DNA from: Paragorgia papillata
Lineage: Eukaryota > Cnidaria > Anthozoa > Scleralcyonacea > Coralliidae
NCBI GenBank assembly: GCA_035771165.1
Contig: JAWNZC010000366.1
Span: forward strand, 75,001-139,000
DNA: 64,000 nt
Direction: 5' to 3'
Below are positions 1 through 64,000 of the stretch, one piece after another (positions within the stretch are counted from its first letter, which is position 1; every line of letters begins with the position of its first letter). The translations under genes were made by a program, and so were the position numbers. The notes beneath the pieces were generated by a model. The model saw only the letters and a list, made by a program, of their open reading frames with translations, was not told where the DNA came from and did no database searches.

Positions 1-1143
1 CTGCTCGGTAAGTTTTATAATGCTTTTTGAAGGTTGGCATGACGCTCCAGTAGCTATCTTTACTAAATATACTTAGATAGTGAAGGGAAATTGTGATGGT
101 TGTCTAACTTGTCTTCGACTCTTCATTCATCTTTATGGAATCATTGATAAAATTGGCAAATTGTTTGTTAGAATGAGTCCTATTCTATGTGCCTACCAAA
201 GTATTAGTACTTTTTATTAACTATTTACAAAATGTTTTGCAGACTATTGAAATTATATGTTGCTGATCCATCTTCACGTGTAAGTGTTCTGAAATAGTTC
301 AAGACATATTAATAACAGAACAGCCGGAGAAGGACAAGATCTATTTACGTGAATGTGGTTTCATAGTGCGAAAGTGTTCCCCAGTGTACAGAGAATTCAC
401 AGTAACCATGTATACTATTATGCTGGCGTACGTCGTATCCTTTCCAGTGATATTCTTTCCAGTGATATCCTTGCTCATCATGGTTAGTATTTTTATAATA
501 AGCTTATCATTTGTCAGACATTGTTCCCACTTCCCAGCAAGTTTCAATTAAACTTCAGAATATAGGCCATGGGGTTATTTCTGTTCAAGGGCTTGTTTAC
601 GGGGGTGCTTATTTTCGAGAATTTTGAGTTTCAAAATTGGTCTATTTTGTTTACACATAACGTATTAGTTATATACAGTATTATGAAGAATCCAGTATTA
701 TATAAAATATGGGCTTATAATATTCGGGGGTGCTTAAATATTGGAAGGATATTTGCACCTTAGCTCGCTGCGAGTGCTTTTATCTATTTAAAACAAACTC
801 ACGAGCATTCTGATTGGATGCAAACACTCGCAGCGAGCTTGCGGGTTGATTCTTGTGATTAATAGAAAAGAGGCTTAAGATGTGAAGCCCTGATCAAACA
901 AGCATGAGAGTGGACAAGAGTCACTACTCTTGCTATTGTTTGATACAAACTCATCAACTCTTTCTATATGCACTCTCATCAACTTTGAAGTTTGAACCGG
1001 TTCAAATTTGTTGAGAGTCAATGAGACTTTTGGCTCGTTTGACTGCTCGTGAGGGTTGCATGAGAGTTGAGAGTCAAACCTTCATTAAATCAGCAGGGGT
1101 AGAAATACACACAAACAAATTGTTAACATCAGTTTTTGTTTAG
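1..1143 (+). other. Upstream part of the pseudokinase gene, mostly intronic; two possible tiny exons
   Basis: No long ORF here looks real. The first seven bases are followed by a perfect GTAAGT donor at 8-13. A second candidate exon (243-279) lies between a TTTTGCAG acceptor and another GTAAGT donor, and one frame of it is open (LLKLYVADPSSR). Both would belong to a plus-strand gene that begins left of the window and reaches the pseudokinase exon at 1144. The rest, including an inverted CTCGCTGCGAG / CTCGCAGCGAG pair near 765-840, shows nothing I can name. The exon calls rest on splice signals only. Confidence 0.35.
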
Positions 1144-1904
1144 GTAATGAAGAAGTTTGTCAAGAAATCCCAAAGAGTTTATTCATTAAAAGGGAGGAGT
1201 TGCTTGAACCCCACTCTGAAGAGCCTATTTATGATTTTGATAATGGTGTGGCATCAAATATACAAATGAGAAGTTTTAGAGGAATTTGTGTTGCTGTAAG
1301 AGAGTACAAAAGTGACATAACTGCTGAAGCAAAAGTGGTACTAAGTTTGCCTTCCCATCCATGTCTTCCACTGCTCGTGCGTATGTGTTGTGATTTTCCA
1401 CCATTTCTAGTAGTCACCAAATTTTATGGTGTCTCCAGATTAGGTGTGATGCTTTCACTTGCCGCTGCTTTAAAGGAAAACACAAGAAAAATTACTGCTA
1501 AACAGTGGTTATCAATCCTGCAAAATATTGCCCGAGGTCTTCTTCACATGCATATGAATGGGTTTTGTCATGGAGAGCTTCTGCCTTCCAACATAATTTT
1601 GCATAAGAAATGGGGTACGTCTAACATTCTGCAGCCAGTTTTCCTTAATCTTGAGAAGGCAAGACGGATAACATCAACACTCAACAAGGATAACAGCGAG
1701 GCCACTGCCAATGATATCAACATGTTTGGGTGCTTGATGGAAAGCATTAGATGCATAATAAATCCTGTTGCATGCGACTCTTTAGGAGCAATTGCTGAAA
1801 TATTGTTGAAGGTGCCATATACAGAACACTCCATGCTAATGGCAGATATTGTACATTGTTTAAATAATATCAGGTATGACACCATTTGTACCGATTCATT
1901 TTGA
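1144..1904 (+). CDS. Protein kinase-like (pseudokinase) domain, terminal exon
   Basis: The open frame runs from a TTTAG acceptor (ending at 1143) to a TGA, about 250 residues. It reads as a protein-kinase fold. The N-lobe has VAVRE where the ATP-binding lysine (VAVK) is expected, followed by an EAKVVLSLPSHPCLP stretch typical of helix C and strand 4. The C-lobe has HGELLPSN in place of HRDLKPxN, and no DFG, the equivalent stretch reading FLNLEKAR. Three catalytic positions are therefore changed, so this is probably a pseudokinase used for binding rather than phosphorylation. An AATAAA at 1977-1982 could be its poly(A) signal. The gene converges on the GTF2I-domain gene (2780-7326), and both seem to lie in the left arm of the KDZ transposon, so it may be cargo. 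Earlier exons lie upstream or outside the window. The fold is clear; the role is unknown. Confidence 0.62.
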
Positions 1905-2197
1905 AAATGAATGTTAGAAAATTGCATTTTTTGCTAAATGTTCTTCAGTAAAAAACCTCTAGTTATCTTATATTTTAATAAATTACACTCTACAGTAGAT
2001 ATACCTATAATGTAACTGTATTCACAAGAACAATGCAACATTTTTTAATAAAGTATTTCTTAACAGTCTACACTCTAGTTTTAGAAGTAATATGTAATAA
2101 ACAGATCAGGAACTAGTCATTTATTTATGACCTATGGGATAACTGTACTACTATAATTTGTAGGTCAGAAAATTCCATAGAGTATAAATACTTGTAA

Positions 2198-2635
2198 GTA
2201 GAGTACTGCATAGGCAGTATGACAGTTTTGAGTTTACTATGTCATTTTTGCTTTGATGTACATATGGAAAATTTTATGGAAGTTCTAACTTTCACCCACA
2301 CTGGCCAGGCCTCTTTTGACATTTGTTGATTTGAACTCACATGTTTGAGACGCTGGTCCAACACTCAACCAAAATGAGTCACCAATCTTGAAATTTTTGG
2401 CAGTGACTGTGTAATGTGTTTCTCTCAGGATGATTCTGTAATAGAACTACCTGTAATACTATTACAGAAAATTGAAAAGGTTGTAGAAAAAATGTAAGTA
2501 AAATTGTAAAGTAAAGTTTGCAGAATGTTTCGAGTCGAGCCGTTCATCACACATTTACTCTCTTCTTCAAATTCTCAGCAGTTTACAACCTTTTCGATTT
2601 TCTATATTCTAAACACTGCCTATGCAGCACTCTAC
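2198..2635. mobile_element. MITE with TIR around GTAGAGTxCTGCATAGGCAGT
   Basis: The arms at 2198-2220 and 2612-2635 are near-perfect inverted copies (GTAGAGTACTGCATAGGCAG versus GTAGAGTGCTGCATAGGCAG). No transposase is inside. A related end, AACACTGCCTACGCAGCACT, recurs near 4930-4953 inside an intron of the neighbouring gene, so the family has at least two copies here. A TTTCGAGT..TTCATC stretch sits beside this end in both copies. Confidence 0.55.
2280..2390 (-). repeat. tRNA-like SINE-type sequence
   Basis: On the minus strand, a box-A-like stretch (GGTTGAGTGTTGGACC) is followed about 30 bases later by a box-B-like GTGAGTTCAAATC, the layout of an RNA polymerase III promoter in a tRNA-derived SINE. 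It lies inside the MITE at 2198-2635. There is no complete cloverleaf, so this is not called a tRNA gene. Confidence 0.35.
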
Positions 2636-2779
2636 TGTTTTGTGATATTATTATACTTCATAAATAATGACCAGTCCTATATAGTTGCAATCAACTTTTT
2701 ATATAAAATATACTAAGGAAGGACATTTGATATTTACAGTTATATGCTTACAAATTAAAATGACTAATTGAGCATACAA

Positions 2780-5750
2780 TCAAAAGAATCCTTGCTCTTC
2801 AAGGCAGGTTAAAACAGGAAAGTCAAAGTCAACGGGAATACTGATTTTTGACCCCTCTTGGACTGAAATGTGTCTTTTCAATCTCAGTGATCCCAATTCT
2901 ACACTTTGTGAACACACTACATTTAAGGCAGAGATACATATCTTTCTTTTGCTGACCACAAGTTTATATTCCAACTTTGATGTACTCTTGTCAAGCCAGT
3001 GTCCCCAGACCTTATCTTCTGGGTTCAACCCCTCAAGTTCTGAAGATTTACCAGGATAGTAAAAGAGCCAATACGGCTCTTGAGTGTCAGTATATACTGG
3101 CAAAACATAACCTTTATGCATCATACTACTCTGATAATTAGCAACAAGAGATGTCATGGCATCCTTTTCAAAATGTTCACTTAAATCTGTTATCAACATA
3201 TTAAATTCACTCTCTAGCAGGTCAAAATTTGAGACTTCCAAATCTTGCTCTGCAATAAGTGCTTGTTTTGACAAACATGCAGCAACTTTATCATCATCAA
3301 TAATCTTGTGCAAAACCCTGCAATATGCTGTTTGCTTGCTGGTGGTTGGTTGTTGCCCCAATCGGTCAAATTCTTTTTCCTCTTCTATTTTGAAGTTGAT
3401 TCTGTCAGCATTCCTCATAATTTCTTGGATTTGTTTCGATCCATATCCTGTAGGCTTCTTAAATGTTAGGCCATCGGGTAAACCTGTAACCTCAAAATTA
3501 CCCCTGGCATATGGCACACGGAAAAATGGTTTACCATAAGCCTCACCTACAGTATGATAAGAAATTATATACACTAAGTACTCTTCAAAAAAATCCATAC
3601 TATAGAAGATAAAGGGAACAATGGGGCTTAAGTTTATGTCACACTTTCATTATTACTAACAAGCCTCACTTTCACATTAAAGAGCATGGGGTAACAAAAA
3701 TTCAGTTGAGTTCAAAAACCCTCTTACTGTACTTTTGAAGTTATCTCAGATTGACTATTATAGCTCATGACATCTTATATCATTGAGGATTGATGGTGAC
3801 AAGTGACAACAAATATGTGACTTAAAACTTGCATAAGCTCCATTAACCCCTTCCTGCTAACAGTAGGCCAGCCTCAACAGAACAAAATCATCTGGCATTA
3901 GCCAAAATTAAGTCTGCCATTAACCAGTGAGAATAAAATAATGAGGGCTGTGTGAGTGTCATACAGGAATGGGTTAAACACCATAGATATCATACATAAA
4001 ATTAGAGGGGCGAATTGGTCAACCAATAGACCTTATTCATAAATTGCAACCAATTTATTATTATTTTATGTGCACACATGTTAATTGAACCCTCTAGCCT
4101 CGGTATCAAGTGGGAGATTCCATAAAGGATTTTTACTCTCAAACAAGGCTAGGGGTGGGGGCAATTTATATAATAATAAATTAGCCACCATTAATTTAAG
4201 GTATATAATAATGTATATTGAAGGCTGACATCTTGGACTTTTTGGAGGGCAAAATACATGTAACAAATCTGGTTATAAACTACCTGCTCCCAGACTTTTC
4301 TTGCTATTTGGGAGCTTTCAAATAGCAAGAAAAGGTCTGGGACCATGTAGTTTACATCCAGGTTTGTTATCTTGTCCCACAAAATAAGTTTGACTGGAGT
4401 TTTATACTTACTGTACTTTCTGTTATACAGTGCTGCAACATCAGCAATTTGGTATTTGTTTCTTTCAGGATTATCTGTTAAAACATATTTAAACAAAATT
4501 ATTGGGAACATCCATGAGATAAATGATTAATACAGTACTGTAATAGATATCACATGTTTAAAGATCTTGATACTTCTGACAAATGAAATAGTGCTATGCT
4601 TACCAAAATAATCCAAGAAATGTAAAGCAATTTTAGTTTGCTCATTCAGGAATTCTAGTCCTCTACTTGTGCCAAATTGGCTAACTTCTCCAGATTCAGT
4701 CTCTAACAACAGCAATGATGCCTCACAACCAAGACTTTCCAAATATGCTAACTACAAAAAGAACACAATTTAGACAAGTTACACTAAATACTAAATACTG
4801 ATAATAAAGCACCACTGGACATTTTCTACTACCATAATAGCAAAGTGAAATGGTGGTAAACTGCCTAGTAGAATTTGAGCAACAAAATACTGACATTTCG
4901 AGTGGAACCCTTCATCTTGGAGTAAAACGAACACTGCCTACGCAGCACTCTACTTTTTTATTTTCCACTATTACTAACTTAATGACTACATTTAAGAGCG
5001 CCAAGTGACCATTCCTGCCTAAAACAGCCTAAAATATTCCATTCTGGCTAATACTAGATAATCTTATACAGCAGAAGGAATTGGAAGGGGCTGGTTGAGG
5101 CCAAACATGGCAAGAAGCCTAGAGTAACAATCAGATATCAATACATGTACCTGTGAAACAAGTTGCATTCTTGCTTTAAATATTTGATGTTTTCTTTGTT
5201 TTTCACTCAATTTGCTGACATCAAATTGTGGTAAATCTTTAGCCTTTTCATTCCACATAGTACATTCATCTGTTGACAAAGAGTTCCATTTGTCCACACT
5301 GAATTTCATTCTTTCTGGATTTGTTAATAGATGTTTACACTCATCTAATTTGCAAATATAAAAACAAAATATAATAATTAGTACAAGTGAGCTGTATTGA
5401 AAATATTTACACATGTATGTAGAATTCACATCGTATTTATTGTTGCCTCTTCTCACTGCCACTTCTCTTCTTAGCCTTCTTCTTTTGGTCTTTTTCCATA
5501 GTAAGATTAATGTACATTTTAGCTGAAACCATTAAGTTTTCTGGCAAAGATTTGTAATCGTAAATTATAATTTGCTGATGTAAATTTATATAATTTGAAC
5601 AATCTAACAAGTTAGTTACCAGTACCCTGCTATCCTAACCGCACAAGTTGCGGATTTGTTTCATATATATATATAGATAGATAGGTTCCAAGCTACACTG
5701 ATGAGCTGTAGAACAGCAAAACACGTGTCTGTAGATTGAACTATATACTG

Positions 5751-5782
<32 letters not shown>

Positions 5783-7326
5783 ACAGGTTTCAGAATCACT
5801 TTCAGGTTTTCATCTCGCATGTAAGTGGACTCCATGCATGCCGAGATTAGCACCCTCACCCAGGGCTTGGGGATTAAAGACTTAGCTTGGGAGAGAAAGA
5901 GTTAAAGACATTTTGGCCATTCAGGTGAAAGGTAAAAGCTTAAAGCTTTTGTCAGCATATAGTAGGGCTATACTTTTTGTCTGGCATAGATAGTAGGGCA
6001 GTATAATCACCTGAATTCAGCATGGTGGAACAAAACAAATTGTATCCTGTACATGCACGTTTGGCAGGTTGTTGTACAGGTGCACTTTCTTGTTCATGTG
6101 TGTCCATAACACTTGCCTTCCTTTTCCTTTTTTCATTGCCAATCCATTTCAAAAGTTAAAAAATCAAGAATCCATTGATATATTTATTTAACTAATTTTC
6201 CTTTCACCTATCTCTAACATAGCATTAGAGGAAACCTCAGTACAGTAATACACATGATGCCTTTACTTGGACACAAGGTAAACACACAGTCCACTCCCGC
6301 AATCATAAAACATATGTGCTTTTAAATGCATATTTTGAGTTTCACATAAAATCCCAAAATGACATCACATAATTGGACTACTGTACATGTATTAGTAATA
6401 TTATTGGCTGTTTTAGCATTGGAATAAGAGTTTAGTAGGGTTATGATTCAGATAAGTAGGGTTATGATTTGGGTTATGGTTATGATAAGTAGGGTTAGTT
6501 TAATAATATCTAGAATGATATCTGATAACAGTACCAGTATATAGAATTAAGTCAGTGTGAGAAAAATATTCTGAAATCTGAATATGTTTCACAATCGCCA
6601 GTGGCCATCTTGGAAACATATATCAGGCCTGAGGCTGTGAGACATCAGTGAGATTGCTTTAATTTGCCTTTGAAATTTAATTTTATTTATATCTTTACGG
6701 TTTGCTTATGTTGTTAAATGTTAATGAGTGAAAATTTGATATTTTATATTAGATTTAATACTACAATATACTACAAAATAGCAGACATAATTCATATTTT
6801 GTAAAAAACAGTCACCAGCATATTAAATCATAAAAGGGCAGAATAAAAGATAACAAAAAGGAATGGAACTCTTGTAAACCAAGTTCTAAACATGACCCGA
6901 TTACCACGAGGCACGAGATATACACATAAAAGCATATACGAAACAAAAACAATCTTTGGTGAGTTTGGTCTACACTCTACATTACCTAATGACGTGTGTT
7001 CGAGTCGCACACTGAGGGGAACCTTTGCTTTGTTGTGATGTTATGCTTATTTGTTAGTGATAACTAGCCTTTAACAGTTAATAGACTGGACGTAGTCAAT
7101 AGAGTAGACTGTAGTTTACTATATTTATATAAAACAATAGTATGGTATAAAAACTTACCTTCACTTTATCAAAGCTTGTATCAGCTTTATTTGCAGCCTC
7201 AGCAATAACAGCTCGCATATTGGCTCCAGTCGAGGTCATCCCTTTCTCAAAATATTTGCCAAGTATTTGCTTTTGCTGCCCATTTAAAACTTCGTAACAT
7301 GTTGCTCGGGAACTACCGGCCGCCAT
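2780..7326 (-). CDS. Homeodomain-like / HMG-box-like / GTF2I-repeat protein, six exons, putative KDZ-transposon cargo
   Basis: Six minus-strand exons can be joined with GT-AG signals and consistent phase: 7326-7159, about 6150-6011, 5344-5151, 4751-4604, 4474-4412 and 3546-2780, roughly 490 residues. Exon 1 starts at an ATG 55 bases inside the left 95-bp TIR. Exons 1-2 encode a helix-rich segment ending ..FDKVK + KWIGNEKRKRK, like the last helix of a homeodomain. Exons 2-3 carry KRACTGYNLF.. and WNSLSTDECTMWNEKAKD, matching an HMG box. Exons 5-6 join exactly through a GTF2I-type repeat: VAALYNRKYS + EAYGKPFFRVPY, then VTGLPDGLTFKKPTGYG and the IQEIMRNADRINF helix. The last ~190 residues are unrecognised. 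The exon 2 acceptor lacks an AG (CTTTTGAA where ..TTTAG is expected), so this copy may be damaged. A DNA-binding role, perhaps transposon regulation or targeting, is inferred. Confidence 0.72.
3843..3977. mobile_element. piggyBac-type MITE (TTAA target site)
   Basis: A 135-bp non-coding element is bounded by TTAA on both sides. Its inverted ends are CCCCTTCCTG and CAGGAATGGG. TTAA duplication with CCC/GGG termini is typical of piggyBac-derived MITEs. It sits in the last intron of the GTF2I-repeat gene. Confidence 0.6.
4258..4372. repeat. Long imperfect hairpin in an intron
   Basis: Two arms of about 50 bases (about 4258-4310 and 4318-4372) are reverse complements with few mismatches, around an 8-base loop GGAGCTTT. 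The core pair is CTTTTCTTGCTATTTG / CAAATAGCAAGAAAAG. It lies in the intron between exons 5 and 6 of the GTF2I-repeat gene. The long open frame crossing it (up to 4511) extends the real exon at 4474-4412 past its GTAAGT donor and is not all coding. Confidence 0.6.
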
Positions 7327-7380
7327 TTTGTTCGAGTTCGAACATGTGCCTGCTCATACCCAATGCAGTTTGTCCGCGCG

Positions 7381-7475
7381 CCAGATTGCTTAGATTACAA
7401 TCTGGCACGCTTCGATGCGTCGTTCTAAATTTTAGAACTTACGCTTTAAGCGTTTTAGAATCGGTGAAACGGGTG
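7381..7475 (-). repeat. Left TIR of the large KDZ-type transposon (95 bp)
   Basis: These 95 bases are identical at every position to 52031-52125. Read outward-in on the minus strand they start CACCCGTTTCACCGATTC. Directly outside lies 7476-7482, which reads GCGAGAA on the minus strand; the same heptamer flanks the right copy at 52126-52132. The TIR holds three small palindromes (CGCTTTAAGCG, TTCTAAATTTTAGAA, CCAGATTG..CAATCTGG). Because the element's ends should be inverted but lie here in the same orientation, one arm has been flipped since insertion. Confidence 0.9.
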
Positions 7476-8649
7476 TTCTCGCGGCCTGGCCGATGTGTGA
7501 TATCAAAGTCATATTCCTGGAGGGACAGGATCCACCGCGCTAGTCTGCCTTTAGGCTCTCGTAGCCCTTGTAGCCACTTTAAACATTGATGATCAGTCAC
7601 CACGTGAAATTTCTTCCCCAGCAGATATGGTCTCCAGTAGTGAATGGCCCACACAATTGCCAAACACTCTTTTTCGGTCGTGGAGTAGTTTTTTTCAGCT
7701 GATGTCAAGGTTCGGCTGGCGTAAGAAACCACGTGTTCGGAAGACCTGGGATGTTGAGACAGCACTGCTCCTATGTCACTAGCGTCGGTGTATACGGTGA
7801 ATGGAACCGTGAAATTTGGCAAGGAAAGGATGGGTGAGGTGGATAGTCGATTCTTCAGGTGAGTAAATGCTCCCTCTGCCGTCATCGTCCAAGTAAAGTC
7901 TCGACCACCTTTTGTTAGCCCGTGCAGGGGAGCTGCTATATCAGCGAAGTTACGGACATATCTGCGATAGTAAGATGCCATTCCAACAAATGCTCTGACG
8001 TCGGACAAAGAAGAAGGAGTGGGAAAATCCTGAACTGCTTGGACTTTCTCTGGATTTGGGCGGATACCCGTTGCGGAGACAATGTGGCCCAGGAACTGCA
8101 CTGACTCTTTTCCAAACTGACATTTTGATCTTTTAATCTTCAGCCCTGCTTCTTGAATTCGTTGAAGAACTTTCTCAAAGATGTTCTGATGTTCCTCCCA
8201 CGTATCGGCAAAAATAATGTCGTCAATAAATACCATACAACCGTTAATCCCGTGAAGCAGTCTTGTCATCATGCGCTGAAAAGTAGCCGGGGCGTTCGTC
8301 AGACCAAAGGGCATCACAGTAAACTCGTAATGGTTGGAGCCGACGCTGAATGCCGTCTTTGGGATATCTTCTTCTCTCAGAGGCACCTGCCAGTAGCCTG
8401 ATGCCAGATCTAATGTGCTGAAGTAGCGTGCACCACCAGGCTTATCAAGGATCTCATCTACTCGTGGCATCGGATAGCATCCTTTCTCGTGACCGCGTTT
8501 AAGCGTCGAAAGTCAACACAATATATATATATATAGTCACCGTCCTTTTTAGGGGCCAGTACAATCGGCGACGACCATGGGCTATTGCTTGGCCTAATGA
8601 GACCTCGGGTAAGCATTTCTTGCACTTGTTTTTCCACGACTTGATTCAA
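7476..8649 (-). pseudogene. pol: Ty3/gypsy reverse transcriptase and RNase H, cut off by the transposon
   Basis: The minus strand encodes the middle of a Ty3/gypsy polyprotein. The RT part opens with a VEKQVQEMLTRGLIRPS segment and the SPWSSPIVLAPKKDG motif, and its active site reads FIDDI. The RNase H part has FTVYTDASD, TEKECLAIVW and VVTDHQCLKWL. The frame is intact up to HRPGREN, where the 95-bp TIR interrupts it; the matching continuation (NSNADALSRF) is at 52126 on the other strand. An ATATAT microsatellite at about 8520-8535 lies in the 5' part of RT and breaks the reading there. No envelope gene is present. It is a dead copy. Confidence 0.9.
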
Positions 8650-8839
8650 ATGGACAGGAGTCCTGAAGGCCGTTGTTTTACTGGTCTCCTGTCTCCGGTC
8701 TCAATGGAATGTTCAGCGTCACGAGTTCTTCCTAACGGGTCATCCGGTCCATTTACAATTACATCCGAGTATTTCTCCAGCAGAACTGTTAATTTGTTGA
8801 TAGTTGGTGCTGCTGATTCAATTAGCAATGGCGTTTCTC

Positions 8840-9230
8840 CCGATTCCCATGATAATCGCCCGTGTCCCACATCTACTACCATTCCCATCGCTTTCAAAAA
8901 ATCAGCACCCAGAATGCACTGATTCTGCATGTTTACTACCACAAATGTGTGGACCACGTTCAGATCGCCTATTCGTAAGGAAATATCAGTCATACCAATC
9001 ACGTGAAGACTCTCTCCACCCACCCCTCGCGCTCGTAGCTTGCACTGTCTTATTGGTTTAAAGACAATATAGTAGCACTAGTATCACAAGCTAGTATCAC
9101 TAGCGACACGGTCGCTCCCGTATCGACAAGGCATCGTTGATGTTGACCTAACGTACCTTTGATGAAAACTGCAGTTGGCGAGACACTGTTAATCGATATG
9201 GCGCGGTCTTCGCGGGCTGACCCTTGGCCT
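8840..9230 (-). pseudogene. Ty3/gypsy aspartic protease region, frameshifted
   Basis: The minus strand carries the retroviral-type protease active site LVDTGATVSL near 9130-9100 and the later ILGADFL motif near 8900. The two are in different frames. Between them, near 9060-9110, a short duplicated stretch (AGTATCACTAG type) marks where the frame was lost. The region lies between the gag zinc knuckles and RT, as in normal Ty3/gypsy order. Confidence 0.75.
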
Positions 9231-9953
9231 ACTTGCGGGTCAGCCCTAGCTTGGTAGTTTCCCTGATTCAGTTGTTGTGGAGCCTGATAACGATTCTGAC
9301 AGTCTCGAGCGAAATGTCCCAGTTGACCACAGACGAAACAGTAGTTTTCATTTCGGCGTTGCCCACGGGCATTTCGCTGTTTGGTTTGGCGACAATCGCT
9401 TGCGAAATGACCTACTCGGCCACAGTTGTAACACGAACTGCGTCTCCCTCGACGGGGGTCCATCGTTCTCACTGCTGCCACTTCGCTCATGCTGTTCACT
9501 GACGCTGAAAGCTGGTTCACTTTCTCGGTGAGGACCTGAACGCTCTCTGTTAGTTGGCTGACCATGATGGATTCTCTGCTGGTTACTTGTTGGGGGTGAA
9601 CCGTCGTCTGATTTACATCAGGATTGGCATTCGTCGATGACAGCTCGGGTGTCAAATCAAGCTGTTGAGCAATTTTCACAGTCTCCTCGTATGTCAGATT
9701 AGGTCTCTGAAATAATTCTCTTCTCAGCGCCGCTGGAGATCTTTCAATAAATTGTTGTTTGAGAAGGGTATTTCTCTCGTCATTCGCGATCTTGGGCATT
9801 GCTCGGCTGAGTAAAGTTTCCAAGCCATAAGCGAAAACTTGGATATCTTCTCTGGGTGTTCGTGCGCGTCGACGAAACTCCATCATGGCAATATGTTTGC
9901 TTGTCGCATCACCACCGAATGCTTCATTGATCGCCTCTGTTAAGGTCTTGAAG

Positions 9954-9984
<31 letters not shown>

Positions 9985-10179
9985 GTCGTCTCCAAGGCGC
10001 TCGAACACGGCGAAAGCTTTCCCCGACCGCAGTGTCGGTAAACGCTTCAACATTTCCTCTGCTTTCCATCCATTCGCCGTTGAACACAATTCGAATATGC
10101 GCAACCAGAGCCCGAAATCACCATCCGAAAAAGTTTCTGGAACAGCCAAGAGGCTTGCTCTTGTTGATGTTGTTGTCAT
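9231..10179 (-). pseudogene. gag: Ty3/gypsy gag with two CCHC zinc knuckles, broken by a TTTC microsatellite
   Basis: Translation would begin at an ATG at 10179, 20 bases inside the 5' LTR. The capsid region includes FRRRARTPREDIQVFAYGL and a Y/F-rich C-terminus. Two zinc knuckles follow, CYNCGRVGHFASDC and CFVCGQLGHFARDC. A run of TTTC repeats at 9956-9984 has expanded inside the gene, adding lysine/glutamate codons and changing frame, so 10179-9985 and 9955-9231 are read in different frames. Gag would package element RNA; this copy cannot make an intact protein. Confidence 0.85.
9956..9984 (+). repeat. (TTTC)n microsatellite inside gag
   Basis: About seven TTTC units interrupt the gypsy gag frame. 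It is young relative to the element, because the flanking gag sequence on both sides is still readable. Confidence 0.85.
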
Positions 10180-10198
10180 CCTGGTCACGGCACCAAAA

Positions 10199-10377
10199 TG
10201 TAGTATAACGCACAACTACAAAGAACACTCAAATAAATCTCTTTAATAAAAATACACCCTAATACACAGCTCCCAGTCAAGTCACGAATGTGTTCACAGT
10301 CTGTGTTCACTGTCATTCAATATCCTCGTAATCTAATCCCTACGTCATCACCCACTTCACGCCCTCGCATATTCTAA
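10199..10377 (-). repeat. Ty3/gypsy 5' LTR
   Basis: This is the reverse-complement partner of the 3' LTR at 53756-53935. I count two substitutions and one missing base in the first two positions over about 180 bases. The 3' edge (..TACTACA) is followed by TGGTGCCGTGACCAGGAT, where a primer-binding site is expected. The outer edge abuts AGTCC (GGACT on the minus strand) at 10378-10382, the same 5-bp duplication found after the 3' LTR. Confidence 0.9.
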
Positions 10378-10382
10378 AGTCC
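10378..10382 (-). repeat. Target-site duplication of the gypsy element (GGACT)
   Basis: GGACT on the minus strand matches GGACT at 53936-53940. It shows that the two distant gypsy halves were one insertion. Confidence 0.85.
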
Positions 10383-10939
10383 GAAGTAGCTCGATCAATC
10401 AGCACGCGCGATTTTCTATAATCACCAGTGTATTTATACTAAGTAACCTTATTACTTTTTTTTTGTTAAGCCATTACACTGAAGAATCAGCCATCCAAGA
10501 GCATATTTTCATTGTAACAGGTAAACTATATTGACCTGAAATTGCTTTTAAGAAAAGAAACAGTATATAGTGAAAGATTGTATCCATTTTATGCAGTGCA
10601 CTTTTTTTTTCAGAATGGAAATCAAATTCATACGTTTTAGTTGAGTTGTGGTAACTGTTAAGTAACGGATAAGTCCTCTATACGTCTGAATCAAGAATGC
10701 TTTGTAAAGTAATGTAAGCATCTTCGGCATTTTCAAGAGTTATTTCCATAGGCAAAATAACTTGTGCTTCTCGGTGAAAATCGTCTGCAAGATAATGAGG
10801 AAGTTCGTCATGAAACGCATTTTCATCAGCCAATACCTCCAGGTCGTTTTCATTTGCCTCAAAACCAGCTTGACGAAAACCTATAATGGACAAAATAGAC
10901 TGTTTATATTTCTGGAATGAAAAATCTATCATTCAACTA

Positions 10940-11640
10940 TAGTGAATAGCTATACTTATGGATTTAGAATGAAGGAAACGGACATTGCTGAAGTAAAATA
11001 CTGTGGACCACTCTTCAGATCATGTTGTCATTCCGTAGGGTGGATAAGTCGTCAAAACAACATAAGATTGAAAATGTTAGATTATTTTTCTTGGCACGTG
11101 TTGTTGTTGTGATGATTCACTCTTCCAACAGAATGACGTCGTCATTGATATTATCTTTGATATTTTTTTTGTTTTGTTTTACTTTTTTGAGTAATATCAG
11201 TAGAGCGAGACATAGGGGCATGGTAGTTTGTTACGTACTTACAATTTGATGTTTATACGTGGTAATACACCGCGATTGCTTTGAAATTGATCTGAGGTTA
11301 ATGAAACTGTCGCTTCGGAAGCGATGAAAAAAGTACGTTTAGGTCTCGCTCTACTGGTTTGAGTAGTATACTTGTACTGTAGATCCAATTTTCGGTTTAC
11401 TTACATGCGCAGCGCTTCTTTTTAGTACTTATTAAGATCGTTTTTTTATTGTTCTTCCTCTGCTAAGTGTCTAACACTGCGTTTTTTTCAAAACTAGATG
11501 TATTAATTACTTATTTATAATGGGTTTTTTTTCTTTTCTATTTTCTTCCATCACTGCATGTTATTTTTGTTGTTTTCGTTAAAAGTGGAAGGAGGAGGAA
11601 GCCTATGTATGTATTTTTCTTAATATTGTTATTTACTGTT
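10940..11640. other. No recognisable gene
   Basis: T-rich AT sequence with no conserved motif. It could be an intron of the integrase-core-like remnant, since exons of that gene lie on both sides. Confidence 0.4.
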
Positions 11641-11999
11641 CTTGTAGTTAAAATTGTGATCGTTTGTTTCATTACATTAACTGTGATTTAGAAACATCGT
11701 AGCAATAAATTACCATATTGTTCAGGAAATTGATATAGGTCCTCAGGTATGCCTTGCGGGGTTAGACGATCTTTCTGTTTCCTGATTCTGTGGGCATTAT
11801 GTTCCTCCACCATGTCTGACAACTCTTTTTGCAATAATGGCACGAAAAAATACGAACATGCACACATGACCTTTCTGGAACTATTATTTGAGGATTTTGA
11901 CCCCATACCAAACAACAAGCCTAACTGGCATGTGTACTGTACAGAAAATATCACTTACAGAATGAACTATGACCTACTGTAGAATGTGATGTCCTGATC

Positions 12000-13150
12000 A
12001 TTACAAAGACTATGAGGCTGTCATGGCGATGGCTTACAAATTAGATTATTCAAACATATACTAAAATAACATCACGTTGCAGTAGCAACTAATATCCTTG
12101 ATTAGACAGTATATGTGATATATTTCGTCAATAATAGATCTTTAGTGAAGAACGTACAAGATATTTGTTGAACATTTACATTTCAAGATACTGTAAATTT
12201 CAGGGTCCGAATTAGCGCTCAAAAACAACTTTGAAAAAGTTCTTGTTAGAACACACATTTTAGCCCCCCCCCCCCCAACCCTAATAGTACGAATTTTTAA
12301 AACGTCACAAAAGCGAATTTGCATGCGATGTTTTTGCACTAGATGGGTATTTAAAATACACACTTGTGTAACAGATTATCCTTGATAAAATAGCCATCTC
12401 TTTCCAATCCCTAAAACCAAAAAGGATTTCATATATTTTTGTGTTTAAAAAATACAGAGTATAAACTGAATAAGTCAGTCAGGTTTGTATCGTAACTAAG
12501 TGAACTGTGTCCAGGAAACATACCCTAAATTCAGATTCCCAATATTGTGAATGGTGCTCTCTTTGGTGTCTCCAATAGCTAGCGTTCAATTCTCTACAAA
12601 TTCAGAAATGTATTTAATTTCAAGTTTATACAAATTAAATATACAGTAGATCAACATTGGTTTTCATGTTTTATTGTTTCAGAATCGGAAGTCATGTTGT
12701 GTTTAGTAAGAATAATTTCAAACCGTTTTAACACACATTATACCAAAAAAACCATTAATTATCATGATTAGTATTTCCTGATGTAAAGTTTCTTACGTAA
12801 CCAAACCACAAACGTGGTCTGTTATTAATTTATTGATTTTATCACTTTTTGGAATAAAACTTGAGAATGGACAATAATTGTCAAGAATCAAATCTTAAAG
12901 TTTGGAAGAGTAAGGAATGTCAAAACTCAAGACACACTCCTATTAAAGGCAAACCATTTACAATAACAATTTTGATCTTCATTTCTATAACTAATGTTAC
13001 ACAATGTAACACAAACACCAATCATTACTTGTATATTATTTAACGATTGCTGATTTAGTCACAATCACTACTGAAATGTTTTGAGAGTGATCAGCCACAT
13101 TTATGTTGTTTAGAATACTAGTGAAACATGATGCAATTAAGAAATACTAG
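12000..13150. other. No recognisable gene; poly-C tract
   Basis: A C-run at about 12263-12277 and AT-rich DNA. The missing exon(s) between the DGGTEN exon and the HRIRKQ exon would be expected here, but I could not identify them. Confidence 0.35.
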
Positions 13151-13384
13151 TGATAAAAAATACCTGGTTACTCATTGACCCTCCATAAACATGGCTTTTA
13201 TTTCCAGCTGTAGAATCAACACCATTTCGTCGCAAAAACATCTGACATGTAGCCAGTAAGACATTTTCGGTACCTCCATCAGACCATGTCATGGCAGGAA
13301 CAACTACATGTACAGTAGTTATAATTAGAAAATAATAATTTATCAATTGCAACAACATAAGTAAACACCCACATAAAAGAAAAT

Positions 13385-14065
13385 GCGGATTAAGAACCTC
13401 CAGGCTGAAATTTGATCAATAAAGCACCTAATATATACAAACCAGTTTAGCCTGACAAATGAAACAGCTTCTTATACAAAAACATTCTACAGATTAGAAA
13501 ACACAGGTGCAGACCCAAATATGTGTGCTGGACTATTGGAAACACACAGTAGAGTACAAAAAGTCAATCCATGCATCATAACTTAGATCAAAGAGTATCA
13601 AAAATTCCAATTTCACAGCATTGGACCTTTCATGTATTCATGTTATGGTAAGTAAATTAAATGTGATAATAAATTAAATCAAATGAATAAACATATATGA
13701 TTTGTAATATGATTTAGATATGTTTATAATTATTATAGGTGATTGTTCGACTTGTCAAGGTCAATAATTCACTAAGTAAAATAAATTTTAAGTAGATACA
13801 CTACACCATGTCAGAAATTTTAAGAACCTCTTCAGGCTGATTTCTCACTACGCCTCCTATATAAAAGAACCATTTCAGCCTGTCATAGAAAATCACAGGT
13901 TCTTTTATACGGGTGTTTACTGTATTGAATAAATGTACATTTAAATGCAATTTGCTACTGACAGTTACTAGACAAGTACAACATACACAACCTCGTACCC
14001 AGGGTCTTATCTCCGCTCCCCCGCCCACCGCTGCGAAAAGACCCTGGTTGGGGCTGGTAACACAA
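13385..14065. repeat. AAGAACC/GGTTCTT MITE fragments and a CCAGGGTCTT foldback
   Basis: AAGAACCTCxAGGCTGA occurs near 13394 and 13820. In the second copy GGTTCTTTTATACGGG follows as the opposite arm, giving a foldback. At about 13989-14060 CTCGTACCCAGGGTCTT and AAGACCCTGGTTGGGG form another hairpin around a GC-rich loop. A related AAGAACC/GGTTCTT element is at 58922-59070. Confidence 0.5.
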
Positions 14066-15240
14066 ATGTTCTAACTTTGCTCTAAGTGTGGAAAGTTTAA
14101 GTTAATAAATATATGGCAATTCCAGTATGTTGGTATTTGTATGGTGAGAAGTTGCCCTAACGGTTTTTAGCGATTTCCTCGTAAAATATCAAATTAGAGA
14201 TTTTTCGCTCTTGTATGACCCCCCCCCCCCGAAACATAGCCATTCTGAACATTTTGAGCACCTAAAAAAATCTGTAGCTCAATACAGCTACTGTATGTAC
14301 AACATAACTGTCTGGTGTCTGGTGTGTCACGCTCCGTGGCGCTCCGTATAATTACAATTTTTTTCCCGTAGTTTTTCTACGCTACTTCAATCAAGTTAAC
14401 ATATTTTGGTGTTTAAAGTTCTTGTGCTACTTATATATACTTACTGGATCTTATTTACGAATTTTGACACGTTATATTTGAAAATACATTATTTCAACTT
14501 GGATTACTTTCAACGATATTCGTTTCACTTATTTTCATCGCTCCTATTCATGACAAGATTCTGCAACTTGGTCAAAAGTTTACCACTGCTGTCAGCTATC
14601 TTCAGTCAAAAGTTCGCCTGGATCCACCGTAAGACATTTAAATACTATCATTTTCGTATTTTTTACAGTTTGTTATTGCCCTTCGCTAATCTGTCTGCTG
14701 AGGTGACCATTATTCAACTTACTATTTCTCTGGTGTTACTCGACGCCCGTCTCTTCAAACTTTCATCGTTTGTTCGTTTTGTGATTATGCACAACGTGTG
14801 TAAATTTGGTCTACTCTCGTCAAAATCTTTTTGAATTATCTATACGTTTTATATTTGTCCGTTGGCTTTCCTTGTCACCGCTATTGTTGCCTAGCAACAA
14901 CGAAATTTGATTTTGTCGCGTTAATTGTCATCGTATTACGTACTTTTTGTATTATCGCATTCTACGGCTTTTATTCTCAAAGCACTCGCTCAACTGTGAA
15001 GGTAACCTCTTTCAGTTGAGGTAAAAATTCAAAAAAAAGGTAAACAAGTCTACGGACATCAAAACTCACTCAAGGACTATGCATTTCAAAACCAAAAACA
15101 CCCCTGCTGTAAATAGACATGTAACAACGCTCCAAAAAGTCCCAAACAACGAGATACCACCTAACTCGTTTCTCAAGCATCAACGTTCGTACAGCCGGTA
15201 AACAGTCCACGCTAGCCCAACATGTTATAACCATCAAAGA
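14066..15240. other. T-rich region without a supported gene
   Basis: The longest open frame (14406-14834) is built from T-rich codons and shows no domain. Part of the region may be the 5' untranslated end of the LINE that follows. There is a C-run near 14221. Confidence 0.35.
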
Positions 15241-16445
15241 ACTTGGCCACGATATCGCGTGCCTACAGGAGACCCAGAATACCGGGTCAAGGTGGAGTTG
15301 TCTTCGAGGGAGGAAGCCCTCAAGGGTTGGAAAGTGTTCCACAATGGTGTGAAAACGGCGAAACACGGGGTCGGGATTGTAACTGCACCAACATGTAGAT
15401 ATATAAAAGATGTCGCTCACCATCTGGATGGAAGGATAATGTCACTTCGTGTGGTCATTCATGGTATAAAAAGTGACAGTGGTTTGCTGCTATGGGCCAA
15501 CCGAAGAATACGCGGTGTCAACGAAAGAGGCTTTCTACAACACGCTTCAGAAAACGATTTCGTCACTTAAGGCACAAAACCCGTCCTACAAGCTGTTTTT
15601 GGGAGGTGATTTCAACGCATCGATCGGCCACGATGCAGTCCCCGCGAACTGGGCTTGTCTTGGTAACAACAACGATGATTGCAAGACCAGTATCAACGGA
15701 CGCAAGCTCATCGAACTGTGTGAAGCAAACGAGCTTCGGCTGACAAATACCATGTTTGACACGAAAACCGACCAACATCGCTGGAGTTTCAAGTCGAACT
15801 TAGGTTATTATCGTAGGCTCGACTACGTTGCGGTTGACGGGTTTCTGCAGAGATATGTCAAGAACAGCCGAGTATACCCCACCCGAAGTGAAGCGTTTGA
15901 GAGCGACCACCGCGCTTGTGGTTGCTACGCTATACCTACCGTCTCGTTCTAAACGACGCCAAACCTTCAAATCCCGCGAAAAATCACCGATCAAAAAACT
16001 TTGACTGCCGCTTTTTACGCGACGACGAGCTGACGCGCGAAAAATACGCCCAAAAACTGGATGAATACCTCGAAAGTTGTAACCGAGACGAGGATTTTGT
16101 TGACAACATCGAGACAATGATAACATCGGCGATCCAGTCCGCCTCAGCTGAAACCATCCCAGTTGTTCAAGCCGACCGTCTTGCCAAGCCGTGGCAAAAC
16201 GAGGAGTACCTAAATCTGATTCAGGCTCGTAAAAATGAAAAAAGATGAACAACGACGTCGCGAAACTCGGGAAATTGATCAAGAACATGCGGTTTAAACT
16301 CGAAAACGAATACTTCAAAGCAAAAGCTGACGAGATCAATTTGGCCTCCGAAGCTCGATCCACCGAAGAAGAATTCCGCCTGGCAAAAAGCTTCACATCA
16401 CTCAATCGAGTCGATAAGCCGTTGGTTTCGAAAGCAGGGCATTAG
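15241..16445 (+). pseudogene. RTE-like LINE: apurinic endonuclease domain, several frameshifts
   Basis: The plus strand encodes an APE-type endonuclease in pieces. One frame has REEALKGWKVFHNGV and HGVGIVTAP; the next has GGDFNASIGHDAV and RLDYVAVDG, with the catalytic SDHRACG at 15900-15920. The frame then moves again through 15916-16248 and 16245-16445. At least three shifts separate conserved motifs, so this copy cannot make its protein. The domain nicks target DNA to prime reverse transcription. It continues into the RT at 16701. Confidence 0.8.
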
Positions 16446-18246
16446 AAGATCATTTCGCCAAACATTTCAGCCAGCGCGAAGTCGAAAAAACCGCCTGAAA
16501 TCATCAACCCCGAGGCTTTCGAACACATCCTCCCCCCCGCCGACCTTCCCACCGTCGACGAGTCAGCACCGGACGAGGCAGAGATCCAACGGATAACATC
16601 CAAGTTCAAAAATGGTAAATGTCAGGGTACCGACAAAATCAAGTCCGAGCAGTTAAAATACTCCACCTCGGCACAACTTCTACTTTATCTCGGTATTCTG
16701 ATGTCGACTATATGGTTCCACGATGAAAATACCCAGCCAATTGGCTTTGCAGCAACCATCACATGCCTGCATAAAAAAGGGTCGAAGAGTCTCGCAGAAA
16801 ATTACAGAGGTATCTCTATTATGTCGTCTTGTTCGAAACTTCTCTCCATGACTTGTGTCGAAAGAATCAGAGAGCGCTACGAACAGCTATTGCTTCCAAC
16901 ACAATATGGCTTCAGAGCCAACCGATCGACAACGGACGCCATCTACATCTTGCGACATGTCTTGGAAAAGACCACGACCCCTCTCTTTGTATGTTTTATC
17001 GATCTACGAGCAGCCTACGACTGGATAACCCGGGAGTTGCTGTTTAAAGTTTTACTGATACGGCTAAAATCTCCAAAAATCGTCGAGTTGTTGAAGCTAC
17101 TTTATACAGGTACGAAGGCATGCATCAAGGGAACCAAAACATACTTCGACACCTGGGTTGGCTGCAGACAAGGAGCTCTGGAATCACCGACAATTTTCAA
17201 CATCTATTTGGACTTTGTAGTACGAGTCGCTCGCGAGGAAGTCCTTAAAAAGTTGCCCAATGCTGGAGCGCTAATAGAATACATCATTCCGACAGTCGTC
17301 GCTCCGCGCCGACTGCGCAAAGGTCCACTGCGTGGTGAAAAACGGATCTTGGAACTTCTTTATGCCGATGACGAAGTTGTTTTCGGGAATTCCCTTGAAG
17401 AACTCATCCAAATTCTCGAAATTTATGACAAAACTTTCACCAGGTTTGGCCTAACGATGGCGTACAAGAAAACCGAGACCATGCCTTTCAACGTTCCCCC
17501 GGATATGTTAGAGATCAACAGCCTACTTCAAATCAACAACGTTCCCATCAAAAACGTTCGTACCTTCAAATACTTGGGCCAAGGTGTGACAAACGACTCC
17601 AAAACTCCATCAAAGTTTCTCCACCTTAGAATTGCCGCGGCTTTTGCAAAATGGTCCGAGTTGAAACACATTTTGACGAACCAAAACATCTATCTTGGTA
17701 TCAGAATGAAGTTTCTGACGGCATGCGTTCGTTCACGTCTGCTCTACGGAGTACAGGCTTGGGAGCTTTCAGCCAAGGAAATACAAAAGATCGAAGTTGT
17801 ATGGAATGGGTTTCTGCGTAAAATGGTCAGAGGCGGTTTCAAGCGTAAAAATGCACCGGCTAACAAAAAAGCGGCTAAAAAGGACGTGGTATACGATTAT
17901 GCTTTTGTACTGAGCAACGAAAACATCAAAAGAATCACGAAGTCACACAACATCTCTGACTTCTGCCACGTTCAATTCCTAAAATACACAGCACACGTTT
18001 GCCGCATGGACAACGATGCTTTGCAGAAACAGGTGTTGTTCGACCTTAGAACCTCCCAAAAAACTTGGAAAAGAATTGAAAATCTACTGGGAGTCGACAG
18101 GGAACAAGCCTTGAGAGTGATGATGGTTAAAAAAGACTTCATGGCGCTGTTGGATCGAAGATTTCCCGAAGTAATTCGACCCAAGCAGCACCGCCCCAGA
18201 TCGAACAGATCGATGAGTGGGAAAAAATGATGATGATGATGATGAT
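16446..18246 (+). pseudogene. RTE-like LINE: reverse transcriptase and 3' end
   Basis: A long frame (16701-18230) holds the RT domain: TQYGFRANRSTTDAIY, then FIDLRAAYD, CRQGALESPTIFNIYLD and the active site LLYADDEVVF, followed by the thumb and a C-terminal YGVQAWELSAKEIQKIE region. The ~250 bases before 16701 still encode the RT N-terminus in shifted frames. The 3' end finishes in GATGATGATGATG at about 18228-18246, a short tandem repeat tail typical of RTE-clade elements rather than poly(A). No long ORF1 is seen. RTE is the best assignment from the CRQG..SPTIFNIYLD pattern and the tail; another APE-LINE clade is possible. Confidence 0.8.
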
Positions 18247-18404
18247 GTCGGGAAAAGACCGTGGTCATTTTCGGGCTGTTCGCCCCAGATAGAGATTTTG
18301 GTACACATCCCAAGTTGTTCCTTGGGGTCATATTAGCCTATAACAGTTGAGTTATCCTCTCCTAAATTATGTGCATAGAAGTCGAAGCCAGGTCCTAGAC
18401 TACA

Positions 18405-18730
18405 TAATACTAATTATTATACCCTCACAAATAATTGTCCAATCAAATGTCTACACTAGCATCACGTGCCAGCCCAATATTTTACGATGTTGGACCGACT
18501 ACATATTGGGCAGCAACCTTTGGACAGGTGCACAAGGTATATTTACTTGACAATTGCACGATTATTTGTTCGATATAATAAAACACCTATTGGATTCATC
18601 TTCGCCTGATATGGAAAATATTGAAGTCTCAAATTTTAATATTAGGCTCAACTTTCGGTCTCGCCCAATATTGAATTCTCAACTTAAATATTTTGCCATA
18701 TCGGACTTAGATGAATCCAATAAGTTATAA
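18405..18730. mobile_element. Non-autonomous element, intact paralogue of the Academ insertion site
   Basis: About 320 bases, rich in AATATT / GGGC blocks (CTCGCCCAATATTGAATTC, GTTCGATATAATAAAACACC). The reverse complement matches 43990-44209 followed directly by 51115-51170. The two are one copy of the same repeat, split by the Academ-like element. No coding capacity. Confidence 0.65.
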
Positions 18731-18859
18731 TGTACATGTTCTCAACATACTGCACCTTTATAATAATTCACAAAATCAAGGTAATATTTGGCAATATATT
18801 TTGGATCATTATTGGTAACATCAACTTTACACCAAAGGATCTTACGAGAAAACACATCA

Positions 18860-18861
<2 letters not shown>

Positions 18862-18894
<33 letters not shown>
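18862..18894 (+). repeat. (ATT)n microsatellite, 3' tail of a LINE
   Basis: About eleven ATT units. It is the 3' end of the minus-strand LINE fragment at 18895-20163, as expected for CR1/L2/Rex-type elements. Confidence 0.8.
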
Positions 18895-18895
<1 letters not shown>

Positions 18896-20163
18896 CTTTA
18901 TTCAATACTCCCCAAAGGGCTTTTCAGTATCTAATTACACGTTAAAACTAAATATACTAAACTAATATACAAAATTATACTATTATTATTACAATCAATC
19001 CAGTCATGAAAACTTATCAATAAAAAATTAATTAACTAGGGGTGTCTAAAAAATCTTTTAATAAAATACGTTTATACTCTGATTTAAAATTATTAAGATT
19101 TTCACTGGTCTTAATGCTGTCCGGAAGCTCATTCCACAGAACCACTGCCCGATATAAAAATGTTCGTTGACCAGAAGCTGATTTATAGAATGGAATATCT
19201 AATTTATTGTTATGTCTTGTGTATTTCTGATCTTGTTACGAATTTGTCACATAAGTATGATGGCGCCAATCCGTTCATGCATTTAAATGCCATTACAGCA
19301 TCCCTGAACTTTAACATATAGCTTATTGGAAGCCAGCATAGCTGCTGAAGAACTGGTGTCACATGGTCATATTTTCTTGTACCTGTAACAACAATACGCG
19401 CTGCAAAATTCTGTACACTTTGTAGCTTAGCAATGTTTCTTTTAGAAGTATTTGACCAAACAGAAGAACAATAATACAATTTACTAAAAATTAAAGCATT
19501 TATGAAAGTAATAAGTGTGTGATAATCTAAAATATGTTTCACTCTGTTAATCTGGCATACACTGGCGATGCAGGTTGAAACAACATTGGAGATATGTTCG
19601 TTGTAGCTCAAGCCCGAGTCCATTATAACCCCTAAATCTTTGGCAAAAGGAACCGGAGTTATTTTCCTGCCAAGAACAGTTATATGGAAGTCTTTCGGCA
19701 CTCGCTTCAGCATCTGAGGTGTACCCAATAGGAGCAGCTTGGTCTTTGTTGGATTAATTAGTAAACTGTTAGAACAGCACCAAGCGGCAATTCTGTTCAG
19801 ATCTTCTGCTAGTTTGAAAGCGGCAGCCTCGGAATCCTGGATTGGAAATGCTAGGTAAAGCTTTGAGTCGTCCACGTACGACTCCAAGGAAGACTCATTT
19901 GGTATACTAGGCAGATCGTTTATATATATGTTAAATAACGCCGGACCAAGAATAGACCCCTGAGGCACGCCCCGAGTTGTTGTACGTGCTTCCGACAACG
20001 TCGAACCAATACGCACCGACTGACTTCGTTCTGATAGGTAACTCTTGAACCAGTCCACTGCAAACTTAGAAACACCAATTGCTTTAAGTTTCTTAACGAG
20101 AAGTGAGTGCTCTATACTGTCAAATGCCTTCGATAGGTCTATCAGAACCAGGACGGTCACTAA
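18895..20163 (-). pseudogene. 5'-truncated non-LTR retrotransposon (CR1/Rex-like RT)
   Basis: A 316-residue open frame starts inside RT (LIDLSKAFDSIEHSLL) with no endonuclease upstream, as expected from incomplete reverse transcription. It has RGVPQGSILGPALFNIYIND, the active site SYVDDSKLYL and a full C-terminal region (LPISYMLKFRDAVMAFKCMN, GLAPSYLCDKF). It ends in an ATT microsatellite. The frame is intact over its length, so the insertion is fairly recent. It differs in sequence from the LINEs at 36.2 and 39.1 kb. Confidence 0.88.
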
Positions 20164-20349
20164 TATTTCACCTTAAATAATTCCCTCAATAATCAACCGA
20201 TCGGCACACACAGTGCACCAAATTAAAGCTTATTATTCTATCTTTCTGAACCAAGATTAATGTCGTTCGTTTGAACAATTTGTTGAGGAAAAAAATAACG
20301 ATTTAATATAAAGTATCCACTTTTTAGGTAAACAAATAGATCAAATTCG

Positions 20350-21175
20350 CCGGGACGGCTTTGGGGGAAAAAATTGATGGCTTCCCTTACTTTTTAATGC
20401 CTTTGCTATACATCAAAATGAAGCTCATTCTATCGTCTCGCTGGCCCAAATACAACTAGAAGTGGCCCAGATCTGGTTCAAGATATATTAGCTTTTAAAG
20501 AGCGACGCCAAAACTGTCAATTGCACAGCGAGCCAAATTCACTTGTAGCCGACATGACTCTTTGGGGGGAAAATTTCGATGGCTTCTTTTTAATTTTAAC
20601 CGGTTTTCATATACATCAAAATGAAGCTCATTCTATCTTCTTGCTGGCCCAAGAAAAATTAGAAGTGGCCCAGATCTGGTTCAAGAGTTATTCGCTTTTA
20701 AAGCGAGGCGCGCGCCCAAACTATCAATTACAGCGCGCCGGAAATAGAAATCTTTATTAACTGTAGTTGCCGACTTAGTCCTTGGGGGGAAAATTTCGAT
20801 AGCTTCTGTTATTTTTAACCGGCTTTCCTATATATGAAAATGAAGGTCATTCTATCTTCTTGCTGGCCCAAGAAAAATTAGAAGTGGCCCAGATCTGGTT
20901 CAAGAGTTATTCGCTTTTACAGCGAGGCGCCAAAACTGTCAATTTCACAGCGGGCCCAATTCACTAGTAGGCGACACAGTCCTTGGGGGGGAAATTTCGA
21001 TGGCTTCTGTTATTTTTTAATGGCTTTGCTATATATCAAAATGAAGCTAATTCTATCATCTAGGTGGCCCAAGGAAAACTAGAAGTAGCCCAGATTTGTT
21101 TCAAAAGTTATTAGCTTTTAAAGTGAGGCGAAAAACTGTCAATTACAAAGCGCTCTAAAAATAGAACACTTAATT
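20350..21175 (+). repeat. Satellite array, about four ~200-220-bp units, plus orientation
   Basis: Each unit has a GGGGGAAAATTTCGATGGCTTC block, then ATCAAAATGAAGCTCATTC, CTGGCCCAAGAAAA, AGTGGCCCAGATCTGG and a GCTTTTAAAGxGxGGC block. Unit starts near 20361, 20561, 20779 and 20980 give periods of 200-220. The same satellite is inverted at 32225-33730, and a lone fragment lies at 31118-31165. ORFs across the array are by-products. Confidence 0.85.
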
Positions 21176-23345
21176 AGGCGCCGACCATTTGACTTTTGAG
21201 GGGGGTGGGGGGTGGAGTTGGGTGATCTGGTTTGGGCATGAATTTTTTTTCGTTCGGGACGCAACTATGTGTGAAATTTTTTTCACCATTTTACTTTCGG
21301 CAAGATCTTTTTTTTTTCAGCATTTTAGTTTAGTTTTTATCCACCAATGATATGGGTAAATAAGCAATTCTTCAGAGCTTTCATTAAATATGCCCTGTTT
21401 ATACGTTGCATTTAAATGTGCAAGTCTGGCAGACGAAAGTAACGTGCGTCGTAATTTTGTACGATGATAGTATATTTTCGCTGAAGCTCAAAATTATACA
21501 TTGGAATAGTTTTTATGCATTTAAATTGCTGGAAATTCCATGCGTCTGAAAAGCGACACATGCATCAGACACTGGTTACAGATGTTTTATTTGTGTGGGG
21601 CACATGGATAAAACATCTGATCTGGACGCATGCATTTAATTCCTTTTAGACATCGTTCTATATATTAATCGTAAAGTAGAGTAGTTCTGAACAGTGCCAT
21701 ATCCAGAGCGCGAGAACCCTCTTGGGGGGTCCGGGGGCATGCCCCCCCAGAAAGTTTTGAAATTTAGAGTCTCGGAAATGCCATTCCCTGCATTCTGAGA
21801 TGCGATTTTTAACATTCTGAGGCGTGATTTTTAAATTCTTGTAGGTATTCTTGGGTAGGTATTCTTGAAAAAATCCCTCAGATTGTATCCATAGTTTATA
21901 TTTTTGGGGCACCTCAGTTTGGGCGCCCAAATCGGTGTACCGGCGTCTCAAACCCCCTCGATACGTCCCTGCTGAACAACTGCATTGAGCCAAAACAAAC
22001 TTATTGTAACTACTAAAAAAATATAAGATAAATTTAATAGATACATTTAAATAAAATAACAGTTATTATAATACAGTTTATCGTTTAAGAGATGAATGTA
22101 TTGAGACCATCCTAAATTTTTAATTTTTTAAAATAATAAATTAACTATTAACGTTAAACTTTGTTTTTGAAAAGTGATGCAATTTTTGTTGCTCAAACTT
22201 GATATAGGAGGGTTTTTTTCGGAAATCATCCCCCCCCCCCCACCCCCCAAAAAAAGTCAAGTGCTCGGCCCCTTAGTCAATATATATAAGGATATCCTTG
22301 AGGATATATATATATATAGACCCTTTTAATAAGTGTAGAATACATCATTTTCCGCACTTGCTTGTTCAAAATTATATTCAAAATATGCAAATGCGAAGAC
22401 AATGAACGACTGAAATTGAAAAGAATTCTAAAGACAAATCGATAAGAAATTGACGTTACATGCTAAATGTATTCTAAACTTAATAAAAAAGGTCTATATA
22501 CCCAAACAATTGCTGGGTGCACAGTTGCATAATTACATCATCATATTCTTATTTTTTACTATTATATGTTTATAAAGTCAATATATCACGTCGTAATAAT
22601 TAAGAGATTGTTTGAACATGGGTAAAGATTTTTATGTTTGTCATTATTTAGAAATCTGGTGAGGGGTACTATGATTTTGATTATTTTTTCTTTTTGCATT
22701 TGACGTTTTGTTTACCAGTACACAAAACCTATTTGAAAATATCGCCTTTGAATCTGGTTATAATGCTATCAATATCCGGTGTGTTTTATTAATATCTTGC
22801 ATTAGATTGGATCTGTTGTGTAATCATTTCAAAGTCATGGTTTAATTGCCATTTCTGTGTATTTGTATATGACAGATTAGGCACACTTATATCTGTTTAC
22901 TAGCAAACTGCTCTCCAACATTGTCATCCACTGTGCGTTGTAAATAGGGTTTTTTTTCAAGGCAATGCTGAAATGTTATATGTATTCTTGTAACAACTTA
23001 CTTTGTGACATTAAACTTGTTTCTTAAGATGGTTGTCTTTCTAATGAATTAATTGTTGCTGCATGTCCAGTAGATTTCATCACGCATGATGGAAAAAAGA
23101 AATGTATTTCATTTTATCTTATCTCATCTTGGATGATTCCTAGTTGAACGTATGCCACCTTGCTTCTTCGCATCCTTCTGTCGACTGTCGTCCATCGCGT
23201 TTGTAATAACCCCTGTATATTAACTATGCCTCGTGGCACAAACATCCTCAGAAATGGGTATAGCAATGTTCGCGTTCAGCTGTCAATTTTTCTCTCAATT
23301 ACGTCGAGTAATATCCCGTAAGAATGAAAACAGTTTTTTCAGAAT
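21176..23345. other. Non-coding, repeat-derived stretch
   Basis: It contains poly-T tracts, a foldback (about 21537-21640, arms with GACGCATGC / GCATGCGTC and ATGTTTTAT / ATAAAACAT), a GC-rich palindrome near 21725-21750 (GGGGGCATGCCCCCC), a C-rich run near 22228-22250 and the MITE at 22319-22494. No gene is supported. Confidence 0.5.
22319..22494. mobile_element. TA-flanked MITE, copy 1
   Basis: Ends GACCCTTTTAATAAGT and ..TTAATAAAAAAGGTC are inverted, with TA on both sides. Inner blocks (ATTTTCCGCACTTG, AGAAATTGACGTTA) match the second copy at 56531-56717. TA duplication suggests mobilisation by a Tc1/mariner-like transposase. Confidence 0.7.
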
Positions 23346-23349
23346 AATA

Positions 23350-24135
23350 TCAAGATTCTATAAAAATTAAGTTTTCGAATCATACGATTGCCTTGTGATA
23401 CCAGTTAACTCGGCAGACGGAAATCATTGGTGTGTTGTATACATTGATATATGGAAACAAACAATTTACTATTATGATCCAATGTATAAAGGTATACAGA
23501 ATTTAACAACGGTTAAACTAATCAAATTTTATTTTGATCAGCTCTACAAATTCAAGTCGTATGGGGTAGAATTTGAATCTAGGCGTTTCGTGACTTCATT
23601 CGACGTTTTCTGGGAAAATGAATTTTATACGCAAAATGATAATTCGAGCTGTGGGGTGTACATACTTATGTACATAAGTTTCAAACTTGGATTACTGAAT
23701 GTCGATCCACTGAAAGATGAAATTGAAGAGATAAGAACATTTATTGCCCAAGAATTATTAGAACATGAAAAACATGTACCTAGCACAGAAATGTATCTAT
23801 TACAGAAAGGTACAAAAAAATGCAGTGTCCCCACGTACTACAAACAACAGGTGGGTGAACGTGTGGTTCTAAGATGCAAAGCTCATGGAGGAGAACCAGA
23901 ACAATTTTTGTGGATATTTTGCAATACAATTGTATGTTCAGAGCAGACGTACATATTTAAATTAAGTCAGAACCAAGTTGGAACATATACGTGTCAGGTC
24001 ACATACGAAGACGGTGTAGTTGTTACGTCATCAAAATGTAAAGTAGAATGTGTAACACCTACAAATCTTAATCAAGACATAGACCACATTCTTGAGGTAT
24101 TGAAACAAAAAAGTGTTTCTATAAGTGACACTTGA
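23350..24135 (+). CDS. Ulp1-type cysteine protease (C-terminal half) fused to an immunoglobulin-like domain
   Basis: The open frame follows a plausible acceptor near 23370 (AATTAAG). Residues of the C48/Ulp1 family are in order: LVIPVNS, GNHWCVVYID (catalytic His), IYYYDPMY (Asp), TQNDNSSCGVYILMY (Gln and catalytic Cys). About 30 residues later a second fold begins: VGERVVLRCKAHGGEPEQ, LWIF, and GTYTCQVTYEDG, the Cys..Trp..Tyr-x-Cys pattern of an Ig domain. Ulp1 proteases cut SUMO-like modifiers inside cells, where Ig domains are rare, so the fusion is odd. The N-terminal Ulp1 half (WLND motif) is missing here; a matching half is at 31515-31780 on the opposite strand. The protein could be TE-encoded. 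Confidence 0.72.
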
Positions 24136-24819
24136 AGTGGTAGATAACTGTCGGGTATTTACTGTAAGGAATGAATAATATTTATTCCGAAATTTAAATC
24201 GCATAATCACCTGTAGGAGATGTTTTTTTGTATTGCGCAACTGGCAGCTGATATGACACAACGCGGCCTGTAAGGAATATTACTTGCGCAACAGGACGAC
24301 ACAGATTGACCAAAAACACTTAATTGTTGTGTTGCCGTTGCAGCGGATATGTATGACTTGGCGCGACGAATGTGTCAATCACACTGGGAATTTAATTAGC
24401 TATTTCCGCCACCGCCCGCGTTTTTAAATAAATGCTATTAACCCGCAACTGCCCGCAAAGCGTCATAGTCCGCATCCGCGCGAGGCAGTCGTTTGGAGGA
24501 GACTAGAGCCAACAGATGACCACATGACATGGATTTGATTTCGCCATTGGAAAGGGTAGAAGGTAAGCTTCATTTTGATATAAAATATAGCCATATGTTT
24601 GTCTTCTTTTTGGCGAGATATGAGTTGGGGGAAATGTAGGCAGTAAACATCCTGAGTTTTTTGGCTGTACAATACAAAAGTTTGAAAACAATTATTTGTC
24701 TTTATTCTGGGCATATAGGAAAACTAAAACGATACGATTGTTCTATGACATTCAAAGATTGTGTTATGAAAGTCTGGTCGAATACCATGTTATCTTAAGA
24801 AATTTCAACCAAGACAAGT

Positions 24820-27718
24820 ATGGCTAATCGCATGATCACAAAGCGAGAAAGATTTCCAATCGGAGAGTGGTCTCGGCAAGTTAAGGATAAAAGGAATGCT
24901 TTGCTTCAAACAAACGAGTCTATTCAGAATATACAAAGTCAAATTGACATTACTAGTGATAGTTATGAAAAGCTGAAGGGAGAGACTGCTGTACTTGAAG
25001 GCAAAGTCAACGAGTTAAAACGAAAGGTGAGAAGAATATTGTTATGTTTAATCATTGTGGATTATAACGATGCCTGTCTACTAGAGCTAATATAGGTTGA
25101 TAGACTTGCGATTTTCTGTTTATAATATGCATGTAGATCAAAAGACAACATTTCATACTTTCATTTTAAATGTGTTTATGTTGACATTATAATAAAGTAA
25201 ACAAAACAAGAATTGTTCATCACAATTTGTCATTCTGGGGTGAATATTACAGAAACTAATTTTAATGCCAAGGCAAGCCAAGGGGACATACTGAGTTTGC
25301 AATTTCTGGGGGATGGCTCTGCGGGATAGTCAATGCTGGTCAGTGATTGATGCCAAAACCTCTCAACATTTCCCTTTTTTCTTATAACATTCTGGCAAAA
25401 TTTGCATGTCAGTTCATTCAATGAATTAGCATTGATGTATTAAATATTTTTGTCATTTGCAGCGAGGTTTACTTGAGAATGAGAAGGTGCATATGCCAAA
25501 AGGCTCGTGCGCTAATGTCATCACAACAAAACTTGATGAAAACAATAGCGACAAAGTAATTGGCATCTCTCACAATCTTGCAAGGAAGAGAAGGAGATTG
25601 ACATACACTGCAGTTGAAAATATCCACTCAAGTGCCAAGGCTACTGACGATGAGGCGAAAACAGCAACAAAGAATGGGCTGTGGTACACATTAGTTACAA
25701 ATGTTAACAGTAAAGAAATCACTGATTTGTGTAAAAAATCCAAGACATTTGGTAAAGTTGTAATACCAGAAATAGTTCAGTCATCAGTTGCATGCTTTGA
25801 AAAGTCACCAAAAAATTTGATCAGGTCTGTAAGTGTACTTTACAGGGGAGGCATGTTAAGCAAAAGGAAATATAGCAGTTTGAGGTCTTCTGAAATATTT
25901 GACTATGACATTGTGCAAAAAAAACGTAGAAGAATGGAATTTGATGAAGGTTGTAAAGTACCTGCATTAGTACCATACAAAGATCTGATGAAATTTGTTG
26001 GGGAACAAGATATTGGCAAACTTAATAATATACCCCGTGCCTTGGCTGAGAGGGAAACTGAAAATGAGAGTGAGGAGATTAATGATAACTTACTACCATT
26101 AATCCCCGGGCATTATATTGCATTAGAGGAACGTTTGCTGCAACTGGCAGATTTCTATCTTTATATTGAAAGTCAGAGGCCCGGTTATCTTAATTGGTTT
26201 GGTCGGGAAAGGGGCCATTTCCTTGTCGCACTGGGGGAAGATGGTGCACCATTCGGCAAATCCAACGAAGCATGTTCCTGGCTTGTTTCTTTTCCGAATG
26301 TTGCGGAAAGAGTAGCAACCCCAGATGACAATTTCCTCATCTGTGGTGCAAATTGCAAAGAAGACCACCTTTCAATGTTAGAATATGCAAAGCATTTAAA
26401 ATCTGAGGTGATTAGTATAGAAAGCCAAACATTTAGTGTAAGCGGTCATGAGGTGAAGTTTGAAGTTAAACTTATCCCAGCAGATATGAAATGGCTTAGC
26501 ACATTTTCAGGTGAATTAAACAATGCAGCCACTTACCCATGTCCTTTTGCTAATGTAAAAAAGGATGAACTCAAAGAAAGGGGCCACAGTTTGGGTGTTG
26601 GATCCGGACACAAATGGCAACCTTGGTCATATGAGTTTAGGGAAATTGTTGCCGGTAAGGTTGCACAGTATAAGAAGGGCCTAAAAAAGCCAATGAATGC
26701 ATCTAAGAATCAGCGAGTCAAGATTTGTAAGAAAATTGCTGAGCTGAAATCCAGACAAGAATTTCAGCCAGTTCTTGGTCCAATGGTCCAACTTGCAAAA
26801 TGTGACCCCTTGCATTTAGGTAACAACTGTTGGGGGCACTGGCACACACTTCTTTTTAACCATGCCATGAACAAGGCTAAGGTTGGCAATGCAGTGAAAT
26901 CTGTCTTCCAGTTGCCTGAAAGCAACCCCCTGCGTAAACATTTAAAAGCACTTAAGCTTAAAATGAAGTGCAAAAAGTTGTACAATAAGATTGTACGGTG
27001 GTTTAAAGAGAAGCGGGGATCATCCAATTTTGAATGTAGGTTCACTGGGGAGGAGACCAAAAAATTTTGTGATGGGTTCATGCATCTTATTATTGCAGCC
27101 ATTGAGGATGATGTTGAAAAACCCAGCAATGTCTTTCCTTTGTCCCTAGCTAAAATGGGTATTCACCTTAGGAACAGTATATCCCTTGCTAGCAGGGTTT
27201 CTGAGATTGGCAAGAATGATTTACCAAAATTGGAAAGTGAGTGCAGACTGTATTTCAATTTAGCCTCTCTTTTTCATTCTGCCAATCTCAGTGTGTGGAC
27301 TGTAGGGCACGCTGTCCCCTTCCACACAACACAACTCCTTGAAGACTTGGGAGTGGGTCTTGGAATAAACTCTATGCAAGGACGAGAGTCGAAGCATCAA
27401 CAGATTGCTTCCTTTGCTGAATTTTCTTTGGTTAAGAACAGATGGGAAAAGGTTTTCCGGCATGAATATATGTCACTTATTTGGCTAAGGAAGCAAAATC
27501 CTTACCTTGATAGTTACAGGAAGTGTAAAGACAAATACACTCCAGACCGATGCTTCGACTCTGAGTATTGCATGTGTGGTGTAGCTCTTAGTTCTAATAG
27601 TCAGTGCAAATACTGTGGAACTATGCTGTCAAAAGAGATAACTGCTTGTGCCATAGCTGGATATATAACAGAAAAAATGAGGAAAATACTGAAACATGCT
27701 GAAAATGTTCTGTAGGCA
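24820..27718 (+). CDS. Uncharacterised two-exon gene, coiled-coil N-terminus and conserved GxDGAPFGK / MQGRESKH domain
   Basis: Exon 1 (24820-25026) starts MANRMITKRERF, forms a heptad-like coiled coil and ends at an AAG|GTGAGA donor. Exon 2 starts at 25463 after TTTGCAG, in phase, and runs to a stop at 27715, about 820 residues. An AATAAA lies at 27877-27882. The product resembles a family I remember from many cnidarian genomes as uncharacterised and multi-copy. Its blocks are LVALGEDGAPFGK, ACSWLVSFPN, DMKWLSTFSGELNNAA, KSRQEFQPVLG, DPLHLGNN, RFTGEE, GINSMQGRESKH and a C-terminal CxCG..CKYCG zinc ribbon. The recurrent D, E and H residues suggest an enzyme or transposase, but I do not recognise the fold. 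The frame is intact, so the copy may be functional or recent. The Ulp1-Ig ORF ends 700 bp upstream on the same strand. Confidence 0.75.
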
Positions 27719-27988
27719 TGTATGTTATTCTAGAGTAGTCAAGTTATGAGAAATGTTTTACTGTTCTAAGAATGTGATTTTAAGCCATTTTTTTAAGCTT
27801 CTGAACTTTTATAAATTATTTTATAGTATTTGTACAGTTTAACCAGTGTTTTCATTGAAGTTGATCATGAAGTTAAAATAAAATGTTAAATTATTATTAA
27901 TTTGTCTTTGGTATGTGTATTATTTTTGGTACATTTGTTGTGTTTATATATGGTCTGTTGTTGGGCATCCAGTGTAACCAAACTGATA

Positions 27989-28170
27989 TTAACCCATAAG
28001 CAGTAATGCGCCCCAAAAGATCCTGATTTGTTATTGATTTATCACCAGAGAGTGTTTACTGAGAAAGGGGAAAGTGTTGGCAACACTAGTACTTTCCCTT
28101 GACGAGTAAAATTGTCTGCCATTAGACACAGTAAAATGACAGTAGGGGGCATTGTGTCTTAATGGGTTAA
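27989..28170. mobile_element. piggyBac-type MITE (TTAA target site)
   Basis: TTAA flanks a ~175-bp non-coding element with ends CCCATAAGCAGTAATGCGCC and GGGCATTGTGTCTTAATGGG. Same target site and CCC/GGG termini as 3843-3977, but different inner sequence. Confidence 0.65.
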
Positions 28171-28718
28171 TCAAAATATCTATGTCTCTTGTACATGTTG
28201 ACACATTAACCTGTATAATTGCACCCACTTTGTGATTTTGCTCGGTCTTATGCCAGACTGTTTTACTTACCAGCAGCACAGTGTTGCGCGTTAACAGGTA
28301 TTAAAAATATAAAATAACTAGGATAAAAGTACTGCATAATTAAATCGTTTTAAAAACTGAACATGTCTAGTTGTGAAATATATAGTATGTAATTTTTTTA
28401 TTCAACTACTTTGGTACATACTTAACAGAAATAAATGCACAACATATTTTTGATTTTGAGAACTTAAATTCAAATACAAAACATGGCAACACAAATTCTG
28501 TATACAGAATACACATTATATTAACCGTAACATGTTATATATTGTATCTTTCTACTAAAAAATAAATGATTGAGTTGTCCCCCTTGATTTTTACTTATAC
28601 TTAATAGTTACTGATCAATGCTGTATTAATAAATCATTTGATTGATGTTTTATACCTGGAAACCATTTTTACACCTTGCATATGTTGTAAATAACAAGTC
28701 TAGTTCACATTTTGAGCG

Positions 28719-29397
28719 TCAAATGAACTGTGGTACTCCGTTAGTATTCCAGCATCCATAGTGACACATAACATTCACATTTTCTTTTGAGTCGTTGTAA
28801 GTAATAACAAAAGGTTTATTCTCATTGACGATAAGATCAACATGCCCCCTTCCAGGTAGTTGTTTCTTGAAATTAGGTTCACCATTTCCATCAACAGTAA
28901 ACAGTTGATACAGCTTTCGTCTATTAGTTATATGGACAATCTGTTCTTTCACTTTTTTCCCTTTGGCTATGCATGTCACATTAATACTTACACCAAACGA
29001 GGATGTGCATGTCAGGATTTTAATAATATGGTCAAACACCTGCCTTTGTAATCTCGAACTGAAGTCGACCACCCAAGGATGAGAATGCTTGGCGGTAAAA
29101 TACAATCTTCGAAGAACAGATTTTGTCCAAAATACAATTTCTGAACAAGCCATGCCGTGAAGACATGTAGTTGCAGACATCAACCTTTCTTCGGGTGAAT
29201 ACTTGCTGGAATGTGCAATCATTGCCTCTTTCTTCGCACGGGGAAAGGTCACGAAAAAAGTCTTGGACAGCCAGCTTTTCAGATATTGCATCCCACGGTA
29301 ATAATCCCCAGTATTTTAGTTCAAGTCGCTTGTTAAAATTGTCAATCTCGGAAGAAAGCCCTTCCATCGCCTCGTTATTCAAGCTTCTGTCCGCCAT
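28719..29397 (-). pseudogene. Unidentified gene, frame changed once
   Basis: The minus strand opens with an ATG at 29397 (MADRSLNNEAMEG..KYWGLLPWD). From about 29290 the coherent reading moves to another frame: KYSPEERLMSATTCLHG, VLRRLYFTAKHSHPW, INVTCIAKGKKVKEQ, ending at 28719. The second frame is ~190 codons without a stop. A small intron is possible, but no clean GT-AG pair is evident, so a frameshift is the simpler reading. I recognise no domain. It converges on the uncharacterised gene at 24820-27718. Confidence 0.5.
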
Positions 29398-29399
29398 AT

Positions 29400-30082
29400 T
29401 GAAATTTAGAACAACAAACTTGACGAGACAGCCTCGACTTCGTGCCGTGCAAATTTATGCTAATTTTTTCCCAGTGTGAATATGTATACAAAAGTTGCGA
29501 ACATCTTATTTCAATTTCAATTATAATTCAATAAACAGAGTTCAAAACCTCATTAAGAATTCATGAAGCCAAAACAAAGGAAATCCATGTTTAATGAGTG
29601 TCTTTATATGTGATATAGTAAGATTCAACATACGGACAGTCTCTAGGGCCACGTTTTTGAAGCCGTTTATTAAACTCCCAACATGTGGTTTATCAGGTCA
29701 AAACTACTCGGGCTGCGCCCTCATGGTTTTAAATCTGGTAAAACACTGCTGCTCGTTTATCAAACTATACATAATATAAGATGTTCAGAACAATTTATGA
29801 GACTACAGAAGTTTGGATCAAATAACCAAATATAATTAATTAAATTCAAAGTAAACTAAAAAAACCAACAAAAAAACCCCTTATACATTGTATAGAATAC
29901 AATATATTTTAGAATTTCTATAGAAAGCGGGGGGAGGGGGTGTGAGATTTTAAAAATATTAAAAGAAAAATATACCAAAAGAGTTTTTTATTCCTAATTT
30001 CTGTAATTTTACATACAAGCGCCGTTGCAGCAGATGTCCAAGGTGATACTGTGGTCAATCGATAAAATATTTTAAAATATTT

Positions 30083-30128
<46 letters not shown>

Positions 30129-30990
30129 TTTTTTTCAATTTACATTTAAATTATGCAAACGATTCAGTTAAAGATGGCCGACCAGACTCATTTGCTGCTT
30201 TGCCTTTGGCAAAAAGGTAAGCATGAACTTAATTAAACAATGAACTTATTAACAGCAGTAATTGCGTAATCCATAATGCGATATAAGTTTGTTACTGTAG
30301 ATATACCACAATGCATTGCGAATTTAAGATGGCGCGGCTATTGTTAAATTAACGTGATTTTTTTACTTTAATCAGATTTTAACAACGAAATACAGAACTA
30401 CAAAGATAAACAACACTACAAGAGACCTAAAAATTATTTAAAAGTGGCACAAATCACAACAAACGAGCCAAATATATCTACGGAATTCAAGTAATAGTGA
30501 AGAATGAATTTTAAAGAAAACAAGAACCCCAATGTAAACAATTCCAAATTATCTAGCAATTAAAACCATACAGGTTTGTTTATCGCGTTATAAATAATTA
30601 TGTGTTGGTATAACCTACATATTGCTTATCGGTTTTGCAATTAAATAATAAACCAAGACATCGCCTCTAATATAAACATTTGTATTATTTTTCAATAAAA
30701 TGAACCATACTGTATGATATTAACAGCTAAAATTGTTTTATAGAAGTCAAGAATCGCTCGTTAAGGAAGAGGCATAACATAAAAGAAAGAAAGAAAGAAG
30801 AAAGAATGACGTCTATTTACATCAATAATACAAGCGTAATCAAAATGACAACTTCCACTACAAGAACAACACTAGCTTATATTATATAAGTACATAATAA
30901 TTATGTAATTGCAACCTTTCTGCATTTGACGTTTTGTTTCCATTCTATATATGCATTAAGCCGGTACGGTGGCAATTGGTATCTAACCAC
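29400..30990. other. Non-coding AT-rich stretch with (AT)n microsatellite
   Basis: It includes an AT microsatellite at about 30081-30125 and a GAAA-rich stretch near 30783-30805. No conserved coding signal was found on either strand. Confidence 0.45.
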
Positions 30991-31002
30991 AGCGAATTTG
31001 AA

Positions 31003-31048
31003 ACGCATATGAGACATTTCGTGCAGGGATGAGACTATTTAATAATTA
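31003..31048 (+). repeat. Short inverted copy of the USP/Ulp1 linker region
   Basis: TTTGAAACGCATATGAGACA and the following TTTCGTGCAGGGATGAGACT match the minus strand at 31815-31770, except for one substitution and a missing TCGA. No similarity continues on either side. It is a ~45-bp sliver of the neighbouring gene, opposite in orientation. Confidence 0.7.
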
Positions 31049-31514
31049 ACAATATGTTATGTAATTATAAGCATATAATTTCTCATATTAGTAAGACTAT
31101 ATGAGATCTAAAGTAAACTGGCCCAAGAAAAACTAGAAGTGGCCCAGATCTGGTTCAAGATATATTATTCAAAATATATGGGTACTGGATAGAGAGTAAA
31201 AAAAAACAACTTTTCCGTACGCACAGTAATGGGCGTGTTCAGCATGAAATAAGTAAATAACCCAAAAAAGTATAGAATTCAAGCTAGAGAAGACGGGTAA
31301 GTAAGTACAACCGTGGTGAAAGTATCTTAATATTGTATGGCAGTGAGGAATGGACCATAACGAAAACTACGAAAAAGCAACTAAAATGATGTTACACCAA
31401 TATGCTAACTAGGATTACACTGAGAAAGCTAACAAACGATATCTTCAAACTTGTCTCGTCACAATTTCTTGAGATACGTATCCAATGATGGGTCAAAAAT
31501 GCAAGTGGCAGATG

Positions 31515-31780
31515 TTATCTATGAACTATACGTTTGTGGGATTTAACTGAGAGAAATAAAACAAAAGACGACGAAATATCTATTGTATCACCAACTTGAA
31601 AAAGGACACTATGGGTTGCCGATAACAGAAGTGATAAGTAAGCATCAACAATACTGTCATTTAGCCAGCCCTGGTTCTCCAATTTGTAGCTGGTATTTGT
31701 AACTGGAAATTCCATTGTTTTAAAATCTCTACCCTTTAGCTCGTAACCAGTTTCTGCAAACTTACAAATAGTCTCGATCA
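31515..31780 (-). pseudogene. Ulp1-type protease N-terminal region
   Basis: The minus strand reads CKFAETGYELKGRDF.. then NQGWLNDSIVDAYLSLL, the opening motif of Ulp1/SENP proteases (WLND). The frame continues to about 31515 without reaching the HW..D..C catalytic core, which instead is found at 23350 on the plus strand. It is separated from the upstream USP part by a 4-bp TCGA insertion that shifts the frame; the related 31.0-kb fragment lacks those 4 bases. A dead or split copy. Confidence 0.65.
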
Positions 31781-32222
31781 TCCCTGCACGAAATGTCCCA
31801 TATGCGTTTCAAATCGCCTTTACTTTTACAGGTTTTTGTGTTGTTCGCGTTTTCTCCGTTAACATTTCGCCGTTTTGGGGTTTGTGATTTTTCTGTCTGA
31901 GTAGCTGTTTTCTTATTTTTGTTTTCGGATTTTCCAGAAGCTTTCTGTGGGTCAACTTCGCTGCGCTTTCTTTTGCTATTGGTAAGATCTGTGCTACCTT
32001 TCTTGCAATAAAATACCAGATAGACTGTCTTTGACGAATATTTTTTCCAAATCTTTGAAACATTTCTCACATTGGTGTCATCGATCTCTATAACATTGTT
32101 ATCTACATATTTCAATGCTGTGTAATGGCCACTCTGAAGGTGAACTCCATGGTGTAATGCGCACGCTCTTAGACGATATTGAAACGGGCGTTCTGCTGTT
32201 ACTTGAATGTCACATAGCTACC
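31781..32222 (-). pseudogene. Ubiquitin-specific-protease (USP) C-terminal segment, fused upstream of Ulp1
   Basis: The minus-strand frame reads FQYRLRACALHHGVHLQ, then SGHYTALKYVDNN, VIEIDDTNVRNVSKIW and TVYLVFYCKK. This is the C-terminal box of USP deubiquitinases: HxG..GHYTA carries the catalytic His, then the D near the end and a YLxFY strand. A lysine-rich linker (KRKRSEVDP..) follows and runs into the Ulp1 WLND region. The 5' side stops abruptly at about 32222 where satellite sequence begins, so the Cys box is missing. USP and Ulp1 in one chain would be a two-headed ubiquitin/SUMO protease. The USP match is clear; whether it is a host gene or TE cargo is not. Confidence 0.68.
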
Positions 32223-32224
32223 AA

Positions 32225-33730
32225 ATTTCAGATCCAAGTATTTTTAACCGGATCTGACATTCTAATTTTTCTTGGGCCAGCAAGAAGATAGAATGAGCTT
32301 CAATTTGATATATATGAAAGCCGGTTAAAATTAAAAGAAGCCATCGAAATTTTCCCCCCAAGACCATCCCGACGATTTTAATAATAAATTGTTCTATTTT
32401 TATCGCGCTGTGTAATTAACAATTTGGGCGCCTCATTTAAAAGCGAATAACTCTTGAACCAGATCTGGGCCACTTCTAATTTTTCTTGGGCCAGCAAGAA
32501 GATAGAATGAGTTTCATTTTGATATATATGAAAGCTGGTTAAAATTAAAAGAAGCCATCGAAATTTTCCCCCAAAAGAGTCATGTCGGCTACAAGTGAAT
32601 TTGGCTCGCTGTGCAATTGACAGTTTTGGCGTCGCTCTTTAAAAGCTAATATATCTTGAACCAGATCTGGGCCACTTCTAGTTTTTCTTGGGCCAGCGAG
32701 ACGATAGAATGAGCTTCATTTTGATGTTTAGCAAAGGCATTAAAAAGTAAGGGAAGCCATCGAAATTTTTCCCCCAACACCATCCCGATTTTAATAATAA
32801 AGTGTTGTATTTTTATCGCGCTGTGTAATTGACAGTTTGGGCGCCTCGCTTTAAAAGCGAATAACTCTTGAACCAGATCTGGGCCACCTCTAATTTTTGT
32901 TGGGCCAGCAAGAAGATAGAATGAACTTCATTTTGATATATATGAAAGCCGGTTAAAATTAAAAGTAGCCATCGAAATTTCCCCCCAAAAGAGTCATGTC
33001 GGCTACAAGTGAATTTGGCTCGCTGTGCAATTGACAGTTTTGGCGTCGCTCTTTAAAAGCTAATATATCTTGAACCAGATCTGGGCCACTTCTAGTTTTT
33101 CTTGGGCCAGCGAGACGATAGAATGAGCTTCATTTTGATGTATAGCAAAGGCATTAAAAAGTAAGGGAAGCCATCGAAATTTTTCCCCCAACACCATCCC
33201 GATTTCAATAATAATGTGTTCTATTTTTATCGCGCTGTGTAATTCACAGTTTGGGCGCCTCGCTTTAAAAGCGAATAACTCTTGAACCAGATCTGGGCCA
33301 CTTCTAATTTTTGTTGGGCCAGCAAGAAGATAGAATGAACTTCATTTTGATATATATGAGAGGCGGTTAAAATTAAAAGAAGCCATCGAAATTTTCCCCC
33401 CAAGACCATCCCGACGATTCTAATAATAAAGTGTTCTATTTTTATCGCGCGCTGTAATTGACATTTTGGGCTCCTCGCTTTAAGAGCGAATAACTCTTGA
33501 ACCAAATCTGGGCCACTTTTAATTTTTCTTGGACCAGCAAGAAGATAGAATGAGCTTCATTTTGATATATATGAAAGCCGGTTAAAATTAAAAGAAGCCA
33601 TCGAAATTTTTCCCCCAAGACCATCCCGACGAATTTAATAATAAAGTGTTGTATTTTTATCGCGCGCTGCAATTGACATTTTGGGCTCCTCGCTTTAAAA
33701 GCGAATAACTCTTGAACCAAATCTGCCCAG
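32225..33730 (-). repeat. Satellite array, about seven ~210-bp units, minus orientation
   Basis: The units are reverse complements of those at 20350-21175, with block starts (TTTTCCCCC) near 32351, 32565, 32770, 32985, 33185, 33395 and 33610. Two subtypes can be told apart: one has CCATCCCGA..TTTTTATCGCGCTG, the other GTCATGTCGGCTACAAGTG. They alternate at 32.57-33.19 kb, giving a higher-order dimer of about 410 bp. Confidence 0.88.
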
Positions 33731-33732
33731 CT

Positions 33733-33930
33733 AGCACAATTACGTTGCGGGAACGTTGTGGCAACGTTCGACGAACGTGCAGAAAACGTTGCGATACAAA
33801 GTTGTGATAACGTTATTTTGTGGACTCCCACGAACGTCGTATACACGTTTACAATAACGTTGCAATCAAACGTTCCTACGACATTCCACAAATTTCGGAT
33901 ATTCCTACAACATTCCAGCAACCTTCAAAT
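33733..33930. repeat. Degenerate AACGTT-rich repeat
   Basis: It begins CCCAGCTAGCACAATTACGT and contains about ten AACGTT or ACGTTGC-type words in 200 bases (for example GGGAACGTTGTGGCAACGTT). It starts exactly where the satellite unit breaks off (AAATCTG|CCCAGC). Non-coding; probably a MITE or simple-repeat-derived element. Confidence 0.6.
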
Positions 33931-34905
33931 GATATCAAAATAACGGGCGATTGCCAAAAACCGTCTCGTATTTAAAAGGATTAAAAATAAATATAATCGC
34001 TGAAAGTTATTATCTAACTTTCTATGAACGTTGTTGGAACGTTGCAATGTTATACCTGTCATGTTAAGGGTTAATACAGCCGAATTTGCGCTCCAGAGAA
34101 AGCTAAATTTAAAACATTAATTTTCTCTAATGGTTTTTCATTTTACACGCAACATTTATTCAAACACAAAAAATGTTTGGTTGATCTATGGAGACAAACG
34201 AATACTAAGTTATTTGAGAGAATGGAAAAATATGTTTATTTTAAACAAAGATACGAGTAACCAGAATTTAACCGATATCATTCATGTACATATCAAGGTA
34301 ATAATCGAGTGGGAAATGTCTCATAAAAGATGGTTTTTATTCACAAAAACAAAATTTGCTTAGGTAATAAAAGCTAATCGCCGGATCCCCTTATAAATAA
34401 AACTATACCAGACTACTTTGCAGAATTTTCTTTAATATGTAAATATCAAATTCCTAAATATAACAGACACACAATTTTTGATTAACATCTCAAACGAGCT
34501 GTTGAAAAGCATACTGGTAGTTAATTCGGTAGGTGAATAAGGGGAACTGGCCAGATTATTAGCTATTTCAGACACCTTTTTAAAATCAATATCTTGTATG
34601 TTTGATACCATCCTTATAGTGTCTGAAATAGCTAATAATTTACATACAAAATAACTATGCCAAATAACTATATAGTCCCGAGTAAAATATGCATTTTCAA
34701 ATTAACATATAATTATATCATTGTTCATCGCTTTCAGGGCCTGGCTTTTCAGGTTTCTGAAAAAAAAATATCAAGGAAGTAGTGTCAAGAAATTCTTTGC
34801 AATATACTACAGTATATACACATCAATACAACACAGTACACACACACATATATACATACATACATACATACATACACATATACATACATACATACATACA
34901 TACAT

Positions 34906-34967
<62 letters not shown>

Positions 34968-35154
34968 CCTACTTGGGAGTTACTTCCATACTGTAGTTGA
35001 TAATAAGCAAATTTTGAGGTGTTGCAATGGTATTTTAATTACTGGTTAAAAGGGAAGTTTAAACTAGTTAAATGTGAAGTTTACATTTTTTGCTGATAAG
35101 CAGATCTAATCAATTAAACTAATAATTACATATGCCATACTAGTCATTCAATGT
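33931..35154. other. Non-coding stretch with hairpin and CATA/CA microsatellites
   Basis: It holds a perfect 21-bp inverted repeat (34555-34575 / 34619-34639, ATTATTAGCTATTTCAGACA), a (CATA)n tract about 34856-34922 and a (CA)n tract about 34923-34967. It lies between the KDZ transposase stop codon and the satellite. No gene is supported. Confidence 0.55.
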
Positions 35155-35157
35155 TTA

Positions 35158-35800
35158 CTGCTCATCTGCACAATCTGAATCGTCTTCAGAAAATTCGAGC
35201 AAAACTGATTCCTCTACATCAATCTCATCAACTGAGGTGAAGTCACAAACATCCATTGTATCCAACTCATATGATGCATGCTCAGATTCTATCTTACTAT
35301 TAGGTATTTTATTGATAATCTCTGCTGGCAAGTACTCAAACAGCATTGAGCCTAATAAAAATATCATATTATTTATCTCACTAAGTTCTTTGTTGGCAAT
35401 GACAGTAACTCCTCTTATTAGCTTAGGCTGGTCACCAGAATGTTCAGCTACATAGGTTTCCAGCTCTTCTTTTTTCCCGATGTAGTAGTTGAACAGCCGT
35501 TGAACTTCCAAAAGCAGATGCTCCTGCTCCTCTTTACATCTTTCCAGGAAGTTGTGAAGGTCGATTGCAGCTCTCTTAATGGTAAAGGGTATGTCATCAG
35601 TGAAAGGTTGGCAATTGAAATGGCAGTACCGTTGTGAACTTGGATCTTTAGCTTCATTAAATTGTAGCTCTGCCGGTAAGCCTTCAACCCAGTCTTCTAA
35701 TGAGCTTAATGAGGCATTGTACCGGGTTACAGCTGTTTTAATGGCATTTGTCCTGTGTGTAATCTGCTTTGACAACTTGATTGCTATTGCCTGTCCATCT
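35158..35800 (-). pseudogene. KDZ transposase, last exon
   Basis: The exon encodes the C-terminus: KLSKQITHRTNAIKTAV, then YNASLSSLEDWVEGLP and a long helical segment (LHNFLERCKEEQEHLL), ending in an acidic tail with a stop at 35158. Length and helix-rich make-up fit the KDZ C-terminal region. The exon is open throughout. Confidence 0.75.
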
Positions 35801-36164
35801 ATAAAATTATAAAAAATAAAACATCATTGCTTCATTGATGTATTATAATTAGTTGGATATCATAATTAATTTATTACCTGCATTACAGTATATTGATATA
35901 CTTGTACAATCTTTATTATTTTATTACCTGCATACTTGTTCTTTAAAGAGATCAGAAACATTCTTTCAACTGCTAAGGAATAGGTTGATTCCATAACTGC
36001 CTCCTGTCTTTTCATCTCCAGAGACAGAGCTGCAGCAGTAACTTTTTTTCCTCCAGCTTTCCATCTTCGCAACAGCTTTTGTCTTTTCTCAGTATTTTGT
36101 ATAACCTTCAAGACCCTGAAATTAAACCGAACCACTTAAATTTTTTGCTAACTGTAAAATTGTG

Positions 36165-36720
36165 CACTACAACGTGCACAGAACTCTGCGGCGAGAATAA
36201 TCTGCAAAACATCAAGATTTGACCATATAACTCCTGTGCTATATACCCTGCACTGGTTGCCTATTAAATTTCGCATTAGCTATAAAATACTTATCCTTAC
36301 TTTCAAGGCGATTCATGGCCTGGCGCCTGTATATATTATTAATTTAATAGGTATTAGGGAAAGATCTATATATAGTCTTCGATCTAACAGTGGATTACTC
36401 CTTAATCAACCTAGTGCTAAACTCAGAAAGACATTAGGGGATAGGTCATTTACATCTGCTGCCCCAACACTCTGGAATAAGCTACCGTTACATATTCGTA
36501 ACACGGACAATTTTACAAGTTTTAAGAATATTTTAAAGACTCACTTTTTTAAGATTGCGTTTAATGTTTAAGTAGATTAATTATTTTATATATGTAATTA
36601 GATTAGTTACATTATTTATTTTATATGTCAATATCAATTCCTGTAAAGCGCATTTGATCATATTCAAATGTTAATTTGCGCTATAAAAGTTTTAATTATT
36701 ATTATTATTATCATTATTAT
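36165..36720 (+). pseudogene. 3' end of a LINE (RT C-terminus) in a KDZ intron
   Basis: The plus strand encodes LHWLPIKFRISYKILILTFK, HGLAPVYIINL, GDRSFTSAAPTLWNKLPL and FKNILKTHFFKIAF, the conserved tail of CR1/L2/Rex-type reverse transcriptase proteins. A (ATT)n tract at about 36700-36720 ends it. Only the last ~130 codons remain, the usual 5' truncation. It separates KDZ exons 36801-36869 and 35930-36117. Confidence 0.82.
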
Positions 36721-37563
36721 TACGCTATGCTATACATGTATTATAATGTTATATTATAATTATTATCCACTAAATATAGACACTAAATATTTTCCCTTAC
36801 TTCTTGCTTTTGTTTACCACATCTATTAGCTGGCTATGATCCCCTCCAATATATGCAACCTGTGCCCTGAAGACCAAAAGGTTGTTTTAGCATGTTTGTG
36901 TCCAAGATGGAAGACATTTTTTTTATAAGGGGCTATGTTTGTAGGGGGCAAATATACTACTTTTGGTTATATCGATATTTTAATTTATTACCTTAGTTGA
37001 TACAGGTGAAGCAGGTTTTGCACATATTTTTGTTCCCATGTCAATGCTACTGCCTTTTTTACTAAAAACGAGAAAGCAATTTTAATAGTCATGATTTAAA
37101 ATTGTCTGTATAGAACTTATAAATTATCACTTTCAGTTCTTCGATGAAATAAACTTTTCCTCTTCATTCATCCAATTTTGCACCAATACCGGATCATAAG
37201 AAACTACACAATATATTAATAATGATAATATAGTGTATAAATACTGTACGCATAGTGTCCATGGTGGTTTAAACTACTGTTATACAAAATTATTCTTAAA
37301 GAATATGTAACCCACCAGGTAGCTTGGAAAATAATTCCTGAAGTTGCAAAAGTGTTTTACTTATTAGGTCAGGACATCTTTTGAGTTTTGATAACAATGT
37401 TGGCCCTATAAAACAATTAATTAAAGATAACGTTTTTGACATAACATAATAATTAATGTATGCTGGTGTTATGACTAAAGAATAACTATTGATACACTGT
37501 AAAATGTAAATACATGCACCATATTAAAGTATGTGTACAGATACATATATGTCACTGGATATT

Positions 37564-37755
37564 ACCAAACTGCTGAAACTGACGAGTAGAATAATGTAAC
37601 AAGGCATCAGTTAAGATATCAGTGCGGCGCCCAGCATTCATCTCTTTCGTCATTGAAGAAAAGCCCCTTAAAAATGACCAAAGCCTTTCAATTCCTTCAC
37701 CATTTGTCAACCCATAACCCTTCTGTCTTCTTGGACTAAACTGTATCTGTATTTT
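37564..37755 (-). pseudogene. KDZ transposase exon with the catalytic Glu block
   Basis: The exon carries PRRQKGYGLTNGEGIERLW, SFLRGFSSMTKEM and RRTDILTDALLHY, the most diagnostic KDZ stretch. It ends at QFQQFG with a GTAATA donor. Confidence 0.85.
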
Positions 37756-39059
37756 ATTTAAAATAGAAAAAACATTCTTAATTAGTTGTGACTTGTAATC
37801 ATAATTTTTATAGGGCATATGCATTCAAATATTCCATTTAATAATATTAGTCACTTTTAACATTAGTATAACTGGTGCAGGATTGCGAATTAGGGTAGTG
37901 AATAAAGATATTTGATGCTATTTCAAATTAATGATTGGTCAAGTAGAGTTTTCTCCACTATCTACATGGCTGGAATATTACTTATTAATTAAATACCATT
38001 CTGTAATCAGGCACAACTCAGCAATTAACATTAATATGAGGTACTTCATGTCAGCTGAATTTTTAGGCTCTAGACCTACTGTAGGCCTCCATATTGACAA
38101 AGCTCGCAAAAGCAAAATGCAGCTTGATTGGTTGACATTTTCATTAAAAATACGAAGAGTTCAGTTACCTAAAGTTAATGTAAGGAGTTCATACAAGTAT
38201 ATATTGGAGAAAGCTAGAGTTATTGATAAAGAATAAGAAGGAGCAAAGATGTGAGTCATTTAATACTTTATCTGTCATTATTAATCGTGTTTATACATGT
38301 GTTTACTATTTAGTGTGTTACATGTACATATTTTTCACCAAGTGGTACTATAATAGCTTATAAAATATACAAATACAAGTACCAAACTACAAGTATCAAT
38401 GCTCAAATTGCACACTTCTATACCAATAGGATTGCAGCATTTGATCCTGATTACAGAAGGGTATAATATGATTAATGCTCAAATCGCACAAGTGATAAAA
38501 AAATCGACCAACCGCAAAGTGTGAGGTACATGTGAGACACAAGTATGATTTTAGCATTAATAGCAAGACTGTTCCTAGTTACACGTATTATGGATATAAG
38601 TCCTAAACAGCATACCTGGCATGATGATTTGTGGCCATAACAGTGGAAAATAGGAATAGCGAAACCAACACTATTCAGTATATCTTGCCTTAAATTTCTC
38701 TAAAAAATAAAAACAATTCAACCTCAATATTATCTTAATAATAGTAATCTGGTGACCATGTTAGCCAGAGGAAAATATTAGTATGTGTGAGCCTGAGCTA
38801 ACTTTCGTTTATATAAAGATCTCCTTAAAAAAATATAAAAGTTGTTGTTTTACTTTTTGTTTACCACTACATACCTTTAAATGTGATGTCAGGGTGCAAG
38901 CAATGTCATACATGACATTAATGCCAGTATTTGTGTCAGTATTGCTGAGTAGACGCTGCAGCTCATACACGTTAAGTTAAGTCAACCTTAAGTTATGCCA
39001 GTAACCTTAAGTTATGCCACTACTACTATGAATGTAAGCAATTCTGTAAGAGGTTTAAA

Positions 39060-42401
<3,342 letters not shown>

Positions 42402-42811
42402 GAGTATGCAATCCTATGACAAAAATATTGTTAATACACAACTAGTTGCTGATAATAAAATACATGTGGTATTAGTATAAAAACAAAGAATATCATAATT
42501 AATATTAATATTAAAGTATTAAAGTAAAGTAACCTTTCCCCATGCTTAATATTTGTAAATCCCTTGGGAATGTCATGTCGGCAAACACGCCCAAAAACAC
42601 CTTTCTCATCATAAAGCTTGTTTTTCCCTTTTGACCTGATCATGTTGTTCACTTCTCCAGCTTTGAACTCATGGCAGTCCTAAAATTATGCAAAAGCTAC
42701 AATTACTAACTGAGTTTGTCAGAAAGCTAGTGGTTTGGAAAGTAGATGTAGACAAGTACAGTAAGTTCAGGAGTTACTGTAGGCTACAGTACTAAATTGC
42801 CTTTACTCACA

Positions 42812-42988
42812 GTTTCAGCTTGTTTTGCACTTGATGTATAACTGTCAACAAATTCATCAACATCGTTTTGATCAGCAAACTTTGTCATAGAGTGCCTTGG
42901 GAGACATGAACTTTTGCCGGAAGACTTTTTTCTCACTAGACCAAAGCAACCATCCATTGATTCTATTATTGTCCCAGTTTCACCTAGC
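42812..42988 (-). pseudogene. KDZ transposase exon with the first catalytic Asp
   Basis: ETGTIIESMDGCFGLVRKKS and the following CLPRHSMTKFADQNDVDEF and VDSYTSS match the KDZ core entry block. It is bounded by an acceptor CAG and a GTGAGT donor. The upstream exon (43168-43088) has KNPCPLCPK just before its GTAAAT donor. Confidence 0.82.
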
Positions 42989-43389
42989 TGCAAATTATGA
43001 AGTGTACAGTGAATGAAAAGCTTAAAAACATACAATGATATGCAGTAATTGTAAAGAAATGAGTGGCATAATCCCAGTACATTTACCTTTGGACAAAGTG
43101 GACATGGGTTTTTTGCCCGGACTTGTTCGACGAAAGGGAAGCCATTTCTCAACAAATACTGGTGATACCTTAAAGTGGATACATGCTGGCCACTTATTTT
43201 ATAAATACTAATTATATTTTTTGACTGTTACTACCCTGTTACTAAGGACATGGTTAAGAAGCTTGGAAAAAAATACATGAAATTTACCGAAATTCATCAA
43301 ATGAATCACTGTTCAGTGTTGAATAAATGTTCTTTGCCTGCAGTAAGAAAGATGGTGATTCAGTACATGTATGTATGTATGTATGTATA

Positions 43390-43398
43390 TATATATAT

Positions 43399-43440
<42 letters not shown>
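43390..43440 (+). repeat. (TA)n microsatellite
   Basis: Two TA-rich runs separated by CATG. A longer TA tract with TTCTCATA interruptions lies at about 43840-43925. Both are in a KDZ intron. Confidence 0.9.
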
Positions 43441-43443
<3 letters not shown>

Positions 43444-43558
43444 AAACTAGCAAATATTGGTTATAGCACAATCAAAACATTTCCATATCATGCACATACA
43501 GTAGTGTACTGTATGACAGTATCAGTTGAAATAAAGTTTTGTGGAAAATACATCATAC

Positions 43559-43782
43559 CCATGTTGGTAAAATTAAAGATTTAGTTAGGATTCCAAGTGC
43601 ATCGCAGAACTTTCTCAGTGAAACATGACATTCCAGAAGAAGGGTCTCAGCTAGCTTCATCAATTTAAAATGGAATGCAATGGTAGGGCGTGCAGTACTG
43701 CCTGGCCATAATTTCAGTTTCACTAATGTGACTGCATCTTCCTCGCAATCACAAAACAGGATTTGCTTTTGATGTTGACATC
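43559..43782 (-). pseudogene. KDZ transposase exon, CxC / LWPG block
   Basis: It carries CQHQKQILFCDCEEDAV, then LVKLKLWPGSTARPTIAFHF and LLECHVSLRKFCDAL, the N-terminal zinc-and-strand region shared by KDZ proteins. It joins exon 2 (..ICIDQYG) in phase across the Academ insertion. Confidence 0.85.
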
Positions 43783-43840
43783 CTACAAATGTTGTTGAGA
43801 AAAGCAATGTAATTAGTTACAAACACTGTAGTTCGATACA

Positions 43841-43896
<56 letters not shown>

Positions 43897-44390
43897 TCAT
43901 ATATATATATATATATTCTCATATATATTCTGTCTGACGAAGAGCCTTTGCTCAAAATGTTAGGAATCTATGTTCAATAATTTTGGTAGTACTCAATTTT
44001 GAGCCCAATGTGACAAAACATTTATGTCAAGAATTCAATATTGGGTGAGACTTGAGGTCGAGCCTAATATTCCAAGTCGAGACTTAAATATTTTGTAATA
44101 TTGGGCAAAGATGAATGCAATACATGTAGGTGATTTATTATATCGAACAAGATATCTTAACACAAAGATGATCTTGTCCAAAATGTTGCTGTCCTACATC
44201 ATAATATATTAGTAGGCCTGTTAAGATGCCAATTTTATGCAAATCCTTCAAATCATGATCACAAGCGGAGACTTGGCACAATGATAGATTAATATGTCAG
44301 GAATATGGAATGGAAGGGTTGCCCAAAATTTGAGCAGGGAAAAGTGCTCATTTCGGACGTCAAAATGTCCGACATGAGCGATTTCTGATA

Positions 44391-45226
44391 TATGACAAAT
44401 ACATCACCTAATTGACGATTTTAAAGCAAAATTCAGCCTTATACGAATCCACAATAACTGAGTTATTCAGACTATCTGTTATACGTTCTGAATAGCAAAA
44501 AAAATTCACGAGAATACATCAAAATAACATGTAGACAACATATATGTGCAGCAGTGCGACCTTTGATACTTCGAACAACGTTAAAATTTCACTCTGATAT
44601 GTGAAATCCATCATCCAATTCCACCAAAATAAATTACTTAACTCACCTTGTGATTGTTAAAATACAATTTCTCTATCTTTTCCGCGTTTATATGGTATTT
44701 CTAGTGCTGTGTAAATGTTTTAAAAACCGACAGCCATGATGAAAGATGCAAGCGCCATTTTGAATATTAAGTGTTTGAAGTTGCGTTTACTCCCATGAGT
44801 CCCTGATTGCTCCCTAAATCCCTCTATGGCCAAAATATCGACTTTTTGAAATTGTTTCAGATTTTTTACAGTTCTTTATATATATAGTCTTATAAATTGA
44901 AACTCATATTCTCGTATGATGTAAAGTTGCAAGGTAATGTATATATTATAATGTCTAAGTTTTCAGTTTGTTTGTAGTTAAGCTGTCTTTTGCACCTTTG
45001 CTAAACTTTTTAAAACTTTTTTGTAATTTAATTACTAACTTGTCCAAATATATTCAATAGTTCAAAATTTTTCTTTTATTAATTTTTATGGTTTTACTGC
45101 TCTTTTTTTGTAATTCGTTTTAATATTTTTTTGCATAAATTTAGGACTTGGGTGGCACTTATTTACTCATTTTAATTTATTGTTTTGAAACATTTTCCTT
45201 TTTTATTGCAATCGATAAATAGATAA
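44391..45226. other. 5' region of the Academ-like element
   Basis: AT-rich, no ORF of note. It is probably the promoter and leader of the transposase gene that starts at 45227. Confidence 0.5.
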
Positions 45227-48200
45227 ATGGATTGGAGTATATGCGCTCTGTGTCAACGTGATGGGCAGAATCTCGTTGTACCATCTGCAAATTTAAATCC
45301 AAACGTATGTGGATATTCCGCATTAGCAAGGAACATAGATGCCTTTACTAACGAGGGTCTACCACTACCAAACAAGATCACCGTTGCTTTAACAGATCTG
45401 AAAGGTGATACAAATGTTGCTGATAACCTGAAATCAAATAAAGCCCAGTGGCATAAGGGATGCCAGGCAGAATTGGCACCTTCAAAGCTTAAGCGTGCTT
45501 TAGAATCAGCTGCAAATAATAAGCGTAAAACTGCAACACTCCCTGTCGATGCACCATCTAAAAGAAACGCGTTCCAGCTTAGATGCCAAAACACAATTGC
45601 AATCTTGTCTGTGCTTATTTTGCAATGAACCAGGGGTATTAACAGCAGAATATATAAAGTTGAAACATCCTCCTGCTTGGCATAAACGAATGTGTAAAGT
45701 TCATACTGATAACTGTGATGACTTTGTTAGAAAGGCTGCCGCTGAGATGGGAGATGCGTTGCTACTAGCCAAGCTATCTGAGGGTAACTTATTTGCAAGA
45801 GATGCTTGCTACCACTATCAATGTATGGCAGAATTCAGAAACAGATATCGGGCATTTCTGACATCCGAAAATCCCGACACTACTAGGATGAAAGACCTTG
45901 AAAGCTCGGTACTAGCTGAAACAATGATGTATATTGAAGAAAGTCTTGCAGCGAGTACATACACTGATGTAGCGACATCAATAAAATTGTCTGACATAAG
46001 AAAGTTTTATGATAGCAGTTTAGCTAGGATGATTGGCAAGGAAAGTAATGTGAATGTTACACGGCTTAAAGATAAGATCCTCAACTTAGACAGCGACCTG
46101 CAAGCTGTTTCTGATAAGAAAGAAATCTATATCTCGTACAAAGATGCTTTGGCTGCCGCTTTGAAATATGCGAGTCGATCTGAAGCTAATGATGTAATGG
46201 GTCTTTGTCGGCTTGGCAGAAAAATCAAAGCTGAGCTAGCTGATAGGAAACAAACATTTAATGGTCACTTCGAAGAAAATTGCCAAGAACAGTCAGTGTC
46301 TCCCACATTTTTGTCGTTAATGTATATGCTGACTGGGTTTGAAAGCACAGATGATGTAGAATCGTCCAAGTTGTCTCCTGCCTTAGTCTTGGCTCAGCTG
46401 CTCGCCTTTAACTCAGCTAAAAACAGGACATCAACTGGAGCCTTTCGTAATAATGCAGATCATGAAACACCAGTAGCCATATATATAGCATTTCTTATCC
46501 ATTCAAAGACTAGAAGCGAGGACCTGGTGAATAGACTTCACTCTCTTGGGCTATGTATCTCATATGACCGCCTTTCAACTTTATCAACATATCTAGGCAA
46601 CAGTGTTATCGATCAGTGTGAAAAAGATGGACTGGTATGTCCTAGCTCATTGAGATGCAATCTTTTCACTACACAGGCTGTTGACAATATCGACCATAAC
46701 CCAAGCTCCAGAACAGCGAAAGACTCGTGGCATGGCACTGCCATATCTACCTCTCAACATCTCTTAGACAATGATGATGGATCTATTCGGCAGCAGAAGT
46801 TACAGAAGGACAAACTACAATCAAAATTATTAAAGCAGCTTCCTGCAGAATACACTACAATTTCGCCATATGTCCTGAAGAAGAAAGACATAGTCACGCC
46901 CACGAAAGCTGGAGCAAGTCAGGAAGTGAGTATTGCATTATCCTATGCTTCATACAAACGTGGTGGATTCAGTGTCGGCCGCGGTGACGGCTGTATCATT
47001 AAAATCAATCTTAGGCTGTACACAACAACCTTTGCTTCAAAACGTTGAATTTATTCTTCTTGTTACATATATCATATTACATATTTTTATTTAACCACTT
47101 TCATTAAATCTATATTACTTGCAATTTAGTGGACACTCCAAAGTGATACTGTAGACTCGACTTCAGCCGATGAACCATGGATGGACAGTGTTCTTCAATC
47201 AATATTGAATAATAATGAATACCTGATTACTGATGAACGAAAACTGACATGGTAAGCTTTAGCGTTAATTAAAATGTATCCTCTCATCAATAGTTCTACA
47301 ACAATAAAATTAATTATTACGAGTTTGGTTTTACCAACACCTTGTTATACTTGCAGGTCTGCATACCACTCGTCTATGATGGAAAACACACTTACTGCCA
47401 AAACCATCACTGCCCTACTCCCATTGTTTCGTGAACACGCCAACACCCCAGCAATGATTCATCATGCCATGTTGCTCATTAAGAAACAAACAGCGTTTTT
47501 GAACCCTGGTAAGTAGCCTAATGATCTTGTTAGTGTGGTTGATTTGGGAACAAGTTCAGTTCGGAGATCCTCATATCAACACACGTTAAAGGATGGGGAA
47601 ATGACAAATTAAACATGTAACATTTTATTAAAGAATATTGCATTTTCTTATTCACCAGGTCAGACACCCGTGATGACAGTTGATCAGCCGTTGTATGCTC
47701 TGGGAAAGCAGATTCAGTGGACCAAGCCGGGAGACATTGACGATAACCATTTCCTTGTCATGATGGGTGATCTGCACATAGAGATGACATTCATGAAATG
47801 CTTAGGTAAGAGATTGCAAAAGAACATCGTCATTAATTATTCGTTGAATCACGACAGCTTCGTTACGAATTAGTAGACACAAATAAACTAACAATTTGGA
47901 TTTAAACTTGTTTGTGCCTACTAATTATTGACGAAGTGTCTATGCTCGTCGAAATCAGTCTTCTCATTACAGATTGTGGCGATTCAACCCAAGATTGCTG
48001 TTTTTAAACACCGCGGCTGACGCTGGACCACCGTAGCTTGCAGATGTATTTTAACATAGTTGCGATCGTTTTCAGGTGATTGGCTCAATGGAGGTGGTTG
48101 GGTTCATTTGCTGGTGTTATCGAAAGTAGCCACGCCAGGGAAGGCCAATGCAATGCTAACTGCTTCCTCCAACATCACATTTTGTCGTTATCTCCATCAA

Positions 48201-50607
48201 GTTACAGTATGTGTCCTATATCAACACAAGAAGGATGCATATAAGTTGTATTGCAACTCGACAGCGACCCCGGTACCTGAGGCTGAATGGTCCAGCGCAA
48301 ACCTAAAACATCCTATGTTCAAATACTGGTCGACCACACTAAAGATGGAGCTGATCTTGCTGCAGTTTGTCAAAGCCATAAGATCGGCAGATTTCAACAT
48401 GTATGTGAATGCCTTGCAGATGATAGCAGCATGGATGTTCAGTCTCGACCACTATAACTACGCTCGATGGTTGCCAGTGCATATATATAGTATGGTCACA
48501 CTCAAAGATATTCACCCAGATGTATACGAACAGTTTACATATGGCTTCTTCACAGCGCAGAAGTCGAACCGGAAGTTCTCCCACATAGGATTAGACCATA
48601 ACCACGAACAAATCAACGCAAAAATCAAAGGTGTAGGGGGAGCCATCGGCCTTACGGAAAACGACGCGTCTCTTGCAAAGTGGCTCATCGCAGGGCCCGA
48701 GGTTTCGCGCGTGGTAGAGGAATTTGAGGAGAAGAACAGGCTATCAGAGTCAAGCAAAGTTCGAGAACACCACGATTCCAACGCATCTGCGCAGAGACAT
48801 TTTACATCGGACGTAAAAAGAATGTACGACGCGTTAGCGGAGTTGGGAAATCCATTTATAGATGACAGTACGGACCTTTTCGCATTAGATACAAAGCTAG
48901 TTCCAGGAACAGAGGCTGTTAAGCACCTATATGCTGTTGAAACGATTGGCCAAGAACAGTTCAAATCCTACATGGACACTCGCATACTGAAAAACGACAA
49001 CCCTATTTCAGATACCATCGTTAAAAACAACATGCAAATCTTCAAATGTGTTAAGGCAAGAAAAGCAACAAAGAAAGACGCACAGCTGAAAACGGCGAGA
49101 AGTGATGCTGCCTTGTACTCGAAGTTATTTATCGCTTGTCAAAATAGAGATGGAGACCTCGAGCAATTTTTCTCCCACGAAAACCAAGGAGCACCCCCTA
49201 GCCTTTCCGAGAATGGCAATTTAAGACCAGCAAAGAACAAGTCGGGTATTTATTTTTTTCTCAATGATTTAATACGATCGAACATAGCCCTGTGATATGA
49301 TATCCAAAATTATATATCTAATAACCATTATTCATTTATTTGCAGGTATTATAGAGCCAATTTTGGTCGTAGAACATACGGAACGCAATGAATCACCAGC
49401 GGTAGATGCTAAAGTGCTTGACGGACCGGCTATAGTAAATATGCTGAGGCCAAATGATTGCAAGACATTCGCGGATTACATATCGAGTGTCATCCAGCCT
49501 TACATAGAGCTTCATCTGAGGTCAGCTGCACGACTAGATTTGGTATTTGATAGGTACTTTAAAGATAGTTTAAAGTCTGGTACACGATCAAACCGTGGTT
49601 CTGGTGTGAGAAGGCTCGTGAAACCAAATGGGAGTATGCCAAACAATTGGTCAACGTTCCTTCGGTGCGACGAAAACAAGACAGAACTGTTCCCGCTCAT
49701 TGTCAAATCACTCACCGAGAACATTGACTGTGCACATGGAGTGTTCGTAGGGTCTCTAGAAGACGGGGCAGTTTCAAACCAAGATATAGATCTCGAGCCA
49801 TTGATGCCATGCAACATCGAAGAGGCAGACGAGCGTATGTTTGTACATGTCAGAAATGCTGCCGAAGAATGTCCCCGTATTCTGGTCAAGACCGTGGATA
49901 GTGATGTTGTTGTGATTGCTCTTTCCGCTTTCCACAGAATACCCGGCCTCCAGGAGTTGTGGCTCGAGTTTGGGGTGGGGAAGCATTTGAAGTTCATACC
50001 TATTCACGAAATTGCCAATTCACTCGGACCCCAAACCTCAACCGCTTACCTCTTCTTACACTCGTTTAGTGGCTGCGATACCACCTCTTCACTTCACGGG
50101 AAGGGTAAGAAATCGTTTAGTGAAACTTGGAAGAAGATGGCCAGTGCAACACCGGTATTCGAGAAAATGGCAACATCTCCGAGAGAGATAAGTCAAGCCG
50201 ACAGAGACATTATAGAACAGTTTGTTGTTGTCCTGTATTGCAAAGCATTTGATGGTATCAAGGTGAACGAGGCGAGGCGATACCTATTTGCAAGTAGAGG
50301 AAAGGCCATTGAGAATATCCCTCCAACAGCTGCGGCGTTGAACGAACATGTCAAGCGATCAGTTTTACAAGCGCAGAAGTGGTACAAATGTCTCGAAGCC
50401 CACAGAATTGAACTGGATCCAGTGAATTGGGGATGGATGAAGGAGGATGATGAATTCATACCGGTTTGGAGTATTCTGCCGGACGTTTCGAGTGTGACCA
50501 AAGCGCTCATTTCTTGTGGATGCACCAATTGTGTTGCAGCGAGATGCAAATGCAGAAAGAGTGGGCTAAAGTGTACCGACCTATGCTGTTGTCGGGCTAA
50601 ATGTTAA
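45227..50607 (+). pseudogene. Academ-like transposase gene, six exons
   Basis: Exons on the plus strand: 45227-46925 (with a frame change near 45580), about 47130-47252, 47357-47509, 47660-47804, 48076-49240 and 49346-50607, about 1,400 residues, all with GT-AG edges. The N-terminus has two Cys/His clusters (ICALC..WHKGC; CLFCNEPG..WHKRMCKVH). The middle has DNIDHNPSSRTAKDSWHG and YARWLPVHIYSM, FSHIGLDHNHEQINAKIKG, GAIGLTENDASLAKWLIAGP. The C-terminal third has IEEADERMFVHVRNA, VKTVDSDVVVIAL and HSFSGCDTTSSLHGKG, a motif order like XPG/FEN nucleases, then a CXC-type Cys-rich end (CGCTNCVAARCKCRKSG). The transposase would cut the TIRs of the 6.9-kb element. The exon-1 frame change suggests this copy is inactive. 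Academ assignment is from memory of the family. Confidence 0.78.
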
Positions 50608-51468
50608 ATAGGGACTAGCTTTGCAGTTTGCATAGAAGATCACTACATGTTAGTTATGTTTGGTTTATTGCCTATAACTACATTCACTGGTAGGCAAAAT
50701 GCTCATCGAGGGTCATATGGTTCCAAAATTGATTAAAAAAATCTAGGAACGTTTTTGTTTTTAATGTTCTGGAGCGAAGAGCCTGGGTACGAGTTTGAAA
50801 CTAGGTCCATTTATCGGCCTCTGTTAGTTCAATTTATATGTTTTGAGATTGGTTGAAGTACTAACTATATATATGTAATGTGTTAAAGTGATTACAGTGG
50901 TAATTAAGTTGATGACGTCATTTAACTGACGTCATCGGTCGGCCATCTTGGATTCCGCCATCTTAGATTTTTTACGTCCGAAATGAGCACTTTTCCCTGC
51001 TCAAATTTTGGGCAACCCTTCCATTCCATATTCTTGACATCATAATCTATCATTGTGCCAAGTTTCTGCTTGTGATCACGATTTGAAGGATTGTTTTGGC
51101 TAACATGCCTACTATATGGACTGCCACATGATGCTAATAGCGACAATTGATTGGTGGATTATATGTGAGGGTATAATAAACATATCGATTAAATAGTAAT
51201 CTTACCATATTGATCAATGCAGATGATATTTCTGTATTGAGCAGATGCATGGGCAGTTTTGTTGATGACTTCTGGCAATTATCATATGATTTGGAAAGTA
51301 TGGCAGTAAACAACCGTCCTGTATGGCCAAGTAAAAAGACATTTGTTTAGTTATTTATAACACGTGCACCCAGCAACACAAGTTCAACTATATAAGTTAT
51401 AACTCGTACACAGTCCACACAGATACAGTTTGTTGATGATAAATTGACATTTAACGGCAATTCCTCAC

Positions 51469-51963
51469 CTTAAACCTTTCTAATACATGGAAATAATTCC
51501 TTTCTTCATGAGCTTTCTTTGCGCAACCAATGCAATGATACTGATCATGTCCACAGTCGACACAGCGAACTTCGGCAACAACACCGCATTGACGACACTT
51601 TTCTTCGTTTGAGAATGCCTCTTCTTCAATGCGGCTATTTAAAAGTGATTCCCGCATTTTGTTCCAGCTTTTATACTCTTTTTCTCTTCTTATCTGATAG
51701 CCAGATACAATAGCAGGTTCATCTTGCGCGAGATCAGAATGTTCTATTTCTTGTCCTTTGCCATGTGCTCCATCTTTCGAAGTCGAACTGGATGATGATA
51801 CGACTCCGTTTAATTCAATTCGAGCAGTCCGTTTTGTCTGGAAAGATGCCTTTAAGTTTATATTCTTTGTAGTTTTCTTTCCAGATGTTGAAACTGAATG
51901 AACACGAACCTTACATGATTTAAAACGTTTTGCTGGACGTGAAACGGCTGAACGGACAGCCAT
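51469..51963 (-). pseudogene. KDZ transposase exon 1, zinc-binding N-terminus
   Basis: It starts at an ATG (MAVRSAVSRPAKRFKSCKV) 68 bp inside the right TIR. A basic, low-complexity N-terminus leads into EYKSWNKMRESLLNS and CRQCGVVAEVRCVDCGHDQ, HCIGCAKKAHEERNYFH, the CxC/B-box-like zinc module of KDZ proteins. It ends at a GTGAGG donor (51468). Confidence 0.85.
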
Positions 51964-52030
51964 CTTGAAAATAATAGCTCAGAATAAATTGCGCTCTGGA
52001 GTTTGGATAGTCTCCCCTGGGTACGAGTTT

Positions 52031-52125
52031 CCAGATTGCTTAGATTACAATCTGGCACGCTTCGATGCGTCGTTCTAAATTTTAGAACTTACGCTTTAAG
52101 CGTTTTAGAATCGGTGAAACGGGTG
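52031..52125 (+). repeat. Right TIR of the large KDZ-type transposon (95 bp)
   Basis: Identical over all 95 bases to 7381-7475. It ends ..GGTGAAACGGGTG at 52125 and is followed by GCGAGAA (52126-52132), the 7-bp duplication also found at the left TIR. It borders the KDZ transposase exon 1 on one side and gypsy pol on the other. Confidence 0.92.
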
Positions 52126-53744
52126 GCGAGAACAGCAACGCCGACGCTCTTTCGCGATTTCCTCTACCAAGTACAGCCCTTCACTGTCCAAATCCACATG
52201 ACGAGGCTGTCGAAATAGGCGTTGGAGCCACCGTTGTGCAGTCAACTTGGTCTACCGAGGACATTCGTCAGTTTCATTCCAGTCATCTCACTGGTCCTCC
52301 AGGCACGATTAACAACCACTGAACGACAAGAACCACCAAGTGATTGGACTGAGAATGGCGAACTTCGTCGTTATCGACAATTGTGGAAACAGCTAGAGGT
52401 TGTGGAGGGAGTTCTACATCGCCGTGGTGCAACCAGTGGTCGGAAGGATGGTCTTGTTCTGGTTGTCCCTCGGAAAATGCGTGCTGATTTGCTGAGATTG
52501 TCTCATAACGACCCGAGCTCGTGGCACAGAGGCATCAATCATTGTCTTGAGCGATTGCACCCCTGGTACTACTGGCCAGGAATGGCAAGTGAAGTGCAAC
52601 TATGGGTTGCAGAGTGCGCAGTGTGCAATCAGCGAAAACCCACAGCATCCAATTATCGTGCCCCGATGGAAAACATAAACGTTTCCCATGGAGATGTGGG
52701 CAATGGACATCGTTGGTCCACTTCCAATTACCGCACGAGGACACCAGTATATCTTGGTGACGAGTGATCTCTTCACCAAGTGGGTTGAAGCAGCTCCAAT
52801 GGGGGACCAGAAAGCAGAGACGGTGGCGCGTGCATTTGTGGACAACGTGGTGGCTCGACATGGGGTTGCAGAGAAGCTGCTTACTGACCAAGGGAGGAAT
52901 TTTGAGTTGGAACTTATGAAACAAGTCTTCGAATTGCTGGGCATTCACAAGCTACGGACTTCGGCATACCATCCCCAGACCGACGGCCAAGTTGAAAGAT
53001 TTAATCGGACTCTCAAAGCAATAATTTCATCATACGTGAACAGAGATCACAACGACTGGGACTTACATCTACCCTTGGCCTTATTTGCCTATCGCAGCAG
53101 TGTTCATTCCTCGACGCATGTGTCTCCTTTTAAAGCGGTTCATGGGCGAGAAGCTACCTCACCACTTGTGTTATTAGGCAGCCATGAGAAGCGCGAAACC
53201 ATGCTAATCTCCAATTATTGTGACGAACTGGAGCATACTCTGAAAGATGTACATGAAGCGATGACTGAGAACATTAGGAAAGCGCAGACCCAGCAGAAAG
53301 AGAAGTACGACGAGCGTAACAACGTCACGCAATAGTTTGAATGCAGGTGACACCGTGTGGTTACACAATACTGCTGTACCGAAAGGCCATTGCAGAAAGT
53401 TCCACAAACCCTGGACTGGTCCGTTTGTCGTGGTCCGTCATCAAGGAAGCGTGAACTACGTGATCAGACCACAATCAGGGAAAGAGAGGATACTGTGCGT
53501 ACATCGCAATCGACTTAAACTTTTCCAGCATCACAACCGCGTGGAGGCGACGGATGAGCAATTTCCGCAAGTGACAAGTAATGTGACGCAGGAAAAACGA
53601 TTCGACGGGTCTGTGGTAGTCTACCAAGAGGCGGAGACTACGAGTGCGGCTCCTCTCCGACGGTCTTCGCGTCATCGTCGCCCCCCTGATCGGTACGAAG
53701 ATTTTAACTTGGACGAACTAGAGATCGAGGACGCCCTCACTTAA
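52126..53744 (+). pseudogene. pol: Ty3/gypsy integrase half of pol
   Basis: The plus strand picks up pol where the left half stopped (ENSNADALSRFPLPS). The integrase has its zinc region (LSHNDPSSWHRGINH.. AECAVCNQRKP) and catalytic core: MDIVGPLPI (first Asp), LLTDQGRNFELEL (second Asp), HPQTDGQVERFNRTLKA (Glu). The C-terminal part has AGDTVWLHN and KFHKPWTGPFVV. At least three frame changes (near 52320, 52690 and 53335) break it. Integrase inserts element DNA into the genome; this copy cannot do so. A purine tract (AAGGGGAGGG) precedes the 3' LTR. Confidence 0.9.
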
Positions 53745-53755
53745 GGGGAGGGTAA

Positions 53756-53935
53756 TGTAGAATATGCGAGGGCGTGAAGTGGGTGATGACGTAGGGATTA
53801 GATTACGAGGATATTGAATGACAGTGAACACACACTGTGAACACATTCGTGACTTGACTGGGAGCTGTGTATTAGGGTGTATTTTTATTAAAGAGATTTA
53901 TTCGAGTGTTCTTTGTAGTTGTGCGTTATACTACA
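53756..53935 (+). repeat. Ty3/gypsy 3' LTR
   Basis: 180 bases from TGTAGAATATGCGAGGGCG to GTTATACTACA, followed by the TSD GGACT (53936-53940). It differs from the 5' LTR (10199-10377, inverted) at about three positions, so the element is young. Confidence 0.92.
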
Positions 53936-54049
53936 GGACTAATTCTCGATTCAAGTTGGCCGCTAGCCAATTTGTCATGCGACAGACCAGAAAATTAACA
54001 ATTTTAAAGAAAATGTTGTTCCTAAAAGTACGAAAATGTGTATTTATAC

Positions 54050-55895
54050 TAAAACAATTATTCGCCTCAGGCTCAGTGAATATCGGTGGATAATAATCTC
54101 GACTTCATCTCGGTTATTATAGCAATTAGACAACGAGACCGAGTTTTCTATTTAACAATTAGTCACCGAAGTCGAGGTGACTATCGGTAAATACACCGAT
54201 AGTCACCGAGACTGAGGTGACTAATTGTTTTAGTATAATTTCAGAGGTTGATAAAAAACCAATCACGTTGAAACAAAAACTTTTAAACAACTGCTTTCAT
54301 TTTAACAGTGGTGATACTGTTTATTCACAGACGATGTTAGCAAGCCACAGTCTTTGTCAGTAAAGAATTTCAAAAAAAGAGTAAACAACATCCCACTTTG
54401 GAATTGAACTTGTACATACATTCAAATATATGCTAAAAAGACTTTTATTCTGGTGTTTTGGATCCTGTGTTATGGCTTTTTTGCACTTAATTCATGTTCA
54501 ATCTTATGTTCGCGGCGAGGTAAATACACCGATAGTCACCGAGACTGAGGTGACTAATTGTTTTAGTATAATTTCAGAGGTTGATAAAAAACCAATCACG
54601 TTGAAACAAAAACTTTTAAACAACTGCTTTCATTTTAACAGTGGTGATACTGTTTATTCACAGACGATGTTAGCAAGCCACAGTCTTTGTCAGTAAATAA
54701 TTTCAAAAAAAGAGTAAACAACATCCTACTTTGGAATTGAACTTGTACATACATTCAAATATATGCTAAAAAGACTTTTATTCTGGTGTTTTGGATCCTG
54801 TGTTATGGCTTTTTTGCACTTAATTCATGTTCAATCTTATGTTCTTCACTCATGACGAAGTTTTCGCCACATCGCTACGATCAAAACCTAGCCAAAACAT
54901 ACAAAAAATACGAAGAATTATAGAAAATATACTTCCTTACCTTTATAAAGTTTTGTTTTCACGATATTTGATATGTACAACATCTCAGTGATAAATGTTT
55001 TCAGTATTATGCTCTTTTGTTTGTCTCAAAAACTACAGACCCCATTTTGAAAAAAAATAATCAACAGTTCAATGGACCAACAAATTCTAAAGTCTCTCAT
55101 ACTTCAAAATGACAACTCCGAGGGGGGGACTGAAACGAGTAAAGTCAGTGCAGTGTTGAATAAGTACCAGTCTCTTTTCCAAAACTACTTTTGAAGAACA
55201 ATTTCTTGTGAAGCAATAGTCACCGCGCTAGGCGGTGACTATCACCTCAGATTCACCGCTGAGCGGACCAATCAGAAAGCTGGAAAGCCTCTTTTCCACT
55301 ATGAAATTATACTAAGAGCTGATAGTCAACGAGGCTTCGTGATAGTCAGCGAGGCTTCGTCGCAGAAAACGAGGGCGAGTTGTCCAATTGTTTTAGTATC
55401 AACCATAAACAACTTTTCTTTAACATAAATAAGTCTTATCAAACATTGTTCCAAATTTTCAGATAGTTTTACATTTCGTTTGCAGAAGTCTCCCATTCAA
55501 AATGTAGAGTATATGGCAAACAATCTCTCACAAAAAAAACAAGATTGTAATTATTTTGCTTCACATTTCGTGTAGATATACTCCATAGGCATACGCGAAT
55601 TCATTTTCTTATTCGAAAATGTCAAACTGAACAATTTTCCATTACTTTTGGGGCAATGTTTTCGTTATTTCATCACTCGTATATAAATGTTAGTGGACGC
55701 CATGTTTGGCCTAGTTTCCAGGTTTGCTCGCAGCGTGAATATGTCGTGGCTTCTGATTGGTCAGAATAGGTAGTTGTCTATCACCAACAGACCACTAGTG
55801 GTGTAGCCAATCAGAATGCCGAATTTGTAATAGACCACTAGTTGGTTGATACTAACCACCGATATTCACCTCGCCTTCGGCGAATAATTGTTAAA
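54050..55895. repeat. Palindrome-rich foldback element cluster with a 333-bp tandem duplication
   Basis: The outer arms AACAATTATTCGCCTCAGGC (about 54054) and GCGAATAATTGTTAAATA (about 55878) are inverted copies, with GTGAATATCGGTGG / CCACCGATATTCAC beside them. Inside, AATTAGTCACC..GGTGACTAATTG (about 54157-54229) forms a perfect cruciform. The stretch 54186-54518 is repeated at 54519-54843 with few changes. More short palindromes (AGTCACCGCGCTAGGCGGTGA) lie at 55.2-55.4 kb. No conserved coding region. Confidence 0.6.
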
Positions 55896-55979
55896 TACAG
55901 TTTTAGAGAAGTAGCTGTAGTCATGTGCCTTAACTCAGATTGAGAATCGGTATTGACTTGTTGCAGACATTGTCACCTA

Positions 55980-56251
55980 CAATCAGTGACAAAAGTGTTG
56001 GGACACGACAAAAGTGTTGGGACACTTCAACTTAAAAAGCAACATTTCCCGTTTTATGTTCCCCCGGCCCCCCTGTTCAATGTTGGTGACTATTTAAGCG
56101 CTCATTTTCACGTTCACAGCGTCGTTTATTTCCTAGTCAACATTGTAAAGGGAGGGGTAGGGAGGGATAAATTTTATCACGAGAAAAAATGTAAAATATA
56201 TTAAGTTAACCTACAAACACAAAGTGTCCCACGGTATTTTGTCACTGATTG
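55980..56251. mobile_element. mariner-type MITE, copy 1
   Basis: TA-flanked, with ends CAATCAGTGACAAAAGTGTT and ..AATACC..TTTTGTCACTGATTG. Inner blocks CCCCCGGCCCCCCTGTTCAATG and AGGGAGGGGTAGGGAGGGAT recur in copies 2 and 3 (61914, 63564). The left end contains an extra tandem copy of GACAAAAGTGTTGGGACAC. Confidence 0.75.
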
Positions 56252-56530
56252 TAGGTTCAGGGTCGCAGTAACTTGGACAAGCTCGTCCAACTCGGTTCGT
56301 AAAGTTAGCTCCGACTATTTCATTTTATAACTATTTTGAAAAACCGTTTTGAAAAACGTCGTCTATGTATTGCGTTACATTGCAAAATATTCGCGACATG
56401 ACGAAATAGGAAATAACCAAACATTTTATATGTAATTTTGAACTACAGTACTGAAGAACATGCCTATACATGTATATGCAGCGAAATCACTAAGTATATT
56501 CGCATGTTTCTATTGATCAATTAGAGTATA

Positions 56531-56717
56531 GGCCCCTTTTAATAAGTGCAGAGTACGTAATTTTCCGCACTTGACGTCATTTTCAGTCTTTTGAAGTCTA
56601 TTGAACATATATAAAAGATAAGACAATAAACGAAATTGAAAAAAATCAAAAGAAAAATTGAAGAGAAATTGACGTCAAAGGGTGAAAATTACGTATTCTA
56701 TACTTATTAAAAGGGTC
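56531..56717. mobile_element. TA-flanked MITE, copy 2
   Basis: Ends GGCCCCTTTTAATAAGTG and ..TACTTATTAAAAGGGTC, flanked by TA. Same family as 22319-22494. Confidence 0.72.
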
Positions 56718-57060
56718 TATAGTTGTAATGATATGCAGAGGCATTTTTAATAACTCATGCATACAGCGTATGGCCACTTGTATATCAAACAAATCTTAAT
56801 ATTTCAAGAACGGAGTGCAATAGATATGGAAAAGTTACAAACGCAGATATTTATAATTTCAATAAAATATATTTCCAAATAAATAAGTTTATTTTCAAAA
56901 ATCTTTAAATTATATGTCGAGAACATGAAATTACGTAGACAAGAAGGTAGGGCTTCTCCTTCAATGCATATTTCAGATACTGAGATGACACTGCCAAAAT
57001 ATACCGGAAACATTTTGTCGAAAAACGTTGCATGAAATTTGCTGCAAACTGGTTACTTAC

Positions 57061-59898
57061 CGTATGTTTGGTCTAATTTCAATTGTACACATATGTCATT
57101 GCACACGTGTGTAGTTCGGAAAGTAGACACTGCTTCTGTTCCGACGTTTCCAATTCCAAAGTAACTACAAAATATGAACAGTTGATTGGTCATTCAATTC
57201 TCATTTCAATTTTATACAAATTAAAATAGATCTATCGACACAAGACATGCAAGTAACACCAAAACAGAGAAAAGAGACGCATATTTTTAAATTCCAAACT
57301 CGTTTTTTCCAAAGTTATATTTTAAGAATCGAATTTAATTAGTCTATAGTACCCTTTGTCTGTTGTGGCGAGTTCGACGTCTGTTAGTTTCAAATCGATG
57401 CCTACAAAAAGCATATGTCCCAATGTTACAAATTTACATTCTTCACTATAATAATGTGAGTGAGTAGTTTTACATAATATTGAAATAAAGTCACAAACAT
57501 ATCAGTTACAAAAACTTCCTGTGTCAATTTAACTCTACAAACGCCTAGAATCACTCTAGTTACTAACCTTGTAAGTCGGTTGCCAACATTTTTCCTTGTC
57601 CAAAAGAAAGTGACCAATGTGCAAACGCTAGACAAACTTTGCCAGCAAAACTACTTGCTCCAAACACGGTTGCTGTTCCATCGTTATTCATATACTTTTT
57701 AAAATCACCATCCAACCATTCCTCTAGCATATAAATACACTCGTGGTCCTCAGATGTAGCAACGAAGGCTGGTATAACGCTAGAAAAGGAAAGATATTGA
57801 AATGTAAATATTAAGGCGCAGCTTCCTAGTTATTAAGCATAAAAATATAAAAACTATTTTATCGATTATGTGGGCAAAATAAATACAATAATAAAAGGAA
57901 ATGATATGCGTGATTGTATATTTAGATGCAAAAAGACATATAATTGTTATTATAAATATTAACTGTTGTTAAAGCAGTTGTTAAACGCTTTTGTGGCCCA
58001 CCAAAATTTTCCAAAACAGTTTAGTAATCCGATCAAACTTGTTTTTTCGTTCTCGACTAGCAACAAACGCAATCCACGCGTATAATATGTGGAATTTCAA
58101 GAACAATTTATACCACATGACAACCAAAGAAAATTGTTTTTAGATCTCCCATATCCCTATGAATGTAAAAAAATTAGATGACTTGAAACTTTTTTCCCAT
58201 TATGTGTCAACCTACGAAGAAAAAAATGGCAACTTTCTGGCTTCCCAAATACTCAGTAGCCTCTTGTAGCTAGTTGTTCAGTTTTTCGCCAGTAGAGCTT
58301 CTACAGAGAGTTAGGCAGGAATAATTTTGTTCCAAAGATGTTAATGTGCCACAGACTATCGTAGAAATTATTAGGAGAAGACCATACCTGTACGAGCAAA
58401 GATTGACTAAAATCATAAAAACACGACTGAATACATTACATTCCTATATCGTAATTAGGAATTAAAACGAAACAAAATTTTTAGTGTACTCAAAACTAAT
58501 CATAAAAGCAACCAGGGAAATAAGTTCAAAAACTTTAATTTTCCTTCTGTCCCCTCCCTCCCGGTTGGATATGCACTGTACACACCTTGGAAACCGTTCA
58601 ATCTTTCCGGCGTAAGGCTTGGAAAAATTGTGCGCACTGTTTCGCACGACCATCTTGTCTGAATTTCCTAAGAGACACATTACATATATGTTAGTGAACA
58701 TTTCAGATTTAAAGTTCGAAACAAATTATATATATTTAAGTGCAAATTTCAGATTTTTAGTTAACGTTTGTAAAAGTAAACTAAATTACAATAGAAACCA
58801 GATGGAAATAGACAACTTGAGCGAAGGAATTTATGATTTTACGTTGTCCTCCGATAAATAAATTTGCTTACAACATGCAAGGAATATTTTTTCTGGTTTT
58901 CAACTATATAGTTTCATTCGTACATTAAAAACCGGCTAACAAGAACCTACATTTTACCAAATCAGTCTGGGGTAGGTTCTTATATTATTATATATTCTTA
59001 TATAAATAAATTCTTAATTTCAGCCTGAGGTTCTTATGGTGGAAGGTTCTTGTTAACGGGTTTTTACTGTGTTACATGTGCGATACATTTGAACGTTTAA
59101 CAACATTTATCCATTGTTCCCAGAATGCAATAAATTTGTGCTAGGCGTGTGTGCATTTTTGTTGCGAAAGCTTGTGACCATTTTGTGCGTGATAAAAAAA
59201 TATTAGGAACAATTGAAACCCTAAAAAAATTCATGACATTTGATTATCACAGCATCCCATGCAGCCAACATGAACCATAGACTTGTTTGAAATATTAATT
59301 TGATCAAATTCTTTGCTTTTGTCACTTCTTTCCTTTAAATTACGCATTAATTATATTCGCCTTCTCAATATTCCATTGTATTTTTTACATATAGTTACTT
59401 ATCAGTTGAACACTTCTTTCGTAGACATATCCGAAGCGTGTTCATCACTGATCTCTCAGATATCATGTAACGTTCATATATAGAGACCATGCAATGGGCT
59501 CTACCCTCAAAAGTTATACGAATTAGAACTGTAATGAAGTAGCCCAAATCTTAAAGCTTTTTGGTTTCTATTTAAGTTTACTTGCCTTACTTTTATTTTT
59601 TATCTATTTTCTATTACATTTTGTGGGAAAATAATAAATTCAATTTAAACTCGTAAATAATATCTGCATTACCTTACGGGCGATTGAAACAAGTTCACGC
59701 CCCTTTTCCAGAGCTGCGGCAATCACCTTGTCGAGATAGCATTTTGCAAGGATGGTACTGCCATCTCGGAACTGTCGTAACATTGGGTGATTACTTCCCT
59801 TAACAATTACGGCTTTCATCGCCTGTCGCATTCCACCTCTACTGATTTCGTTCCCATCAATCTTTATTCTTATTTCTCCTAGGTAACACCATTCTTTC
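57061..59898 (-). CDS. Alpha-kinase (MHCK/eEF2K-type) domain gene, at least five small exons
   Basis: Minus-strand exons join in phase: 59898-59673, 57779-57568, 57401-57353 and 57164-57061, plus a likely one near 58654-58586. The first has SRGGMRQAMKAV. The second has VIPAFVATSEDHECIYM, LEEWLDGDFKKYMNNDG, the substrate-lobe signature of alpha-kinases, and KMLATDLQ + GIDLKLTDVEL (usual DLQG..LTD). The last has YFGIGNVGTEAVSTF and THVCNDICVQLKL, the GxGNxG loop and the H..C..C zinc site. All the exons are shorter than about 230 bp, so no long ORF marks the gene. Further exons are expected upstream and downstream; a 3' continuation near 56.8-57.0 kb is uncertain. In the 58.6-kb exon the frame is ambiguous. 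Alpha-kinases phosphorylate helical substrates on Ser/Thr. This is probably a host gene. Confidence 0.75.
58700..59600. other. Intron with an AAGAACC/GGTTCTT foldback
   Basis: At 58922-59070 the arms AAAAACCGGCTAACAAGAACCT and AGGTTCTTGTTAACGGGTTTTT form an inverted repeat, with another AGGTTCTTAT pair inside. It is related to the elements at 13.4-13.9 kb. Otherwise AT-rich intron sequence. Confidence 0.55.
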
Positions 59899-60242
59899 CT
59901 ATACTTGTATCGAATGTGGATATATTAAATATCTCTCCTGAGAATAAAAACCCAAAAAAACCCACATAAAGCAGTTAAGCATTGTACTATACAATAGACT
60001 TTTATATACATTAACTTATTTCTTGATCAACTAACTACTCCGGTTCATTTTCTATAATGTCCGTCAGCTGTGTTATCAATTTCCGTCAGATGATGTGAAT
60101 TATGATGACGTCACAACCTTAAGCGTGCGAAAACTACAAAATAAGATACATGTTTTTCTGCAAGAGCCTAGCTTAAACGAGCCATAAGAAACAAATTCTG
60201 GTCAAGAAATTACTTATATTTAGACAACTCGCCTTTGTCTTT

Positions 60243-61176
60243 ATGTGCCATAAAAGTTTCAGAAAACTCTCATATATATATATATATATATATATTTAAC
60301 AGTTATACCATGAGCTCGAGTTGTATATGAGCTCATAGCCAACGAGGCGCTTTATTATATAGCCAAGCACTGTACAAGAGACAAAATTACAGCGAAATGT
60401 TTGAAACAACAAACTTCCGGCATAGGCAACTTAATACTTCCGCCATGCGTAATGATGCGTTCACATAGAGTTTCTCGCTGAGCTGTTCGGTAAACAGCTT
60501 CGAAATGTTGTATAAATGGTGCCCCACGAGAGGCAAAAAATGTGTTAAGCAGATCAACAAAAAAGATTAAAAGGTACCTTTATGAAGTCAAAAGGTGGGT
60601 CAGTTGTTTATATTAGCGTTGCTGTCGTGAAAAAGGTTTTGATTTCATGCACAAATGAAATTGAAACACCTTCGGCAGTGAAACTAAATTACTTAGTTGG
60701 TTTTTGAAAAAAAAACTTTTTTAACTACTCCAAATGCTTATCTAAATAAAAAAGTCTCTTTACTGGTGATCTCCTACGAAATGTGTGTTGTAAGCTTGAT
60801 TTTAACAGTGAGTTTCTTTGTTTGGCAACAAATTAATATCAACCAGTTAATTTAGTCGGGTTTTTTTAAGTAAAAAGACGTAATTTTTAGGTGAACTTTA
60901 CCATTTAACATGCTAAATTGTTAATGTATTTTTACACAATGTTGTTTTTTTTATACATTGGTTTGAGGGTGTTGGTGTTTTTCTGTATAAAAATCCGTCA
61001 ATTTCAACTCTTTTCGACAGTTTATAAAAAACATGCCGCCATCTTGTTTTAGCAGGATATCAGCTGATAGCCTAGTAGTAGGGAACCAATCAGATTACGC
61101 AAAAGCTCATATCCGATAGCCTGCTATATAATAAATATATATATATATATATAATAGTTTTCTGAAACTTTTATGG

Positions 61177-61182
<6 letters not shown>
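60243..61182. mobile_element. Non-autonomous element with ~35-bp inverted ends and TA-rich core
   Basis: GTGCCATAAAAGTTTCAGAA (60249) and TTCTGAAACTTTTATGGCAC (61161) are exact inverted copies, both next to (TA)n runs. Inside, GAGCTCATAGCCAACGAGGC and AGCTCATATCCGATAGCCTG are further inverted blocks. No ORF. Confidence 0.55.
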
Positions 61183-61210
<28 letters not shown>

Positions 61211-61913
61211 CTTTATATATATATATACTTTTTAACAACTTCAATCAACGGATATATCAGGAGAATAAGGGCTTGTCTCAAAACATCAATTGAACGTGTT
61301 AAAAAGTCTAACTTGATTTGTCTTGTATAAATGTCTCATACTGATAAATTCGTGACTTGCACAACAACAAAGCTTTTGTGTATTTAAAATACGGTACGTT
61401 TATACTGTATTATTTGTCAACCTTGACTAAGAGGGTACAGTACACTACTACAATAACGCACCTTCACGTTTGGACTAAAATATGCAATCGACTTCCCACA
61501 GGAAAAAGCATCCTCTATTGTAATTTTGCCTGTAAAGTAATCGATATAGAACGTATTTATATGCATACCACACAAGTATATGACGTCCGTTACTTGATTA
61601 TATCGGTAAACAACTCGCAAAGTTAATCAAGTATACCTGTGGCCATTTCTCCATCCACGTGTTTACAACAGAAGTACAAATGACGCTAGATCAGAAAGAT
61701 GCATACGAAAGTGTACACAGTGATAGACTATAAACTGAACAAACTTAGGTATCCGTAGTGCATAACCCAAGCGGCAGTTATGTCTAAACTTTTTCCACTT
61801 GGGGTTTGCCTTATTGGTCCAGTGCTATATACAAGCGGAAACGGGGGCACCCTGATGAAACCTGTTTGATTTTGTTGAGGCAAACTGGAAGCACTCTTCT
61901 CATAAGCAAGCTA

Positions 61914-62169
61914 CAATCAGTGACAAAAGTGTTGGGACACGTCAACCTAAAGGACAATACTTTCCGCTCCAATTATCCCCCGGCCCCCTTGTTCAATGTT
62001 GGTGACTCTTTAGGCGCTCGTTTTAAACGCTCACTGAGTTCCTTACTGTAAATTCAACATTGAATAGGGAGGGGGAGGGAGGGATATAATTTACTACCAA
62101 AATAATTGACAGAAATATTAGGTAAGTACCAACAATGCGAAATGTCCCAAGGTATTTTGTCACTGATTG
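61914..62169. mobile_element. mariner-type MITE, copy 2
   Basis: Same ends as 55980-56251. Left flank TA is kept (61912-61913); on the right the flank is TCTG. It is the first part of the 1.65-kb repeat unit. Confidence 0.75.
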
Positions 62170-62351
62170 TCTGAAAAGCTATTTTCTTTATATTGTAAAA
62201 AATGCCGTTACAGCCAACTTAGGAGCGTACTTTAAAGCCAAGAAAGCTAAAGCAATGTTATTGTAGACTAAATAAACTATTTCTGTGCAAAATTCAGTAA
62301 GGAAATATGATATTCAATAGTCCAAATGGCCCCCTGTTGTGCGTCTGTTCT

Positions 62352-62794
62352 GTCCACGGTTCTCACAACGGTTCTCACTACGGTTCTCACCAGAAAAACA
62401 TGTATTAGAACGAAGATTGTGGTTTAAAATGACATTTTCTGCACACCCGCCTTATGATATGTTAGTTTTCAATAAGAAAATAATGCATATTTACAATTCA
62501 CGCATTTCAAATGCGATTTTTATAACGATGCTCGCTATATTTTTATAAATAACTTAATACTATACTATATCTTTATACTGCGGAAGTGAGAACCGTCGCC
62601 GCTTTACCTCTAAATTATTTTATTTTGTCGATGCAATACCGGTTAAAACTCATTAAATGTAAACTATACCATGCAGATGATATTAGAAAACAGCAGCACT
62701 GACTATTTGTAAAGAAACAAGCGTAAATTAGCAAACTAACGTCCACGGTGTTCAGTGAGCACCGTGGTGAGAACCGTTGGTGAGAACCGTGGAC
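62352..62794. repeat. Inverted-repeat element with GGTTCTCAC iterons
   Basis: The left end GTCCACGGTTCTCACAACGG, with three GGTTCTCAC words, is mirrored at the right end by GGTGAGAACCGTTGGTGAGA and GAACCGTGGAC. One more copy (GTGAGAACCGTCG) lies at 62586. About 443 bp, no ORF of note, no clear target duplication seen. Confidence 0.6.
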
Positions 62795-63563
62795 GTTGTG
62801 ACATTTGTCATGACAACCGTATACAAGCGTTGTATTACGTTATATCTCTCTAATAATTTTCCGCAAATATTTCGCGTTTTACCTTAGTATGTATTAGTAA
62901 TGTTGTACGTAATATGGTTGCTAATGAAAACCTAGAACAAGTTTCAATATGCATGTTTTGTACCTTTCGTGCCTTTAATAGACGTTGGTAGACGTTGAGA
63001 ATTTCCGATTTTTAAACCTAGTATCACTTCTCTAATATTTGTTTTTGTGCTGAAATTAAAGTACGCGTACGTTCTACAGCAATTGTTAAAATAATAAAAG
63101 GTCCCTACCTCAAATAGCGTTATTGCTAATACCGGCGCAGAACCCGTTAAAGATTGCGCAACTGGCTAAAATAAACACGTTTTAATTCTCGTTTAACGTG
63201 ACGCCCGTTAGTTGAAGAGTGATATTGCACAAGTTATACTCTACGCATACATAAATAAATGCGCAATCGAGTGATTGTAAATATATTAAAACTTCGTTTT
63301 AGGTAAATCGATCATTTTTAATTGCATTGCTGATAACGCACCTATTTTAGCCGAAATCGCTTTGCATAATACGTGCAATTAAGACGCCTTGAGCAGTAAA
63401 CTGACTTTAAAACAAAAAAAATGCCTATTTAATAGCTTGAAAATGCCCATAACAATTTTGTTAACAATAAATTGTGAACATCTTTGTCAAATATAACTAT
63501 TTTTAGAAAAAGAACTGACTAGGTAACTAGGTTTATTTTATGAACTAAAAATGTTTTCGCAGA

Positions 63564-64000
63564 CAATCAGTGACAAAAGTGTTGGGACACGTCAACCTAA
63601 AGGACAATACTTTCCGCTCCAATTATCCCCCGGCCCCCTTGTTCAATGTTGGTGACTCTTTAGGCGCTCGTTTTAACGCTCACTGAGTTCCTTACTGTAA
63701 ATTCAACATTGAATAGGGAGGGGGAGGGAGGGATATAATTTACTACCAAAATAATTGACAGAAATATTAGGTAAGTACCAACAATGCGAAATGTCCCAAG
63801 GTATTTTGTCACTGATTGTCTGAAAAGCTATTTTCTTTATATTGTAAAAAATGCCGTTACAGCCAACTTAGGAGCGTACTTTAAAGCCAAGAAAGCTAAA
63901 GCAATGTTATTGTAGACTAAATAAACTATTTCTGTGCAAAATTCAGTAAGGAAATATGATATTCAATAGTCCAAATGGCCCCCTGTTGTGCGTCTGTTCT
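63564..64000 (+). repeat. Second unit of the ~1.65-kb duplication, truncated by the window; starts with MITE copy 3
   Basis: The MITE is 63564-63818 and is followed by the same flank as copy 2 (CTGAAAAGCTATTTTCTTTA..). Its left neighbour is ..TTTTCGCAGA, unlike copy 2. Confidence 0.8.

Follow-up and report, generated by a model that had tools for sequence, protein, structure and literature searches.

Inversions are usually recognized by genome comparison. At the Galileo inversions of Drosophila buzzatii, chimeric transposon copies with exchanged target duplications are located at both breakpoints, according to the accessible part of PMC2775673. In maize, the accessible parts of PMC9910405 and PMC8225341 describe reversed-ends transposition of Ac/fAc, which involves two elements in direct orientation and yields inversions with a target duplication at both junctions and inverted target halves. 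For transposons of the KDZ superfamily, the accessible part of PMC12730594 gives a target duplication of 8 bp for Zisupton and one Dileera family, and for Kyakuja a 7-bp duplication, CA..TG ends and no terminal repeats. The locus described here was found in a window of 64 kb, the whole stretch of Paragorgia papillata DNA that was analysed. The closest proteins to those of this genome point to a coral-like cnidarian. The locus is very probably explained by a gypsy insertion, a subsequent KDZ insertion and a final inversion.

The split gypsy element and its target

The 5' half of the gypsy element, consisting of gag and pol up to the RNase H end (7476..10198), and the 5' LTR (10199..10378) are located on the minus strand, while the 3' half with the remaining pol and the integrase (52126..53755) and the 3' LTR (53756..53935) are on the plus strand. 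Both LTRs are 180 bp long and differ at three positions. Pfam searches assigned zinc knuckles, reverse transcriptase and RNase H to the left half and integrase domains to the right half. LTRs, a reverse transcriptase and RNase H upstream of the integrase and a short target duplication are thus all present, as in Ty3/gypsy elements. The first-pass annotation had reported that the halves stop at one pol codon on opposite strands; this was confirmed, and both stop at the identical base. Joining the flanks and dropping one 7-mer gave ...ITHRPGRENSNADALSRFPLPS..., running through the RNase H end.

At the outer LTR edges, GGACT had been noted as shared. The duplication is best taken as GGAC (10379..10382, minus strand; 53936..53939, plus strand), without the T, which already opens the LTR on the 5' side and comes from the native target on the 3' side. 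Next to the 5' copy are approximately 65-80 bp of an abundant repeat, whose other part follows the 3' copy. In all five copies of this target repeat that were read, the sequences flanking the element in the window are contiguous across a single GGA(C/T). The gypsy halves themselves adjoin on one strand in each of the seven further copies in which the two 300-bp queries both found a match. They overlap by 7 bp in four of these and, counting two unmatched query bases, in two more; the overlap is unclean in the seventh. The heptamer GCGAGAA, found in the window at 7476..7482 (minus strand) and 52126..52132 (plus strand), corresponds to this overlap and represents the target duplication of the transposon.

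Ends, genes and copies of the KDZ transposon

Each gypsy half is bordered by a 95-bp terminal repeat, one at the GTF2I end of the transposon (7381..7475, minus strand) and one at the KDZ end (52031..52125, plus strand). The two are identical and in the same orientation, and on the inner side the likeness between them breaks off immediately. Sequence comparison thereby bore out the earlier description of an identical repeat beside each half with GCGAGAA at each junction. Chance is of no concern, since none of 100 shuffles contained two matches to the 26-bp end.

On the right, the KDZ transposase gene (35161..51942, minus strand) is co-linear with residues 3-930 of P0001 and carries nested insertions. 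A DNA transposon with ends read by eye (44211..51113, plus strand) resides in an intron, and the gene copy at C232 lacks it; a non-LTR retrotransposon with broken open frames is located at 38976..42062 (plus strand). One exon matched the KDZ transposase domain PF18758 with 27.1 bits (cut-off 26.6), the joined exons yielded 80 homologues, the majority listed with PF18758, and the CxC1/CxC2 cysteine clusters were matched at 44.5 and 35.3 bits. The domain and cluster matches show that the label KDZ, assigned from the letters only, was correct. The transposon is placed at the level of the superfamily, without a subgroup. Compared with the accessible part of PMC12730594, Zisupton and Dileera were rejected on the basis of their 8-bp duplication, as it is 7 bp in the window and at C242; Kyakuja was rejected because of the 95-bp terminal repeats, although the 7-bp duplication and CA..TG termini would fit. 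A literature search for papers combining 'Kyakuja' and 'GTF2I' found none.

The left arm extends on the minus strand probably at least from 1133 to 7475, as judged from the match to C58 (120907-126874), which covers 1133-7188 of the window in three pieces with 95-98% identity, and from the end at 7475. It contains the second transposon gene (2786..7332, minus strand), co-linear with residues 16-508 of P0081. The GTF2I part of this gene is a Pfam match (PF02946), while the homeodomain-like and HMG-like parts are our own reading. A protein kinase-like exon (PF07714; 1140..1904, plus strand) is 98% identical in C58, and in C18 a relative (39-43%) is found between the GTF2I and KDZ matches. The exon probably represents a third transposon gene. 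C58 has neither of the transposon ends and may have arisen by duplication of the rearranged locus; if so, the kinase would not necessarily belong to the transposon.

The two arms do not overlap in content. The region from 10.4 to 35 kb is without a protein match of the GTF2I type, and the region left of 7.4 kb is without a KDZ protein match. The left arm with the GTF2I-type gene, and probably the kinase, and the right arm with the KDZ gene are therefore complementary halves of one transposon. In the window a distance of 31.5 kb separates the two genes, which share one strand; they are convergent in all 28 loci of the same genome in which a pair occurs within 30 kb. These 28 loci of one genome expose the architecture of the KDZ element, a GTF2I-type gene facing the KDZ gene.

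Terminal repeats in the normal inverted arrangement, for which a search had been proposed, were seen at C65/C437/C458, which are one locus or duplicates, and at C242. The copy at C65 (also at C458) is a 537-bp derivative in which window positions 51794-52125 are joined to 7270-7475 with inverted ends, at 97.6-99.4% identity. Its two ends are perfect, its duplication is unmatched (ATTTCAT versus TTTTTTT), and it adjoins a KDZ 3' flank. The C242 derivative has the same ends as the window and the 7-bp duplication TGATTTG. Single-ended copies are present at C232 (KDZ end) and, in two duplicated places, at C351 (GTF2I end). The genome comparisons made did not reveal a complete copy of this young subfamily with an uncut spacer. 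C206 and C158 were discarded as transposon loci; the stretches read match the window in the end sequence only, and tblastn searches of them with five proteins, KDZ and GTF2I included, gave no match. Exact 18-mer matches in viral contigs did not extend beyond the 18-mer and were also discarded.

Breakpoints and alternative explanations

The boundaries of the inverted segment are where they had been estimated. The right one is bracketed between 10.38 and 35.1 kb, in agreement with the 10.4-35 kb given before, and the left one precedes the GTF2I-type gene (2.8 kb), with about 1.13 kb as its probable upper limit. A candidate for the right breakpoint is a (TG)n/(TATG)n microsatellite (34816..34966), at which the 3' flanks of the KDZ gene in the window and at C232, C65 and C458 all diverge, C65 and C458 being one locus or duplicates. 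On the left, C58 and the window part at about 1133, within an intron. Both divergences could reflect local sequence turnover rather than a break, and the C58 divergence and the common stop at the microsatellite thus fix neither breakpoint at the base level; nor did the comparisons with C58, C232, C65 and C458. Among the best 25 matches between window 1-2900 and 10.4-35.2 kb the longest was 18 bp, and a search of the genome with window 700-1150 hit mainly a 119-bp dispersed repeat; neither located a breakpoint. An array of an approximately 215-bp satellite is located at 32243..33725 (plus strand), and arrays of opposite orientation occupy 20340-21176 and, to the left of the window, at least 45003-59061 of the contig (C366).

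The window has another gene that is split over two strands, USP-Ulp1, so that one inversion is not sufficient for everything in the window.

If the assembly is right, the insertions and the reversal of the segment can be regarded as shown. A misjoin, by which the KDZ arm of a normal chromosome was linked wrongly at the microsatellite or a satellite, is unlikely. It would fit the loss of likeness of all compared KDZ 3' flanks in the same (TG)n tract, the satellite arrays on both sides of the segment, a noisy end on another contig of the same assembly, and the second split gene. However, the 64 kb contain no N, the tract is short (about 150 bp), 618 Mb in 473 contigs suggest long reads, and three independent markers concur on one reversed segment.

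The single-ended copies at C232 and C351, together with the mismatched duplication of the 537-bp copy at C65/C458, would fit a young KDZ subfamily that rearranges the genome whenever ends of separate copies pair; the split element could then be one product, with half-elements as partners. This is improbable, and the inversion itself is independent of it. Transposition using ends of different copies had already been named in the first-pass annotation as one possible way to such an inversion. In its reversed-ends form, ends from two KDZ copies would have entered the gypsy element jointly and inverted the DNA between them, without a break inside a transposon. It was initially favoured because of the shared duplications; as in maize, the window has a target duplication at both endpoints and inverted target halves, and the single-ended copies could have served as partners. 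However, two copies should each supply the other gene and end, whereas each half consists of its own gene or genes and one end. Moreover, only two ends, and no third, were listed on the readable part of the 435-kb contig, among the 40 of 54 candidates scored. With the arms complementary, the proposal was dropped as very unlikely.

Ectopic recombination of the Galileo type between two complete, oppositely oriented KDZ copies would suit a multicopy family but predicts, following the accessible part of PMC2775673, two complete copies, each of them chimeric, whose duplications have been exchanged; no such pair is present in the window, where each half has one end and its own genes only, and the explanation is extremely improbable. 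Equally so are two separate gypsy insertions, each struck by its own KDZ element, since, although both families are multicopy, a shared target base in one repeat, matching duplications, the identical pol base and complementary halves would all have to coincide.

Proposed history and comparison with known systems

The history preferred here, gypsy insertion, transposon insertion and inversion of the gypsy 5' half with the left arm, had been suggested before and was the sole history with a single inversion found to fit. GTF2I/KDZ orientation, target-repeat flanks and gypsy halves, each compared within the genome, agree with it, and one inversion restores repeat, gypsy and transposon together. 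Given a correct assembly, a single gypsy element inserted at GGAC into a copy of the abundant repeat, and the KDZ transposon then entered its pol, producing the 7-bp duplication. The normal order of the transposon is end, GTF2I-type gene, KDZ gene, end, with the KDZ gene facing the GTF2I-type gene; judging from C58 and C18, this subfamily would also have a kinase between the two, oriented like the KDZ gene. Finally, a segment made up of the GTF2I arm, the 5' half of the gypsy element and the 5' part of the repeat came to lie reversed. The transposon was cut in the interval that separates the GTF2I-type gene from the KDZ gene, probably past the kinase. We infer that the reversal was a single ordinary two-break inversion in the genome. 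The breaks may have arisen by exchange between the oppositely oriented satellite arrays on either side of the segment or by breakage and end-joining at the microsatellite beside the KDZ gene.

The chromosome change read here is of an already known kind. One genome supplies the markers, namely repeat, gypsy element and transposon, each with uncut copies elsewhere; they show in which order the events took place and how the pieces were originally oriented, without an outgroup. With gag zinc knuckles, reverse transcriptase and RNase H before the integrase and two LTRs, the gypsy element resembles other Ty3/gypsy elements and is unusual solely in being split and inverted. The transposon shares with known KDZ elements the transposase, the CxC1/CxC2 clusters, many exons, terminal inverted repeats and a target duplication, but differs in that it also has a GTF2I-type gene, distinct from the KDZ gene and facing it, and probably the kinase. 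As in the maize inversions (PMC9910405, PMC8225341, accessible parts), transposon ends and a target duplication are located at the far ends of the inverted segment; in the window, however, the arms look like the halves of one element. As at Galileo (PMC2775673, accessible part), a DNA transposon marks the inversion and target duplications tell its history, but in the present case a single copy was divided, and both halves share its duplication.

A gypsy element divided by a KDZ transposon

A Ty3/gypsy element is present in the window as two halves. On the minus strand, the left half begins with an LTR (10199-10378), continues with gag, RT and RNase H and stops at base 7476. The right half, on the plus strand, starts at 52126 and contains integrase before closing with an LTR at 53756-53935. 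The two LTRs show three differences over 180 positions. Both halves terminate at the identical pol position, each against a 95-bp repeat (7381-7475 and 52031-52125), and these repeats have no differences and the same orientation. GCGAGAA is found at each junction of gypsy and repeat; with one copy removed, the joined flanks are continuous through the end of RNase H. The ends at one pol position beside identical repeats with GCGAGAA, as well as the opposite strands, had been described in the first-pass annotation and were seen again. Near-perfect duplications lie by the right gypsy flank (54186-54844; 326 bp, 99.4%) and at the end of the window (61913-62351 and 63563-64000; 439 bp, 99.8%).

The 95-bp repeats form the two ends of a transposon from the KDZ superfamily. 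Leftwards from the right repeat, on the minus strand from 51942 to 35161, lies the KDZ gene, which aligns co-linearly with the 931-aa Dendronephthya protein P0001 over residues 3-930. It is interrupted by a DNA transposon and by a broken non-LTR element. The former is nested in an intron (44211-51113, plus strand), has terminal repeats of about 124 bp (94% identical) and a weak DUF6589 match, and is missing from the KDZ gene copy on contig C232. A perfect (CTAT)45 tract (42223-42401) separates the non-LTR element from a KDZ exon. Leftwards from the left repeat, also on the minus strand, a second gene extends from 7332 to 2786; it is co-linear with residues 16-508 of Dendronephthya protein P0081, matches GTF2I and, in our reading, also has homeodomain and HMG box parts. 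The source contigs of P0001 and P0081 have the same listed size (233185); judged by equal listed contig size, a KDZ homologue is present on the contig of four of the five second-gene homologues, and in Branchiostoma a single protein, P0061, combines both parts. The closest relatives of the window proteins are from octocorals, which makes a cnidarian source of the window probable.

Searching the genome for the 95-bp end in inverted pairs, as had been proposed, revealed such pairs on contigs C65, C458 and C242. The 537-bp derivative at C65:45739-46275, also found on C458 (C437 being a noisy copy of C65), is a fusion of window 51794-52125 and window 7270-7475 whose ends are inverted relative to each other; therefore, the two ends in the window belong to one element. 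At C242:256710-257441, ends as in the window are flanked by a perfect 7-bp duplication. In the 537-bp derivative (region C65:45414-46275; C458; compare window 34801-35131), one perfect end adjoins KDZ 3' flank; the other is perfect too, but the 7-mers at the sides are unequal, ATTTCAT versus TTTTTTT. The KDZ relative C232:644472-647789 (97-99%) is truncated at a (TG)n/(TATG)n tract and misses several exons, and none of the copies seen of this young subfamily was complete. In the region C232:643185-664000, the second close KDZ copy is inserted at ATTTATC in an array of a 1.24-kb satellite, which continues past it in changed register.

Because C58:120907-126874 aligns to window 1133-7188 as three pieces with 95-98% identity, the left arm probably reaches position 1133 and takes in a kinase gene at 1140-1904. 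The C58 copy is without transposon ends, and may also have arisen by duplication of the rearranged locus. A relative of the kinase (39-43% identity) stands between GTF2I and KDZ matches on contig C18, and the kinase is for this reason taken as putative cargo of the element. It is not a constant component, with no match in the stretch examined at C232:1.54 Mb.

Uncut arrangements elsewhere in the genome

Comparisons were made within the 618-Mb assembly of 473 contigs, in which the window occupies C366:75001-139000. Queries of 300 bp from each gypsy half gave 12 rows for the 5' half and eight for the 3' half, the window included. At all seven other loci matched by both, the halves adjoin on one strand, overlapping by 7 bp in four, by the same length with two unmatched query bases counted in two, and not cleanly in one; the 5' half alone was matched at three more loci (C95, C145, C270). 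From base 10379 onward, the window is part of an abundant repeat (at least 42 matches listed; 1318 first-look candidates). In all five copies examined, four of them from the top of the match list, the left flank, once reversed, adjoins the right flank over a single GGAC or GGAT; about 20 bp present in these copies is missing from the window 13 bases further on. For the first copy, the joined flanks scored 328 versus 94 and 234 for the single flanks, and 243 with the left flank unreversed; 200 shuffles gave at most 65.

For the two genes of the transposon, manual merging reduced 63 GTF2I rows to 34 loci and 121 KDZ rows to 92. A KDZ locus lies within 30 kb of 28 GTF2I loci, and all 28 pairs are convergent. 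The other six GTF2I loci, which have no such neighbour, are the window, C58, C466, C87:3047575, C302 and C94. In the window, the two genes are on the same strand, 31.5 kb apart.

Order of events and limits of the probable reversal

The order of events is forced: gypsy would have inserted in the abundant repeat already in place, the KDZ element in gypsy, and a segment would then have been reversed. By our reasoning, every adjacency is restored only if the reversed stretch starts left of the GTF2I-type gene and stops at some point within 10.38-35.1 kb. The earlier proposal of one inversion including the gypsy 5' half and the left arm, with its right boundary between 10.4 and 35 kb, agrees with this bracket and with the uncut copies. 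It had also offered alternative transposition, using ends of different copies, as a possible cause. GTF2I-type proteins had no match at 10.4-35 kb and KDZ proteins none left of 7.4 kb; the two arms complement each other. No third transposon end was listed on the window's contig, C366, among the 40 of 54 candidates scored, nor any further KDZ or GTF2I match outside the window in the readable part of C366:55001-149000. For these reasons, a cut through one transposon is preferred over a joining of ends from different copies.

Similarity among the KDZ 3' flanks of the window, C232, C65 and C458 extends to the (TG)n/(TATG)n tract (window 34816-34966) and is lost past it. The tract may be the right break, or else it may be fragile in all four copies. 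A satellite of about 215 bp forms three arrays. Two share one orientation: the first, left of the window, covers at least C366 45003-59061, and the second lies at window 20340-21176. The third, at window 32243-33725, has the opposite orientation. Exchange between the first and the last would fit the inversion by place and orientation, which is weak evidence because three arrays exist. Comparing window 1-2900 with 10.4-35.2 kb gave 18 bp as the longest of the 25 best matches.

The inverted segment also contains a USP-Ulp1 protease gene (relatives P0111 and P0113), whose N-terminal exons (31593-32271, minus strand) lie 8 kb from its C-terminal exons (23206-24135, plus strand), the strand switch apparently falling at an intron. 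To account for this, either another small inversion or a fault in the assembly is required. A 759-aa ORF at 25436-27715 (plus strand), without Pfam match and 80% identical to its top relative P0086, is possibly a transposon protein from an undescribed family; a composite query including it matched 28 proteins.

Comparison with known elements

Among the passages and listings covered, all from open-licence PubMed Central papers, no KDZ element that carries a GTF2I-type gene in convergent orientation was found (no paper combined 'Kyakuja' and 'GTF2I'), and none cut by an inversion was met. KDZ elements, transposon-marked inversions and gypsy elements are each already known, and the present case is a well-documented further example of these phenomena.
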